A DNA stretch of 64,000 nucleotides, from positions 1 to 64,000 of the forward strand of contig NZ_BAJV01000014.1 of the NCBI RefSeq assembly GCF_000613885.1, in the 5' to 3' direction. How positions within the stretch are numbered: position 1 is the stretch's first letter; each line of letters begins with the position of its first letter. The notes under the pieces were generated by a model. It saw nothing but the letters and a program-made list of their open reading frames with translations. It searched no databases and was not told where the DNA came from. This DNA comes from Asaia prunellae JCM 25354 (lineage in GTDB: Bacteria; Pseudomonadota; Alphaproteobacteria; Acetobacterales; Acetobacteraceae). The translations under genes and the position numbers were made by a program. Shown here piece by piece: positions 1-64,000 of this stretch.

Positions 1-319
1 ATATTATTTATAGAGATAAGATGTAAATTTCTATCTCGTAGAAAATAGATCTCTTGCTTAAGGGGATTTGATTAATCGCACTACCAATCTATTTCTATAA
101 AAACTCGAATAGTCTTTATGGTAATCTTCAATTCCTCTTTCCATGATATCACCTAAGCATCGTAAATGAGATTTGGTATATCGTCAGGTGGACAAAATAA
201 GAAGATTCTCACACTCTGTTTACTGATGTCTTTTCTACGGTCGCAGTGCGCATGAGAACTTCATTCGGGGCGCACTGCTAGCACTGACGCGCGGCACTTA
301 TTACCGCACAATCATTATT
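1..319. other. AT-rich intergenic stretch, no gene seen
   Basis: The first 300 bases are clearly more AT-rich than the rest of the window and hold no convincing reading frame on either strand. The only structure I see is an inverted repeat (243-251 with 270-278) just downstream of ahcY. The left edge is cut by the window, so a neighbouring gene may begin or end just outside. Confidence 0.5.
243..278 (-). terminator. Possible hairpin downstream of ahcY
   Basis: GCAGTGCGC at 243-251 is complementary to GCGCACTGC at 270-278, a perfect 9-bp stem 42 bases past the ahcY stop codon. It has no run of T on either strand, so it may be an RNA-stabilising hairpin and not an intrinsic terminator. Confidence 0.3.
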
Positions 320-1608
320 TTAGTAGCGGTATTCTTCGTGCTTGAATGGACCGGCAACCGGCACGCCGATATAATCGGCCTGCCTGGTGCTCATCTTGCT
401 CAGCTCGGCGCCTACCTTGGCGAGATGGAGCGCTGCCACCTTCTCGTCCAGCTTCTTCGGGAGGGTATAGACCTTGGTCTCATACTGGCCCGGCTTGGCC
501 GTCCAGAGTTCGATCTGGGCCAGGGTCTGATTGGTGAAGGACGCCGACATCACGAAGGAAGGGTGACCCGTGCGTTGCCAAGGTTCACGAGACGGCCTTC
601 AGATAGCAGGATGATGCGCTTGCCATCGGGGAACTCGATCTCGTCCACCTGCGGCTTGACGTTGTCCCATTTGTAGTTGCGCAGCGCCTCGACCTGAATT
701 TCGCTGTCGAAATGGCCGATATTGCACACGATGGCGCGGTGCTTCATCTCGCGCATATGCTCGACGGTGATGATGTCGACATTGCCCGTGCAGGTCACGA
801 AGATATCACCACGTGGTGCGGCGGCTTCCATCGTCACGACCTCATAGCCTTCCATTGCGGCCTGAAGAGCGCAGATCGGGTCGACTTCGGTCACGAGCAC
901 ACGGCAGCCGGCATTGCGCAGCGAGGCGGCCGAGCCCTTGCCCACGTCGCCGTAACCGGCAACCACAGCAACCTTGCCCGCCATCATGACGTCGGTGCCA
1001 CGGCGGATGGCGTCCACCAGGCTCTCGCGGCAACCGTAGAGGTTGTCGAATTTCGACTTGGTGACGCTGTCATTCACGTTGATGGCCGGAACCTTCAGCG
1101 TGCCTTTCTTGGCCATTTCCCAGAGGCGATGCACGCCTGTGGTTGTCTCTTCGGACAGGCCGCGCACGTCGTTCAGCATCTCGGGATACTTGTCGTGCAT
1201 CAGCACGGTCAGGTCGCCGCCGTCATCGAGGATCATGTTCGGCGTCCAGCCATCGGGACCCTTGATGGTCTGCTCGATGCACCACCAGAACTCTTCCTCG
1301 CTCAGGCCCTTCCAGGCAAAAACCGGCACTCCGGTCGCGGCGATGGCAGCAGCAGCCTGATCCTGGGTCGAGAAGATGTTGCAGGACGACCAGCGCACGG
1401 TCGCGCCAAGAGCCGTCAGCGTCTCGATCAGCACGGCGGTCTGGATCGTCATGTGCAGACAGCCCGCAATGCGCGCGCCCTTGAGCGGCTGGCTGGCGCC
1501 GTATTCCTCGCGGAGCGCCATCAGGCCGGGCATTTCGCCCTCGGCAATGGAGATTTCCTTGCGGCCCCATTCGGCCAGGGCGATGTCGCGCACCTTGTAA
1601 TCGGTCAT
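320..1608 (-). CDS. ahcY: Adenosylhomocysteinase (single-base frameshift)
   Basis: This cytoplasmic NAD-dependent enzyme hydrolyses S-adenosylhomocysteine to adenosine and homocysteine, clearing the product of SAM-dependent methylation. The N-terminal substrate domain has HMTIQTAVL and [12 protein letters not shown]. The NAD-binding domain has [10 protein letters not shown], and the C-terminus has [14 protein letters not shown]. Translation from ATG 1608 runs to about 560, then the reading continues in another frame to the stop at 320. The sequence at the break reads [13 protein letters not shown] where the family has [16 protein letters not shown], which one missing base at about 555-575 explains. 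The restored product is about 429 residues, the normal family size. A frame open upstream to 1875 lacks homology and is not part of the gene. Confidence 0.93.
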
Positions 1609-1680
1609 TCTGAAACCCTTGTTTCTCTGGTGAGGGGCATGTGTATAGAGCGAGTTCCCGCTTTCGACCAGCACGCATGA

Positions 1681-1710
1681 AAAACGCCCGCTCCCGAAGG
1701 GGCGGGCGTT
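1681..1710 (-). terminator. Intrinsic terminator of the gene at 1736-2104
   Basis: On the minus strand a GC-rich stem (AACGCCCGC paired with GCGGGCGTT, tight loop) is followed by TTTTT. It lies 26 bases past the stop of the secreted-protein gene and upstream of ahcY, so ahcY probably has its own promoter in 1609-1680. Confidence 0.75.
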
Positions 1711-1735
1711 GCTGCTGTTGGAACAGTCAGATGTT

Positions 1736-2104
1736 TTACTGCTGGGCAGATTTGTCTGTAGTGGTTGCACTCTTGTGGTGATGTCTGTGCTTTGAAGCCT
1801 GTTCATGCTGCGGAGACGAGATAGGCATTTTCTCTGAGGTCTCACCCGTCGGCGTGGCGGTACCACCTGGTGCACTTGGCGTTTTTGGATCAGGTTGCTC
1901 GTTCATCTGGTTTTTGAACGTCTTGTTCTGTTCTGTCGGATTATGGATCCGGCTGGACTGGTTCTTAAGAGTTTCCGCTTTCTGGGCTGAGGGGGCTGTC
2001 TCGCTATCTGTCGCCGTGGTGGCCTGTGCGAACGCAGAAGGTGCGGCCAGAGGCGTAGCGAACAGAACAGACACGGTCAGGGCGGCTTTGAATACGTGTT
2101 TCAT
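1736..2104 (-). CDS. Small secreted hypothetical protein
   Basis: This is a 122-residue protein with a clear Sec signal peptide: positive MKH, hydrophobic core, and cleavage likely after PSAFA near residue 26. The mature part is rich in Thr, Ser, Pro, Gln and Lys, looks unstructured, and ends in a His/Lys-rich tail (KHRHHHK). I recognise no family. The His cluster might bind metal, but that is a guess. It is followed by its own terminator. Confidence 0.65.
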
Positions 2105-2313
2105 GACAGACTCCTGTCGAAGACCGGGGAAAGGACGTCCAGTGTGGTTATTGTTTTTGGAGGACGGTTAGACGAACTGGTAACAAACCGGCAGCGTTTC
2201 GGTTTCCTCATACGCAGATTAAGGTTTGAAACCGGTTGCCTGAGTCAGGCACACATGCGACAGAGCGGGCAGCGCGTCGTCCGCGTTTCCGATCCCTCAT
2301 GATGGAGGATGGC

Positions 2314-3398
2314 ATGTCCAATACACGCTCGCAGCTGCCGTTCTCAGTCGTCGCAGGTCAGGACATGAAGCCGAATGGCGTTCTGCCTCACGGGATCGCC
2401 AACGGACTGGTCTGGGCCATCAGGGCACGCCCGGGTGAAGATCCTGTGCCGCTTGAGCCGCATGAGATTGAAAGCCTGCTCAACGATCGCACACCTCCTT
2501 CCAATTATCCCAAGCCTTCCGAAAGCTGGGCCTGGCTGCATTTCGATACGGTGCACAGCTCGGCGCGCCAGCATGTAGCGACCCTGCCTTGCCTGCCGGA
2601 AGATGTCAGCGCCATGCTGGCTGAAACCGAATATGGTGTCATGCTTGAGGCTCTGCCTGGCCTTGTCTGGGGTGCGCTTCCTGCTTTCGATGATGCCGTT
2701 TCGGAAGAAGACCGTGATATCTGTGCCTGGCGCTTTGCTATGCGTCCCGATTTACTCATCACCACACGACGCAACCCCATTCCGGTGCTGGGTGCTGCCT
2801 TTCGCACATTGCGGGCCGATTCAATTCCCCGCAGCCCGGCCGGGGTAATCGACCGTGCTCTGCGTGAGTTCACTGGCAGTGTACGCCGCCAGATCGGCAA
2901 GCTTGATGACGAGCTGGATCGTGCTGAAGATGCGTTGCTTCTGATCGAGCGTCGTACCGATCTGGGCCATCTGGGTGGTATTGTGGGTAAGGGGCGACGC
3001 CGTGCTACCGAATTGCGCCGTGTTGTAACACCTATTGATCGCGTGTTGCGTGATGAGGATCTGGAATTACCCGAATGGCTGAGGATGAGTTGCGCGATCG
3101 GACCGAACGTCAGGTCCACGCGGCGCTGGATGACATGATTGCGCTTCTCGACCGTGCCCGTTCGCTTCAGGATGAGCTCGGGTCATCTCAGGCTGAAGAG
3201 ACGAACAGGCGTCTCTATATCCTGACCGCAGCAACCATCCTCATGTTTCCTGCCACGCTTGTGACCGGTTTTTTTGGCATGAATACGGGAGGTATGTATC
3301 TGGCGAGTGGGCAATATGGCACGATCGAAGCGGGTATTGTCTGTTTCATTGCCATGATTCTGACCTGGGTATTCCTAAAGCTTGCTCGTCTTCTCTGA
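2314..3398 (+). CDS. CorA/ZntB-family divalent cation transporter (frameshifted)
   Basis: Inner-membrane metal ion channel or transporter of the CorA superfamily. A long soluble N-terminal domain with a helical region (VRRQIGKLDDELDRAED) precedes two C-terminal membrane segments. The first ends in GFFGMNTGG, which is the GMN signature in the form seen in ZntB-like members, so zinc efflux or uptake is possible. The best start is ATG 2314, with GGAGG five bases upstream; ATG 2299 is an alternative. A missing base near 3075-3085 splits the frame before the membrane segments. The restored product is about 361 residues. A second, classic CorA lies at 49858. Confidence 0.85.
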
Positions 3399-3926
3399 CA
3401 GACTCGGGAGGGGCGAATGCGACACGCGCTATTTTTTTCCAGGGCCCTCCGAGATAACGCCATAGATTCAGGGCAGCCGCGAAACTGGCAGCGCGTGGAG
3501 GCTCTGCCGAAAGCTGAGCGTGCAAGGTTCTTGCCTGTTCTGGAGAGACCTTGTTCTGCACGGTCAGATGTGGTCGCCAGCGTGACTGATCCTGTCGGGT
3601 CAGACTGTCTGCAGGAAGGGAGGCACAGATAGCCTCGCGGATTAAGGCTCCAGCAGGCAGAACAGACGATAGGCCACGCCATGCCCCAGCAGTACTGGCG
3701 CCTCGATCCGCACCAGGGGCGCCGGACGGGGTTTGTTCATGATCTCCAGAACAAGAGCTTCATGTTCGGCTCTCAGGGTATGAAACAGCGTAATGTGTGC
3801 CGGTACGATATTGCGTTGTGGGGGAAAATAAAGGTTCCGCTGCGCTTGCGCCCATGCCTGCTCGTCGGGGGCGAGTTCAAGCGTCAGAATGAGTGGTTCT
3901 TCTGTATGTTCTGTCACGACCGGCAT
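3346..3926 (-). CDS. 2'-5' RNA ligase family 2H phosphoesterase (frameshifted)
   Basis: This is a small cytosolic protein of the 2H phosphoesterase fold. Both catalytic HxT motifs are visible: HITLFH in the N-terminal part and HLTVQNK after the frame break. The break lies near 3660-3670, where CLLEP-stop in one frame continues as LPAGALIREAI in the next. The restored length is about 193 residues, which fits the family. Members hydrolyse cyclic phosphodiesters in RNA or nucleotides; the exact substrate cannot be read from sequence. The 3' end overlaps the end of the convergent CorA gene by 53 bases. Confidence 0.75.
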
Positions 3927-4094
3927 TTTCCTCTCTGCAAGAAGGCAAAGCGGATCATATGGTCAGGGTTTCCTGAGGGAGATAGTTCTTTGGGGGACCG
4001 AGGCGCTGATCCGCGCCCTGCAAAAGCCTGCCTTCTGTCCTGATGTGGAAAAGATCAGGAAGAAGGCCTGAGCCGGCCAGGTCCGATCAGAAAC

Positions 4095-5023
4095 TCACTC
4101 GCTGCCTATATGGTGTGTGCCACGTGTGCGTGCCAGATCTTCCTGATGTTGCCGTGCAGCATAACGGGCACGCTGAATGTCGGTCCGCTCGGTAGCGCAG
4201 GCAGGACATTGTACGCCCTCGACGTAAAGATCCGAAGTCTTGTCCTGCGCCGAGACAGGGCGACGGCAGCCATGGCATAAATCATAATCGCCGGGTTCGA
4301 GACCGTGGCGTACAGTGACCCGCTGGTCGAACACGAAGCATTCACCTTCCCACAGACTTTCGGATTCCGGCACGTCTTCAAGATATTTCAGAATGCCGCC
4401 CTTGAGATGATAGACGTCTTCCGCGCCTTCAGAGAGGCAAAGGCCGTGGATTTTTCGCAGCGTATACCCCCTGTGCAGAACATGGCGATTTTTGGCTTGC
4501 GTCCTTCAGCCTCAAGCGTAGCGCGTTTGGCGCGAAACCAGTCGGGAAATTCGCGAAAACTCCGGATATCCGGATCAATCGCGCCTTTGAATGTGCCGAC
4601 AGCCACTTCGTAGTCGTTGCGTGTATCAATCAGGATCGTATCAGGGTCTGAGATCAGGGCATTCCATTCGGCCGCAGGCACATAATGACCCACACCGGCA
4701 AGCGGATCGATGTCGGGCTGTCCCATGGTGACAATCTCTCGCTTGAGGCGCACTTTCATGCGGTTGAAAGGCATCGTATCGTTATGGGAAAGCTTCCATT
4801 CCAGCGCGTCGCAACCGGGCAAGGTACGAATATAGGCCAGAATGGTATCAATAGCCTCCGGGGTGCCTGCAATGGTGCCATTGATCCCCTCACGGGCCAG
4901 AAGCAGCGTACCCTTGATGTTGTGGCTCAGACAGGCGTCGAGAAGTGGACCGCGGAGTGAGGCCGGATCGGCAAATGGTGTAAAACGATAAAGAGCCGCA
5001 ATGCAGAGAAGGGCCTGCGCCAT
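4095..5023 (-). CDS. trhO: tRNA uridine(34) hydroxylase, rhodanese-like (frameshifted)
   Basis: UPF0176/TrhO family enzymes make 5-hydroxyuridine at wobble position 34 of tRNAs using oxygen. Order seen: N-terminal ferredoxin-like domain ([14 protein letters not shown]), rhodanese domain ([11 protein letters not shown]), active-site loop [10 protein letters not shown] with the conserved Cys, then a Cys-rich tail ([10 protein letters not shown] and VQCPACATE). A single missing base near 4415-4440 breaks the frame just after the active site. The restored sequence [17 protein letters not shown] matches the family pattern. Product about 309 residues. Confidence 0.9.
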
Positions 5024-5324
5024 GATGAATCTTCCTGAAACTTGAAAACCGTTTTTACGGATCTTTTAGCGCATAATCTGGATCCGGGCCTATCAAGAAT
5101 AGCCGAATTGCTGCTCGCGCGCCCGGCTTTTCATGTTCTGCAGAAATGGTCCCAGGCACGAGCATGACGATATATTTGAAATATCGGTTATGTTTCAGAT
5201 TAGCGCCTATTAACGAAATAGACAGAGCATTTTTCGTTACCACTCGTGTATTCGCCTGCCATTCAACCTGCGCCATGAATTTTCTTTATATCTCTGGCTG
5301 ACATCGATCGGGTCAGGGGGCGAT
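5024..5324. other. Intergenic region upstream of the Hint protein
   Basis: A 301-base gap between divergent trhO and the Hint gene. It is AT-richer than its flanks and must carry both promoters. I see no unambiguous -35/-10 pair. An open frame on the minus strand (5055-5276) has no ribosome-binding site or recognisable features and is not called. Confidence 0.4.
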
Positions 5325-7526
5325 ATGGCAACGACATCCACGACCGTGCTCAGCGGAGGCAACTGGACTGCGAGCAGCAAGGCCGGCACGACCTGGTATG
5401 TGAGTGGTTCAGTTTCTGCCACAGGGGCTGTTACCCTGTCCAATATCGGTACGCTTACGGTTCTGAGTGGTGCTGTGGTCTCTGGAGCGACCCTTACGGG
5501 CGGCATTCCGACTGTCTCCGTACTCGGCGGGGGGGCCATGATCTCCTCTTTCGAGCTTAATGGCTATCTGCGTGTGGCTAGTGGCGGTGTGATCTCGGGT
5601 AACACACTGAACTCGGATGAAGTCACGCTTTCGGCAGGTGCCAGCTCTGTCAATGACGTGTTCGTCAATAGCGGCGCATCTGCTGATACAAATGCCTTTG
5701 TCTATGTCAGTTCAGGCGCGGCGCTGATCGGTGCGACGATGACCGATGGTTACCAGTCCGGTCTCAGTGCGTTCATCTCTTCAGGAGCTTCGGTCTCAAA
5801 CCTTACCCTTGGATCGGGCGCTGGCGTTTATGTTTCATCGGGTGCTACCGCGACAAACATAAATGCCGGATCGGGCAGTGTTGTATCGATGGCCACCAGC
5901 TATGGCAGTGGCAGTGCCAATGTTGTGCTTCCTGCCCAGAGTTCGGTGGTCCTGCGCGGCGGCAACTGGTCAGCCGTCCTTATCGACAAGGTTACCTATT
6001 ATGTCAGTGGCACGGTTTCTGCGACCGGAGCGGTTACATTCTCAGCTATTTCTACCCTGACTGTCTCCAGCGGTGCTGTTGTTTCAGGAGCTACGATAAG
6101 CGGAAGTGTGGCGACAGTCTCGGTCATGAGTGGAGGCACGTTAGAGAACTCTCTTCTTCTCAATGGCTATGTCTCGGCAATGGGGGGGGCCACGCTCTCA
6201 GCCAATGTCCTGAACTCGAATGTTGTTTATCTTTCTTCAGGTGCCCAGTCGATCAACGACACCTATGTAAACAGTGGAAATGGCGCGGATCGCGCTTCCG
6301 ATGTTTATGTCTATAGCGGCGCGAATGTTGTTTCACCTTACATCGGATCAGCGCAGGCGGGCAGCTTTGTGGTTCGTGTTTCGTCAGGGGCGTCGATCAG
6401 TGATCCAACCCTGATTCAAAGTGGTGGCCAGCTTCTTGCTTCCGGTGGCACGGTCAAAACAACGAATGCTGCTCCCTGTTTCCTTGCGGGCACGATGATA
6501 GCAACTGACAGAGGCGCCATGGCGGTTGAGACAATCGGGATCGGAGACAGGGTCGTTGCGCGTGTTGGTGATACCGTTGAATACCGGGAAGTGATCTGGG
6601 CAGGAACAGCCGAAGCAATTATTCGTCCGGATCTGCCAAGTGATCTATCAGGCTTTCCTGTCAGGGTCATACAGGGCGCTCTTGGCGAAAACCTGCCAGA
6701 CAAGGATCTTCTGCTTACGTCAGAGCATTCACTGTTTCTGGAAGGAGCTTTTGTACCTGTACGCATGCTCGTGAATGGAATGACTATCTACTATGACAAG
6801 ACAGTATTGTCCTATAAATACTATCATCTGGAGACCGAAAAACACTCCATTATTTCGGCTGACGGTGTATGGAGTGAAAGCTATCTTGATACAGGTAACC
6901 GACAGTCTTTTCGACAGACAGGCACTGTGCATGTGCTGGGCAGCAGAGTGCTGACCTGGGAAAAAGCCGCAGCGGCACCTTTGAGAACCGACCGTGAATT
7001 TGTCGAGCCTATTTTCCGACAATTGCTGACATACGGGGTTGCAGCCGGAATATCGGCACAATCAGGTGACGAGATGCAGACAACCAATGATCCAGACATC
7101 CATATCGTTACGGACCAGGGAGAGTGGATCAGCCAGCGTCGTGCCGGTAACGGGCAATTTGTTTTCGTTTTGCCTGAAATTACCAGTGAAGTGCGGATAG
7201 TCTCCAATGTGAGTCGACCGAGTGATGCTATCGCTCCTTATGTCGATGACAGACGTCATCTTGGTGTACTTATTGGTGCTATCACGCTTTTCGATAGCTG
7301 GGAGACCATTGATCTGTCTGACAGGTTTCAGGCAGAGGCACTGGATGGATGGCACGATCCCGAGCCTCATGGTCGACGCTGGACGAATGGTAAGGCATTT
7401 TTGTCACTGCCAAGAACCCGTCCCGGAGGGATTGCTCTTTTGGCGCTCAGGGTTGACGCTGCAGGTCCCTATCTGAAGCCCTGTCTTCATGAAACGATGG
7501 TCCGTTATGGCGGCAACTCTAACTGA
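5325..7526 (+). CDS. Repeat-bearing surface/secreted protein with C-terminal Hint domain
   Basis: A 733-residue protein in one intact frame. Residues 5-384 are Ser/Gly/Val/Ala-rich beta-helix-like repeats (VSSGA, VLSGA, LSSGAQSIND), similar in style to AIDA/autotransporter passengers. They form two copies of about 200 residues starting STTVLSGGNW and SSVVLRGGNW. Residues from C385 (PCFLAGTMIATDRG) form a Hedgehog/intein-type Hint domain with the histidine block LLTSEHSLFL, resembling the Hint_2 group common in Acetobacteraceae. No Sec signal peptide is seen, so export, if any, would be by another route. Hint domains self-cleave at the Cys; here that would release the repeat half. A GGGGG tract precedes ATG 5325. 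Function is unproven; an adhesin or matrix protein is plausible. Confidence 0.75.
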   Translation: MATTSTTVLSGGNWTASSKAGTTWYVSGSVSATGAVTLSNIGTLTVLSGAVVSGATLTGGIPTVSVLGGGAMISSFELNGYLRVASGGVISGNTLNSDEVTLSAGASSVNDVFVNSGASADTNAFVYVSSGAALIGATMTDGYQSGLSAFISSGASVSNLTLGSGAGVYVSSGATATNINAGSGSVVSMATSYGSGSANVVLPAQSSVVLRGGNWSAVLIDKVTYYVSGTVSATGAVTFSAISTLTVSSGAVVSGATISGSVATVSVMSGGTLENSLLLNGYVSAMGGATLSANVLNSNVVYLSSGAQSINDTYVNSGNGADRASDVYVYSGANVVSPYIGSAQAGSFVVRVSSGASISDPTLIQSGGQLLASGGTVKTTNAAPCFLAGTMIATDRGAMAVETIGIGDRVVARVGDTVEYREVIWAGTAEAIIRPDLPSDLSGFPVRVIQGALGENLPDKDLLLTSEHSLFLEGAFVPVRMLVNGMTIYYDKTVLSYKYYHLETEKHSIISADGVWSESYLDTGNRQSFRQTGTVHVLGSRVLTWEKAAAAPLRTDREFVEPIFRQLLTYGVAAGISAQSGDEMQTTNDPDIHIVTDQGEWISQRRAGNGQFVFVLPEITSEVRIVSNVSRPSDAIAPYVDDRRHLGVLIGAITLFDSWETIDLSDRFQAEALDGWHDPEPHGRRWTNGKAFLSLPRTRPGGIALLALRVDAAGPYLKPCLHETMVRYGGNSN
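5337..5942 (+). repeat. Internal duplication in the Hint protein, copy 1
   Basis: This encodes residues 5-206. Landmarks shared with copy 2, in the same order, are GGNW, YVSGSVSATGAV, LSGAVVSGAT, LNGY, SAGASSVNDVFVNSGA and ISSGAS. Divergence at many codons shows that the duplication is old. Confidence 0.8.
5943..6476 (+). repeat. Internal duplication in the Hint protein, copy 2
   Basis: This encodes residues 207-384, ending just before the Hint cysteine. Matching landmarks are GGNW, YVSGTVSATGAV, SSGAVVSGAT, LNGY, SSGAQSINDTYVNSG and VSSGAS. It is slightly shorter than copy 1 at its end. Confidence 0.8.
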
Positions 7527-7573
7527 GAAACCGAGCGGTTTTCAGGCCTTGCGGACCACCGGGCGCGGAAAGG

Positions 7574-7598
7574 AAGAGCCGATCGAGAATCGGCTCTT
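7574..7598. terminator. Hairpin between convergent genes
   Basis: AAGAGCCGAT and ATCGGCTCTT form a perfect 10-bp stem with a 5-base loop between the stop codons of the Hint gene and the convergent TonB receptor. T-runs are short, so it is a candidate bidirectional terminator. Confidence 0.55.
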
Positions 7599-7604
7599 GC
7601 CCAC

Positions 7605-9949
7605 TCAGTAGTTCAGGCTGATCTGACCAAGAAAAGTACGGCCGGTCGAAGGTGTGGCCCGGTTCGAAAACAGGCTTTGATAATTCAGACGGTTCGCCAG
7701 ATTGTAGCCGTTGAGCGACATCTTCCAGTGTTTACCCAGGCGATGCGAGATGACAGCATCGAAATCGAGATTGGCGGGAACACGCAGCGTGTTGGTGGTG
7801 TTCAGCCAGACATGCTGACGCCAGGTCATGCCGCCACCGAAAGAGATATTATAAAGCTTGTTGGGGAAAGCCTCGTAAACTGACCAGAGCGTAGCCTGAT
7901 TATGCGGTACGTACTGTACCTGCTTGCCTATAGCCGCTGCCGTATCGGAATTCAGAGTATCACTGTCATAAAGGGCATAGGTCGCGGAGATATTCCAGCC
8001 GCGCATGATCATGCCGCCAACCGAGAGTTCAAGGCCCTGGTTGCGCTGCTTGTCGCTTGAACCCAGAACCTGTCCCGTAACCGGGTCGGCGTTGATGGCG
8101 TTGTTTTTTTCCAGCCGGAAGAGCGAGGCCGTAAAGCCCATGCGATCATGAAAGGCGCTGTATTTTGCGCCGACTTCATAAAGTGTGGCCTTTTCAGGAC
8201 TGGCGAAGGAGTTGGTACCAGGGCGGATCGGTACGGAACCATTGGTCACATACATACCGCTCGGTGTGGTTGAGGTTGCCCAGGTGAAATAATAGGTCTG
8301 ATGTTCGTCAGGCGTGCCAACGAGGCTGACATTGGGGTTAAAAACGCTGCTGACCTGATGGTAGTGAATATCGGGGTTTGTCTTAACGTTGCCACCTGTC
8401 AGATTATAGCTGGTCTGCCAGCGATCCCAGCGGAATCCGCCTTTCACGGATAGCCAGTTTGTCAGCCAGATCTGATCATAAAAGAACAGACCTGTATCGA
8501 ACCCATAGCCGTTGGAATGGGATTTGGCACCCAGCGCGCCGAGAGAAACCAGACCGCCGGGGTTCAGATCGCCCGGTACCAGAAGCAGATTGCCGACAGA
8601 AGGGTCTGGATTGACCAGTGAGGCATAAGGTTTGGCCTTGAGATAGGTCGATTGCGAGCGCACGTCGTTGACGCGTTCAATATCAAAGCCCGTCACGATT
8701 TGATGCTTGAGGAAACCCGTGTGAAAATCGGCGACCATGGAGCCGACATTCTGCACCGACCAGCTTGTCTGCTGATAGGGAAGAGGAGCCATATAGGTTC
8801 CCGGCCCTGTTCCTTTACCGGCTCCACTGGGTCCTGAACGTGCGACGAGTGCCGAACTGGCATGACCCAGAAAATAGTTGTTGGTGCAGGTGGTGTCGCA
8901 GGTGGCTTTTGACGCGGCGAAAGTACGATAGAATTGTCCGCCGCGCAGATCATCAAAAAACTTAATATGGTCGTTCAGCTTGTAGGAAAAGCGTGCTGTT
9001 TCCATATTATCGTTGGTGGCGTTCTGGTCGTTGTTCGTGCCGTAGAAATTGGTGCGACGAATGCCGTATTCAGTGATTGGACCACCGGTTTTGGTACCTG
9101 GCGGGGTTACAACGGGTACACCGAAATCGGGGATCGAATTCTCCTGCTGGTGCATATATTGCAACACAAGCGTAGCGCGGCTGCCGAGACCAAACGCAAT
9201 CGAGGGGGCAATGCCCCAGCGATGCGAATACAGGAAATCACGCCCAACGATGTTATTCTCATTGCCCATGCCGGTAATGCGAAGCGCTGTGTGATCATCC
9301 AGCTTCTTGTTGACGTCGAGAACCCCGCGATAATATGAGCCCGAGCCACCGTTGAATTCGGCTGAGTAATGATCGTTCAGGGTTGGGGTCTTGGTCACCA
9401 TATTGATAGCGCCACCCGTTGTACCATTGCCGAAAACTTCGGATGATGGGCCCTTGATGACCGAAATCGTCTCAAGATTGAAGGCATCGCGCTGTAAACG
9501 CCAAAATCACGCAGACCGTCCTGATAGATGTCGTTCTGGGCCTGGAAACCACGGATCAGAAACTGGTCACCATTCATGCCGCCCGCGCCTTCGCCTATGG
9601 ATGAGGTAACGCCAGGCACGTTGCGCAAGGCCTCATCCACTGATTTCACATTCTGCTGTTTCATCAGCATTTGTGGCACAATATTGATCTGTTGCGGCGT
9701 GTGCAGCGCGTCCTGAGGCAGACGCGACAGGCCGATCGGGTCTTTCAGTGTGTTGAAACCATTGCCCATGACCGTGATCTGTTCATCAGCCTTGTGCTTG
9801 TCGCGTTTGTCTTCCTTGCGCTGACGATGCGGCTTCTTATCTTTTTCACGATCAGCGCTATCCGTAGCTGCGTGGCTTTGTGCCGATCCAAGAACGATCC
9901 CGGTGAGCATCGGAAGCAGAGTCAGGGATTTGCGCATGGGGGGACGCAT
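7605..9949 (-). CDS. TonB-dependent siderophore-type receptor (frameshifted)
   Basis: Outer-membrane gated barrel for TonB/ExbB/ExbD-driven uptake, most like catecholate siderophore receptors. Order: signal peptide (about MRKSLTLLPMLTGIVLGSAQ to AHAA), an unusual Lys/Arg/Asp-rich stretch (DREKDKKPHRQRKEDKRDK), plug domain (TPQQINIVPQ, NVPGVTSSIGEGAGG, FLIRGF), then the barrel ending with an aromatic residue (FLGQISLNY). One missing base at about 9481-9500 breaks the plug after DGLRDFGVYS, and the barrel frame resumes at NMVTKTPTL. The start is ATG 9949 (GGAG upstream) or ATG 9937. Restored length is about 781 residues. The ligand is unknown. Confidence 0.88.
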
Positions 9950-10334
9950 GTGGCGTGACACTCCAGTAAGTTGCGAAGAATTCTCAACCCACATAATGAA
10001 AACGCGACTTAATCTCAATATATTTGTAGCAAAATGTATACAGAAATTTCCAGAGTGTTAAAAATGAAACACAGGAAATATGAGCAACATCTTCGTTTTT
10101 GGCCGGATAGTCGGATCTGTCTGAAAACCGTATCGATATCGTTTTGTGTTGTCGTTATCACACGTCTTTTAATCCCTGGTCTTCATTTGTGAATCTATGA
10201 AGCAGAACACACGAAATCGGTACTCACGAAACAGTCTCTTGATCTGGCCGGTATTTTGGGGAAGGTCGATGGACTTCTTTATTCATTCCTGACACGGAAT
10301 GCGGATAGAGAGCCGTGGTAAAGGGAGCGCGTCA
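9950..10334. other. AT-rich divergent promoter region
   Basis: A 385-base gap between the divergent TonB receptor and aldose-epimerase genes, clearly AT-richer than the coding DNA. It should contain promoters for both. I looked for a Fur box for the receptor and saw no convincing match. Confidence 0.45.
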
Positions 10335-11212
10335 ATGACGTCTGAGAGTCATGTTTTCAGTAACGGGCAATATACGGCGCGCGTCGCCGCTCTGGGTGCC
10401 GAGCTTTGTTCGTTATGTGATCATACCGGCAGGGAGCTGGTCTGGAACGGAGGGGCCTGGCCCCGTCATTCACCGGTTCTTTTTCCGATCATAGGACGAT
10501 TGCGCGATAATCATGCATTGATCGATGGTCTGGATTACACGCTTACCCAGCACGGTTTTGCCCGTGATCGTCTTTTTCGCTGGGTGGAACGCAGCGAGAC
10601 CGGATGTGAGCTTGTGCTTGAAGACGATCCGACCAGTCGGGCACTTTTCCCTTTCGCATTCAGCCTGAAGCTCAGCTACAGCCTCAATGACAAGGGGCTG
10701 CATGTACGTTACAGCCTGACCAATCCCGACAAGACAGGTATTCTTCATGCGTCGCTCGGTGCGCATCCTGCCTTTGTGTGGCCTCTCCAGTCTGGCATCA
10801 GAAAGACCGATTACGTTATTGATTTCGAGGTGCCCGAACCGGGTTCTCTTGCAGTTCTGTCGGAAGGCTTATCGCCGAGGATGAGCGGTCGAGTCCTGTT
10901 CAGGGTACGCGGCTGAAGCTTGAAGACAGTTTGTTCAAGGACGATGCATTGATTTTCCTGCATCCGGCCAGTCGAAGCCTGCGTTTCCATCCTGAAAAAG
11001 GTGATGCGCTGGCTTTCTCATGGCATGGCTTTGAACAGCTTGGCCTGTGGATGAAACCGGGCTCCGATTTTCTGTGTATCGAACCTTGGCAAGGCTATGC
11101 CAGTCCGACTGGTTTCGACGGCCCCTTTGAACAGAAGCCGGGTTTGCTGCATCTTCAACCGGGTGAGAGCTGGCAGGCTGGCTGGTCCGTAGCGTTGCAG
11201 CCCGGATCCTGA
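10335..11212 (+). CDS. Aldose 1-epimerase family protein (frameshifted)
   Basis: Galactose-mutarotase-fold protein, likely interconverting anomers of a hexose or related sugar. Seen: LVWNGG near the start, QHGFARD, the conserved histidine in LGAHPAFVWP, and a C-terminal IEPWQGYASPTG. These resemble the LacX/YihR-type subgroup and not classical GalM. ATG 10335 is used because homology begins there. The frame breaks near 10858-10875 (loss of one base), and the second half resumes through TRLKLED to the stop at 11212. Restored length about 292 residues. Confidence 0.82.
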
Positions 11213-11307
11213 CGGTCTGGCAGGGCTGTCATCATAACATCTCTTGCATCGTCAGTCTGGTAGTGGAACGTTTGCATCATTTGTTCCCGATCCACACCAG
11301 AGGTCTC

Positions 11308-12218
11308 ATGATGCGACGTTCGCTCTATGCCGTTTCGGCAGTGTTTACAGTTGTACTGGCTACTTCCCTGTCCGAACGTGCTCTGGCCTGGGGGCCTTAT
11401 GGTCATGCCATTGTCGCCGACATTGCGCAGAGCCGACTGACACCACAGGCAACAGGTGAGGTGACGCACCTTCTGGCGCTGGAAAATCACCAGACCCTTG
11501 ATCAGGTCGCTTCATGGCCCGACACGATCGGTCATGTTCCAGTGATAAGGGGGGGCTGCCTCAGACCCTCCCCTGGCATTATGTTGATACCGATACAAAA
11601 TTCTCGACCTATGAGAAGATGCGGGATTGCGGTAACGACCTTTGCGTCACTGAAAAACTGCCGGAGATGGAAAAAGTCCTTGCTGATCCGAAGGCTGCGC
11701 CTGCTGATCGGCTGGTAGCGCTGAAATGGATCGTGCATCTGGCTGGTGATCTGCATCAGCCGCTTCATGCGGCAGAGCGTGATCATGATCTGGGCGGCAA
11801 CAAGGTGAAAGTCTCTTATTTCGGTCAGGACCGAAACGGACATGAGAATCTGCATTCGCTCTGGGACGAAGGTATCATGAACCATGAGCGTCATCTTGTG
11901 GTGGGCCCTCATTATTCCATCGATTTCGCCAGGGCACGTGAAGAAGCTGATCGTCTCAATGCCGGGATCACACCCGGTCAGGCTGCGTTCTGGACCGACG
12001 ATCTTTCTATCGGAACAGTGCATGATTCGGTTGTGAAATGGACAGATGAAAGCCACGCACTGGCGCGTGGCGTCGCCTATGGGGCACTCCCCGAAGGCAG
12101 GAAGAAGGATCTGGGCGAGGCTTATACCGCTACGACCTTGCCAGTCATCGAGACACGCCTGCAACAGGCGGGTGTAAGACTGGCTGCCTTGCTCAATACG
12201 GCATTATCCACTCCCTGA
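11308..12218 (+). CDS. S1/P1 family zinc nuclease, secreted (frameshift in a G7 run)
   Basis: Predicted periplasmic or secreted phosphodiesterase/3'-nucleotidase acting on single-stranded nucleic acid with three zinc ions. A signal peptide ends at ERALA, so the mature protein starts with the family's N-terminal Trp (WGPYGHAIVADIA). Other ligand motifs: WHYVDTD, DLHQPLHA, GGNKVKV, NLHSLWDEG. AGAGG lies just upstream of ATG 11308. The frame breaks inside seven consecutive G at 11549-11555, so one G is probably lost. Restored length about 303 residues. Confidence 0.9.
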
Positions 12219-12228
12219 TACAAGATAC

Positions 12229-12263
12229 ATCAGACGGGGCACTTCACTGATGCCCTGTCTGAT
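12229..12263. terminator. Bidirectional terminator-like hairpin
   Basis: ATCAGAC...GTCTGAT with an inner GGGCA/TGCCC stem lies exactly between the convergent nuclease and S9 peptidase stop codons. Confidence 0.6.
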
Positions 12264-12266
12264 ATG

Positions 12267-14219
12267 TCAGATCTGCCCGAAGACCTTCAGATAGAATGCC
12301 AGCTCTCGGGAGAAACTGTCTTTCAGCGTGTGCTCCTGGCGAAAACCGTGGCCCTCACCGTCATAGACATGGAGTTCTGAATGCCGGCCCAAAGCCAGCA
12401 TTCCGTCATACATGGCCTGAGCCTGGGCGAGGGGAACAACCTTGTCGAGATTGCCATGCAGGAACAGCACCGGCGCTGTGATTTCCGCAACATGGCTCAG
12501 TGGCGAACGGGTCAGATAAAGGTCTTCCTGTTCGGGATAGGGGCCAATCAGACGGTCGAGATAGCGGGATTCGAACTTGTGCGTATCTCCTGCAAGTGCA
12601 CGAAGATCGGTAACACCATAAAGCGAACAGCCAGCGGCGAAAACACTGGATGAGGCCAGTGCCATCAGGACGGTCAATCCTCCTGCACTACTCCCCCGAA
12701 TGACACAGCGTTTCGGATCGGCCAGCCCCTGTGCAGTAACATGACGCACGGCAGCTATGCAGTCCTGTACATCGACAACGCCCCATTGTCCTTCCAGCGC
12801 CCTGCGATAGGCGCGGCCAAAACCGGTCGATCCCCGGTAATTGACATCGAGTACAGCGAAGCCCCGGCTGGTCCACCATTGCACTTTAAACGAAAAAGCC
12901 GAGCTGGCACGCGCTGTCGGTCCGCCGTGAGCCATTACGACAAGTGGAGGCTGTTCCCCGTCGGCAAGAGTGTGGTGGCGATTGACGGGCGCATAATAAA
13001 GAGCATGGGCTGTTTCGCCCTTGCCTGTCGGAAAGGGCAAGGCTGTGGGTGCCGCGCAGTCACGCGCATTCACATCCTGAGGGAAGGTGAAAGCCTGTCT
13101 GATCCTGTTATGCCGGTCACCAATGACGACGGCAGGAGGTGCATCGGGCGGTGAATCAATCCAGGCGAGTTCATCCCCGAAGGCGACAGGAAGATGGGCT
13201 GCGTCGAGTTCGGGTTGACGGGCCCATGTGTCGCTTTCAAGAACGGCGATACTGCTGACCCCTTCGGTCACGATCTGGGCCATCAGACGTCCGTTAGGCA
13301 GAAGGTTCAGGCTTCGTTGACCGAATACCCAATGCGGGAATCCTGTCTCGCCTCCGGGGTCAGGTAACGAAACGGCGTTCTGTTCTGCTTCAACCGAAAA
13401 ACGGTAAGGACGCCAGAAACCGGATTCATCACAACTTGCCAGAAGGGTTTGTGCTGTTTCCCAGACCGGATCGACTGAGCTGCATCGTATGGAATGACCG
13501 CAGATTACCGAGATCGTCCCACAATGAGGAATATCCTCCTGCCATGTCAGTGAGGCGATGGAGAGTTTCGTGGCATCCCAGGGCATGTCAGGGTGGGACC
13601 ATGCCACCCAGACGAGATGTCTGTCGTCCGGTGCCGGTCGGGGCGCCGCGTAAAAATCATCGCCCTGGACCAGAACCGTTTCTCTCTGATGATCCAGCCA
13701 GACGATGGCCGCTCTGGCTTCTCCCGGGCTGCGCTGATCTTCACGGATACAGAACACGCCGCGTTCAACCGAATCGAAAGAGAATTCGGCATAGCTGCAG
13801 CCTTCGCTCGAAGCGAGAGGTACAAGCGAACCATCAGTTTCCCTGAGCCAGACATGCCCTGTCCTGCGATCGCTGAAAACCACCCGCTGAGTCGGCGATA
13901 CCCGATAGGCGCCCCCACCATATTCATGCACGCGTGATCCCACATCATGACTGACAGGCAATAAATCCTGTGGGGCTTCGTTGCGTTTGACGCTGACAAG
14001 GGCCGTGCGTCCCTTTTCCTGTGGTCGTCCTTCAAGCCAGTACAGACTGTCTCCTGCGGCCTGCAGCTCGGAAAGAGAGACGCTACGACCTGCCACGAGG
14101 TCTGGAGCAACCCATGAAGGCCAGGAACCGGAAGGGATCGAAGATGGATTCGTCATAGGATTCAGGATAATCGGACTGAAACCATCTGACGAGTTTTCCT
14201 GAGATCGGCTTTCAGGCAT
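12267..14219 (-). CDS. S9 family prolyl oligopeptidase / acylaminoacyl-type peptidase
   Basis: A serine peptidase of about 650 residues with an N-terminal beta-propeller-like region and a C-terminal alpha/beta hydrolase. The triad is visible: nucleophile Ser in IRGSSAGGLTVL, Asp in GNLDKVVPL, His in GEGHGFRQEH. HGGPTARASS is the oxyanion-region motif. No signal peptide, so cytoplasmic. Start choice is uncertain: ATG 14219 gives the longest ATG form, and ATG 14156 (MTNPSS) may be the true one. It is divergent from dedA, with only 16 bases between. Confidence 0.88.
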   Translation of the reverse strand: MPESRSQENSSDGFSPIILNPMTNPSSIPSGSWPSWVAPDLVAGRSVSLSELQAAGDSLYWLEGRPQEKGRTALVSVKRNEAPQDLLPVSHDVGSRVHEYGGGAYRVSPTQRVVFSDRRTGHVWLRETDGSLVPLASSEGCSYAEFSFDSVERGVFCIREDQRSPGEARAAIVWLDHQRETVLVQGDDFYAAPRPAPDDRHLVWVAWSHPDMPWDATKLSIASLTWQEDIPHCGTISVICGHSIRCSSVDPVWETAQTLLASCDESGFWRPYRFSVEAEQNAVSLPDPGGETGFPHWVFGQRSLNLLPNGRLMAQIVTEGVSSIAVLESDTWARQPELDAAHLPVAFGDELAWIDSPPDAPPAVVIGDRHNRIRQAFTFPQDVNARDCAAPTALPFPTGKGETAHALYYAPVNRHHTLADGEQPPLVVMAHGGPTARASSAFSFKVQWWTSRGFAVLDVNYRGSTGFGRAYRRALEGQWGVVDVQDCIAAVRHVTAQGLADPKRCVIRGSSAGGLTVLMALASSSVFAAGCSLYGVTDLRALAGDTHKFESRYLDRLIGPYPEQEDLYLTRSPLSHVAEITAPVLFLHGNLDKVVPLAQAQAMYDGMLALGRHSELHVYDGEGHGFRQEHTLKDSFSRELAFYLKVFGQI

Positions 14220-14235
14220 CAAGTCGGACTCTTAA

Positions 14236-14910
14236 TTGCCCCGCCTGCCAAGGATAAGAGCCCTGCTGAATTTTCTGGAACATCTGCTGAAAGAGTATGG
14301 CTATGGCATTGTCGGTGTTGTGGTCATGCTCGAGAGCATGGGGCTGCCTTTGCCGGCCGAAAGCCTAATCATTGGTGCCGCACTTTATGCGGCCACCACC
14401 CATCATCTTGAGATCCGTTGGGTAGCCGTGGCTGCGGTGACCGGGGCGATCATGGGCGATAATTTCGGGTATCTGATCGGGCGCTCAATTGGTTTCAAGC
14501 TGTTGCAGAAACATGGTGGTCTGGTTCGACTGACACCGGAACGTCTCCTGCTTGGACGTTATCTCTTCAGGAAGCATGGCGGAACGGTTGTCTTCATCGG
14601 GCGCTTTCTGGCGATTCTTCGTGTCTTTGTGGCACTTCTGGCCGGGGCCAACCATATGCCCTGGAAGTCGTTTCTGTGGCATAATGCATTAGGGGGTGTC
14701 TGCTGGGCGGGTGGTTATTCGCTTGCGACCTATTTCCTTGGCAAGGAAATCCTCAGACTTTCTGGGCCACTTGCCATCGGCATCGGCTCTCTGGTCGTCT
14801 TGTTCCTTGGTGTCAGTCTTTATTTTCTCAAGAAGAACGAGAAGCGTCTTACCGATGAGGCCATGAGAGAGGCCGAGGCTGAAGCTCCCGCAGAAAAGAG
14901 ATCAGCATGA
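14236..14910 (+). CDS. DedA family membrane protein
   Basis: A 224-residue polytopic inner-membrane protein. Signature stretches are MLESMGLPLPAESLIIGAA near residues 34-52 and GDNFGYLIGR near 75-85, followed by FIGRFLAILRVFVALLAG. DedA proteins are linked to envelope lipid recycling and membrane homeostasis. The start is TTG 14236. The last bases overlap the next gene (ATGA), so this and the SDR gene probably form one operon. Confidence 0.9.
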   Translation: MPRLPRIRALLNFLEHLLKEYGYGIVGVVVMLESMGLPLPAESLIIGAALYAATTHHLEIRWVAVAAVTGAIMGDNFGYLIGRSIGFKLLQKHGGLVRLTPERLLLGRYLFRKHGGTVVFIGRFLAILRVFVALLAGANHMPWKSFLWHNALGGVCWAGGYSLATYFLGKEILRLSGPLAIGIGSLVVLFLGVSLYFLKKNEKRLTDEAMREAEAEAPAEKRSA

Positions 14911-15857
14911 GTATCACGACCTATCCTTCCTGCCGGGGGCAGACAGCTATTGTCACAGGGGCGACAGGAGGCCTGGGTCTGGCAACAGCGACAGGACTTG
15001 CACGCTGTGGCGCCGAAGTGATCGTGACCGGACGCAATGCAGAAAAAGGCCGCGAAGCGCTCATGGCGATCGAAGAGGCTGTGCCTGGTGCGAAACTGCG
15101 CTTTGAAGGGCTCGATCTCGCCTCTCTTGCCTCTATCGTACGCTTTGCTGAGCGTCTGAACGGTCAGGCGGTGCATATTCTGATCAATAATGCCGGCGTC
15201 ATGGCGCCGCCACAGCGCCGCAGTACACAGGACGGGTTTGAACTGCAGTTCGGGACCAATCATCTCGGGCATTTTGCTTTGACCGGACGTCTTCTGCCTT
15301 CCTTGATTGCAGGTGAGGCACGTATCGTCACTGTCGCTTCGCTCGCTGCCTGGAAAGGCATGATTCCGTTCGATGATCTCAACGCGACGGAAAGCTACAA
15401 AAGGTTTGCCCGTTACCGTCAGAGCAAGCTTGCCAATCTTCTTTTCAGTCTCGAGCTTGATCGCCGTGCCAAGGCTGCAGGGGTACCGCTTCATGCGCGG
15501 GCTGTTCATCCCGGCTGGTCGACCAGCGCCATTATTACCAATAGTGCGGCTCTGGATCAGGCGCAGTCGCCTGTCAGTCGTATCCTTGCCCTAACTCAGG
15601 ATCGCCTCGGGAATATGTTGTTCCACCGGCTTGGACAGAATGTAACCGCGGGCGCCGAGTCTTTTCTTTTTGCCGCACTGTCCCCTTCCGCGCGTGATGG
15701 TGGATATTATGGCCCTCAGGGTCCGGGTGAGCGGCGTGGTTCTCCTGGACCTGCTTTGTGTCCTCCGGCAGCTATGGGGCTTTCCCTTGCTGAAAAGCTC
15801 TGGCAGGTTTCGGAGAACATGACCGGCGTTCGGTTCGAATGGGAGGCTGTCCGATGA
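14907..15857 (+). CDS. Short-chain dehydrogenase/reductase, retinol-dehydrogenase-like
   Basis: A 316-residue NAD(P)-dependent Rossmann oxidoreductase. Motifs: VTGATGGLGLATA (cofactor binding), LINNAGVMAPP, catalytic Ser in TVASLAAWKG, and YRQSKLANLLF with the YxxxK pair. Length and the NAGVMAPP block match the WW-domain oxidoreductase/retinol dehydrogenase-like SDR group. Substrate unknown. It overlaps dedA at its start and the small gene at 15854 at its end. Confidence 0.9.
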   Translation: MSITTYPSCRGQTAIVTGATGGLGLATATGLARCGAEVIVTGRNAEKGREALMAIEEAVPGAKLRFEGLDLASLASIVRFAERLNGQAVHILINNAGVMAPPQRRSTQDGFELQFGTNHLGHFALTGRLLPSLIAGEARIVTVASLAAWKGMIPFDDLNATESYKRFARYRQSKLANLLFSLELDRRAKAAGVPLHARAVHPGWSTSAIITNSAALDQAQSPVSRILALTQDRLGNMLFHRLGQNVTAGAESFLFAALSPSARDGGYYGPQGPGERRGSPGPALCPPAAMGLSLAEKLWQVSENMTGVRFEWEAVR

Positions 15858-16162
15858 GCATGACCCTGTCCGTTTTCAAGGAAAGTCTGGAAGACGGTAT
15901 TCCGCCCCAGGGCCTGTCTCCGGCGTTGCTCGCCCTGTGGTGGGGTGGCCGCTCCGACTGGCCCGCAGCGCATGAAATTGTGCAGTCGAATGAGCAGGAT
16001 CCGGAATGCAACTGGGTTCATGCCTGGTTGCATCGCGTTGAAAACGATCTCGACAACGCACGATACTGGTATCGTCGCGCTGGTCACGCCATGGGTCATG
16101 AACCAGTGATGGACGAATGGAAGACAATCGTCATCCGGCTGTTGAGCGGTTCAGGCTATTGA
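15854..16162 (+). CDS. Conserved small hypothetical protein
   Basis: A 102-residue soluble protein starting at ATG 15854, four bases inside the SDR gene (ATGA overlap). It contains an aromatic-rich core (ALWWGGRSDWPAAHEIVQ; WVHAWLHRVENDLDNARYW) that looks like a short helical repeat domain. I have the impression of a widespread uncharacterised family but cannot name it. Translational coupling suggests a role linked to the SDR. Confidence 0.75.
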   Translation: MSMTLSVFKESLEDGIPPQGLSPALLALWWGGRSDWPAAHEIVQSNEQDPECNWVHAWLHRVENDLDNARYWYRRAGHAMGHEPVMDEWKTIVIRLLSGSGY

Positions 16163-16167
16163 GCAAA

Positions 16168-16265
16168 GCGGGGCTCTGCCCCGCACCCCGCCAAAGGACG
16201 ATTGTCCTTTGGAAACCTGATTGATTTCACAGCGGGGGATCAAAGGGGCAAGCCCCTCTGGGAAT
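16168..16265. repeat. Palindromic intergenic element (copy 1)
   Basis: A chain of short palindromes: GGGGCTCTGCCCC, AAAGGACGATTGTCCTTT, and further G/C-rich arms. It lies directly after the stop of the small gene and before convergent speE. A decayed relative is at 52948, and elements of similar design are at 26945 and 42552. It may act as a terminator or REP-like element. Confidence 0.55.
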
Positions 16266-16290
16266 TCAGGGCAGAGCCTGAAGAGTTTTC

Positions 16291-17161
16291 TCAGCCTTCC
16301 TGCTTTGGCAGGTTTTCGGCGATGTAAGGGGGCAGGTTGAACGCGCAACGTGGATTTCCGGCGTCCAGTAGCGGGTTGTGCCGAGAATGCCAGCAGCTTC
16401 GGCGCGTGCACGCACGTCCTCGATGCTCTGCTTTGTCGGATTCACACCCTTGGCCGCAACGCCCAGTGTCATGAAGCCACCGACATAGGTCGGCACGGCG
16501 GCGACGTAAGCCGAGACATGCGGAAAGAAAGTCGCACGACGGGCGCTGGTTTCGCGCAGTTCGTCGGCCTGCATGAAGGGGACGCCGCACTGGTTGACGA
16601 TGAGGCCCTGCGCCGAGAGGATGCGGGCGCAATCCTTGTAGAAGCATCGGTAAACAGCACCTCGCCCACGCCGATCGGGTCAGTCGAGTCGACGATGATA
16701 ACATCGAACGAGCCATCTTCGGCCTTGGCGACGTAATCAATGCCGTCACCGACGATAACGTCGGCGCGCGGGTCGTTCCATGCGTCGCCCGCAATGTCCG
16801 GCAGATGCTGCTTGGAGAGTTCGATAACGGCGCCGTCGATTTCGACCATGACGGCCTTCTCGACGGTCTTGTGCTGGAGTACGCGACGCAGAACACCACC
16901 GTCTCCTGCACCAATGATCAGCACACGTCTGGCATCGGGATGCGTCAGCAGGGGCACATGCGTCAGCATTTCCTGATAGACGAATTCGTCACGTTCGGTG
17001 ATCTGAATGACGCCATCCAGTACGAGAACGCGACCATGGAACTCGCTTTCGAACACCACGATGTCCTGAAAGTCGCTCTTGACGCGTGCGAGTTCGCGCG
17101 TGACGCGAAAGCGCTGGCCCCAGTCGGGATACAGGGTTTCGTTGATCCAAGATTCAGACAT
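16291..17161 (-). CDS. speE: Spermidine synthase (two frameshifts)
   Basis: Transfers an aminopropyl group from decarboxylated SAM to putrescine, in the cytosol. N-terminal strand domain (FHGRVLVLDGVIQITERDEF), then the SAM-fold: VLIIGAGDGGVLRR, MVEIDGAVIEL, GDGIDYV and the catalytic VDSTDPIG. Two one-base losses, near 16645-16655 and 16340-16350, are needed to read FYKDCARILSAQG and the C-terminus AFNLPPYIAENLPKQEG. Restored length about 290 residues. It follows speD on the same strand with a terminator between them. Confidence 0.9.
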
Positions 17162-17181
17162 TGCGCTGCCTCTCCCTCATG

Positions 17182-17210
17182 AAAAAAAGGCCGGGCTGCG
17201 GGCCCGGCCT
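17182..17210 (-). terminator. Intrinsic terminator between speD and speE
   Basis: On the minus strand GGCCGGGC and GCCCGGCC arms are followed by seven T. It sits past the speD stop and before the speE start. speE must therefore be reached by readthrough or have its own promoter in the 20 bases left, so partial termination setting the speD:speE ratio is plausible. Confidence 0.8.
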
Positions 17211-17241
17211 TGTCTGCATTTCACGCAGAGCCTGACATCAG

Positions 17242-17718
17242 TCAGGCTGCGTTGTTGATCTTCTCACGACCGCGACGCACTTCGTCAGCGACGACGCGAC
17301 CAGCCTGGAACAGGCGCTGCATGACCGGGATCGTCAGATTCGGGTCACAGGCACCGCACATGAACACGTCAACAGCGGCAAAATTGCGCTCGGGCCAAGT
17401 GTGGATCGAGATATGGCTTTCAGCCAGAACAATCACACCTGACACGCCACCATTGGGCGTGAAGTGATGGAAGTGGCTGTGCAGGATTGTTGCCCCTGCG
17501 GTAACCGCGGCTTCGCAAAGCGTGGCGTCAATCGATGCAGGATCGTCCAGGTTCTTGGCGTCCCAGAAATCGATCAGCAGGTGATGACCGGCGAAGCGCT
17601 CACCATCACGCTCAATGAAATAATCCTTGCACACCTCTTCATGAGATGTGTTCGATGCGACAGTCTGGTTATCTCTCGGGAGTTCCGATACCATCCCCAG
17701 TTGAGCAAGTGCGTTCAT
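17242..17718 (-). CDS. speD: S-adenosylmethionine decarboxylase proenzyme
   Basis: Pyruvoyl enzyme that makes decarboxylated SAM for SpeE. The self-cleavage site is in LAESHISIHTWPE (Ser about residue 101 becomes the pyruvoyl group), and the other conserved blocks are HHLLIDFWDA and VFMCGACDP. Length is 158 residues from ATG 17718, with about 30 residues more at the N-terminus than the shortest bacterial forms. The partner gene speE is directly downstream. Confidence 0.93.
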   Translation of the reverse strand: MNALAQLGMVSELPRDNQTVASNTSHEEVCKDYFIERDGERFAGHHLLIDFWDAKNLDDPASIDATLCEAAVTAGATILHSHFHHFTPNGGVSGVIVLAESHISIHTWPERNFAAVDVFMCGACDPNLTIPVMQRLFQAGRVVADEVRRGREKINNAA

Positions 17719-17861
17719 CACGTACCTCTAAACCAGTAGACAGCCTGTTGGGCAACATGCCCCCTTGGGCCAAGGCCGCGCAATTAAAGGTCATACCCCC
17801 CGGATGCAAGAAGTTTTTGCATCCGGTCATCGTATTTTCATCAAATACCGGCTGCGGCATA

Positions 17862-18170
17862 TCAGCTGCGGACGATGCGGAAAGCACCGAAAAACTCGAC
17901 ACTGACAATAAGGGGAGCACAGGCCTCGTCCAGTGCGGCAAGGGCCTGGGGGTGTTCTGTCCTGAATTCGAGATAGGCTTCGTAGGAGCTCCATTCGTCG
18001 ATTGCCATGTAACGCCCCACCTGCATGACGTCGGCGATAAGTTTTGTCCCCTTGTAGGAGGGGACGTGACGGAAAAGCCGAGCCCATGGACCTTCTGGTC
18101 CATAGGTCGACTCGAACGTCTCGATCTGGCTGGGAACGACGGTGAAGCTGCTGACGATCTCGCAGGACAC
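17862..18170 (-). CDS. Antibiotic biosynthesis monooxygenase-like (ABM) protein
   Basis: A 102-residue dimeric ferredoxin-like fold candidate. Features: an N-terminal EIVSSFTVVPSQIETFES strand-helix, YMAIDEWSSYEAYLEF (typical W-x-S/D-x-A-Y block), and a C-terminal strand. The likely start is GTG 18170, with a GAGG ribosome site overlapping the end of fba five bases upstream, so it is probably co-transcribed with fba. Catalysis is not shown; many ABM proteins act on small aromatics or have no known substrate. Confidence 0.65.
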   Translation of the reverse strand: MSCEIVSSFTVVPSQIETFESTYGPEGPWARLFRHVPSYKGTKLIADVMQVGRYMAIDEWSSYEAYLEFRTEHPQALAALDEACAPLIVSVEFFGAFRIVRS

Positions 18171-18175
18171 GTTCC

Positions 18176-19347
18176 TCAGCCTTTCATGGCAATCGATCTG
18201 CCTCGGGAGCCCAGATCTGCAAAGGCTTCTTCAAGGCGATCCACAATGCTTTTTTCACCGACGCGCAGCCATTTGCGTGGGTCGTAGATCTTTTTGTAGG
18301 GGACATCGGTTTCGGGGTCGATCTGGTGCAGGAAAGCCTTGGGGTTTTCGAGCACGTATTGGCCAATCCCGTTGGCAAAGGCGAATTGTACATCTGTATC
18401 GATGTTCATCTTGAAAACACCATAGGATACCGCGGCCGTGATCTTGTCTTTTTCCGAGCCTGAGCCGCCGTGAAAGACGAGGGCGAGCGGCTTGGGGCCA
18501 TGACCGGTCTTTTCGGCAACATGTTCCTGCGAATGAAGCAGGATTTCCGGACGAAGCTGCACATTGCCTGGTTTGTACACACCATGCACATTGCCGAAAG
18601 AAGCTGCGATCGTCACATGACCAAGGGGGGACAGGCGGTTCCAGGCAACGAGAACGTCCTCGGGCTGGGTGTAGAGATGGGCATTGTCTTCATGGTCTTC
18701 CAGATCATGACCAATGCCATCTTCCTCGCCGCCAGTGACACCGAGTTCGATTTCGAGACTGATACCGAGGCTGGCCATGCGCGGCAGAAGCCGTGCGCAT
18801 TCTGCCAGGTTGTCTTCAAGAGGCTCGGCCGAGAGATCGAGCATATGCGAGGAAAAAAGTGGCGGTCGACCGGCAGCGACCTCTGCCTCGCTCAGATCAA
18901 GCAGTCCTTCGACCCAGGGAATGAGCTTGCGATCGGCATGATCGGTATGAAGGATGACGCAGATACCATATTCCTTCGCCAGAAGATGCACGTGGTGCGC
19001 CATGGCTGCGGCACCAAGAACGCGGCTCTGTGCTGGTCGGCCAGCCCCTCGCCCGCATAGAAACGGGCGCCGCCGTTGGAGCACTGAATGATGACATCCG
19101 ATTTGTTCCTGGCGGCGGCTTCGAGAACCGCATTCACGCTATCGGTACCGACAACATTGATGGCGGGCAAGGCATACCCGCCCTCCTTGCAGGCATTGAT
19201 CAGGGCAAGATAGTCATCACCTGTGACAACTCCCGGGGGTAAGGCTCGGCTGGGGCGCGACGCATTCGGGCTTGTAGGGGTCATAATCATCTCATGTTTC
19301 TGATAGCGGGTAGTCACAGCTAATTTATCGCTATCAGACTTCGCCAT
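18176..19347 (-). CDS. fba: Class II fructose-bisphosphate aldolase (frameshifted)
   Basis: Zinc-dependent aldolase of glycolysis/gluconeogenesis, closest in pattern to the E. coli FbaA type. Motifs: GVVTGDDYLALINACKEGGY, INVVGTDSVNAVLE, zinc ligands in ILHTDHADRKL, LEIELGVTGGEEDG, FGNVHGVYKPGNV and VFHGGSGSEKD, and the MNIDTD phosphate-binding block. One base is missing near 19021-19045; the restored read is LADQH-R-VLGAAAMAHHVH. ATG 19347 has a good AGAGG site seven bases upstream, which gives an N-terminal extension of about 20 residues; ATG 19284 (MTPTSP) is the alternative. Confidence 0.92.
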
Positions 19348-19512
19348 GCCTAGACCTCTCATGGACACATTGAAGTCATTCTTATTGCAGGACGCCAGCA
19401 ACGGTACCCTTTCCGGCTGTTTTCCCTTGCGCTGATCGACCCGTTCGGTCAGTTTCGGGCTTTCCCTTGTCGGGAACCAAATGGCAATTTTCCGGCCTGT
19501 CGGATCGGAGGC

Positions 19513-20223
19513 ATGTATCAGGGTAGTAAACGGGTGGGCGGATTGAACGAAAAAGAAGAAAATTCTCTGCCGATGACAGAAGATCGTCAGGAAGAGAGCA
19601 TCTCGTGCAATGCCAAAAGACGCCAGATCCTGGACGGTGCAGAAGCTGTATTTCTGGAATCAGGCTATGAAGGGGCATCAATGTCCCAGATCGCCTGCCG
19701 TGCCAGGGTTTCCAAAGGTACTCTCTATAATCATTTCGAAAACAAGGCAGCTCTATTTGGCGCGGTTATCGAGGATCTGAGCCGGAGCAGGCTGGCCCCG
19801 GCAATCTGTCAGAGCGATCTGACAGCCATCACCTGTGTCGAGGCCTTTTCGCAGCTGGCAGAAAGATTCATTCGTGTTCTGTTGCAGCCTGGTCCGCTGC
19901 GACTTTACCGGATCATTGTTTCCGAAGCACCGCATTTTCCAGATCTGGCGGATACATTCTGGCGTCATGGTTTTGGCAGAACCCTGAGTACGATGACGCA
20001 GTGGATCGAGTTCTGGATTGAGCGCGGAGCGATCCAGACGGATGATCCGGTTTTTGCTGCCGAACAGTTCATGGCGCTTTGTCAGACGCGTCTTGTACAA
20101 CGCAAGCGTTTTGAGCTGCCTGTCGATATCAGTGACAGGCAGATCCAGTTTGTTGCTGGTAAGATTGCAAAGGCGTTTGTCGGTATTTATGGATGTCGGC
20201 CTGATGAAAGTGCAACAGGGTAG
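19513..20223 (+). CDS. TetR/AcrR family transcriptional regulator
   Basis: An N-terminal helix-turn-helix (RRQILDGAEAVFLESGYEG, then MSQIACRARVSKGTLYNHF) precedes a C-terminal ligand domain with the SEAPHFPDLADTFWRHG block seen in AefR/AcrR-like members. From ATG 19513 it is 236 residues; ATG 19573 (MTEDRQ) would give 216 and is equally likely. Target genes and ligand are unknown; it is divergent from fba. Confidence 0.85.
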   Translation: MYQGSKRVGGLNEKEENSLPMTEDRQEESISCNAKRRQILDGAEAVFLESGYEGASMSQIACRARVSKGTLYNHFENKAALFGAVIEDLSRSRLAPAICQSDLTAITCVEAFSQLAERFIRVLLQPGPLRLYRIIVSEAPHFPDLADTFWRHGFGRTLSTMTQWIEFWIERGAIQTDDPVFAAEQFMALCQTRLVQRKRFELPVDISDRQIQFVAGKIAKAFVGIYGCRPDESATG

Positions 20224-20359
20224 TTGCTTTCTGTTTTTGCGGGATATTCGATAATCTAGGATCTGTAATCATCCCGGGTCTGATACCGGCGGTGTTTGTA
20301 TAAGAGCGCGGGATGCGTCTATAGCCAGTGCCTGGCTGCATCATACGAAATGTCCACCC

Positions 20360-21166
20360 ATGGTTTTTCTTCGTTACCGGCTTCGCACGCTGTTTCTGTC
20401 TCTGGCATTATCTGTTTTCCTCCCGAATGTCCTGTCCGCACAATCGCGTTCAGCAGAAGAGCCTGTGCCAATAGATCATGCAGAGGTTCTGGCGGTATTT
20501 CCGCATGATCCAACCTCTTTCACGGAGGGGTTGTTTTTTCAGAATGGCTTTTTGTTCGAGAGTACAGGGCGCGTCGGACAGTCGGTCATTCGCAAGCTCA
20601 GAGTCGAAACAGGGAAGGTCGTGGCGGAAAGCCTTCTGCCTGAAGGCTATTTTGGCGAGGGAATAGTGTCCTGGCAGGACAGGTTGATCAGTCTGACATG
20701 GCGGGGCGGCAAGGGTTTCATATGGAGTTTCCCCGGTTTGGTCAGGCAGGGCGATTTTTCCTATGAGGGGGAAGGCTGGGGCCTGACCCGTGACGATCAT
20801 ACCCTGATCATGTCTGATGGTTCATCCTGTCTGAGGCGTCTTGATCCTGTCACGCTTCATGTCACAGGAAGACTTTGTGTGACCTATGCTGGCAAGCCCG
20901 TAAGAAGACTGAATGAACTGGAATATATCCACGGAGAAATATGGGCGAATATATGGATGATGCCCCAGATAGCCAGGATCGATCCCGTAACGGGAAAAGT
21001 GAAGGCGTGGATTGATCTCACGGATCTACAGGAAGATGTTAACTCGTTTGATCCCGATGCTGTTGCCAACGGGATTGCCTATGATCCCGCAAATGACAGA
21101 ATATTTGTAACAGGAAAATACTGGCCGAGACTTTATCAGATAAAATTTCCGGAACATAAGCATTGA
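20360..21166 (+). CDS. Glutaminyl-peptide cyclotransferase (plant/bacterial type), exported
   Basis: A 268-residue protein with a signal peptide ending near LSAQS, so periplasmic. Family blocks of the five-bladed propeller type: DPTSFTEGLFF, GQSVIRKLRVETGKVV, YFGEGI, the YEGEGWGLTRDD block with the conserved Trp-Gly-Leu-Thr, RRLNELEYIHGEIWANIW, and GIAYDPANDRIFVTGK near the end. The family turns N-terminal Gln of peptides into pyroglutamate. The native substrate here is unknown. Confidence 0.87.
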   Translation: MVFLRYRLRTLFLSLALSVFLPNVLSAQSRSAEEPVPIDHAEVLAVFPHDPTSFTEGLFFQNGFLFESTGRVGQSVIRKLRVETGKVVAESLLPEGYFGEGIVSWQDRLISLTWRGGKGFIWSFPGLVRQGDFSYEGEGWGLTRDDHTLIMSDGSSCLRRLDPVTLHVTGRLCVTYAGKPVRRLNELEYIHGEIWANIWMMPQIARIDPVTGKVKAWIDLTDLQEDVNSFDPDAVANGIAYDPANDRIFVTGKYWPRLYQIKFPEHKH

Positions 21167-21360
21167 TATTGTTCTTAAATCAGAACTTACAGGGTCTGAA
21201 TTACACAGATGTGAATAGAAAACAGAGATAATGGTTTATTGGAACGCGAATAGCGTTAAGAGACTCCTGTGCATCCCTTGCGGAGCAATCTGAACCTTAG
21301 GATCGAACGCGAAGCCCTTAAGATCTCCAAGGCACCGTTCATGACGAGATGGAGCGGCAC

Positions 21361-22137
21361 ATGGCATATTCGGATCAAGATTGGCCTCAGGGCACGCAGA
21401 CGCTCGGCCGTGGTCTCTCAATCATTCTGGCCGTCAAGGCCGGTGTCGATACGCTTTCCGAACTGGCGCTTGAAATCGGGTGTACACGCAGTACGACGCA
21501 GCGTCTCACTGCGGCTCTGTTGCAGCAGGGCTGGTTGCGTCTCAAATCGAGCGGACGTTACGGTCTTGGCGAGAAGCTTACCACGCTGACTGCTCAGGCT
21601 CAGACGGCTTCACCTCTTCTTGGTCTTGCTGCCCCCATGCTGCGGAGTCTGAATGAGGCGACGGGAAAGATGGTTCATCTCGGGGTGCGTTCCGATAGTC
21701 ATGTTCTCTATCTCATGCGCCTTGAGGGGCGCCGCCCGCTCGCTTTGCGTACCCGTATGGGTCAGCACATACCCCTTGCCCGTACAGGTACGGGGCGTGC
21801 CCTGATACTTGATGAGACAGAAAGTGACTGGGCACGGCTTTACCGAACAAGCTACCGCCATATGCCTGCCGGTTTGCCGAGCTGGATCAATCGCATGCGG
21901 CATTACCGCGCCTCTGACTGCGTGTTTGATCTGGAAGATGACGAGATTGGCATCCATTGTGTCGCGGCCCCTGTACGCGATACGACTGGTGTAATTGTAG
22001 CCTCGATCAGTGTGACAGAGCGTGCGAGTGAGATGCCCCTCATGCGAATGAAGGCCCTTGCCTCCCAGATCAGGCAGACTGCTTCCCAGATTTCGGCAAA
22101 GCTGGGCTGGAACGAACTTGGCGATGTGGCTGATTGA
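21361..22137 (+). CDS. IclR family transcriptional regulator
   Basis: Winged-helix N-terminal domain (TLGRGLSIILAV, LSELALEIGCTRSTTQRL, GWLRLKSSGRYGLG) followed by the IclR effector domain (MVHLGVRSDSHVLYLMRLEG, IPLARTGTGRALI, GIHCVAAPVRD). GGAG six bases upstream supports ATG 21361 over ATG 21349. Length about 258 residues. Effector unknown; IclR proteins often control aromatic, sugar-acid or acetate metabolism. Confidence 0.9.
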   Translation: MAYSDQDWPQGTQTLGRGLSIILAVKAGVDTLSELALEIGCTRSTTQRLTAALLQQGWLRLKSSGRYGLGEKLTTLTAQAQTASPLLGLAAPMLRSLNEATGKMVHLGVRSDSHVLYLMRLEGRRPLALRTRMGQHIPLARTGTGRALILDETESDWARLYRTSYRHMPAGLPSWINRMRHYRASDCVFDLEDDEIGIHCVAAPVRDTTGVIVASISVTERASEMPLMRMKALASQIRQTASQISAKLGWNELGDVAD

Positions 22138-22156
22138 GCCAGGAACTGGCATCTCC

Positions 22157-22185
22157 CTTCATATCCTGTGTCGCAGGATATGAAG
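22157..22185. terminator. Perfect 12-bp hairpin between convergent genes
   Basis: CTTCATATCCTG and CAGGATATGAAG flank a five-base loop, between the IclR stop and the convergent yggT stop. No long T-run; it probably serves both directions. Confidence 0.6.
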
Positions 22186-22226
22186 ACGGTCAGAATGGTA
22201 TTCCCGCAGGCCTGGAAGGGCGGGCG

Positions 22227-22534
22227 TCAGTAGTGTGATTGCAGGGACATCAGAAGAAGATGATGCAGGGCCGGCACGACGAGATATTGTAGTGCCAGAA
22301 GCACGACCAGAGGCTTAGATCGAGAGCGCCAAACTGGGGCAGGATAGAGCGTACCGGGTTGAGGACGGGCTCGACAATGCGTCCGAGAAAAACAGCCACA
22401 TTGTAGACAAGACGATTACCAGGATCCAGAATTCTGAAACCCAGCAGCATGCTCATGACGCAGTACAGGATCAGTGCCCAGGTAAAGAGCTGAATCAGCA
22501 TCATGAGGATGTTGTAAAGGGTGACGATCAGCAA
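22227..22534 (-). CDS. YggT family integral membrane protein (frameshifted near the C-terminus)
   Basis: Small two-segment membrane protein: a hydrophobic N-terminus (YNILMMLIQLFTWALILYCV), the conserved RIVEPVLNPVRSILPQFGALD, then a second membrane helix. After LDLS the frame breaks near 22310-22325. In the next frame the sequence reads PLVVLLALQYLVVPALHHLLL and stops at 22227, which matches YggT ends. Restored length about 102 residues. The role is unclear; links to membrane or cell-division machinery are known for relatives. Confidence 0.85.
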
Positions 22535-22626
22535 GTCTGGTCTCTCTGCAAAATAGATAATTCCTGCATCCTAGCGCTTTGCTGGCCGCTCACACAACTC
22601 GGCCATCCTTGCCGGACATGACAATC

Positions 22627-22654
22627 TTGACTTTGGATCGAAACCCTGTAGCGT
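22627..22654 (+). promoter_or_regulatory. Possible promoter of tRNA-Ala
   Basis: TTGACT at 22627-22632 and TAGCGT at 22649-22654, spaced 16 bases, end 13 bases before the tRNA. The -35 is good and the -10 is weak. Confidence 0.4.
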
Positions 22655-22667
22655 CTGTGCGTTCCGT

Positions 22668-22743
22668 GGGGCTGTAGCTCAGATGGGAGAGCGCCTCGTT
22701 CGCAATGAGGAGGTCAGGGGTTCGATTCCCCTCAGCTCCACCA
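22668..22743 (+). tRNA. tRNA-Ala (CGC)
   Basis: A 76-base cloverleaf with acceptor GGGGCTG paired to CAGCTCC, D-arm GCTCAGATGGGAGAGC, anticodon loop TTCGCAA (anticodon CGC) and T-arm GGGGTTCGATTCCCC. CCA is encoded. Confidence 0.95.
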
Positions 22744-22787
22744 TGGGACCTTTTTCCTGACAAGAGGTACCAGCCTAACTGGCTGTC

Positions 22788-23712
22788 TCAGCGCACCCAG
22801 ACATGTCCTGTGCTGAGCGAAATCCAGATATCATGCTGGGCAAACCAGTCCGCACCAAGCAGCATATCCACATTGTCACGCATATCCGAAACAGTCAGCA
22901 CCGGATCTTTCCAGAGCGGATTTCCCTTGCCTGGCTTTTCTTCGTCGAGATGCAGCGCGTGAAAACGATGCCAGTGATACCATCGTGCATTGAGATCGAC
23001 ACCACTGGTTACGCCTCCCTGATCCTGCCGAAGAATGTCATCTGTAATGCCCATACCATGGGCAAAATGTCGTGACAGGATATGGGAACGGGCGCCGCTA
23101 TCGATCAGGGCAACGCTTTATGGCCATCGAGCGTGAAGGAAAGGCTGAGCCTCGTTCCCTCACGCCGGGCGTTCAGGGTCGTATAGCCCTCTGGCCAGGC
23201 AGGTAAGGCAGTACATTTCGGGTCATGCAGGGCTGGCCGCCACAGAATGAGACGTCGATGAGGAACGTCGAATTCGATATCGAAATGCCGGAGCAGATCC
23301 ACACCCATAAGACCCGCGATGGGGGGGGTCAGGATGGGCAGACCCGGCAAGGCACCAAGAGGAATAGACCGTTGTCCCAGAGGAATCGAGCCGATTGACA
23401 GGGCGCGTATCAGCATGTTCGGAGCGAGTTGCCCGCGCCCGTTCGGTCCCTGGATGACGGTTGCATGGGTCGGGTCCGGGGTCAGATGCAAGGCCGCAGC
23501 CGCTTCAGGATGATGAGGCTGCCTTCTGATCCGGTATCAAGAATGAAACGTGCCTGACGCCCGTCGAGTACGACAGGCGCGTTGAGAAACAGCCCGTCAT
23601 TATGCAGCGGAATATCGGCGATATGGTCAGGCGTGCAGTTGGAGGCCGTGGCGGTTGAGGAGAGTGACCCGACTATAATGAAGGTTAGCAAGGCACAGGT
23701 GGAACGCAGCAT
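22788..23712 (-). CDS. Exported retropepsin-like protein with two aspartyl-protease motifs (two frameshifts)
   Basis: After a signal peptide (MLRSTCALLTFIIVGSLSS to ATA), two domains of the retroviral-type aspartyl protease fold are seen. The first has ARFILDTGSEGSLI and the second ALIDSGARSHIL, each with D(T/S)G. A hydrophobic block MGVDLLRHFDIEFD follows the first, and MLLGADWFAQHDIWIS follows the second. Two one-base losses (about 23505-23515 and 23106-23115) are needed; restored length about 308 residues. GAGGAAA precedes ATG 23712. It directly follows xerC on the same strand. Protease activity is inferred from motifs only. Confidence 0.78.
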
Positions 23713-23716
23713 CTTT

Positions 23717-24652
23717 TTATTTCCTCGCGCGTGGGTGGGCCTGCCAGACGGCAAGGAGATGTTTTTCGTCAGCCAGCGTGTAGTTCTGGGTCGTGGAAAG
23801 ACTGGCATGTCCCAGAAGTTCCTGTATGGCGCGCAGATCGGCACCACCTTCAAGAAGATGAGTCGCAAAGGAATGTCTCAGGGCATGGGGCGTGGCGCTG
23901 TTGTCCAGCCCGCTCTGTTCGCGCCAGACCTGCATTACCCGTCTTGCCACCGCAGGTTGCAGGCGTTTACCACGCAACCCCACGAACAGAGGCGATTCCG
24001 GCAGAGGGCAGGGATGCTGTGCCCGCCACATTGAGAGAGCTTTCATGACGCTCGGAAGGAGCGGGACAATACGTTCCTTGCCGCCCTTTCCCATGACACG
24101 TAGACCGCTTTCTGCTGACCGGTCATAGTCGCGCACATTCAGGGCCAGAGCTTCGCCTATACGCAGCCCGGCTCCATAGAGCAGGGTAAAAAGAGCTTCG
24201 TCCCGTGCGGCGCAGAGCGGATCGTTGGCCAGTGAGGCTATTTCCACAGGTGCTGTGCATGCCACATCACGTGACAGGGGACGTGGCAGGCGCTTTCTGG
24301 CCCTGGGCGCTTTGAGCTGACGCAGGGCAGAGGCATTTATACCGTGAGAGGTAGTGAGGTATTGCATGAAAGATCGTAATGCCGAGACCCGTCTGGCGCG
24401 TGAACGGGCGCGACCATCCGGCGTTCCGCGCCGCCCTTCTGCCCTGCCGGCATCATAGGCCAGCCAGGCACGGAAATCGGCAGTACGCAGAGCGGAAAAG
24501 GCGTCAAGATCGGGCTCCTGGCCGAGGTGATCGGTCAGAAAAGAGAGAGTTGCGGTTACATCAGTGCGGTAGGCCTGGACCGTATTCGGACGGGCGCGTT
24601 TTTCATGCGCCAGCCAATCCAGCCAGTTTTCGAGACATTCATGCATCTGCAT
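23717..24652 (-). CDS. xerC: Tyrosine recombinase XerC
   Basis: Resolves chromosome dimers at dif with XerD and FtsK. An N-terminal SAM-like core-binding domain (NTVQAYRTDVTATLSFL) precedes the catalytic domain, with R in GAGLRIGEAL, K in GKGGKERIVPL, HxxR in HALRHSFATHLLEGG, H in LLGHASLSTTQ and the nucleophile Y in NYT. About 311 residues from ATG 24652. It is divergent from priA, an arrangement I believe is common in alphaproteobacteria; adjacency and motifs favour XerC over a mobile integrase. Confidence 0.9.
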   Translation of the reverse strand: MQMHECLENWLDWLAHEKRARPNTVQAYRTDVTATLSFLTDHLGQEPDLDAFSALRTADFRAWLAYDAGRAEGRRGTPDGRARSRARRVSALRSFMQYLTTSHGINASALRQLKAPRARKRLPRPLSRDVACTAPVEIASLANDPLCAARDEALFTLLYGAGLRIGEALALNVRDYDRSAESGLRVMGKGGKERIVPLLPSVMKALSMWRAQHPCPLPESPLFVGLRGKRLQPAVARRVMQVWREQSGLDNSATPHALRHSFATHLLEGGADLRAIQELLGHASLSTTQNYTLADEKHLLAVWQAHPRARK

Positions 24653-24708
24653 GACGGCGGACCTCGTCTCGGTTAAGAGGGCAGGACAGGAAGGGGCGCT
24701 CAGCAGGC

Positions 24709-26940
24709 ATGACGGAACCAAGCTTAAAGAAGCTGACGACAGATGGCGAGAGAGCGGTGCGCGTGAGCATTCTGTTGCCTTTGCCCTTTCCCTCGGCGCT
24801 TGATTATCTGGCGCCTGAAGGCGCTGTCATGCCCGGTGACCTGGTCAGTGTTCCATTGGGACGTCGTGAAGTAACAGGCTGTGTATGGGACATGCAGAGC
24901 GATGTGCCAGCCGATTTCGCCCCGGTGGTACCCAAAGAGGTCTCTCTTGCCCGGTTGAAGCCGCTTCTGGGTCGGCTCGACATACCGGCAGTTCCGTCTG
25001 ACCTCAGACGGTTCATCGACTGGTTGGCTGCCTATACGCTTACCCCGCCAGGTCTGGTGCTCGCCATGGCCATTCGTGCGCGTCATACCCAGCCTGCACG
25101 TGTACAGCTTGGCTGGATCAGGGGGGATACCGATCCTGCCAGTGTGCGATTGACCGAGGCCCGTCAACGAGTACTCGACGTTGTGAGCGATAGACCCCTT
25201 TCGACCGCAACTCTTACAGAGAACACGGGTGTTTCATCAGCGGTTCTGCGCGGTCTGGCGGCTGTGGGTGTCCTGCAGGAGGTGCCGCTTGCTGTGGAGC
25301 CCCTTTTTGCGCCTCCTGATGCGGCCTTTCATCCTCCTGTGCTGTCAGAAGAGCAGCGTGAAGCGGCCACCCATCTGGCTGAAGGGGTCAGGGCGCATCG
25401 TTTTGGTGTCACTCTGCTGGAGGGTGTGACCGGATCGGGCAAGACGGAAGTCTATTTTGAAGCGATTGCCGCCTGTCTGGCCGCGGGCCGGCAATGTCTG
25501 GTTCTGTTGCCTGAAATTGCTCTTTCCACCCAGTGGACCGACCGTTTCGCGCGCCGTTTCGGAGTTCAGCCTGCGTTATGGCATTCGGAACTCGGTGGCA
25601 GGAAACGCCGTGAGACCTGGCATGCTATCGCCCGGGGAGAGGCTGCTGTTGTCGTTGGTGCGCGCTCGGCCCTGTTTCTGCCTTTCCCTGCTCTTGGCTC
25701 ATCATTGTCGATGAAGAACATGAATCGGCTTTCAAGCAGGAGGAGGGTGTTACCTATCATGGTCGGGATATGGCCATCGTGCGCGCGCGCCTCTCCGACG
25801 TGCCCGCGATTCTGGTTTCGGCCACGCCCAGTCTGGAAACACTGACCAATGTAGAAAACGGTCGGTACGAGCATGTCACCCTGCATCGCCGTCATGGCAG
25901 TGCGACCCTGCCTGATGTCTGTCTGGTTGATATGCGTCGTGCGCCACCTGATCGGGGGCAGTTTCTTTCGCCTCAGCTGATTGAGGCAGTCAAGGCGACC
26001 TTCGACCGTCAGGAACAAGCCATGCTGTTCCTGAATCGTCGTGGTTATGCGCCGCTTACCCTATGTCGTGCCTGTGGTCATCGCATGGAGTGCCCGAACT
26101 GTTCTGCCTGGCTGGTCGAGCATCGTGCGCGACAGATTCTGACCTGTCATCATTGTGGTCATCATGAAGCCCTGCCTGAGACCTGCCCTGCCTGTGAGGC
26201 TGAATCCAGCCTTGTGGCCATCGGCCCTGGTATCGAGCGTGTCCATGAAGAGGCCCGGTTGCATTTCCCTGAGGCGCGTATTCTGGTCATGGCTTCCGAT
26301 ACCCTCGGCTCGCCCTCGGCAACGGCTGAGGCGGTACGTCGGATCAGCGATCACGAAATTGATCTGGTGATCGGCACACAGATTGTCGCCAAAGGATGGC
26401 ACTTTCCTGATCTGACGCTTGTAGCGTCGTTGATGCGGATCTCGGGCTCGGTGGGGGGGATCTGCGCGCCGCTGAGCGTACAGTGCAGCTTCTGCATCAG
26501 GTATCCGGTCGTGCCGGTCGTGCCGACAAGCCTGGTACGGTGCTGCTGCAGAGCTATCTGGGAGATCACCCTGTAATGAAAGCTCTTGTATCAAATGATT
26601 ATCAGGCTTTCATGGAGCAGGAATCAGCACAGAGAAGGCCGGGATTCTGGCCTCCTTACGGGCGCCTTGCCGCGCTGATTGTGAGCGCCGATTCTGCCGA
26701 TTCTGCTGATCGTCTTGCCGCTCAGCTTGGTGCCAGGCTCCCGACCTGCCCGGTACACAGGTGCTTGGTCCGGCTCCGGCCCCTCTGGCTGTTTTACGGG
26801 GGCGCCATCGTCGCCGCCTGCTTCTGCGCACACGGCGTAATGTGGCTGTACAGCCCATCCTGCGCCAGTGGCTTGAAGGCATCAAACTGACGACTCATCA
26901 ACGGATCGACATCGACATCGATCCTATTTCTTTTCTGTAA
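24709..26940 (+). CDS. priA: Primosomal protein N' (PriA helicase), three frameshifts
   Basis: Replication-restart helicase. Order: N-terminal 3' DNA-binding domain (SILLPLPFPSALDYLAPEG), Walker A GVTGSGKTEVY near residues 239-249, LLPEIALSTQWTDRF, DEEH in the shifted frame (LIIVDEEHES), SATPSLE, zinc domain with paired cysteines (CRACGHRMECPNC and CHHCGH to CPAC), IGTQIVAKGWHFPDL, then QVSGRAGRADKPG. Breaks lie near 25700, 26430 and 26735, and each fits one missing base. The restored product is about 744 residues, the normal size. Since PriA is near-essential, sequence errors are likelier than decay. Confidence 0.92.
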
Positions 26941-26944
26941 AGGA

Positions 26945-27052
26945 GATATGAAGCGCCGCGGGACTGCTCATGGAAAAGGGACAGCTCTGCTATTGGTCGG
27001 CCGCCAAAGGGTGGGATTCCTTTGGCGGATCTGGAGCGGAGCTCCAGAAAAG
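26945..27052. repeat. Palindromic intergenic element (copy 2)
   Basis: The core is CCGCCAAAGG (27001) paired with CCTTTGGCGG (ending 27028), followed by a TCTGGAGC/GCTCCAGA palindrome at 27030-27048. It sits between priA and a convergent small gene. Similar in design to the elements at 16168, 42552 and 52948. Confidence 0.5.
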
Positions 27053-27307
27053 TCAGGCAGTCTTGTCTTCGCGTTTCGGCTTGATGGCCTTGACTACAAA
27101 AGTGACAATGGCAATGACGGCCAGAGCATGCTGCAAGTGCGGACGAAGCTTCTTGGGGCCAAACATGCTTAGAAAAGTGAGGCCACCAAGAATGGCTTCC
27201 TTTGTCTGCGGTTTGGCGGAGTTGCACATCTTGCTGATGCAGCAGCCTTTCTTGCCTTCTTCCGGAGCCGTCAGTTCGGTGACCTGGGCTTTGTTCTTCT
27301 TGAACAT
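27053..27307 (-). CDS. Small membrane-anchored hypothetical protein
   Basis: 84 residues with a strong AAGGAG site seven bases before ATG. The N-terminal half is charged with a Cys cluster (GCCISKMC). A C-terminal hydrophobic stretch (HALAVIAIVTFVVKAI) should cross or enter the membrane, followed by a basic tail. I do not recognise a family. Confidence 0.65.
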   Translation of the reverse strand: MFKKNKAQVTELTAPEEGKKGCCISKMCNSAKPQTKEAILGGLTFLSMFGPKKLRPHLQHALAVIAIVTFVVKAIKPKREDKTA

Positions 27308-27379
27308 CGAATTCTCCTTTTAGGTCTCTTGCTTGATCAAACAGCGCAGACGCAGCAGAGTTTTAGAAAGAGACACGCT

Positions 27380-28056
27380 TTAAATCGGACGTCCATCTAT
27401 GACTGCCTGCAAAGTCTTCACACGTTTGATACCTTTACTGGCCAGAGGGTCCACGACAAGCACCTGTTGTGCTGCAGCAAGAGCTGCTTTCATATCGTGG
27501 CGTTCCTCTTCTATCTGAGAGAGAAGCTGCCATGAAATCGGGTCGTCCGGATCTTTCTGCAAAGCAACGCCAAGATCACTGATGGCCCCTTCGAAATCTC
27601 CAGCGGCGTATCGTACCCGCGCCCGGCCGCGACGGATGAATGCCTTGTCTGGCTGAAGCACAAGTGCATTGCTTATGGCGGCTTCAGCCTTGCGATAATC
27701 ATGCGCCTTGAGGTTGGAGTCAGCATTTTCAAGCAAAAGGCGCGTACTGGCAGAAAGGCCTTTCTGCGCAGTGTTTCGGCACGTCTTTCGAGAGCCCGGG
27801 CTTCCGTGGCGGTTTTCGCGGTACGCAGGGCTTTGCTTGTTTCGCGTAACAGGTCGGCTTTTGGCCTGGCTGAGGGAGAGGTTCTGGCCGGGGGAGCAGT
27901 AACACCGTCCCGGGAGGAGACAGCGGGGGCAGCGCAGGCAGGAAAGAATGCCAAAACGACAAAAGCCGTGCTGCTGAAAAGCAGACACGGCCTGACGACG
28001 GCCCGATAGAGGGCCGTGCAATGCGTCAAAACGGGCCGAAAGCGCCGTTCCGGCAT
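27380..28056 (-). CDS. Exported tetratricopeptide-repeat protein (frameshifted)
   Basis: An N-terminal signal or lipoprotein-like hydrophobic segment (VVLAFFPACAAP) is followed by an Ala/Arg/Glu-rich helix and at least two TPR units (AEAAISNALVLQPDKAFIRR; FEGAISDLGVALQKDPDDP). The frame breaks in the helix near 27755-27775. The restored length is about 225 residues. It probably acts as a protein-interaction scaffold at the envelope. rpmJ is immediately upstream on the same strand. Confidence 0.75.
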
Positions 28057-28066
28057 CAACAGAATA

Positions 28067-28192
28067 TTAGCCCTGGCGTGCTTTCATACGCGGGTTCTTC
28101 TTGTTGATGACATAAACGCGGCCACGACGGCGAACCACGCGGCAGTCCTTGTCGCGGATCTTTGCAGATTTGAGGCTGTTACGGATCTTCAT
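28067..28192 (-). CDS. rpmJ: 50S ribosomal protein L36
   Basis: A 41-residue protein beginning [17 protein letters not shown], with [17 protein letters not shown] at the end, matching the alphaproteobacterial L36 form. It lacks the full zinc-finger cysteine set (zinc-free type). It is too short for most gene callers. Confidence 0.93.
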
Positions 28193-28359
28193 GATAATTT
28201 GCTTCCCGGGCCATGCATGACGAACGGGCGTCGCGCCCGCGAGTGGTGGTCGGAATACTCACCACCTTGGCGGGAGTCAACTCTTTGCTGCGTTTCCTGC
28301 AGGCTGAACCCCGTATTTTGGACGTTTTCAAAGGAGGAAAACGGAATTATCCTGGTTTT

Positions 28360-28752
28360 ATGAAGAAAGCTCTGCCTGTTCTGGCCACTCTCCTGATAGG
28401 TCTTCCTCTTGCGGCCCAGGCTGCGCCTCATCTGAAAAACGATCCGGCCTCCGTACTCAACCGGATTCTCGCCGTGCTTCAGACTGATCCTGATTCAGCC
28501 AGTGATGCCTGTGTCGAGGCCCTGAAAGAGTTGCACAAGACGCAGAAGATCGTAGCCAATCAGGATACGGATAGCAGTAATCAGGATGCAGCCGTAGCAC
28601 GGGATGTGCTCGAGTCGGATTTTGAGGAAACGATCGAGGTCTGTGGCACTGATGCACGCAGGCTGTGCCGTACGAAGAGTGAGGCCGATCCGAAGCTGCC
28701 TCCGCTCTGCACCGCCATTCGTCCCCGTCCGCCCAGTGAGAGCGATGACTAG
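28360..28752 (+). CDS. Periplasmic hypothetical protein
   Basis: 130 residues: signal peptide (MKKALPVLATLLIGLPLAAQA), then an acidic helical domain with three cysteines (SDACVEAL, IEVCGTD, RRLCRTK) that could form disulfides in the periplasm. A possible ribosome site (AAGGAGG) lies about 22 bases upstream of ATG 28360, further than usual. Family not recognised. Confidence 0.65.
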   Translation: MKKALPVLATLLIGLPLAAQAAPHLKNDPASVLNRILAVLQTDPDSASDACVEALKELHKTQKIVANQDTDSSNQDAAVARDVLESDFEETIEVCGTDARRLCRTKSEADPKLPPLCTAIRPRPPSESDD

Positions 28753-28753
28753 G

Positions 28754-28774
28754 CCCGGTCCATACAGGACCGGG
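28754..28774. terminator. Bidirectional hairpin terminator
   Basis: CCCGGTCC and GGACCGGG with a five-base loop lie between the convergent hypothetical gene and ptrB; an AATTT tract follows on the plus strand. Confidence 0.65.
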
Positions 28775-28788
28775 TAATTTCATTCCTC

Positions 28789-30871
28789 TTATAATGGGCG
28801 ACGTGCCATGGCCCACAGGGCAAAACCCTGCACATAGGCAACTTCTTCGAGTCGTTTGAACCGGCCGGAGGAGCCTCCATGACCGGCATCCATATTGATG
28901 CGGCACAGGAAGGGACCGCCCTGAGCGACCTCGCGCAGCTTCGCAATCCATTTCGCAGGCTCCCAATAGGTGACACGCGGGTCTGACAGTCCACCCATGG
29001 CCAGAACCGGCGGATAGGTAACGGCCCTGATATTGTCATAGGGCGAATAGCTGGCGATCAGATCATAGGCGTCCGGATCTTCCAGAGGGTTGCCCCATTC
29101 AGGCCATTCGGGTGGCGTGAGCGGGAGACTGTCGTCTGACATTGTATTGAGGACATCGACAAACGGCACCTGTGCGGCAATACCCGCAAAAAGATCTGGC
29201 GCCAGATTGGCCACGGCTCCCATCAGCAATCCGCCTGCCGAGCCGCCATGGGCAACGATGCGACCTTCCCTGCCATAACCCTGCGCGGCAAGATGGCGTC
29301 CACATGTGACAAAATCAGTGAAGCTGTTGGGCTTGTCTCTGCCCCGTCCTTTCAGGAACCAGTCCCAGCCTTTTTCGGAACCACCGCGGACATGGGCGAC
29401 GGCGTAGACCCAGCCCCGATCGACCAGGCTGAAGACCGAGGTACTGAATCCTGATTCCATGGAGATTCCATAGGACCCGTAACCGTAAAGCAGGAGCGGC
29501 GCCGTGCCGTCACAAGGCGTATTGCGGCGCTTGAGTACTGTGATGGGAATTTCGGCCCCATCCTGCGCACGGGCAAAAAGCCGGCGTGTTTCGTAAAGTT
29601 CCGGGTCATGACCTGAGGGGATTTCGCGGATCTTCTGGAGAGTCTGCGCCCCGGTCGCCATGTCGACGTCGTACCAATGGGCCGGTGTGGTTGGCGACTC
29701 ATAGATATAGCGCAGGGTTGTATCGCCATATTCCAGAAAGCCGAGCAGTGAGAGGTCAAAAGCCTCTTCTTTCATGCCGATGGTTCTGGCCTGGGCACGG
29801 ATATTACCTTGTGAATCGTATCGTGTGACGTGGATCTCGATATTGCCATTTACCCGCTCAGACCAGGCGAGATGTTCCTTGCTGGCAGCGGCACCGAGCA
29901 GGAAACGCCCTGATTCATGGGGTACGAAAGATGTCCAGTTCTCGCGCGAGGGGGCGTCATCGGGGGTCTGCATGAACTGGAAATCGATTGCACCGTCTGT
30001 ATTGGTCAGAACGATAAAACGGTCATTCCAGTGTGTGAGCGTATAGCGCTCTCCCCGTACCAGAGGCGAGGCAACCTTTGGCGCCTGTGTTGGCTCGTTG
30101 GCCGGAATGAGAAGCGTCTCACTGGTATCATGGTCGCCGCGTTCGATCAGGATCCATTTGCGTGACGCCGTGACATTCAGGCTGACGAAGAAACCTGAAT
30201 CCGGTTCGTCGAACACCAGCACGTCTTCCCCCCCGGCAAGAGGGCGGCGATAGACGCGTGACGGGCGACCGTTGTCGTCGCGATAGACCCAGAACAGCCA
30301 CTGGTTGTCAGGTGAGATAACAAAGCTGCCCGCCGCGCTCTCGACCTCTGGGGCATAGGCCCTGCCTGTATCAAGGTCGATGCTGTGCAGACGATAGACC
30401 TCTGATCCCTGTGTATCGGCAGCATAGACGAACACGCGGTGATCGTCAGAATGGCGTGTAGCGGCCAGTGCGAAATAAGCATGTTCCTTCGCGAGCGCAT
30501 TAATATCGAGCAGAACCTGCTCCTCTCCCCCGGCACGGGGACGACGCAGATAGACAGGGTGTTGAGCGTCTTTGGCAAAACGCGAAAAATAAAGCCATTC
30601 GCCATCAGGCCACGGCACGGAATCTTCCGCAGGCGGAATACGCCCGATCATTTCGTTGAGCAGGATTTCACGCAGGGATGCCATTTCTGCAAGGCAATGC
30701 TCGGTATAGGCGTTCTCTTCTCTCAGAGCCTGCGCAATATCAGGGCGCAGGAGAGAGGGATCGCGCAGTACTTTCTGCCAGTTTTCGTCCTTCATCCAGC
30801 ATAATCATCCTGTCTGATACGCCCAAGTTGAGTGATCGAGTGCGGAATACGCCGGGGGGTGGAGGAATCAT
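28789..30871 (-). CDS. ptrB: Oligopeptidase B, S9A family (N-terminal frameshifts)
   Basis: Cytoplasmic trypsin-like oligopeptidase cutting after Arg or Lys in short peptides. Propeller domain, then hydrolase: PLLLYGYGSYG, nucleophile in AHGGSAGGLLMGA, Asp in GGLSDPRVTYWEPAKW, His in MDAGHGGSSGRF. The long frame begins at 30795 with MKDENWQKVL, but families carry DDYAW just before this. That residue string appears upstream if one base is restored near 30797, and a second base in a C6 run near 30855 links to ATG 30871. The restored length is about 694 residues, close to E. coli PtrB. Confidence 0.9.
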
Positions 30872-31004
30872 AAAGGGCCTTGCAGTTATGCAGAAACAAA
30901 GCCCGTAGAGTGCGGCAGAACAGCGTACGCCTCAACGCACTAAATGCCTGTTTTCTCAAAGTTTCGATAGAAGAACAAACCGGTGCCCGCTTCGCAGGTT
31001 ACAA

Positions 31005-31077
31005 AAGGACACGTCCTTCATCCTGACATTGAGCTCCGGGAGAAAGCGTTTTAACGGCCCCCGTTTTGAGAACGGGG
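31005..31077 (+). promoter_or_regulatory. Palindrome and leader hairpin upstream of the 31109 gene
   Basis: AAGGAC-AC-GTCCTT at 31005-31018 is an operator-like palindrome. CCCCGTT (31059-31065) and AACGGGG (31071-31077) make a stable hairpin 32 bases before the start codon. The rest of the 237-base gap after ptrB holds no gene that I can support. Confidence 0.35.
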
Positions 31078-31108
31078 TCTGAAGAAGAGCACACAAAGGA
31101 TAGTTATC

Positions 31109-31636
31109 ATGTTCTCACGTACTTGCCTCGGCCTGACCGCTCTGTGCAGCCTTGTTTTCGTTGGTGCAGCTCATGCCCAGCAGGCTCCGGCCCCTGCTGT
31201 TGCGCCTGGCACCCAGTCCACCGTCATGCCTGCAGGATCGGTTCCCGTAAATCGTGACGGTGCCCCGCAAGCTCGGACCAATGTCATGCAGTCTGTTGGT
31301 GGGTCACAGGTAAGCAATACCGTTTCGACCGCAGCAACGCCCGGTGTACTGGATACTTACGGCCTGCCCTCACTCGATTCTGCAAAGGCCGGTAATCTGG
31401 CAGGACTTGCAAGCTATTGCGTTCGTAATCACCTGGTACATGGCACTACACTGCGCGTTGTTGGTCGCAAACTGGCCAAGCGTCCGGATGTCCAGAACGA
31501 CCAGTATTATTCTCTTGGTGGTCAGGGGCTGCTTCAGACAAGCACCAACGTGCCGTTTGATGTTTCAAGCCTTGATCTGAGCCATCGCACCCAGCTCTGT
31601 GCCCAGGTAGGGCAACGCGGCCAGGCTTATAAATAA
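31109..31636 (+). CDS. Periplasmic protein, DUF2501-like
   Basis: 175 residues with a clean signal peptide ending AHA-QQ. After a Pro/Ala/Val-rich linker, the C-terminal half has YGLPSLDSAKAGNLAGLASY, then CVRNHLV and KLAKRPDVQNDQYY. This recalls the DUF2501 family, whose members end in a small globular domain with one conserved Cys. AAAGGA precedes the ATG. Function unknown. Confidence 0.65.
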   Translation: MFSRTCLGLTALCSLVFVGAAHAQQAPAPAVAPGTQSTVMPAGSVPVNRDGAPQARTNVMQSVGGSQVSNTVSTAATPGVLDTYGLPSLDSAKAGNLAGLASYCVRNHLVHGTTLRVVGRKLAKRPDVQNDQYYSLGGQGLLQTSTNVPFDVSSLDLSHRTQLCAQVGQRGQAYK

Positions 31637-31658
31637 GTCTCAGGCAGGGTCACTGCTG

Positions 31659-31694
31659 AAAAAGGCCAGTCCGCAGGGACTGGCCTTTTTCTTT
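31659..31694. terminator. Strong bidirectional terminator
   Basis: AAAAAGGCCAGTCC and GGACTGGCCTTTTT arms with a GCA loop, T-run on both strands. It ends the 31109 gene and may also stop opgH transcripts on the minus strand. Confidence 0.85.
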
Positions 31695-31784
31695 TGCCTG
31701 GCTGGGAGGACGGGAACTGATCCACCCTCCGGCAAACATTGTCTGTTACCTGTATAAGTTCAGGGCAAAGCTCTGGATGCAGGT

Positions 31785-33962
31785 TCAGTGAGGCAGGGCC
31801 AGTACCAGATCGAGCCCCTCGCCACTGCATAATACAGCGGCTTTCTCCTGACGGGTCAGGGTAGCCAGGGCCTCCGTGACGGATTGTGCCTCGCGCAGTT
31901 TGAGCAGACCGACAACGAGATTGGCGTCGATCGCCGTGCCGGGTTTGCGCGGGGCAGGCAGGGCGCGGCGATGTTCAGCTACCAGATCCGGATTGCTGCG
32001 CAGGGCCGCGAATGCCTCCTCGGGTGGGCGATCAGGCATGGCTTCGGCCTGTGTGCGACGCAGGTCGTTTTCGGCAGCCAGTTGCAGGATGGGAGGCAGG
32101 GTGGTCTCCTCAGGGATGAGAAGCAGCCCCCAGCTCTTCAGCCAGAGTCCGACATCGCGGCTTGCAGTCATGGCCGCAAGCGGGATGGCGAGAGCAAGCC
32201 CGAGCAGAACGGGCGTCATCCAGAGGAAGAGGGAAAAGGATACCGACCACGCGGCTGCAGCCATGACTATACCGTAGGCGGTATAGATCCAGTATCCGTG
32301 TGCAATCTCCTTGAGTGAAACGCGCCCGTCATCGCGGTTCTGGGCGTTCCAGCCGGAATCGCGACCGCGCAGGATGGAAATCACGCCAGAGGTATGGATC
32401 AGCATGGCGATCGGGGCGATAAGGCCGCCGATCAGGGTTTCAAGCAGGATTGATGCGACGAGACGCAGAAATCCGCCGCAGCTGTGAAGCATGGCCCGGT
32501 CGAAGAGTGCGGCGATCAGAGCCAGAGCCTTGGGAGCAAGGAGCACGGCCATAGTGCCGATGAACACATATTTGGCCTGTACCGGATCAACCTGAGGCCA
32601 GTGCGGATAAAGTGTTTTGGTGTCACCGAAATATTCGGGTCTGTCGAAATGCGACTGAAGCGAAATCAGGATGCCGAACATGAGAAACAGCAGCCAGAGT
32701 GGTGAGGTAATATAGGCGCCGATGCCAACCATCATATGCATGCGGCTTACCCAGTGCAGCCCCCGTGAATGGACGATCTTGCCGTGTTGCAGATTGCCCT
32801 GACACCAGCGCCGGTCGCGGATGGCGACATCGGTAAGTGACGGTGGGCTCTCTTCATAGGAACCGAAGAGGCCGGGAATCATGTGAATAGCCCAGCCACC
32901 ACGCCGCATGAGAGCGGCCTCAACGAAATCATGGCTGAGAATACCCCCGCCGAAAGGCTTGCGCCCCGGAAGATGGGGCAGACCTGCCTGTTCGGCGAAA
33001 GCCCGTGTGCGGATAACGGCGTTATGGCCCCAGTAATTGCCTTCCGAGCCATGCCACCAGGCAATGCCATGGGCGATGAGCGGTCCATAAACGCGACCGG
33101 CAAACTGCTGCATGCGTGCGAATAATGTTTTGCCGCCAATAATAACCGGAAGGGTCTGGATGAGGGCGACGTTTTCGTGTCGCTCCATGGCGGAGACGGT
33201 TCGGACAATAAGGCCACCATCCATGACGGAATCGGCATCAAGTGTCAGCATCTGCTGATAAGCGCCGCCGAAGCGCTTGACCCATTCCTCAAGATTACCT
33301 GATTTGCGATCAATATTCTTGGGGCGGCGGCGATAGAATACACGGCCCTGACCGTAAACGGCTTCAACAAACGCGAGATAGGCCCGCTCTTCGCGGATCC
33401 AGACATCGGGGTCGGTCGTATCGGACAATATGAAGAAATCGAAAGCATCGATACGGCCTGTGGCGACCAGACTGTCATGGATGGCGCGCAGACCGACGAG
33501 AACCCGGTCAGGGTCTTCGTTATAGGTGGGCATGAGCACCGCGGTGCGTGTCATCAGGGCAGGAAGCGGTGTATCACGCGAAATGCCCAGACCCAGCCCT
33601 CCATGGCGCAGCACGGAAATGAAGCCGGCAAGCGAAGAGGTAAAGGAAAGCGAGATCCAGGCGCCAAGTACGACGAAGAGTACCAGAACAATGATGCCCA
33701 GTGTGGAGACGCCCATGCTGTTCAGCACGCGGTTCATCTCGACGGCGCCCCATCCTGTCAGCAGGATGGCGCCCCCGATGACCAGAAGGCGACGCAGCCA
33801 GAGAAAAGGCGGTGCGGTAGGAGGGGTGCGATCACGCCCGAACGTTTCGGGACGCTGACGCAGATTCTGCGTCGGCATCTCGAGAGGCGATTCTGCCGGA
33901 AGGACATCGAAAGGGGCAAATTTACGGGTAAGGCTGCTCACGGCGTCCAACGATACATCCAT
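31785..33962 (-). CDS. opgH: Glucans biosynthesis glucosyltransferase H
   Basis: A 725-residue inner-membrane family-2 glycosyltransferase that polymerises glucose from UDP-glucose into osmoregulated periplasmic glucans. Membrane helices flank the catalytic loop, with VLMPTYNEDP, the DADSVMDGG metal site, and RDRRWCQGN (the QxxRW-type acceptor motif as RRW). Starts at ATG 33962, overlapping the opgG stop by 25 bases, so the two are translationally coupled. Confidence 0.93.
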   Translation of the reverse strand: MDVSLDAVSSLTRKFAPFDVLPAESPLEMPTQNLRQRPETFGRDRTPPTAPPFLWLRRLLVIGGAILLTGWGAVEMNRVLNSMGVSTLGIIVLVLFVVLGAWISLSFTSSLAGFISVLRHGGLGLGISRDTPLPALMTRTAVLMPTYNEDPDRVLVGLRAIHDSLVATGRIDAFDFFILSDTTDPDVWIREERAYLAFVEAVYGQGRVFYRRRPKNIDRKSGNLEEWVKRFGGAYQQMLTLDADSVMDGGLIVRTVSAMERHENVALIQTLPVIIGGKTLFARMQQFAGRVYGPLIAHGIAWWHGSEGNYWGHNAVIRTRAFAEQAGLPHLPGRKPFGGGILSHDFVEAALMRRGGWAIHMIPGLFGSYEESPPSLTDVAIRDRRWCQGNLQHGKIVHSRGLHWVSRMHMMVGIGAYITSPLWLLFLMFGILISLQSHFDRPEYFGDTKTLYPHWPQVDPVQAKYVFIGTMAVLLAPKALALIAALFDRAMLHSCGGFLRLVASILLETLIGGLIAPIAMLIHTSGVISILRGRDSGWNAQNRDDGRVSLKEIAHGYWIYTAYGIVMAAAAWSVSFSLFLWMTPVLLGLALAIPLAAMTASRDVGLWLKSWGLLLIPEETTLPPILQLAAENDLRRTQAEAMPDRPPEEAFAALRSNPDLVAEHRRALPAPRKPGTAIDANLVVGLLKLREAQSVTEALATLTRQEKAAVLCSGEGLDLVLALPH

Positions 33963-35461
33963 TTCTCAGAAATCGGTCCCTGCTCATTGGCAAGCTGGCA
34001 GGTCAGCTCGGCCAGCTTGGCGCTGCCCGGATAGAATTCAAATGTCGTGCGCCAGCCCTTTATTTCGGGGTTGGGCTCGACAACGACATTCTTGATCGAG
34101 CCGGTCGAGGTCTGCGGAACGAGATGAAAGGCCGCGTTTGGCGGCAGGTTTTCAAAAGGCTTGCCCGTGAAGTCGATGACGAACATACGGCCATCGGCAT
34201 GGTCGGTCACGGCGCCGACGCGTGTCGCACCAACGCGGGCGAGATCAGTTGGCCAAGGCGTATCCCAGCCCCAGTACATACGATAGGTATAGGCGTATTC
34301 ATGCCCGGCCTGCATGGCCTGCTTGGGGCGCCAGAACGAGACAATATTGTCATTCACCTCGTTGGGCGTCGGAATCTCGACCAGATCAACCGCGCCTTCA
34401 CCCCAGTCGCCGATCGGCTCAATCCAGAGTGACGGGCGTTTTTCATAATTCAGCGCCAGATCCTCGAAATCATGGAAGGAACGACGACGCTGCATCAGGC
34501 CAAAGCCATGCGGGCTGGCATCCTGAAATGCCGAAAACTGCAGATCGACCGGATTGTTGAGAGGGCGATAGAGCTGGGCACCGGTGCCAGTCCACATCTG
34601 CAGTGCTTCGCTGTCATGCGCGCCGGGACGCCAGTCATCGACATGGTTACGGTTGTTGGCGTCGAAATAAAACATGCCGGTCAGGGCTGCCACGCCGCCT
34701 TCGGTGATATCGGTGCGCGGATAGAAGCTTGACTGTACGTCAAACACGGTGGTGGCACCGGGGCGAATGGTAAAGCGGAAGGCACCCACAACGGACGGAC
34801 TGTCCATCAGCGCATGAATAACGACGGAATCAACACCGGGGCGCGGCTTTTCGAGCCAGAACTCACGGAAGAGAGCGAATTCCTCGCCTTTCGGGTCACC
34901 TGTGCCATTGGCGAAACCGCGCGCCGACAGACCGTAATTCTGTCCTTTTGCAACTGCGCGAAAATAGGAAGCGCCAAGGAAGACGGCGCACTCTTCCATG
35001 ACGTTGGGCGTGTTGATGGCATTACGCAGACGCAGGCCTGAAAAGCCCAGATCATCGGTTACGCGCAGCATGGGATCGGGATAGGTGAACATGTCGGGAT
35101 CGTAGACAATCGGAGTCGATTGACCGTCCACCACCTCGTTCATGTTGATACGAGGGCGATAAAGGAAACCACGGGGGAAAAATTCCACATCAAAGGCAAG
35201 ATTCTGACCATGCCACAGTGCGCGCTCTTCCTTGTAGGCAATACCGCGAAACTGATCGAAATTAAGGTTGTCTATGGCACTGGGCAGAGATTGTTGTGGC
35301 GCCTTGTAAGCCGATTTTGACAGTTTCTGTGCGATCAGACGCACGGTATTGTTGTCGAATGCCGTCGGTTGTGGCGCGGCAGCGGGCGCTGCCCTGGCTA
35401 TCTTGCTGGCTCCCAGAAGTGAGAGGCCAGCACCGATTTTTACGAGGTCGCGACGCAGCAC
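33938..35461 (-). CDS. opgG: Periplasmic glucan biosynthesis protein, MdoG/MdoD family
   Basis: A 507-residue periplasmic partner of OpgH. The N-terminus MLRRDLVKIGAGLSLLGA has a twin-arginine pattern, which is typical of the OpgD paralogue in E. coli, so it could be named opgD. Body motifs: FDQFRGIAYKEERALW, VEFFPRGFLYRPRI, RPLNNPVDLQFSAF, WVEP-like LWIEPIGDWGEG and YRMYWGWDTPWP. The start is GTG 35461 with GGAG nine bases upstream. It is upstream of and overlaps opgH. Confidence 0.92.
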   Translation of the reverse strand: MLRRDLVKIGAGLSLLGASKIARAAPAAAPQPTAFDNNTVRLIAQKLSKSAYKAPQQSLPSAIDNLNFDQFRGIAYKEERALWHGQNLAFDVEFFPRGFLYRPRINMNEVVDGQSTPIVYDPDMFTYPDPMLRVTDDLGFSGLRLRNAINTPNVMEECAVFLGASYFRAVAKGQNYGLSARGFANGTGDPKGEEFALFREFWLEKPRPGVDSVVIHALMDSPSVVGAFRFTIRPGATTVFDVQSSFYPRTDITEGGVAALTGMFYFDANNRNHVDDWRPGAHDSEALQMWTGTGAQLYRPLNNPVDLQFSAFQDASPHGFGLMQRRRSFHDFEDLALNYEKRPSLWIEPIGDWGEGAVDLVEIPTPNEVNDNIVSFWRPKQAMQAGHEYAYTYRMYWGWDTPWPTDLARVGATRVGAVTDHADGRMFVIDFTGKPFENLPPNAAFHLVPQTSTGSIKNVVVEPNPEIKGWRTTFEFYPGSAKLAELTCQLANEQGPISEKWMYRWTP

Positions 35462-35480
35462 TATGACTTTCTCCAGCAGG

Positions 35481-35497
35481 CCCGGCTGAAAGCCGGG
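35481..35497 (-). terminator. Short hairpin in the opgG leader
   Basis: CCCGGCT-GAA-AGCCGGG, a 7-bp stem between the mannitol-dehydrogenase stop and the opgG start. There is no T-run, so either a weak terminator or a leader structure. Confidence 0.35.
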
Positions 35498-35596
35498 TGA
35501 TGTCTGATTTTCCTAACGCCCATAGGTTACTTTGGGACACAGGAAAACTCGCCTGCCTTAGAAATCTGTCATGAGTGCGACTTTCGCGCACCCTTT

Positions 35597-37059
35597 TCAG
35601 TTGGGAAGAGCGGCCTTTACGCCCTTTTCACGGATAATATGACGCAATTCGATCACTTTTTTGTCAAGTTCTTCATGATTCAGTTTGCGCCAGCCATCAA
35701 AGGCAGGGAGGTCAAAGCCAGCTGAGAAATTATCGCTTCTGGCAATCTTCCAGCTTTCTTCCGTGAAAGTCGGCTCGATCGGGTCGAAGCTATCCCCCTT
35801 TTCGTTCTTGCCACGCAGCATTTCGAGATAGGCGGCCAAGCCGTAGGCAACCCGGTCGATTGGCAGCTTGCCCTTGAGCAGATTCTGGATCGTGGCGGTC
35901 CAGAAGACCTGCACCTTTGACTGGCCGTCACTTCCGATACGCAGGTTCTGATCGGCCATGGCGGGGTTCGAGAAACGGGAAATCACCGATTCCTTGTATT
36001 TCTCGAGATCTTCTCCCGGAGCAGCTTCAGGGTCGGGATGACATCCGTGTCCAGATAGGCTTCAACGAGCTTGCGCAGGTCGGGATCGTTGATTGATTCA
36101 TCGATATGATCATAACCGAGCAGCAAACCAGAGAATGCCAGGAAGATATGAGATGCGTTGAGCATACGGATCTTCATGAACTCATAATCGGTCACATCAT
36201 CGACCATCTGGACGCCCGCTTTCTCAAGGGCGGGGCGACCATCGGCGAATTCATCCTCGATCACCCACTGGGTGAAATCCTCGGCGACCAGTGGCAGAAG
36301 ATCATCCAGACCGCTTTCACGGTTCAGGCGTTCAGCGATTGCCGGTGAAACTGTCGGCGTGATGCGATCAACCATGGCGTTGGGGAAGGTCGCATTGGCC
36401 TCGATCCAGCTTGCCAGTTCGGGATCACGGGCACGGGCAAAACCGAGAAACGCCTTGCGGGCAACGTTGCCGTTATGGCGCAGATTGTCACAAGACATGA
36501 TGGTAAAGGCCCGGTTGCCGGCATCACGGCGACGACGCAGTCCCTCAACGACATAGCCGAAGATTGTTGAGGGCGTTTCCGGGTTGGCCAGGTCCCGCTG
36601 AACATCTGCATTTTCCAGATCGAAATCGCCGGTATGTTCGTTGATGTTATACCCGCCTTCAGTGATCGTCATGGAGACGATCCTGATTGAAGGATCGGAG
36701 AGCAGGTCCAGAACAGCATCCGGCTTTTCGGGAGCAAGAATGTAATCGGTGAGTGCGCCAATGACACTGCGCTTGCTGTCACCTGACGGGGCTGTTTCGG
36801 TCAGGGAGAAGAGGCAGTTCTGGGATTTGAAATCGTCAGCCTTTTTTTTGGAGCGTTCGCCCGAGGTCAGACCGACGCCGACAATACCCCACTGATGCTG
36901 CCCGGGCAGACCGAGGATCTTGTCGATATAGTAGGCTTCGTGCGCGCGGAAAAAATTGCCTACGCCGAAATGCAGGATTCCAGGCTTGATATCCTTGAGA
37001 TCATAAGACGGAGCCGACACGCCTTCTGGCAGGTGCTGCAGGGTCTCACGGGTGATCAT
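35597..37059 (-). CDS. Mannitol 2-dehydrogenase family polyol oxidoreductase (frameshifted)
   Basis: Zinc-independent long-chain NAD-dependent dehydrogenase, probably oxidising mannitol to fructose or reducing fructose. Motifs: ILHFGVGNFFRAHEAYYID (NAD fold), TITEGGYNI, MSCDNLRHNG, and the catalytic KIRMLNASHIFLAF. The frame breaks near 36008-36022, and DLEKYKESVISRFSNPAMADQ continues in the next frame to 35597. Restored length about 487 residues, normal for the family. Fructuronate or other hexuronate reductase activity is an alternative. Confidence 0.9.
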
Positions 37060-37229
37060 AAGCTCAAATCCCTTTTCGTTTTCTGTTCGTTTTGCACTCT
37101 ACGGGCGGGGCTAGATACAAAGGGTCTTTCCCGTTCGTAAACAGGTGCATCGCGCATCATAGGCGCAATTCAGTCAATGCAACGTGCGAGATCGATCACA
37201 AGTTCATCCCGATGATGGTTCGGGCAAGG

Positions 37230-38282
37230 TTATCCGATCATTTCGCGCAGGTCCTTTGCGCGGCTTTCCGGGGTGCTCATGAGCACATCCGTGGCCCGAC
37301 GCAGATCCTGGCGTAGCAGCGCAATGACAAAATGCATTTCTGGCAAGGCATCCTGCCCCAGCGTGGGCAGGGCGCTCAGAACATCCTCTCTGCCCGGACG
37401 GTATGGCTTTTCATGTGCCTTGCCTGCAGCATGAATTTCGCAGCGCCGTGCCAGTGAACGATAGGCATGGCTGAGGCCGGTATGTAATCCGGCCACACCG
37501 GAGAACCCGCCCCTGTCCTTGCCCGCATTGATGGCACGTGCCACCAGCATGGTATCACTCAGCATTCGGCGCATGAGCGCCGGAAGTACGGTCAGGATGG
37601 GGTGACGTTTTTCGAGCAGACCCCAGTTTTCCCGATAGGCTTCTGCCACACATTCATTGATGACCAGCAGGTTACGGGCGCAATGATCGTTTCTGGCTTC
37701 GAGCTCGCTCCACATCTCCTCGCGTCGCAGGGCTGCCTGAAGCAGCTCGTCCATTTCGCGAAACATGCGCCCTGCGGTCAGAAAGCCACGTCTTCTTGCG
37801 CTGGCATGCAGTACGACGAATGAGACAGCAAGCGATACGATAACCCCGAGAAAAATGGCCGTGAGACGTTCTGTCAGCGGCCAGTAGGGATTACTGCCTC
37901 GTGACGGAAGCAGGTAGACGATCATCAGCGTGACGCCGGCAAAACGTAATGAGGGGCGTACTGCAGCTATATAGGCGAGAGGCAGGAGCGCCATGCAGAA
38001 GATCGGCCAGTACAGGCCGAAGAGAAGGCGCGCGGTAATCGCCAGTGTCCCTACCACAGCACCGACGAGCGTGCCGACGATCTGGTCACGTGCTGTGGAA
38101 AAAGTCTGGTCTATGCTCGATTGTGTGACGATCAGAGCGGTGATCAGGGCCCAGATCGTCTCATCAAGGCCAGTTGTTTCGCCGATGATCCAGCAGAGGG
38201 CGACCGCTACCAGTGTCCGTACCATCTGGCGCCAGGGCGCCTCTCCGTCTGCGCGAGCTCTGAACAGGGAGGCAAAAGGCAT
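37230..38282 (-). CDS. FUSC family inner-membrane protein
   Basis: 350 residues. Six N-terminal membrane segments (VRTLVAVALCWIIGE, IVGTLVGAVVGTLAI, LTERLTAIFLGVIVSLAVSF and others) with the FUSC/aromatic-acid-exporter feature WALITALIVTQSS, then a long cytoplasmic helical half (EMDELLQAALRREEMW, CARNLLVINECVAEAYRE). Likely an exporter subunit; the substrate is unknown. It ends next to degP-opgC on the same strand. Confidence 0.82.
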   Translation of the reverse strand: MPFASLFRARADGEAPWRQMVRTLVAVALCWIIGETTGLDETIWALITALIVTQSSIDQTFSTARDQIVGTLVGAVVGTLAITARLLFGLYWPIFCMALLPLAYIAAVRPSLRFAGVTLMIVYLLPSRGSNPYWPLTERLTAIFLGVIVSLAVSFVVLHASARRRGFLTAGRMFREMDELLQAALRREEMWSELEARNDHCARNLLVINECVAEAYRENWGLLEKRHPILTVLPALMRRMLSDTMLVARAINAGKDRGGFSGVAGLHTGLSHAYRSLARRCEIHAAGKAHEKPYRPGREDVLSALPTLGQDALPEMHFVIALLRQDLRRATDVLMSTPESRAKDLREMIG

Positions 38283-38285
38283 CGG

Positions 38286-39846
38286 TCACTCTCCGGAGAG
38301 TGGCAAAGGCACCCAACGCAGCCCGTCCTGTCCCTGAACAAGAAGCAGGATTGTATGTTTTTTCTGCTGGCGTGCACGTGTCAGTTCTTTTGACAGGGCA
38401 TCCGGCGAGTTTACGCCTACCTGCTGTACCTCCGTCACCACGTCTCCTGTCTGCAATCCGCGCGTATCAGCAGGGCCGTCGCGTGTGACGTCGGTTACAA
38501 CGACACCGCGCTGGGAGTCGGACAGATTGTATTTGGCGCGCGTCTCGTCATCGATCGCTGCGAAGGTAACGCCCAGATCTGCCAGAGCCAGCTTGCTGGG
38601 TCCTTTGGTCTTGGCCTCGGTGGGTGGCATGTCGGGTGTCTCAGGTGAGGGGCGGATCTCACTGTCGCATCAAGTGTTTTTCCCTTGCGCCAGATGCCGA
38701 ATGTCGTTTTGGTTCCCGGAGTGATTTCGGCTACCAGACGGGGCAGGGCATGACCGTCGATTGGTTTGCCGTTAAGAGAGACAATGACATCGCCTGTCTG
38801 CAGTTTAGCTGCTGCAGCTGGACCTTTTGGGTCAACACTTGCGATCATGGCCCCTTTTTCGGGTTTGAGACCAATACTGTCAGCAATTTCATGCGTGACA
38901 TCCTGCACCTTGACCCCGACCCATCCACGCGACACATGGCCGTCGCGGCGCAACTGCTCGATGACTCCTTTGGCGTCATTGGCAGGAATGGCAAAACCGA
39001 TGCCGATGGAACCACCACTTGAACTGTAGATGGCGGTATTGATGCCAATGACCTCACCGTTGAGGTCGAAAAGGGGGCCGCCTGAATTGCCGCGATTGAT
39101 GGAGGCGTCGGTCTGGATATAGTCGTCATACAGGCCATGATTGATGTCGCGCCCGCGAGACGACACGATACCGCTCGTGACGGTACCAGACAGGCCGAAC
39201 GGATTGCCGATGGCCAGCACGCGATCGCCCACACGTGCCTTGTCGCTGTCGCCGAAAGATACGATTGGGAAGGGCGCCTTGCGTTCGATCTTGATCACCC
39301 CGAGATCGGTACGGCTGTCGCGTCCTATGATCTTGGCTGGGAGCACCGTGCCATCCTGCAACGTGACCGATACCTTGTCAGCATCCTTGATGACGTGGTT
39401 GTTGGTCACGATATAGCCGTCAGGCGAGATGATGAATCCCGAGCCAGAGCCTGCATCTTGCGTGGCGGGTCCGACGGGTTCGGCGCATGGTTCATGTAGT
39501 CGTGAAAGAATTTCTCCATCGGCGAGCCGGGTGGAAACTGAGGAACCTGCGGCCCGTCATCAGGGCTTGCATCCGGGCCGTCATCATCATCGTCATCTTC
39601 GCCAGGCTTCAGCGTTGCCGAGATCGAAATATTGACTACGGCAGGCAGCAGACGGGCAGCAAGGTCCGCCAGTGAATCGGGAGCTGCATGCACGCTTCGC
39701 GCCACGGCAGCAGGATCGGCCTGAGCCGTTGCCATCGGGGCGCCTGTCGTCGAGGCTCCGGGAGGAGCCGCTGTCTGGGCGAAAACGGAAGAACTGGCGG
39801 AGACCCAGCCGCCCATCAGAGCAGCAAGAACGAAGCGATGTTTCAT
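38286..39846 (-). CDS. degP: Do/DegP family periplasmic serine protease (two frameshifts)
   Basis: Periplasmic quality-control protease and chaperone. Signal peptide to VFAQ, an acidic run (GEDDDDDDGPDASPDDG), the trypsin-like domain with His in TNNHVI, Asp in SRTDLGVI and Ser in RGNSGGPLFD, then two PDZ domains (GWVGVKVQDVTHEIA; KLALADLGVTFAAID). Breaks near 39440-39470 (before GSGFIISPDGYIV) and 38655-38675 (between the PDZ domains) each fit one lost base. Restored length about 520 residues from ATG 39846. Confidence 0.92.
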
Positions 39847-39865
39847 GATCTTACGGTAACGCAAT

Positions 39866-41064
39866 TCATGGGTTTGCGTCACCTATCTCCGCGTTACGAT
39901 CTTTCTTTGCTTCTTCCAGAGCTTCCTTGCGTGTCTCACCGGCCATCAGCGCGGCCTGACGGCGATGGCGATCGAGCCAGACTGCCAAGCATAAACGCCA
40001 AGGAAGCCGAGGATATTGACGAGAATCTGGATAACCCAGCCATCGCCGAAGCTGTTCATGACCAGACGGGCAAACAGATCCAGGATGGTTCCGAAGCTGA
40101 AAACCTCGAGAGAGTGGCGCCCGAGCATCGCCAGGCCCTGACCGCCCCTTGTCTCCGAAAGTCTTGTGGCTGTGATGGAGGACTGCACAAGAATAAGAAT
40201 GGCCATGGCATCGACCCATCGCCAGATGGCAAGATCCGACTTGTCGGCCTGGGGGATATCGGCGAGCGGCCTGAGGCTTGGCAGGTTCCAGCTTTCGTAA
40301 GGGAAGCACTCAAGCGCGCCGAAGATCAGATAGATGATCGCGAGTGTTTTCGCCCAGAGTGGCCCTGGCAGATTGCCGTCGCGTCTGCCCGCCATGATGG
40401 CCGCCAGCATTCCCAGTGTGAAGATGAGTTGCCATGCGAAGGGGTTGAAGTACCATCCATCCGGGTCGAGCCAGTTCGGCAGATTGAGTGTAGGATCGCT
40501 GTTGATCAGACCCCAGAGCGCCAGACTCGTACCCCCCAGAAGCCATGGCGAAATCTTCCACAGGAAAACCAGCAGAGGGAAAGCCAGCAGAAGGACGATG
40601 TAGAGTGGCAGAATGTTCAGGTTGTTGGGGAGGGCTTCGAGGGAAAGCACCCGCCAGACCCATTCATGCCCGTGAGCAAGCTCGGGTTCGAGGAAATCGA
40701 CCGGGACGGGAGAATAATGGCGCCATTGTCTGATGGTAAAGACCGACACCAGAAGCATGACCATCTGGAAAAGATAGAGCCGCCAGCAACGACGCACGAT
40801 CCGTTCGATACCCACAAGCCAGCCACCTGTCGGAGGCCCGCGCAGGATCAGCCGACCATAAGCCAGCCATGAGGCATATCCGGCCAGAAGGACGAAGATT
40901 TCGGCAGCATCGGCAAAGCCGAAATTACGCAAAGTGAATCGGTTGAGCACATCCTGAGGGGCGTGATCGGCCAGCATCATCAGCAGTGCGATGCCACGAA
41001 GCGCATCAATGCGATGGTCGCGTTTCCTGCGTTTCGGGGCGGCGTCGGTCTTGGCCTCGCTCAT
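39866..41064 (-). CDS. opgC: OpgC protein, acyltransferase-type (C-terminal frameshift)
   Basis: Polytopic inner-membrane protein of the OpgC/acyltransferase-3 superfamily that adds succinyl or similar groups to periplasmic glucans. It starts RDHRIDALRGIALLMMLADH and has FVLLAGYASWLAYGR and about ten membrane helices. Near 39975-39992 the frame breaks; the next frame adds a charged cytoplasmic tail (LDRHRRQAALMAGETRKEA) ending at 39866. Restored length about 399 residues. It is upstream of degP, in the same minus-strand run as opgGH. Confidence 0.85.
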
Positions 41065-41205
41065 TCCTGTCCTGCTTTCCTGCCCAGATAGTCCGGGAGG
41101 GTACCCGGCTCCGCCCTGCTCATACGCGCAGATGCTTGCGTGATCCACTTCCCGCCATGCTAAATGAAAGCGCACAGGGTACGGCCCCGTCGCCAGAGGA
41201 CAAAC

Positions 41206-42351
41206 ATGACCGATTTTGAAAAACCCGCCAATGAAACCGACCAGCGCAGAATTCTCGAGACCCTGCGTCTTGTCAAAGACGAGGCAGGCACATCGAATGT
41301 CCTGAGTTTTGCCTCTCTCGAGGGCATCGCCCTGCGCGATGGTCATGCTCACGTGTCGCTTGCGACCTCGCGTGAGGATGCTGCCCGTATCGAGCCAATG
41401 CGCCCCCGTGTCGAAGCTGCCCTTGCCACTTTGCCCGGGATTTCACGCGCGACCATCATTCTGACAGCGCATCGCGCACCCGGAAAGGCCGCGGCACAGC
41501 CGCAGGGACACCGTCCCTTCCAGCTCGAGCAACCTGCCAACAGTCCAGGCCATCCCCAGCCGACGCGTCCTGATGGCAAGGCCCTGCCTCAGGTGCGTGC
41601 CATCATTGCCGTGGCATCGGGCAAGGGTGGGGTGGGCAAATCGACCACTGCGGTCAATCTCGCAGCGGGTCTGGCCAGGCTAGGGCTGCGCACCGGTATG
41701 CTTGATGCCGATATTTACGGCCCCTCCCTGCCACGTATGCTCGGTCATTCTGCCAAACCGGCTCTGGAAAACGGCAAGATCATTCCTGTCGAAGCCTGGG
41801 GCATGCATGCGATGTCGATCGGGTTCCTGGTTGATGAGCAGCAGGCCATGATCTGGCGCGGTCCCATGGTCATGGGGGCTATCGGGCAGTTTCTTGCCGA
41901 TGTGGCCTGGCCCGCTCTCGACGTGCTCGTGATCGATATGCCCCCCGGTACGGGTGATGCCCAGCTTACCATTGCCCAGAAGCTCAGTCTGCGTGGTGCG
42001 GTGATTGTTTCCACCCCGCAGGATATTGCCCTGCTCGATGCCCGCCGTGGTCTTGCCATGTTCGAGCGGATGAATGTGCCGCTTCTGGGTATTGTGGAGA
42101 ACATGTCCTATTTCTGCTGTCCGAACTGCAACCATCGTACCGAGCTTTTCGGGCATGGTGGTGCGCGTGAGGAAGCCGAGAAGGCGAATGTGCCGTTCCT
42201 TGGCGAAATTCCATTGCTTGCTGATATTCGCATGAGTGCTGATGCCGGCACACCGATCATTCTTTCGGCACCGGAAAGTGAGGCAGCACAGGCTTATACC
42301 CGTCTTGCCCGTGCAGTAGCCCAGAGCCTGCGTCTGGAGCCCGGAGCATGA
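41206..42351 (+). CDS. apbC: Mrp/ApbC family iron-sulfur cluster carrier ATPase
   Basis: Cytosolic P-loop NTPase that carries Fe-S clusters. An N-terminal MIP18-like (DUF59) domain is followed by Walker A ASGKGGVGKSTTAVNLA, DADIYGPSLPRMLG, VIDMPPGTGDAQLT and the CxxC cluster site in CCPNCNHRTELFG. GAGGACAAAC before ATG 41206 supports that start (381 residues). It overlaps the small lipoprotein gene at its end. Confidence 0.93.
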   Translation: MTDFEKPANETDQRRILETLRLVKDEAGTSNVLSFASLEGIALRDGHAHVSLATSREDAARIEPMRPRVEAALATLPGISRATIILTAHRAPGKAAAQPQGHRPFQLEQPANSPGHPQPTRPDGKALPQVRAIIAVASGKGGVGKSTTAVNLAAGLARLGLRTGMLDADIYGPSLPRMLGHSAKPALENGKIIPVEAWGMHAMSIGFLVDEQQAMIWRGPMVMGAIGQFLADVAWPALDVLVIDMPPGTGDAQLTIAQKLSLRGAVIVSTPQDIALLDARRGLAMFERMNVPLLGIVENMSYFCCPNCNHRTELFGHGGAREEAEKANVPFLGEIPLLADIRMSADAGTPIILSAPESEAAQAYTRLARAVAQSLRLEPGA

Positions 42352-42518
42352 TCCGTCTGCTTCTGGCGTTTTTCATGGTTGGCGTTGCGCTTGCTGGGTG
42401 TGGGCCGCGCAAGGTTCCTCATCACGGATATGCAGCTGATGGATATGGAGTCATTGACGACTCTCCCCATCTTCCTCCGCCGGACACGTTATGGCATCCG
42501 GCACCGGCAGCACACTGA
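42348..42518 (+). CDS. Small lipoprotein coupled to apbC
   Basis: A 56-residue frame that begins ATGA-overlapped with the apbC stop. MIRLLLAFFMVGVALAGC is a lipoprotein signal with lipobox LAGC. The mature part is His/Pro-rich (KVPHHGYAADGYG, SPHLPPP). Acetobacterial small lipoproteins of this style are common, but I know no function. Confidence 0.6.
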   Translation: MIRLLLAFFMVGVALAGCGPRKVPHHGYAADGYGVIDDSPHLPPPDTLWHPAPAAH

Positions 42519-42551
42519 GGTGTAAAACGCTGCTGGAATTCCGTCCGGGGG

Positions 42552-42638
42552 TGTGCGGGTTTTGGGGCGCTGATCGATTCGAAAGTAGCGCGAAAGGGCG
42601 GACCCTTTCGCGTGTTCAGGGGAAAGCTCCGGAAAGCT
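42552..42638. repeat. Palindromic intergenic element (copy 3)
   Basis: CGCGAAAGGG (42589-42598) and CCCTTTCGCG (42603-42612) form a 10-bp stem, followed by a GAAAGCTTTC palindrome. It lies between convergent genes. The sequence differs from copies 1 and 4, but the layout is alike. Confidence 0.45.
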
Positions 42639-42639
42639 T

Positions 42640-43292
42640 TCAGTTCCCGGCGGGTTTGGCCTGGTCGCCGGTATTTTCCGTCACGGAGACATCGCCGCTG
42701 ACCGTGCGGTTGAGCACCGAGAAAGACACGGCGTCCATGGTCGTGACATCGACATCATCGCCGATCTTGAGCGTGCTGAGCAAAGGCCACAGGGCCTTTT
42801 GCCTGACAGTTACGGTGCGTGTGATGTCAGCATGGTCGATGACTGTTACCTTATGGGCAGCAGCATCGACAGCCACGACTTTGACGCGCTGACGCTGGAA
42901 CGAGACGAGCGTGCCATGAGGGTGGCGCTTCGCATGGCCTTTGGCGGATGAAACCGTCGATTCAGGAAGCGGGCTGCCAGGGGCGGCAATATCAGCGGCC
43001 ATGGTCTGGAAGAACCGCATCGAAATATGATCACCCGCTTCGAGATGAGGCAGATTCTTGGCATCCTTCGGATGGTGAGCGTAAGGAGACCGCCTTTCTG
43101 ATCACGGAGGAGGATGGTTCTGGTCTGCATATCGACGGTTTCGACCGTCGCATTCATGTTTTGGTTGCCCGTGATCACGGCCTGCGCGGCTGCGTGCCTG
43201 GGGGTGGCCGTCAGGGCTGATGCCGACAGGAGAAGGGCAGTCAGTGCGGGGCCCAGAAAACGACGGGTCATACGCGTTATTCTCGAAACCAT
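42640..43292 (-). CDS. Exported hypothetical protein (frameshifted)
   Basis: Signal peptide (LGPALTALLLSASALTATP to AAAQA), then a domain with paired NxNATVETVDMQTRTILLRD and VVAVDAAAHKVTVIDHAD strands, each followed by a KNLPHLEAGDHI or LSTLKIGDDVDV block. This suggests two similar small beta domains. The break is near 43065-43075 (one base lost). Restored length about 217 residues; ATG 43271 is an alternative start. Family not recognised. Confidence 0.65.
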
Positions 43293-43547
43293 GGGAACGT
43301 TCTTGTCCTTCTTGGGTGTCAGTCAAAACTGGGAGCTATCGGATCGTTTTCCTGGTATGGAAGATCCAAGGACGTCAGGTTGCCCTATGTCTGTCTATCC
43401 GAAAAGGGGGCAACCGGCTCATGGCACGCAATTAAGTCATGTGGAAGCACCGGTTTGAGGCGCGCTGGTGATAAGACTGGCTGTACAAGACATCACTGTC
43501 GTAGAATCTGGCGTGACAGATAACTCATTTTGTTGTGAAAACGAGTC

Positions 43548-45719
43548 ATGACTCTTTTCTCCTTGTCCTGCATTTATCGGCGCAGTCTGTTTTTCTTCTG
43601 TGTATCCGTTTTTTCAGGAGGCTGCTGTTTTGCCGGCATAACAGGAAAAGCCGACAAACCGGATGAGCGTATTCTTGTACGTGGACGTCAGGCAGCGGGA
43701 ATAATGGCTGATTACGGTTGGCACGAGGTATCTCTCGGTCCTCTTGGAACCCGCTCCCTGCTCGATACGCCATTTTCAGTCATGATTGTGCCGCGCGATG
43801 TGATTCTGAATCAGCAGGCACGCAATGTGAATGATCTGGCCCAGTATCTGCCTTCCGTACAGCTGGAGATGCGCGGAGACCCCAATACAAGTCGACCACA
43901 GTCGCGCGGGTTTGAGGCTGATGTGATTGCCAATTCGCGTCTTGATGGTCTGAACATGGTCATTACCACGCCCTATGCCGCCGAACAGTTCGATTCACTT
44001 CAGGTGCTGAATGGTTTGTCAGGAGCGCTTTACGGCCCACAGAATCCGGCCGGGACATTTGATTATACACTCAACCGGCCGACAGATCATCCTAGGGAAA
44101 GGGTGGTCATGGGCGTCGATTCAGCGCAGGCCCTGATGGAGTCGTTCGATGCTTCGGGCCGTATCGGAAAGAGCAGATGGTTTGGCTATCGCGTGACGAT
44201 GCTTAATCAGTCTGGTACGACCTATGCACCGGAAACCCATCTTCGACGCAACCTGATTAGTGGCGCTTTCGACCTGAATCTGGATTCCAGAACGCAGCTT
44301 CAGATTGATGCAAGCCAGTACAGCTATGCACAGCGTGGTTATGCTGGCGGATTTTCCTATGCAACGGGGCTGGCCCTGCCTGCGGCGCCTGATCTTTCGC
44401 GCAAAGGCTATGGTCAGGATTTCGCAGGTTACAACGCTTCGATCAATACGGTTCTGGCCAAGCTTATCCACCATTTCAACGATGACTGGTCGCTGACGCT
44501 TGGCGGATTGTATCAGGATGCCTGGCGCAATGTGTTTTCGGTTACCAATACTTTGACAGACTCGGCAGGTCATTATCGTACAAGCATTGCTGCTGCCACG
44601 ACGGCCAATGATTTTCGTGTCTGGTCAAATCTGGCTTATGCGAATGGTCGATTCCGGACAGGGCCTTTTATTCACCGTGTGGTGATTGGCTCGAACGGGT
44701 ACAGCATGGGCACATTCAACCCTACCAGGGGCGCCAATATGGTGCTCGGTACGGCTCGCATAGGTGCTCCGGTCACATTCTCTGGCACACAACCCTATTT
44801 CTCTGGGCGGTACCAGTCGGCGTCTATCACCTCTCAGTCGTTGCTGGCCGGCGATACAATTGCACTGACCCGCCACTTGTCGATCATGGGGACACTGGCC
44901 TGGAGCTGGCTTGATACGGGTAGCAGCAATAGCCAGGGCGTCACGACGGCGCGTTATCATGTCGGTGCAGTTTTCACGCCCATGACCAGCATCATCTATC
45001 ACGTCGATTCTAGTACCAGTCTCTATGGCACCTGGGGCAGGGCGGTTCAGGCCGGACCTGTGGCGCCCATATCAAGCTCAAATGCCAATCAGGTTCTGTC
45101 GCCTCTCCGCTCGGAGGAATACGAGTTGGGTGTGAAATACCGTCCCGTACCGGATCTGATGGTAAGTGCGGCGGGATTTCGTATGACGCGCGGTTTTGCG
45201 TTCACTGATCCAGCTACCGGTCTGTATCGCGAGGCGGGGCAACAGCGCAATTATGGAGTGGAAGGGCAGATTGCCGGGCGTGTCACGAAAGCGGTGAGTC
45301 TGTTTGGCGGTGTTACCTGGCTGGATGCCCAGACCGGGGCAACCGGTACACTCCTTACGTCGCGCAAGCAGGTTGTCGGAGTTGCGCCTGTACAGGCCAA
45401 TCTGTTGCTGGATTACCACCCGGGCTGGATGAGGAATGTGGCCGTGAATGCCAGCCTGCATGTCATGGGGCGTCGTGCTGCGGACGTTGCCAATTACAGT
45501 TTTGCGTCAGGGTTTACGACTCTTGATCTTGGCGCGCGTTATGGTTTTCACGTTTATCAGGTGCCGGTTGTTATACGTTTTGGCGTGTCGAATGTCACCG
45601 ACAAGCAGTATTGGGCTTCGGTTTATCCAAGTTCGATCAATGGTGCAGCAAATGCCACGAATTCGGCTGTTGCCGGGTTACCGAGAACCTATCACGCAAC
45701 CACGGAAATCGACTTCTGA
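43548..45719 (+). CDS. TonB-dependent siderophore receptor
   Basis: A 723-residue outer-membrane receptor in one intact frame. Signal peptide (RRSLFFFCVSVFSGGCCFAG), short mature N-terminus without an STN signalling domain, plug (DTPFSVMIVPRDVI, NDLAQYLPSVQLEMRGD, RPQSRGFEAD, ALYGPQNPAGTFDY), then a barrel ending in phenylalanine (TTEIDF). The plug's NPAGT block is typical of siderophore receptors; ligand unknown. The 3' end overlaps the convergent acyltransferase gene by 28 bases. Confidence 0.9.
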   Translation: MTLFSLSCIYRRSLFFFCVSVFSGGCCFAGITGKADKPDERILVRGRQAAGIMADYGWHEVSLGPLGTRSLLDTPFSVMIVPRDVILNQQARNVNDLAQYLPSVQLEMRGDPNTSRPQSRGFEADVIANSRLDGLNMVITTPYAAEQFDSLQVLNGLSGALYGPQNPAGTFDYTLNRPTDHPRERVVMGVDSAQALMESFDASGRIGKSRWFGYRVTMLNQSGTTYAPETHLRRNLISGAFDLNLDSRTQLQIDASQYSYAQRGYAGGFSYATGLALPAAPDLSRKGYGQDFAGYNASINTVLAKLIHHFNDDWSLTLGGLYQDAWRNVFSVTNTLTDSAGHYRTSIAAATTANDFRVWSNLAYANGRFRTGPFIHRVVIGSNGYSMGTFNPTRGANMVLGTARIGAPVTFSGTQPYFSGRYQSASITSQSLLAGDTIALTRHLSIMGTLAWSWLDTGSSNSQGVTTARYHVGAVFTPMTSIIYHVDSSTSLYGTWGRAVQAGPVAPISSSNANQVLSPLRSEEYELGVKYRPVPDLMVSAAGFRMTRGFAFTDPATGLYREAGQQRNYGVEGQIAGRVTKAVSLFGGVTWLDAQTGATGTLLTSRKQVVGVAPVQANLLLDYHPGWMRNVAVNASLHVMGRRAADVANYSFASGFTTLDLGARYGFHVYQVPVVIRFGVSNVTDKQYWASVYPSSINGAANATNSAVAGLPRTYHATTEIDF

Positions 45720-46789
45720 GCGGGACATTCCGCTCCCGTATTCTGGGCGTCGGCTGTGGCGCGGCTGTCCAGAGGCTGCCACCCTGACACAGTATCGCTG
45801 TTCTGGCGCAACGCTGCAGCGCCGTAAGCCACTGCGCTCCATGCGGCATTGGCCAGCGCCTTGCGGCTTGGAAAATCCTCTGGTGCCAAAGGTGGATGCA
45901 TGAGGATTGTAGCGCGCTTGTTGCGTCTTTTCAGAAATTGCCAGACATGCGGACCGAGATCCATATCACCATACCAGGCAAAGACAGCGCGGTTCGTCCG
46001 AGTGACAGGCAGTCCTTCAAGACGGTCATAGACAAGGGAAATGGGTTGGATGAGAGGGGTGAGCCCCGCCGGGTAGGAGGGCATATCGAGTGCCGGAGCG
46101 TTCTTGGGCAGGCGTGGCAGTTTGGCGATGGCGAAGAATGTTGACATGAACGGGAGTACACGAGATCCGTCAGATGAGGTGCCTTCAGGAAACAGAATAA
46201 GATTATCACCCGTGGCAAGGCGTGTGATCATTTCATCGCGTTCCCGACCTGTCGTACTTCTGTTTCGACTGACGAAAATTGTGCGGCCGATTTTGGAGAC
46301 CAGTCCCATTATGGGCCAGCGCTCGATATCGCCTTTGGCAACGAAAACAGAATAGATCTTCGTACCGAGAACCGGAATATCGAGCCAGGAGGAATGATTG
46401 GCCACGTAAATGATCGGGCGCTCACCGCGCGCGCGCCCTTTTTTCCCTCCGACCGTGCCGACTGGCTGGCCGATCATCTTGATATCCAGATCAAGCAATC
46501 TACACAGCACACCCCAGATGACACGTGTCCAGCGTATTTTCAGTACACCAGGTATTGGCAGGAGAAGCGCTTCGAACCCTACCGAGAGCGGCACCCACAC
46601 GACAACGCCAGCAAGGCGCAGACAGGCATGGAGCGCCTCTAGTTTCCCGATAATTTTTCCCGTGGGTGAAAGATCAGCGAAGTCTTCAAGAACCGGGCGA
46701 TTTTTACCACCTGTGATAGCGTTGTCAGGAGAATGGCTCCATCGTGACAGCAATCCGGAGAGACGGTTTCGGAAGAGATCTGCGCTCAT
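45692..46789 (-). CDS. 1-acyl-sn-glycerol-3-phosphate acyltransferase family protein
   Basis: Membrane-associated PlsC-type acyltransferase in phospholipid synthesis (lysophosphatidic acid to phosphatidic acid) or a related lipid. N-terminal hydrophobic segment (LAGVVVWVPLSVGFEALLL), catalytic NHSSWLD (HX4D), FVAKGDI, FVSRNRS, and FPEGTSSDGSR. About 365 residues from ATG 46789; a TTG at 46825 would add 12. It is somewhat longer than PlsC, with a tail after the catalytic domain. Confidence 0.85.
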   Translation of the reverse strand: MSADLFRNRLSGLLSRWSHSPDNAITGGKNRPVLEDFADLSPTGKIIGKLEALHACLRLAGVVVWVPLSVGFEALLLPIPGVLKIRWTRVIWGVLCRLLDLDIKMIGQPVGTVGGKKGRARGERPIIYVANHSSWLDIPVLGTKIYSVFVAKGDIERWPIMGLVSKIGRTIFVSRNRSTTGRERDEMITRLATGDNLILFPEGTSSDGSRVLPFMSTFFAIAKLPRLPKNAPALDMPSYPAGLTPLIQPISLVYDRLEGLPVTRTNRAVFAWYGDMDLGPHVWQFLKRRNKRATILMHPPLAPEDFPSRKALANAAWSAVAYGAAALRQNSDTVSGWQPLDSRATADAQNTGAECPAQKSISVVA

Positions 46790-46936
46790 ATCCTGTTCAA
46801 TACTGTCATGATGCAAACGTGACAATCACCGTAACCGTCCAGCCTGTAGGGAATGCTACAGGTCTGATCAGCAAATGCCGGACAGGAAAGTCTATGCAGC
46901 TTGCCTGAAACACCGTTTCCCAAGAGGCTTCAAGGA

Positions 46937-46952
46937 TGTTTCACGTGAAACA
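46937..46952. promoter_or_regulatory. parS centromere site (perfect 16-mer)
   Basis: TGTTTCACGTGAAACA is the exact palindromic consensus bound by chromosomal ParB. It lies in the intergenic space between the acyltransferase and HdeD genes, 11 kb from parAB. Confidence 0.92.
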
Positions 46953-46968
46953 CAGATCAAGGTCCGCA

Positions 46969-46990
46969 GGTGGATAACAGATAATTCACA
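46969..46990. promoter_or_regulatory. Two DnaA-box-like 9-mers next to parS
   Basis: GGTGGATAA at 46969-46977 differs from the reverse-oriented DnaA box TGTGGATAA at one base. TAATTCACA at 46982-46990 differs from TTATNCACA at one base. Two near-matches in 22 bases, 17 bases from a perfect parS, are noteworthy but not proof of an origin. Confidence 0.35.
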
Positions 46991-47052
46991 AGTGCGAGGT
47001 GCGTCCCGGTGGAAGGATGGTGCGTCATTATCAAAAAGAAAGGAATGCAGAT

Positions 47053-47622
47053 ATGGCTGGTTTTGGCAATTTCCCCGAACTTCCTCCGATGAATCCTCAG
47101 CTTAAACCCAACTGGTTTATCGGTATGGGGGTGGTACTCCTTGTGCTGGGTGGGATCGCTTTTCTTGATACGGTTGTGACAACTCTCGCGAGCGTCATTG
47201 TAATCGGTTTCCTGCTGATTCTCTCGGGTGTGGCGTATCTGGTCCAGAGCTTCGCGCATCGCACAGTTGAGGGCTCGCGCTTCTGGATTACGGCCGTGAT
47301 GGGCTTTTTCTATGTGCTGGGAGGCATTCTGTTGATTCAGGAGCCTGCAACGGGATCGGTCTTCATCACGGCGTTTCTGGCAGGGTGTCTGATGGCTTCG
47401 GGGATTATGCGTGGGCTCTGGGCAGCTGGCCATCGCTATGTAGCCAACTGGTGGACCTTGTTGCTCAGTGCGATCATAGCGCTTCTGACGGGGGTGCTGG
47501 TTTTTGCCACCTTGCCCTGGTCAGGGCTGTGGCTGATTGGAACGTTTATTGCCATCGAGCTGATTTTCGGGGGGATTTCCGCTTTGGCTTTTGGTCTTTC
47601 GCTCAAGAAAGTCGGCAAGTAA
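47053..47622 (+). CDS. HdeD family acid-resistance membrane protein
   Basis: 189 residues, six membrane segments (WFIGMGVVLLVLGGIAFLD, LASVIVIGFLLILSGVAYL, FFYVLGGILLI, SVFITAFLAGCLMASGIM and two more), matching the HdeD/DUF308 pattern of paired helices. In E. coli HdeD supports acid resistance at high density; acid tolerance suits an acetic acid bacterium. AAAGGA about nine bases before ATG 47053 sets the start. Confidence 0.88.
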   Translation: MAGFGNFPELPPMNPQLKPNWFIGMGVVLLVLGGIAFLDTVVTTLASVIVIGFLLILSGVAYLVQSFAHRTVEGSRFWITAVMGFFYVLGGILLIQEPATGSVFITAFLAGCLMASGIMRGLWAAGHRYVANWWTLLLSAIIALLTGVLVFATLPWSGLWLIGTFIAIELIFGGISALAFGLSLKKVGK

Positions 47623-47665
47623 TCCGGCGTTTGCTGAAAGCTTCTCTGTCAATTCAGGAATGAGG

Positions 47666-47694
47666 ACAAAGGGGGCGATGAACGCCCCCTTTGT
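47666..47694. terminator. Bidirectional terminator between hdeD and trpA
   Basis: ACAAAGGGGGCG and CGCCCCCTTTGT arms with a short loop, between convergent stop codons. Confidence 0.8.
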
Positions 47695-48509
47695 CATGTT
47701 CCACGTACGGCTCTTGCAATGTCGGCAAGCTGATCCAGAACAGCAGGAACAGTAGCAGAGCTTGCCTTGCCATTTTCAAGTGTGCTGGCCAGTGTCGCAA
47801 TAAGAGCCGAAGCGACAACGGCAGCATCCCCGACTGACGCGGCCCGGGCGGCTTGTTCTGCCGTGCGTATGCCAAAACCTATGGCGACAGGCAGGGAGCT
47901 TGCAGCGCGCAGGCGTGGCAGTGCTGCTGCCAGTTCATCGTGGCTTGCCGTACGGGTGCCTGTGATGCCGGTGATGCTGACATAGTAGATGAAGCCAGAA
48001 GCCGTATTGAGCAGATAGGGGAGACGTTCATCCGGTGTGTTCGGCGCCACGAGCTGAATGATATCGAGGCCGTTTTTCTGTGCATCAGCAGAAAGCAGGT
48101 CGCTTTCTTCCTTGGGTAGATCGACGATAATCAGACCGTCGACACCGGCCTCAGCAGCGTCAACGCAAAATCGGGCCGGACCATAGCTGTCGATCGGATT
48201 GACATAACCCATCAGGATAATGGGTGTGTCGCTGTCGTTCTGACGAAAGGCGCGAACCATGGCGAGCACGCCTGCGAGTGTTGCTCCGGCTTTCAGCCCG
48301 CGCAACGCTGCCGCCTGAATGGTCGGTCCGTCGGCAGAAGGGTCCGAAAAGGGGACGCCGATTTCGATCAGATCGGCTCCGGCGGCAGGCATGCCCTTGA
48401 GCAGGGCAAGAGAGGTTTCGAGGTCGGGGTCATAGGCCTGAAGATAGGGAATGAGCGCGCCGCGCCCCTCGGCCTTGAGTGATTCGAAACGGGCCTTGAT
48501 GCGACTCAC
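47694..48509 (-). CDS. trpA: Tryptophan synthase alpha subunit
   Basis: Cleaves indole-3-glycerol phosphate to indole, which is channelled to TrpB. Catalytic Glu and Asp are in [19 protein letters not shown]; other blocks are [12 protein letters not shown] and [11 protein letters not shown]. 271 residues, starting at GTG 48509 that overlaps the trpB stop (GTGA), so the subunits are translationally coupled. Confidence 0.96.
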
Positions 48510-49732
48510 AGTGACACTCCCAGATGGTCAGCGACGGTGAAGATATCCTTGTCGCCACGACCGGACAGGTTGAGAACAATGATCTGATCCGGCGTCATGC
48601 TCGGGGCAATTTTCATGACCTGAGCCAGGCCATGGGCGCATTCAAGGGCAGGAATAATACCCTCGGTGCGGGTCAGAAGCTGGAAGGCGTCAAGCGCCTC
48701 CTTGTCGGTCACGCCGACATATTCCACGCGTCCGATATCATTGAGCCAGGAATGCTCCGGCCCGATGCCGGGATAATCCAGACCCGCGCTGATCGAATGC
48801 GCCTCGGCAATCTGGCCGAACTCATCCTGAAGCAGATAGGTGCGGTTACCATGCAGAACGCCTGAACGCCCGCGCGATATGGAGGCTGCTGTCAGGCCGC
48901 TATCCAGTCCATGGCCGGCAGCCTCAACACCGATCATCTTGACCGATTCATCGTCAAGGAAAGGATGGAACAGGCCCATGGCATTGGAGCCACCACCAAT
49001 GGCTGCGACCAGAACATCGGGCAGGCGGTTCTCGACAGTCAGGATCTGTTCGCGTGTTTCGATGCCGATAATCGACTGGAAGTCGCGTACCATCTCCGGG
49101 TAAGGGTGCGGTCCCGCGACCGTGCCGACCAGAAAATAGGTATCATGCACATTGGCCACCCAGTCGCGCATGGCCTCGTTCATGGCATCTTTCAGCGTGC
49201 CGGACCCTGCAGTTACAGGGTGCACCTCAGCGCCCAGAAGATGCATACGAAACACATTGGGCTTCTGCCGCTCGACATCGACTGCGCCCATATAAATGGT
49301 GCATTTCAGCCCGAACAGCGCGCAGACGGTTGCTGTCGCCACGCCATGCTGTCCCGCACCTGTTTCGGCCACGATACGTGTCTTGCCCATGCGTCGCGCC
49401 AGCAGGATCTGGCCCATGACATTATTGAGCTTGTGCGAGCCCGTATGATTCAGCTCTTCACGCTTGAGATAGATCTTTGCACCACCCAGCTCCTTACTCA
49501 GGCGCTTTGCATGCCAGAGCGGGCTGGGGCGGCCGACATAGTCCCGGAAGTAGTAATCGAGTTCCTGTCGAAAGCCCGGGTCGGCTTTGGCTGCCTGATA
49601 GGCATTGGCCAGATCCTGTACCAGCGGCATGAGGGTTTCGGCAACGAACTGCCCCCCGAACGTGCCGAAACGACCGCGCTGATCGGGGCCGTTACGCAGG
49701 CTGTTGAGACGGGGAGAAACTTCAGAACTCAT
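48506..49732 (-). CDS. trpB: Tryptophan synthase beta subunit
   Basis: PLP enzyme joining indole and serine. The PLP lysine is in [15 protein letters not shown], with [18 protein letters not shown] and the phosphate loop [15 protein letters not shown]. 408 residues from ATG 49732; the frame stays open upstream, but homology starts at this Met. No trpF precedes it; corA lies divergently upstream. Confidence 0.96.
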
Positions 49733-49857
49733 GCGAATTGTCCTGTTTGAGGCATGGATCGACACGGCAAGCGGGTTTCTGCGATACCAGAGGGGCGGCG
49801 TAACGTCCATTCCCCGCCCCGCAGGGAAGAGAGGATGGAGCCGGAGAGGAAGGTTCG

Positions 49858-50844
49858 ATGTTTCTAGCGCATCCGGTGGGGCGCCCCGTTCATGAAATTC
49901 TTGCCGTCGAGGATGCGAGGAATGTTGCCTGGCTTGATCTTGTCGAACCCAGCGAGGCAGAGATCCATCTTGCCGAGACCGTGACGGGATTGTCTCTGCC
50001 ACGTCGTGAAGCGCTTGAGGAGATCGAGAGTTCGTCACGCCATTATCGTCGGGGTGATGTTATCTATCTCTCCACACCCCTTGTGCGCCTGATCAATGGG
50101 CGACTGACCACTTACCCCGTAGGTATAGTCGTTTCTCCCACATGGCTGATCACGCTACGTTATGCGAACTACACGGCGTTCGAAACCATGAGTCGCGACC
50201 TCGCGGCCAATGATGTCGATTTTGCCTTGTCTGATGTACCTGAGCTGGCGATCCATCTGCTGGAGATCATCGTGAACCGGCTGGCGGATGTTCTGGAGAA
50301 TGCCGGTCGCACGCTTGATGCGATCTCACGAACGGTTTTCGCCAATCGGCGTCCCAATCGTCGTGTCCGTAATGCCGATGTTCTGCGCCAGACTCTCAGG
50401 CAGCTTGGCGAGAGCGGTGATCTGACTTCCTCTATCCGGGAGAGTCTCCTGGGGGTTGATCGCATCGGTATGTTTCTGGGTGATGCGCGCTATTTCGAAT
50501 TTCGTGAAGCGCTGCAGACGCGTCTGCGCATTCTGGGGCGAGATGTCGCGTCACTGAATGACTATGTGGCTCAAATGACGCTGAAAGTGCAGTTTCTGCT
50601 GGATGCCACACTCGGTTTTATCAGTATAGACCAGAATGACGGCATGAAGCTGCTGACTGTGGTCAGCTTCGTCGGCATTACCCCGACCCTGCTCGCGGGA
50701 ATTTATGGTATGAATTTCAAGATCATGCCGGAACTCGACTGGCATTATGGCTATTATTATGCGTTAGGCCTCATGGCTTTTTCGGTGCTGCTGCCCTTGT
50801 TCATTTTCTGGCACCGGGGATGGTTTGGAGATCGTTCATCGTGA
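49858..50844 (+). CDS. corA: CorA family magnesium transporter
   Basis: 328 residues. Soluble N-terminal domain, long stalk helix ([17 protein letters not shown]), then two membrane segments, the first ending in the canonical YGMNF motif followed by an acidic outside loop. GAGAGGAAGG before ATG 49858 supports the start. It ends with a four-base overlap into the next gene. Confidence 0.92.
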
Positions 50845-51368
50845 ACCGGTTCGCAGTGTCTTGTTCCTTTCTCGCTTTTGTGTCGATTGCGTCTCCAGCT
50901 CTCGCAAGTTCCGTTATGCACCCTGACACGCAACAGGCTCAGACAATGCTTGATCGTCTGGTGCAGGAGCCGCTTAAATTTGAGGGCGCCAGTGATTTTC
51001 CTCTCAGCTTTCGCCAGCCCGCCGGCTATCAGGGCCGACAGCCCACCCATGTGCTGATCGGTTATCATCTAGATGGTCTGAAGATCGCAGGCGAGTTTGT
51101 TGCACTTGACGCAGAGAACCGGCCTCTTCAGGCTGCCCCCCTCACGGGCCGTCTGCTTGAATCAGAGAGGGCAGATACTGCAGTGCCCTGTTATGTCGAC
51201 ATCGCATTGCCTGCCACGCTGCATCTGAGTGGTATATGTAGTCCGGCCCTGATTTCGGGTTCCTATAGTGAGACGGTAAAGGCTCAGCCCCTTTTGTTTC
51301 TTCTGCCTGGTCTGGGTGAAGGGGAGAAAAGCTCAGGCGAGTACATGATGAAGCCCTGGCGCCGCTGA
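50841..51368 (+). CDS. Exported hypothetical protein coupled to corA
   Basis: The start is probably GTG 50841 overlapping the corA stop (GTGA). Signal peptide [22 protein letters not shown], then a roughly 150-residue beta-rich domain with two cysteines (VPCYVDIAL, SGICSPAL) that may form a disulfide. Not recognised. Coupling to corA suggests an envelope role. Confidence 0.65.
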   Translation: MNRFAVSCSFLAFVSIASPALASSVMHPDTQQAQTMLDRLVQEPLKFEGASDFPLSFRQPAGYQGRQPTHVLIGYHLDGLKIAGEFVALDAENRPLQAAPLTGRLLESERADTAVPCYVDIALPATLHLSGICSPALISGSYSETVKAQPLLFLLPGLGEGEKSSGEYMMKPWRR

Positions 51369-51377
51369 TCAGGACTG

Positions 51378-51407
51378 TTGACACAAAGCGCCGTTTCTCA
51401 CTAAGAT
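51378..51407 (+). promoter_or_regulatory. Promoter upstream of rho
   Basis: TTGACA (51378-51383) and TAAGAT (51402-51407), spaced 18 bases. It lies about 180 bases before the rho start, leaving a long untranslated leader; rho leaders often carry autoregulatory termination. Confidence 0.6.
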
Positions 51408-51588
51408 AGAAAGCAAGAGCCGCATGCTTCCATTGTATCGCGGCCTCTCTCAAGACCTTTCGTCTTCGCTCATCGTCGGGCCCGTTCCGCGGCCCATCTG
51501 ACGGAGCATTCTTTCGCGATCGATCATCTGTCACGGATACGGTTCCGTCTCCCGGGCAGTGGACTATAGCCCATCTAAGGCGCTTTTC

Positions 51589-52883
51589 ATGCATCTTGCT
51601 GAACTCAAGAAAAAATCCCCTGCCGATTTGCTGGCCTATGCTGAAGAGCTGCAAATCGAGAATGCGTCTTCAATGCGCAAGCAGGACATCATGTTCGCCA
51701 TTCTCAAGACCCTGGCGGATAATGATCAGGCCATCTACGGTGAAGGCACGCTCGAGATCCTGTCTGACGGTTTCGGCTTTCTCCGCTCTCCCGAGGCCAA
51801 TTATCTTCCTGGTCCGGATGATATCTATATCTCTCCCGCCCAGGTGCGCCGCTTTGGTCTGCGCCCCGGTGATACGGTCGAGGGGCAGATCCGCGCCCCG
51901 CGCGATGGAGAGCGGTATTTCTCACTGCTCAAGGTCAATTCGATTAATTTCGAAGAGCCTGATTCCGTCCGTCAACGCATCAATTTCGACAATCTGACGC
52001 CGCTCTATCCTGAGCGTCGTCTGCGTATGGAAGTCGAGCAGGCAGGGGCTCCGGAGCCGCAGCGACCGGCAAGGGCAAAAAAGACCAGCGTGATTACACA
52101 CCGCGTGTGATCGATCTCGTGGCCCCCATCGGCATGGGTCAGCGCGCCCTGATTGTGGCACCGCCGCGCACCGGTAAGACCGTGATGCTGCAGAGCATCG
52201 CCTCATCCATCAGTGCGAATCATCCTGACGTCTTCCTGATCGTTCTGCTTATTGATGAGCGCCCGGAAGAAGTGACCGACATGGCCCGCTCCGTACGCGG
52301 CGAAGTTGTGTCGTCCACCTTCGATGAGCCCGCGACCCGTCATGTTCAGGTGACAGAAATGGTGCTGGAGAAGGCCAAGCGTCTGGTTGAGCACAAGCGT
52401 GACGTCGTCATTCTGCTTGACTCGATCACCCGTCTGGCCCGCGCCTACAACACAGTTGTGCCCTCATCGGGCAAGGTGCTGACCGGCGGTGTCGACGCCA
52501 ACGCCCTGCAGCGTCCAAAGCGCTTCTTTGGCGCCGCGCGTAATATTGAAGAGGGTGGCTCGCTTACCATCATCGCCACGGCACTGATCGATACCGGTAG
52601 CCGTATGGATGAGGTGATCTTCGAAGAGTTCAAGGGTACGGGTAACTCCGAGCTCATCCTCGATCGCAAGCTTGCTGACAAGCGCACCTTCCCGGCTATC
52701 GACATCACCAAGTCGGGCACGCGTAAGGAAGAACTCCTTGTCGATCGTGCCATGCTCTCGAAGATGTGGGTGCTGCGTCGTATCCTCTCGCCAATGGGCA
52801 CGATGGATGCGATGGACTTCCTGCTCGACAAGCTGAAATACAGCAAGACGAACCAGGATTTCTTTGACGCCATGAACAACTGA
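51589..52883 (+). CDS. rho: Transcription termination factor Rho (frameshifted)
   Basis: Hexameric RNA-dependent ATPase ending transcription. N-terminal RNA-binding domain ([53 protein letters not shown]) and ATPase core ([43 protein letters not shown]). One base is missing near 52045-52065; [19 protein letters not shown] reads through in the next frame. The restored length of about 431 residues is normal. Rho is often essential in proteobacteria, so decay is unlikely. Confidence 0.95.
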
Positions 52884-52907
52884 TCTTCCGATCTGTTCGT
52901 GACGATC

Positions 52908-52945
52908 AAGCCGCCGGGTGCCTCAGGGTGTCCGGCGGTTTTTTT
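52908..52945 (+). terminator. Intrinsic terminator of rho
   Basis: CCGCCGG and CCGGCGG arms followed by seven T, 25 bases past the rho stop. Confidence 0.85.
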
Positions 52946-52947
52946 AT

Positions 52948-53055
52948 AGGCTTCGCCCCAGATCTAACCCAAAGTCGTCGTCCTTTGGAAAACCTGAAGC
53001 AGGACATAAATAAGGGTCGCATTTCTGTTCGGGAACGGGGCGAGGCCTCGTGGAG
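52948..53055. repeat. Palindromic intergenic element (copy 4, decayed)
   Basis: Shares GTCCTTTGGAAA plus a following CCTGA with the element at 16168, in the same order after a CCCC-rich arm, but the left arm of the AAAGGAC palindrome is degraded. It lies between the rho terminator and convergent ogt. Confidence 0.5.
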
Positions 53056-53061
53056 GCTGTG

Positions 53062-53508
53062 TTAAAGCGCGACTCCTTCGAGACGGAGCAGATAGCGTTT
53101 GTCATCCAGGCCACCTTCGCCGGAATAGCCGCCGATATGGCCTTTGCCGAGTACGCGGTGGCAGGGAATGAGGATCGGTATGGGATTATGGGCCATGGCT
53201 CCGCCAATTGAGCGGGCGGAACCGCCTGCTTTGGCGGCGAGTTCGGCATAGCTGATGGTCTGACCGTATGGCACGTCACGCAGGGCGGTCCAGACTGCCT
53301 TGCGATAGGCAGTACCCCAGGGGGACAGGGGCAGGTCGAAACTTTCGGGCTCGCCATCGAAATAGCGTTCCAGCATGGTCTGGGCGCGGGTAAGAAGGGG
53401 CGTCGCTTCCTGGTCGCGGCCCCAGCCCCAATCGAGGGCGACGATTGCGCCTTCATCTTCGCTGAGGGTGAGAGGGCCGATCGGGGAGTGCAGAGAGAGC
53501 TGGGGCAT
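53062..53508 (-). CDS. ogt: Methylated-DNA-protein-cysteine methyltransferase
   Basis: Suicide repair protein that moves the methyl group from O6-methylguanine to its own Cys. The active site is in [12 protein letters not shown], with [12 protein letters not shown] and [14 protein letters not shown] (helix-turn-helix) before it. 148 residues, start ATG 53508. Divergent from mnmE by 12 bases. Confidence 0.94.
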
Positions 53509-53520
53509 AAAGGAATTCAC

Positions 53521-54825
53521 ATGGTTGACGCGATGGAAAGCCCGGCGGCGCACAAGGGCGAGGTCATTTTCGCTCTGGCGACAGGGGCCGGACGGGCGGC
53601 TATTGCCATCATGCGCGCAAGTGGACCCGGCGCTCAAGAGGTGCTGGCGGGGTTGTGTGGTGGTCGCTTGCCGCCACCGCGTCATGCGAGCCTGCGAGCC
53701 TTGCATCAGGGTGGTGAGCATCTGGATGACGCCATGGTGTTGTGGCTGCCCGGACCGCGCTCCTATACGGGCGAAGACGGGTTTGAACTGCATCTCCATG
53801 CCGGGCCTGCGGTGATTGATCGTGTGGCTTTGGCACTGACAGCACTCGGCGCCCGACCCGCAGAGGCTGGCGAATTTACGCGTCGAGCGGTGCAGGCTGG
53901 CAGGCTCGACCTGCTTCAGGCAGAGGCGATAGGGGATCTGGTCGAGGCCGAAAGCGAGAGTCAGAGACAACAGGCGCTGGCTCAGGCGGATGGTGCGCTG
54001 AGCCGTCTTTATGACGGGTGGAGCGAGCGCCTCAAAACCCTGCTGGCCCATCAGGAGGCACTGATCGATTTCCCGGATGAGGATCTGCCGGAGTCGGTTG
54101 AGCTGATGCTCACGAATACGCTCGATGAACTGCGTTCGGCACTGCAAGCGCATCTGGCAGACAAACGTGGTGAGATTGTGCGCCGTGGTCTGACTGTCGT
54201 GATTGCTGGTGCACCCAATGTGGGCAAGTCGAGTCTGCTCAATCATCTTGCCGGATACGACGCGGCGATTGTCACGCATCGGGCAGGGACGACCCGTGAT
54301 GTGATTGCCATAGACTGGCTTTTTCATGGTGTACGCCTGCGTCTTGTCGACACGGCGGGGCTGCGAGAGACAGAAGACGAGATTGAGGCCGAAGGCATCA
54401 AACGGGCAATGTTTCACGTGGAACATGCAGATCTGGTCGTGCATGTCATGGCGGGTGAGGTGGAGATGCCTCTTCGTCCCGATGCGCTTCTCGTCAGCAA
54501 CAAGATTGATCTGCAACCTACGCTGACTGGAACCCTGGGCCTGAGTGTGCAGACAGGTGAGGGTATGCAGGATTTCGAGGCCGTGTTGGCCGAGCGTATC
54601 AAGGCCCTGACAGCGGGTGTCGGTGCGCCTCTGACCCGCGCCAGACACAGGGCTGGAATTGAGGAGGCGCTGCTTTATCTTGATCAGGCACGCGAGGCAT
54701 CCTGGCCTGAAGTAAGGGGCGAAGCGCTGCGTCTGGCGATGAGAGCGCTTGGGCGTCTGACTGGACAAGTTGATGTCGAGTCTCTGCTGGATGTGATATT
54801 CGGACAATTCTGCATTGGTAAATGA
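53521..54825 (+). CDS. mnmE: tRNA uridine-5-carboxymethylaminomethyl GTPase MnmE
   Basis: With MnmG it modifies wobble U34 of tRNAs. N-terminal THF-binding domain ([18 protein letters not shown]), inserted G domain with [10 protein letters not shown] (G1), GTTRD (G2), DTAGLRE (G3), NKID (G4), and the C-terminal FCIGK with its conserved Cys. 434 residues. It contains a parS-like site that encodes the peptide MFHVEH. First gene of the mnmE-mnmG-rsmG-parA-parB run. Confidence 0.96.
54410..54425. promoter_or_regulatory. parS-like site inside mnmE (15 of 16)
   Basis: TGTTTCACGTGGAACA differs from the parS consensus at one base. It encodes part of MFHVEH in the MnmE G domain. Confidence 0.8.
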
Positions 54826-54832
54826 GGGCTGA

Positions 54833-56689
54833 GTGAACGAGTTTGATGTTGTCGTCATAGGCGGTGGACATGCGGGAAGTGAGGCGGCGGCGGCTTCGGC
54901 ACGATTCGGTGCGCGCACGCTTCTTCTGACCCAGAAACCTGAGATGATCGGCGCCATGTCGTGCAACCCTGCCATCGGCGGGATTGGCAAAGGCCATCTT
55001 GTGCGTGAGATCGACGCACTGGATGGGTTGATGGGTCGTGCAGCCGATCAGGCGGGTATTCATTTCAAGTTGCTGAACCGTTCCAAGGGGCCTGCCGTTC
55101 ATGGGCCACGGGCTCAGGCGGATCGTTTTCTGTATCGCAATGCCATTCAGGCGCTTCTGGCAGAAACGCCCAATCTCACCATCATGGCAGGAGAGGTGGC
55201 GGATCTCCAGACGGATGCCGGGCGCGTCACTGGTGTGATGTGCGAGGATGGACGTCTCTTCAGATGTGGTGCTGTCGTTGTCACCAGCGGGACTTTTCTG
55301 CGTGGTGTCATTCATATTGGTCATACGCAGGAGCAGGCGGGACGCATTGGAGAGCGCCCAGCAGCCCGCTTGGGTGAGCGGCTGGAGGCGATGGGTCTGC
55401 GTATGGGGCGCCTCAAGACTGGCACACCAGCACGCATCGCCCGGGACACGATTGACTGGGAGTCTCTGGCTGAAGACAAAGGCGATGCTGTACCAGAGCC
55501 CTTCAGTCGTCTCACGGAGACGATCACTACCGAGCAGCTCTCCTGTCGCATTACCAGCACCACGCCGCAGACCCATCAGATCATTCGCGATAATCTGGCG
55601 CTTTCGGCGCTGTATGGTGGCGCGATCGCCGGGAGAGGGCCGCGCTATTGCCCCTCCATCGAAGACAAGATCGTCCGTTTCGGTGAGAAGGACGGGCACC
55701 AGATCTTTCTTGAGCCGGAGGGGCTGCCGGGTAACCCGGGCGGTGATCTCGTTTATCCCAATGGAATTTCCACAAGTCTGCCCGCTGATATTCAGGCACT
55801 GATGATCGCGTCTATCCCGGGGCTGGAGAAGGCGCGTATCGTCACACCGGGTTATGCGGTGGAATACGACTATGTAGATCCGCGTGAACTTGCGCCCAGT
55901 CTTGCTCTGACAGTCATGCAGGGGCTTTATCTCGCGGGGCAGATCAACGGAACCACCGGTTATGAAGAAGCCGGAGCGCAGGGTCTGCTTGCTGGTCTGA
56001 ATGCCGCGCGCTTCGTGGCGGGGAATGATCCACTCGTTCTGGGACGTGATCAGGCCTATCTGGGCGTGATGCTCGACGACCTCACGCTTCAGGGTGTGTC
56101 GGAACCCTATCGTATGTTCACCTCTCGCGCCGAATACCGGTTGAGCCTGCGCGCTGATAATGCTGATTTGCGTCTGACTGCTCTGGGGATGGCGATGGGC
56201 TGCGTCGGGGCGGAGCGCGCCGCGAGGCTTGCGTCGGACGAGCACGCCATTGCTCAGGCCATGGAGCAGGCACGCAATGCCCTTCATGCGCCTCAGGATC
56301 TGGCCGCGCAGGGTATCACCGTCTCACAGGACGGGCGTCGTCGTTCGCTGCTCGACATCCTGTCAGGACAGGCCAGTGAAGAGGCGGTTGCACGTCTTGC
56401 GCCATGGTTCGCGGCTTTACCCCTGCGCGTGCGTCGTCATGTCGAGACAGAAGCGCGCTATGGTGGTTATCTTCAGCGCCAGGAACGTGAGATCAGGCAG
56501 TTGGCCGGTGAGGCGCAGATCGCCCTGCCAAGCGACCTTGATTACGGTCGTATTGGCGGATTGAGCAGCGAGATGAAGGAGCGGCTATCGGCCGCAAGGC
56601 CGGCCAATTTCGCGGCAGCCCAGCGCGTGCCGGGCGTTACCCCAGCGGCCATGATTGCGCTTCTGGCTCATGTGAGGGCGGTGGCATGA
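54833..56689 (+). CDS. mnmG: tRNA uridine-5-carboxymethylaminomethyl modification enzyme MnmG
   Basis: FAD-dependent partner of MnmE. FAD motif [20 protein letters not shown], then [90 protein letters not shown]. 618 residues. It starts at GTG 54833, eight bases after the mnmE stop. Confidence 0.96.
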
Positions 56690-57267
56690 ACAACGTTTCA
56701 CGTGAAACTGCAGAGCGTCTGGAAGCCTTCGCAGCCATTCTCGAAAAATGGAATGCGCGCATCAATCTGGTGAGCCTGCGCGATATGCCCCATCTCCGGG
56801 AGCGTCATATAGAGGATTCTCTGAGGCTGGTGCCGTTCATAGAGCGTGGTGCGCGGGTGATCGATCTTGGCTCGGGTGGCGGGTTTCCAGCCCTTGTGAT
56901 CGGTATAGCCTGCGACGCCGAGATGGTTATGGTGGAGTCAGATCAACGCAAATGCGCGTTTCTGAGAGAGGCAGCGCGGGCCTGTGGTGTCAAGGCGCAG
57001 GTTATTCCAAGGCGCATCGAGCAGGCCGAAATCGCTCCTGCTGCCTATGTCACAGCGCGCGCTCTGGCATCGCTTTCACAATTGCTGGAATGGAGCGCGC
57101 CCTTTTTGCTGCCAGAGGGAAAAGCCCTGTTTCTGAAGGGAAAAAATCTGCCAGATGAGTTGACCGAAGCCGAACGGTGCTGGCACATGCAGCATAGAAT
57201 TCTGGACAATCGCGCCACCTCAGGGGGCGCCATCATCGAGATAAGTGATATCAGACGTGTCGACTAA
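56686..57267 (+). CDS. rsmG: 16S rRNA (guanine-527-N7) methyltransferase
   Basis: SAM-dependent methyltransferase of 193 residues. Motifs: [39 protein letters not shown] (SAM loop), and VTARALASL. Its start overlaps mnmG (ATGA). The first codons encode NNVSRET, the peptide expected from a parS site at the gene's start. Confidence 0.95.
56694..56709. promoter_or_regulatory. parS-like site at the rsmG start (14 of 16)
   Basis: CGTTTCACGTGAAACT retains the full 12-base TTTCACGTGAAA-type core and differs only at the two outer bases. Confidence 0.75.
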
Positions 57268-58069
57268 CGACACGGGCAAAAAGGCCCGTATTCTTGCCAT
57301 AACCAACCAGAAGGGCGGTGTGGGCAAGACAACAACAGCAATCAATCTGGCTGCTGCGCTTGCCAGTACGCAGCGTGTGCTTCTGGTTGACCTCGACCCG
57401 CAGGGCAATGCCTCGACCGGGCTTGGTGTGGATTATAACGCGCGTCAGATTGGCAGCTATGCCGCTCTGATGCAGGAGGCGGCTCCTGACAAGCTGCCTC
57501 GCCCGACAGGGATGGACAATCTCGACATCATCGTCGCCAACACCGACCTGGCTGGCGCTGAAATCGAACTGATTGGCAGTGATCGACGTGAGTTTCGTAT
57601 TCGCGAAGCCCTTGAGGCTCTTTCCGGACGCTACGATGTCATTCTGATTGATTGTCCCCCGAGTCTTGGCTTGCTGACGCTCAATGCGCTTGTGGCCTCT
57701 GATGCTGTTCTGATTCCGCTACAATGCGAGTTCTTTGCCCTTGAGGGGATCAGTCAGATCGTACGCACGGTTGATCGTGTGCGTCGTGCGTTCAATGCTG
57801 ATCTGCATGTAGCTGGAATCATTCTCACCATGTACGACCGGCGCAACAACCTCTCCGAACTGGTGGCGGCAGATGCACGAAATTTCTTTGGTGAACAGGT
57901 GCTGGAAACGCTGATACCGCGCAATATCAAGATATCAGAAGCTCAGAGCCATGGTTGTTCCGTGCTTGAATATGATCGACGCAGCAGCGGTGCTGCGGCT
58001 TATCTTGCCCTTGCACAGGAAATTGCCGGGCGTCTGGGCCTTGGTTGCAAGGAAGGGGCTTCTTCATGA
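57245..58069 (+). CDS. parA: Chromosome partitioning ATPase ParA
   Basis: Deviant Walker ATPase that moves ParB-parS complexes. ITNQKGGVGKTTTAINLA (Walker A), DLDPQGNASTGLG, DCPPSLGLLTLNAL, LTMYDRRNNLS. 274 residues from GTG 57245; GTG 57257 is an alternative. It overlaps rsmG by 23 bases and parB by four (ATGA). Confidence 0.95.
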   Translation: MISDVSTNDTGKKARILAITNQKGGVGKTTTAINLAAALASTQRVLLVDLDPQGNASTGLGVDYNARQIGSYAALMQEAAPDKLPRPTGMDNLDIIVANTDLAGAEIELIGSDRREFRIREALEALSGRYDVILIDCPPSLGLLTLNALVASDAVLIPLQCEFFALEGISQIVRTVDRVRRAFNADLHVAGIILTMYDRRNNLSELVAADARNFFGEQVLETLIPRNIKISEAQSHGCSVLEYDRRSSGAAAYLALAQEIAGRLGLGCKEGASS

Positions 58070-58946
58070 GCAAGAAACCGGCTCCACGCCTCGGGCGTGG
58101 TCTCGCTGCCCTTCTGGGAGATCAGGCTGTTGAACTGCCACGGCTCCTGCTTCAGGTCACGAGACTGTTCCAGGCCCGGCCATGCTCGGTGTTGATCTGT
58201 TGGCGCCTGGCCCTTTCCAGCCACGAGTGGACATGGATGAGGGCCGTCTGAATGAACTGGCTGACTCGATCCGCAGCCGGGGTGTGCTCCAGCCAATCCT
58301 GGTACGGCCTGATCCTGATCAAAAAGGACGCTATCAGATTATCGCTGGCGAACGTCGTTGGCGGGCGTCGCAACGCGCCGGTTTACATGAGGTGCCGGTG
58401 CATGTGCGTCTGCTGGATGACGCCGATGCCATGGCGGCCGCTCTGGTCGAGAATCTGCAGCGCGCCGATCTTAATGCAATTGAAGAAGCCGAGGGCTTGC
58501 AAAGGCTTCTGACCGATTACGCGCTGACACAGGAGGAGCTGGCTGGTGCGGTTGGCAAGTCGCGTCCGCATATCGGCAATATCCTGCGGCTTCTGAACTT
58601 GCCGGAGGCTGTGCGCCAGAAGGTACGTGATGGATTGTTGAGTGCAGGGCATGCCCGTGCATTGCTGGCTCATCCTGACCCGTGTGCTGCAGCTGATATC
58701 GTTATCGCACGTGGGCTCAATGTGCGTCAGACAGAAGCTCTGGCCCGTCAGACACCCAGAGCCGAGCAGGAGGAGGTCAAGCCGCCTCGTGACAATGAGC
58801 TGGTCCGTCTGGAGCGGGATCTGGCTACGCGCCTCGGGCTCAAGGTCAAGATTGAGTTCAACGGCAAGGGCGGTTCACTGCGTCTGGATTATCGCAGCCT
58901 TGATCAGTTCGATACGCTCATGCGGCTGCTTTCCCCGGAAAACTGA
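58066..58946 (+). CDS. parB: Chromosome partitioning protein ParB (frameshifted)
   Basis: parS-binding CTP switch. MSKKPAPRLGRGLAALLG at the N-terminus, then after one missing base near 58135-58145 the ParB domain: FQPRVDMDEGRLNELADSI, YQIIAGERRWRAS (GERRxR CTP motif), ALVENLQRADLNAIEEA, helix-turn-helix TQEELAGAVGKSRPHIGN, and a C-terminal dimerisation part. Restored length about 293 residues. Confidence 0.94.
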
Positions 58947-58985
58947 ATAATATAGTTTCATATGCGGAACGATGTATTTTTCCTC

Positions 58986-59013
58986 TTGATGCCCGTTCCG
59001 CCCTTTGTTAGAA
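58986..59013 (+). promoter_or_regulatory. Probable promoter of tRNA-Lys
   Basis: TTGATG (58986-58991) and TTAGAA (59008-59013), spaced 16 bases, 25 bases upstream of the mature tRNA. Confidence 0.5.
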
Positions 59014-59037
59014 GCCCTCTCACCGGAGCGGGGCTAT

Positions 59038-59113
<76 letters not shown>

Positions 59114-60018
59114 TTGCCCCGCCGGTACCTTCCCTTGAAATAGTATCACAGCCTGTCGCGCCCTTTGGCGCAAAGGGCTGATATCAGAACGGACAGACCG
59201 TAACGGACGAAGTGGTTCGCGAGACAACGTCTCGTCTTTACGATATTTCCTATCAAAATAGTCTCGCTATGGTTTCCGGGATTGGATAAATTAGACTGTC
59301 TGCGTGAGCCGGGATTTTGATAGATAACTATTGCCGTACCTAGAGCATTATCCCTCTTAACGAATCCGCATCGCTGGAGGACTGGGCGTGTGCCGATCGA
59401 CGAGGGCCTCAACTGTGCTTGGAAACCGTAGCAGATGCTTACTGCGAGTCGGTACAAAGATGAGTCCCGCCTTGGAAGAACGTCACTCTGATCTGCGCCG
59501 TGTATCGCGGATACTCTTCGCAGATGGGATGATGAGAGCGGGCTGTTAGCTCCGATAGACGCAAGTCTGCTCCAAGCTTGGGCGAAAGATGGAATTGCCA
59601 AGACATAGTATCGAGGTGCTGCCTTTCCGCAGGTCTTTGCAGACGAAGCTTTGTCTGAGCAAAAAGCTGTCTCATCTAGCTCGAAGATACGTGGTATTTA
59701 GCCAACCCTCAGATGTGGTGCTCTGTTCTGATCAATTAATCTGACGCTCTCGCTGGCGGTGGCACTGGTCGTTGCGCAACTGTAGAGCAGACTGAATCTC
59801 CGACCGATCTAATTATGCGACTTCTAGCCAGATCTGCTCTGACAGCCCCGTGATCGTGATGACGTGTCATCTCTCTGAATACGAATGACCAGGGCGCATA
59901 CCGATCCTTGATAACTGGAACAAAATCCGAGCCCATAGAGGTGCTACGGCGTTACGAACATCTAGGGATATGCAAGTCTTATATGAGAGAGTAATTATGC
60001 GACCGATCTCTCTGAAGT
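59114..60018. other. 905 bases without a supported gene
   Basis: Several frames are open on both strands, the longest at 59146-59601 (minus), but their products have no low-complexity, membrane or motif features that I recognise, and no good ribosome sites. The stretch looks like degraded foreign DNA between tRNA-Lys and the acyltransferase. Confidence 0.5.
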
Positions 60019-61146
60019 ATGTTTCATTCAAGCGGAACAATCATGTTTTTTCCATTAATAGATGTTTTACGCGGATTCGCAGCAATATCTGTAGTAATAT
60101 TCCACATTATTTCTCATTTTAATTGGGATTCATTCCCTAAATCAGGACCGCTCGTCTGGTTTCGGATAGGGTGGGTTGCTGTAGATCTTTTTTTTGTCAT
60201 TTCAGGGTTTGTTATTAGTCTATCTGCATTCAGTACTCTGGATAAGACTTCAGACAGAATTCTTTATTACAGGCATTTTATAAGACATCGTCTCGCTAGA
60301 ATTGTTCCGCTCCATTACCTGACGTGCCTTGTATTCATCGTGTTCATCATGCCTTTCATGTTCTTCGATCATAGAGCCTGGTGGCATATAATCACACACT
60401 TGCTATTTATTCATAATTTATTTGCCGATCATCAGGGATCTATCAATGGCGTAAATTGGTCATTAGCTGCAGAAATGCAGTTTTATCTAGTTATTATGTT
60501 CCTTGCGCCATACTTGAAGAAAGTTCCGTGGTGGGGAATATTGATTGGGAGTATGATCGTAGCGTGGTCTTGGCGTGCTGCCGTTTTTCTCACGACCGAT
60601 CTGCACGGGCCCACCGGCGTATTCCATCGATTTGTTTTTGAAACCCAGTTGCCGGGAATGATCGATGAGTTTGCATGCGGCATATTGCTCGCACGATTTG
60701 TCAGAAGCGAGAGTGGAAAACGCTTTCTGACGCAGAATGTACAGAGACTATGGCTAGTACCACTATCAGCCATGTGCCTGGTCTATTCCGCTCAGAGGAT
60801 CTTCTGGCACCATGCGACGTTCTGGGATTCGTTCGGAATGGTGGTATTTTTCCGTACTTACCTTGCTATCACGTGCGTTAGTCTTGTTCTGTTATGCTGC
60901 TGTTTTAACCAGAAAATAGTAGTAAAATTATCTGCTCCACTTCGGTATCTTGGAACTATATCGTTTGGTGTATACTTATGGCATTTATCTGTAATAATGT
61001 CATTCAAACATATGGATTGGCTGAGTGGTGGTCGAGCTCTCCCAGTTATTGTTATAATAACCATTATCTTTGCTGTCATATCATGGGTGTTTATCGAGAA
61101 GCCGATTATGGCTTACTTCTCGCGGAAGTTGCCGCGTAATGATTGA
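60019..61146 (+). CDS. Acyltransferase-3 family membrane protein (OafA/YrhL-like)
   Basis: 375 residues with about ten membrane helices. It begins LIDVLRGFAAISVVIFHI (the catalytic-His helix of the family), then VDLFFVISGFVIS, the RHRLARIVPLHYL block and NGVNWSLAAEMQFYLVI. Such proteins O-acylate surface sugars. The gene is markedly AT-richer than the rest of the window and sits alone between debris, which points to horizontal acquisition. ATG 60043 is an alternative start. Confidence 0.85.
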   Translation: MFHSSGTIMFFPLIDVLRGFAAISVVIFHIISHFNWDSFPKSGPLVWFRIGWVAVDLFFVISGFVISLSAFSTLDKTSDRILYYRHFIRHRLARIVPLHYLTCLVFIVFIMPFMFFDHRAWWHIITHLLFIHNLFADHQGSINGVNWSLAAEMQFYLVIMFLAPYLKKVPWWGILIGSMIVAWSWRAAVFLTTDLHGPTGVFHRFVFETQLPGMIDEFACGILLARFVRSESGKRFLTQNVQRLWLVPLSAMCLVYSAQRIFWHHATFWDSFGMVVFFRTYLAITCVSLVLLCCCFNQKIVVKLSAPLRYLGTISFGVYLWHLSVIMSFKHMDWLSGGRALPVIVIITIIFAVISWVFIEKPIMAYFSRKLPRND

Positions 61147-61611
61147 TAGTGTGGGAGCGTTTGTCATCAAGGTTGGAATGTAGAGGGCCCGCGTCCCAGG
61201 AAACTCAAGCAATCGATAAGGACGTGCTCCCTTTTTCATCTGTTTGAGAGGAGAACTCATGGCTCTTATGGCTTGGTGCTGATGTAATGGCAAAGGTCAT
61301 AAGAGCTTGCTCTCAGGAACTTTGCCTGGCGATCTGACAGGGTGTCTTGCCGCTGAACTGTTTAGGCATGGTACTGTAGTCATGCTGGCAGGCAGCAACG
61401 GCTTCCCGGGCCTGCGTCAGGGCTCTCGTTGAGACGCTCATTGCGCGATTGCCCATAGAAGCTGTTGACGTCAGTATCTTGCTGGAATTTACCGGGTGCG
61501 ATGTATGCTGATTGAGCCTTGTCGCCTCCGTCCGTTCTCGAATGGTATGCAGCGTGAACTGTTCGGTAATTGCTGACAGCCGTACGAGGTCTGCCGCGCA
61601 TAACGGTCGGC
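61147..61611. other. Degraded DNA, no gene supported
   Basis: Overlapping short frames on the minus strand (61313-61690 and neighbours) change frame repeatedly without giving a recognisable protein. They may continue the transposase remnant at 61612-61869. Confidence 0.4.
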
Positions 61612-61869
61612 TTAGGCAACTCCAGTAAGCCTGTGTTCGATGGATAGGGGTGTGGAGCTGACGGTTATAAATAAGCCGTATCTTGGCCACAACTTTGGGA
61701 CCATAACGTGCACGATAAAGGTCTCAAACGCCTCGCGGTCGACGGGACCGTTCATCACGAGCGGGGAGGCCATGCTCAGCGATGGAGGTCGTTCTGCGCC
61801 GATGGTTGGACGGCCTCCCCGCGGACGTAGTCCTTGACCCCACGGACAGCTTCCTTGGGTGCAGGCCAT
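61612..61869 (-). pseudogene. Probable IS630-type transposase remnant
   Basis: A short minus-strand frame has LVMNGPVDREAFETFIVHVM followed by VPKL. This resembles the DGPxxGxxFxxYVxxVLVPTL block of IS630-family DDE transposases. The following catalytic block is scrambled, and both ends are missing. I base the family on that one block, so the call is tentative. Confidence 0.45.
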
Positions 61870-62041
61870 GTTAGTCCCGGCTCATATTTCGTCGATAAAG
61901 ACCAGGCGCTCGGAATTAAGTTGGACCTGCCCGTCGAATCAGCCCTGACGTTGGCTCATTATGTCTGGCGGATTTTACTCGCAGGCGCGGGCTTTTTTTT
62001 GGGTGATCCCGTAGCGAGCGAAGAAGTTCTGCGGCCCGCGC

Positions 62042-62116
62042 TGGCTGGGATGGGAGGGATCGAACCTCCGAATGGCGGAATCAAAATCCGCTGCCTTACC
62101 GCTTGGCTACATCCCA
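62042..62116 (-). tRNA. tRNA-Gln (TTG)
   Basis: 75 bases on the minus strand: acceptor TGGGATG/CATCCCA, anticodon stem GCGGA/TCCGC with loop TTTTGAT (anticodon TTG), T-arm GAGGTTCGATCCCTC, CCA encoded. Its 3' end also faces the islet. Confidence 0.95.
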
Positions 62117-62162
62117 TTGCGTGACAGGGCTTTTAATCTGCCTCTCGGCAGACGTAAAGCCA

Positions 62163-62801
62163 TTATGTTTCGAGTTCGAGTGAATGATCGGCGATCCCTG
62201 TATTGCGGGTCGCTTCTTCCATCAGGTGATCCGGTGAAGGCTTGAGCACGCCGAACCGTTCTGCCTTGTCCAGGGCCTGATCCAGACCTGCCATGGTCTG
62301 TGAGAGGTCCGGGCTCTCATCCTTCTCCCAGGCACGCAGGGCAAATCCCCAGACGCCTACGAGTCCGTTCAGACGAAGCATTCCACTGAACCCGCTACGG
62401 TCGATACCGCCCAGATCAGCCATCCAGCGCATCGTATCGAATGTTGCAGCACTCAGGACGACGGCAAGACCAGGTTCAGCGGGCAGTGCCTGAAGCACAG
62501 CGCGAATACCTTCACGATATTGCTGGAAGACGTCGAAACGCCGCATGAAAAGGTCAAAAACACGTTCACGTACAGAACCGCTTAATCCGTCATCCCGGAA
62601 AGCCGATTCGTCTGCGAGCCGACCAAGGCGTAAAAGCAGGCTGTGACGGAAAGGAAAGCGGGCGCGTACCTCATCGACCGTGAGACCGGCCCGATGTGCG
62701 GCTTCTACCAGCGAGAAGCGATGCCAGCCCTTTTCGGCAGCGAGTGAGAAACCCGCTTCCATAAGTGCGAGATCAAACTCTTCGCGATCGATATCCGTCA
62801 T
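62163..62801 (-). CDS. TetR-like regulator
   Basis: 212 residues. The N-terminal part (ALMEAGFSLAAEKGWHRFSL, VEAAHRAGLTVDEVRARFPF) fits a TetR helix-turn-helix. The C-terminal domain is helical (MRRFDVFQQYREGIRAVLQA), with two Trp-rich helices. This general form also resembles the COQ9/RpsU-divergent group, so regulator status is likely but not certain. Confidence 0.65.
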   Translation of the reverse strand: MTDIDREEFDLALMEAGFSLAAEKGWHRFSLVEAAHRAGLTVDEVRARFPFRHSLLLRLGRLADESAFRDDGLSGSVRERVFDLFMRRFDVFQQYREGIRAVLQALPAEPGLAVVLSAATFDTMRWMADLGGIDRSGFSGMLRLNGLVGVWGFALRAWEKDESPDLSQTMAGLDQALDKAERFGVLKPSPDHLMEEATRNTGIADHSLELET

Positions 62802-62890
62802 AAACCTGTCCCTAGTCTTTCAGTCTCCAATCATACTCCATGGAAACGTCATGACAATCGAATGACAGGTTCATGGGGAGTGTTTTCGTG

Positions 62891-63685
62891 TCAGGAAGCC
62901 ATTTCTTTTGCGCGAGCCATTGCCTGATCGACAGCTTTGGTCATGGCTGAAGGCCATGCGTCCGGTGCCATGAGGACATCAAGAGCCTTGGCTGTTACCC
63001 CGTTGGGGCTTGTCACATTTTTGCGCAATGTAGCGCTCTCTTCATCCGAGGCGGCAATCAGTGCTCCTGCACCGGCAACTGTGCCCCGTGCGATAAGTCG
63101 CGCCGTTTCAGGCGGAAGACCCACACGCAGTGCTTCTTTCTCCAGGAGTTCAGCCAGGAGAAAGACATACGCTGGACCACAGCCGGAAATTGGCGTCAGG
63201 GCTTCGAGCTGGGCTTCACTTTCGACCCAGGCGACATCGCCGACGGCGGAGAGCAGGTCGGTGCAGAGTGTACGTTCCTCTTCGTCGAGATCCTGGCTGA
63301 CAACACCGGTAACGCCCTTGCCTATTGCAGCAGGCGTGTTGGGCATTGCGCGTACGATCTTTGCGCGCGCGCCGTCGCAGGCAGCCCGCAGACTCTCTAT
63401 TGTGCGCGCGGCGAGCATCGAAATGACGATGGTGCTATCCAGAAACGGATGCAGGGAGGCAAGTGCCTCTTCCATGCCGGCGGGCTTGACCGCGAGGATG
63501 ATGATATCAGGCCTGAAGCCGGAAGGGATCTCGCTTGCTGTCCGGGCCAGATGATGAGGCTGCGGTGGTGCAGCGCAGCTACGATCGAGAATGACGGAAG
63601 GGGCAAGACCCTGTTCGAGCCAGCCCTGCCAGAGCGAGCCGCCCATCTTGCCGCAACCGACGAGCAGGAGAGAAGGCAGGCTCAT
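62891..63685 (-). CDS. proC: Pyrroline-5-carboxylate reductase
   Basis: Last step of proline synthesis, NAD(P)H-dependent. LLLVGCGKMGGSLWQGWL (Rossmann), ILAVKPAGMEEAL, RAMPNTPAAIGKGVTGV, ALTPISGCGPAYVFLLAE, VTSPNGVTAKALDVL. 264 residues. Its ATG 63685 overlaps the stop of the upstream ybjN-like gene (ATGA). Confidence 0.95.
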   Translation of the reverse strand: MSLPSLLLVGCGKMGGSLWQGWLEQGLAPSVILDRSCAAPPQPHHLARTASEIPSGFRPDIIILAVKPAGMEEALASLHPFLDSTIVISMLAARTIESLRAACDGARAKIVRAMPNTPAAIGKGVTGVVSQDLDEEERTLCTDLLSAVGDVAWVESEAQLEALTPISGCGPAYVFLLAELLEKEALRVGLPPETARLIARGTVAGAGALIAASDEESATLRKNVTSPNGVTAKALDVLMAPDAWPSAMTKAVDQAMARAKEMAS

Positions 63686-64000
63686 GCTTCACCTACACAG
63701 TCGAGCATGGCGGCTTCGAGGGCTTCGGTAGGCGTCTTGCCGCTCCAGAGGGTGAACTGGAAGGCGGGGTAGAACCGCTCGCATTCCGTGATGGCAATAT
63801 CAATCATGTCTTCCATGCTTTCAGCGGCAAGGCTGGTCGCACCGCGCAGCAGAACCGAGTGCCGGAAGACCGGTGTGCCGGTCTCGAGATCAAGACTGAA
63901 ATGACCGATCCAGAGCCGTTCGTTGGCGAGCGCGATGAGTTCGTAGAGGGCCTTGCGGCGATTGGCGGGAGCCCGCAGGTCAAAAGTGCAGGTGAAATTC
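63682..64000 (-). CDS. YbjN domain protein, 5' end outside the window
   Basis: The last 105 codons are visible: NFTCTFDLRAPANRRKALYE, LIALANERLWIGHFSLDLE, VLLRGATSL, then ERFYPAFQFTLWSGKTPTEA before the stop at 63682. This matches the YbjN/type III chaperone-like fold (IGHFSLD and FYPAFQ blocks). The gene is translationally coupled to proC. Function in this family is poorly known. Confidence 0.8.
   Translation of the reverse strand, partial: NFTCTFDLRAPANRRKALYELIALANERLWIGHFSLDLETGTPVFRHSVLLRGATSLAAESMEDMIDIAITECERFYPAFQFTLWSGKTPTEALEAAMLDCVGEA

Follow-up and report, generated by a model that had tools for sequence, protein, structure and literature searches.

Single-base losses in 20 genes of a draft Asaia prunellae contig as probable consensus errors

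The window considered here is the whole stretch of 64,000 nucleotides at the start of contig NZ_BAJV01000014.1 of Asaia prunellae JCM 25354, and in comparison with eight other Asaia genomes it carries 26 frameshifts across 20 of its 56 orthologous genes (Table 1). It is very probable, judging from the sequence, that these breaks are errors in the consensus of the draft assembly and not mutations. As each break is one missing letter, of the kind that old sequencers drop, the 20 genes that look broken are almost certainly intact in the living cell.

The comparison set was the syntenic DNA of the eight other genomes, all from acetic acid bacteria of the genus Asaia. The open reading frames (ORFs) of these relatives were searched against the window by tblastn and a break was accepted if supported by at least three of the eight query genomes, with 32 of 59 break clusters, gains among them, left out for having fewer. 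There were 27 supported clusters, with a net single-base loss in 27 of 27, and merging of the strands gave 25 distinct breaks, all of them losses and each supported by 3 to 8 genomes, the least supported (three query genomes) being that at 3659. The protein-level similarity picks up again after every break, as the initial annotation had noted from the motifs. That annotation had also proposed aligning the breaks to orthologues at the DNA level, and a separate DNA alignment recovers 24 of the 25, the one missed being 3659; the base is present at all 24 aligned sites in seven relatives and at 23 of the 24 in the eighth, G006. The oligopeptidase B gene has a 26th break, in its 5' end and adjoining a run of six C, which is too close to the terminus for either search to detect and is visible in an alignment of all nine genomes. 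A net loss of one base is thus found in 25 of 25 located breaks, or in 26 of 26 if the additional break in oligopeptidase B is included, and the tblastn search, the DNA alignment and the nine-genome alignment together arrive at the total first proposed, of about 26 frameshifts in 20 genes with one base lost at each.

The same test applied to the relatives finds no supported break in G002, G003, G007 and G008, one in G004 and four in G005, which argues that the breaks of the window are not a product of chance. Their rate is about 43 indels per 100 kb (25 in 57.7 kb), or about one per 2.3 kb of gene, with the precise site of many losses uncertain because the relatives are only 76-82% identical in DNA. 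The gene names are backed for 19 of the 20 by Pfam or NCBIfam matches of the intact relatives, three of these below the curated NCBIfam cut-off, and the '42640 protein' has no match in Pfam or NCBIfam. The reference ORF for fba probably begins too early, by ~80 residues.

Table 1. Broken genes and one non-coding loss in the window
Feature	Position	Strand	Breaks and remarks
ahcY (adenosylhomocysteinase)	323..1683	-	one, near 571; identical site broken in G006
CorA/ZntB-like transporter	2236..3395	+	one, near 3078
2'-5' RNA ligase (2H phosphoesterase) family protein	3409..3911	-	one, near 3659; missing from DNA-alignment list
trhO	4098..5074	-	one, near 4436-4452
TonB-dependent siderophore receptor	7608..9949	-	one, near 9491; NCBIfam match below cut-off
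Aldose 1-epimerase family	10239..11197	+	one, near 10866
S1/P1 nuclease	11308..12215	+	one, near 11542
speE (spermidine synthase)	16294..17176	-	two, near 16340 and 16643
fba (class II fructose-bisphosphate aldolase)	18179..19464	-	one, near 19030
YggT family protein	22230..22585	-	one, near 22313
Retropepsin-like aspartyl protease	22791..23712	-	two, near 23114 and 23510
priA	24709..26937	+	three, near 25690, 26430 and 26738
TPR protein	27383..28059	-	one, near 27763
Oligopeptidase B (ptrB-like)	28792..30873	-	near 30799 and 30855-30865 (5' end); NCBIfam match below cut-off
Polyol (arabinitol/mannitol-type) dehydrogenase	35603..37059	-	one, near 36028; NCBIfam match below cut-off
degP/htrA protease	38289..39846	-	two, near 38650 and 39450
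OpgC protein	39869..41231	-	one, near 39989
Conserved Asaia protein ('42640 protein')	42661..43292	-	one, near 43071
rho	51559..52880	+	one, near 52070
parB	58066..58940	+	one, near 58144
Non-coding single-base loss	53509..53510	.	short gap between two divergent genes

The losses are not spread evenly over sequence contexts. In 19 of the 25 placed losses the base is a G or C whose run retains one or two letters, compared to 27% of simulated random losses (p 5e-7), and 18 of these 19 lie in a GCC/GGC-type run, a context that holds 18 of the 25 losses of the window against 11.7% in simulation (p 4e-12). On the plus strand of the contig lost G outnumber lost C by 14:5 in the window, 10:8 in G006 and 6:1 in G001, which is only suggestive on strand asymmetry. 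Two homopolymers had been named at first as sites of breakage, the run of seven G at 11549 and that of six C near 30855. The former (11549-11555) is intact, the loss lying near 11542 and so about 7 bases upstream, and the latter is consistent with a loss within the run, with ambiguous placement. The window is also poorer than its relatives in G/C runs of 4 and 5, an observation that was set aside because the lower G+C of the window explains it equally well.

It is apparent that the signature is not confined to the window, being present in three of the nine Asaia genomes, that of the window (G000), G006 and G001, and lacking in the other six. By the same test G006 has 25 losses to 2 gains and G001 has 14 to 1, and the GCC/GGC-type context accounts for 16 of 25 in G006 (p 9e-10 against the simulated 11.7%) and 5 of 14 in G001 (p 0.02), where taken alone the excess of losses in G/C runs is not significant. 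Within the window's own genome a second contig, C30, has 9 exact single-base losses and 1 exact gain, with 4 of 9 losses in the same context (p 0.01); its loss rate is about half that of the window and some of its events are not single-base. C30 was used for this second test because the queried stretch of another contig, C20, is without a match in seven of the nine genomes (all but G000 and G008).

Genome reduction has been described in Asaia (PMC6317953, PMC8092202), and it could be supposed that gene loss of the kind reported for insect-associated members of the genus is under way in this strain too and that the breaks are true mutations, particularly as the G+C of the window is below that of its relatives, which can accompany reduction. 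We regard such decay as very improbable. It would be expected to yield stops, larger deletions and substitutions, yet when such mixed lesions were sought the supported coding breaks proved to be single-base losses only, and no clear nonsense change was found in the window. In-frame stops were flagged at 10 positions, compared to 0 to 7 among the relatives; the alignment puts the two near 14,400 in an over-extended frame, and the other eight, judged by position only, lie over intact ORFs of the opposite strand or an over-long query start. The DNA alignment also flags 11 rows of single-base gain and one two-base gap, neither accepted as coding breaks; to judge by position, the gains fall in flanking or intergenic DNA or in over-extended starts, and the gap lies upstream of a start codon. 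Decay would further spare the genes that a cell needs, whereas here the breaks fall by gene length alone, with 20 genes broken against 19.2 expected if 25 breaks were placed among the 56 genes of the window by length, and rho, fba, ahcY and priA are struck too. Nor is selection relaxed as in pseudogenes, the dN/dS against G007 being 0.087 in the broken genes (7,002 codons) and 0.107 in the unbroken (10,382 codons). The one-sided single-base losses, their length-proportional spread, the unrelaxed dN/dS and the lack of a clear nonsense change support the read or assembly error favoured by the initial annotation. Breaks in common with a finished relative, which it had named as evidence to the contrary, were not found, the single-contig genome G002 having the base at all 24 readable sites.

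Whole proteins might also be obtained from broken frames by programmed ribosomal frameshifting or other recoding, and the return of homology after each break is what this would predict. It is nonetheless the most remote of the explanations considered. The relatives carry the base, so that the sites are not conserved, neither the genes nor the places of the breaks within them are related, and what the breaks share is a short G/C run and not a slippery heptamer with structure. The 36-base stretches at 64 breaks fold no more strongly than GCC/GGC control sites, and a compression-type cause was therefore dropped as well. Moreover, the same kind of loss occurs at the non-coding site, where the flanks match the consensus at 24 of 24 positions and the base is present in all eight relatives. 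There is also a slight chance, about as small as that of decay, that some Asaia lineages lose single bases from GCC/GGC runs in vivo and do so frequently, the losses being real and sequence-directed and the proteins still whole or the populations mixed; the tests that weigh against this are indirect. This would explain why one break, in ahcY, is at an identical site in two species, G006 itself bearing the signature.

If the losses are consensus errors, a flow-based sequencer probably under-called short G/C runs, mostly of two or three bases and mostly in GCC/GGC context, and under-calls in enough reads at a site would leave the consensus of the assembler one base short. We infer that the platform was the Ion Torrent PGM and the assembler Newbler; the losses resemble an error class published for this sequencer. 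The sequencing platform of the A. prunellae JCM 25354 record was not found in a search of the literature, as far as the available texts extend; the JCM drafts of 2013-14 are presumably Ion PGM, an assumption backed only by another Japanese draft. The rate of indels in the window fits that of Ion PGM reads assembled with Newbler, at 56.2 per 100 kb compared to 3.6 for MiSeq (PMC4159541). Error from another platform (454, early nanopore or PacBio) is unlikely, though less so than any of the biological explanations, and all three leave indels. Nanopore drafts are rich in deletions. Nevertheless, the short G/C runs in which bases are lost, two to three long, fit the strand-asymmetric PGM class, no located loss is in a longer run (the six C of oligopeptidase B may be one), and the published rates for 454 GS Junior and PacBio assemblies are 16.3 and 13.8 per 100 kb (PMC4159541). 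A citation of the A. prunellae draft dates from 2015, which precedes the common use of nanopore assemblies.

High-frequency indels of all kinds occur in PGM data about once per 1,000-2,000 bases. The strand-asymmetric ones are a minority (7.4% of testable sites) dominated by C and G deletions, and 82% of them lie in runs of two to three identical bases; only 29% of the single-base high-frequency indels are in homopolymers (Bragg et al. 2013, PMC3623719). The likeness to the window lies in single-base events, C/G losses from runs of two to three and some recurrent sites, PGM indel sites being common to several runs more often than random expectation (PMC3623719). The same study reports that insertions are common and that most of the indels are not replicated from run to run, whereas in the window no coding gain is supported, and in the text available its authors suspect a motif and name none, whereas the window losses lie in GCC/GGC. 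A GGC motif was sought in the Ion Torrent literature, where the accessible texts show such motifs only for Illumina data. For Corynebacterium pseudotuberculosis 316, assembled from Ion Torrent data, curation reduced more than 400 apparent pseudogenes, many of them due to false frameshifts, to 64 (PMC3917457), although in that case the reads were available whilst the window breaks are known from the assembly alone. Within the genus, a mutated cyo operon in Asaia astilbis JCM 15831 led to the suspicion that the draft was 'highly erroneous' or the mutation rate high (PMC4596401); those authors left the choice undecided, whereas for G000, G006 and G001 the counts given here point to error.

The genome of the window has 3,179,680 bases, the window itself having 56.1% G+C, and published figures are 3.18 Mb, 55.8% G+C and 3,583 CDS for A. 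prunellae JCM 25354 and 3.20 Mb with 2,896 CDS for A. bogorensis NBRC 16594 (PMC8156966). Its completeness score is 95.01% despite 20 of 56 window orthologues being broken. Pseudogene counts from such drafts are unreliable, and the GCC/GGC context of the losses provides a cheap test for them. As biology the breaks are ordinary, and their value is one of caution. Gene erosion in Asaia, with a different pattern in three plant isolates, has been read from pseudogene counts (PMC8092202), and if those three isolates are the JCM drafts, as we suspect, part of that erosion pattern would be instrument error.

Syntenic stretches from the eight other Asaia genomes (G001-G008) were joined and then compared with the window, a 3-kb piece of which has matches in all eight at 76-82% DNA identity. 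Asaia belongs to the Acetobacteraceae, and a protein encoded in the window has a match at 74% identity in Asaia siamensis CCM 7132. The ORFs of each genome were also compared with the DNA of every other genome by tblastn, and when a frame change was kept only if at least three query genomes supported it the window had 27 supported frame changes, all 27 of them losses, with 32 of its 59 clusters, both losses and gains, left out below this threshold. On the same measure G006 had 31 (27 losses and 4 gains), G001 16 (14 losses and 2 gains), G005 four (two of each) and G004 a single gain, with zero supported changes in G002, G003, G007 and G008. A stricter count of exact single-base events with strands merged, covering five of the nine genomes, gave 25 losses and no gains in the window, 25 and 2 in G006, 14 and 1 in G001, 0 and 2 in G005 and no events in G004. 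The drafts of G006 and G001, which have the same type of loss, have listed completeness values of 85 and 88.

The 25 window breaks hit 20 of 56 orthologous genes, with 3 to 8 genomes behind each break. Aligning the DNA separately recovers 24 of them, the exception being that at 3659, and at those 24 sites the base is present throughout in seven relatives and in G006 everywhere except in ahcY. The DNA alignment also places an extra break in the oligopeptidase B gene, at its 5' end and adjoining a C6 run, and with the 25 located by tblastn this confirms the 26 or so single-base losses in 20 genes that the initial annotation had described. Its placing of the S1 nuclease break in the G7 at 11549-11555 does not stand, the codons over the G7 being in frame with the relatives and the loss placed near 11542. 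Single-base gains occupy 11 rows of the window alignment, all in flanks, intergenic gaps or over-extended starts. A loss of the same kind as those in genes is found in a short non-coding gap between two divergent genes, where the flanks equal the consensus and the base is present in all eight relatives, G001 having a two-base gap nearby. The stretch between the two tRNA genes listed below is possibly an insertion at a tRNA gene.

Features of the window, with gene names tested on intact orthologues from relatives against Pfam and NCBIfam
Feature	Position	Basis or remark
ahcY		NCBIfam
trhO		NCBIfam
speE		NCBIfam
class II fba		NCBIfam
priA		NCBIfam
degP		NCBIfam
rho		NCBIfam
parB		NCBIfam
CorA		Pfam
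2'-5' RNA ligase family		Pfam
aldose epimerase		Pfam
S1/P1 nuclease		Pfam
YGGT		Pfam
aspartyl protease		Pfam
TPR		Pfam
OpgC		Pfam
siderophore receptor		NCBIfam, strong match under curated cut-off
oligopeptidase B		NCBIfam, strong match under curated cut-off
polyol dehydrogenase		NCBIfam, strong match under curated cut-off
conserved Asaia protein	42661-43292	no Pfam or NCBIfam match (relative ORF L026:11153-11809 tested)
non-coding single-base loss	53509-53510	
stretch between tRNA-Lys and tRNA-Gln	59114-62000	no orthologue picked from six relatives' syntenic regions
acyltransferase-3 family gene	60019-61146	inside the 59114-62000 stretch

To position the losses, offsets were scored against the relatives while the window sequence was left unaltered. 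The lost base was G or C at 21 of the 25 window losses (66% in simulation, p 0.04), and 19 of the 25 were G or C losses that left one or two bases of their run (27% simulated, p 5e-7), with no run at five and a T run at one; losses of this short-run type made up 18 of 25 in G006 (p 4e-6) and 7 of 14 in G001 (p 0.06). When losses were oriented so that the lost base is C, a G preceded the run in 18 of 19 cases in the window, 16 of 18 in G006, 5 of 7 in G001 and 4 of 5 on C30, a second contig of the A. prunellae assembly, with 47% simulated (pooled 43 of 49, p 3e-9). The combined GCC/GGC type describes 18 of 25 window losses against 11.7% simulated (p 4e-12), a context that is clear in G006 and weak in G001. 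Hairpin folding gave no distinction between break sites and controls. The ahcY break, at window position 571, falls at the identical alignment column in G006, the compared stretches of both being identical, as would be expected of an error determined by the sequence, which is the most likely origin of this break shared by two species. In other genes there are two near-coincident pairs, whose sites differ.

In 60 kilobases of C30 compared with five relatives, 13 clusters reached three or more queries, and these are modulo 3 12 net losses and one gain and include one net +2 and one net +32 event; exact single-base events were nine losses and one gain. The controls gave three in G007 (two losses, one gain), one each in G002 and G004 and none in G003 or G005. 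The C30 losses thus indicate that breaks are not confined to the window, with a loss rate on C30 about half that of the window. The net +2 change, at 14475 of the C30 stretch L051, is seen against all five relatives and may reflect either a compound error or a genuine difference.

The JCM draft series was presumably sequenced on the Ion PGM. A Japanese draft of 2014, of a different genome, was made with Ion PGM and Newbler 2.8, according to an excerpt of PMC4214989, and for the Ion PGM with Newbler a passage of PMC4159541 gives 56.2 indels per 100 kb, a rate that fits the window's 25 losses over 57.7 kb of gene, or about 43 per 100 kb. Parts of PMC3623719 describe strand-asymmetric high-frequency PGM indels, 82% of them in homopolymers of two to three with C and G deletions dominant, a class that is a minority at 7.4% of testable sites, and the window losses resemble it in being short-run C/G deletions. 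Between runs, most high-frequency indels in that account were not replicated. Elsewhere more than 400 apparent pseudogenes of an Ion Torrent assembly came down to 64 once curated (PMC3917457, in extract), and the authors of PMC4596401, in a section of that paper, raised the question of a 'highly erroneous' A. astilbis draft.

The alternative is that the genes are truly decaying. Length-weighted random placement of 25 breaks gave a mean of 19.2 of 56 genes broken, where 20 were observed, and rho, fba, ahcY and priA have not been spared. Against G007, dN/dS was 0.087 over the 7,002 codons of broken genes and 0.107 over the 10,382 codons of unbroken ones, with 0.136 for G007 against G002. In-frame stops were flagged ten times in the window and 0 to 7 times in other genomes; an alignment check puts two of the ten in an over-extended frame, and the other eight, judged from ORF and orthologue lists, lie over intact opposite-strand ORFs or in an over-long start. 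What speaks against error is that the loss rate differs between contigs, and that the window has no coding gains whereas insertions are common in the PGM data as excerpted from PMC3623719. On this comparison of assembled sequences, the breaks are very probably errors.

The assembly has 38 contigs and 3,179,680 bases, with completeness of 95.01% and contamination of 1.1, the window spanning bases 1 to 64,000 of its contig C25. Window G+C is 56.1%, against 58.8-61.0% across the eight relatives, and that of the C30 stretch 56.4%; this low value probably reflects the species itself. Excerpts of PMC8156966 give A. prunellae JCM 25354 as 3.18 Mb, 55.8% G+C and 3,583 CDS, every other Asaia there having at least 58% G+C, with A. 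astilbis at 58.0% and 3,482 CDS, A. platycodi at 59.3% and 3,774 CDS, and the similarly sized A. bogorensis NBRC 16594 at 2,896 CDS. G001 may be A. astilbis and G006 A. platycodi. Its Table 1, as extracted, has one assembly accession for both A. prunellae and A. bogorensis IPC-01, and A. prunellae is GCF_000613885.1 in part of PMC4596401.

Gene erosion has been studied in 30 Asaia genomes with pseudogene criteria that include frameshifts and internal stops (PMC8092202, in part). None of the three JCM species is named in its main text as excerpted, which reports that erosion differs in three plant isolates, and our suspicion is that these three isolates are the JCM drafts.
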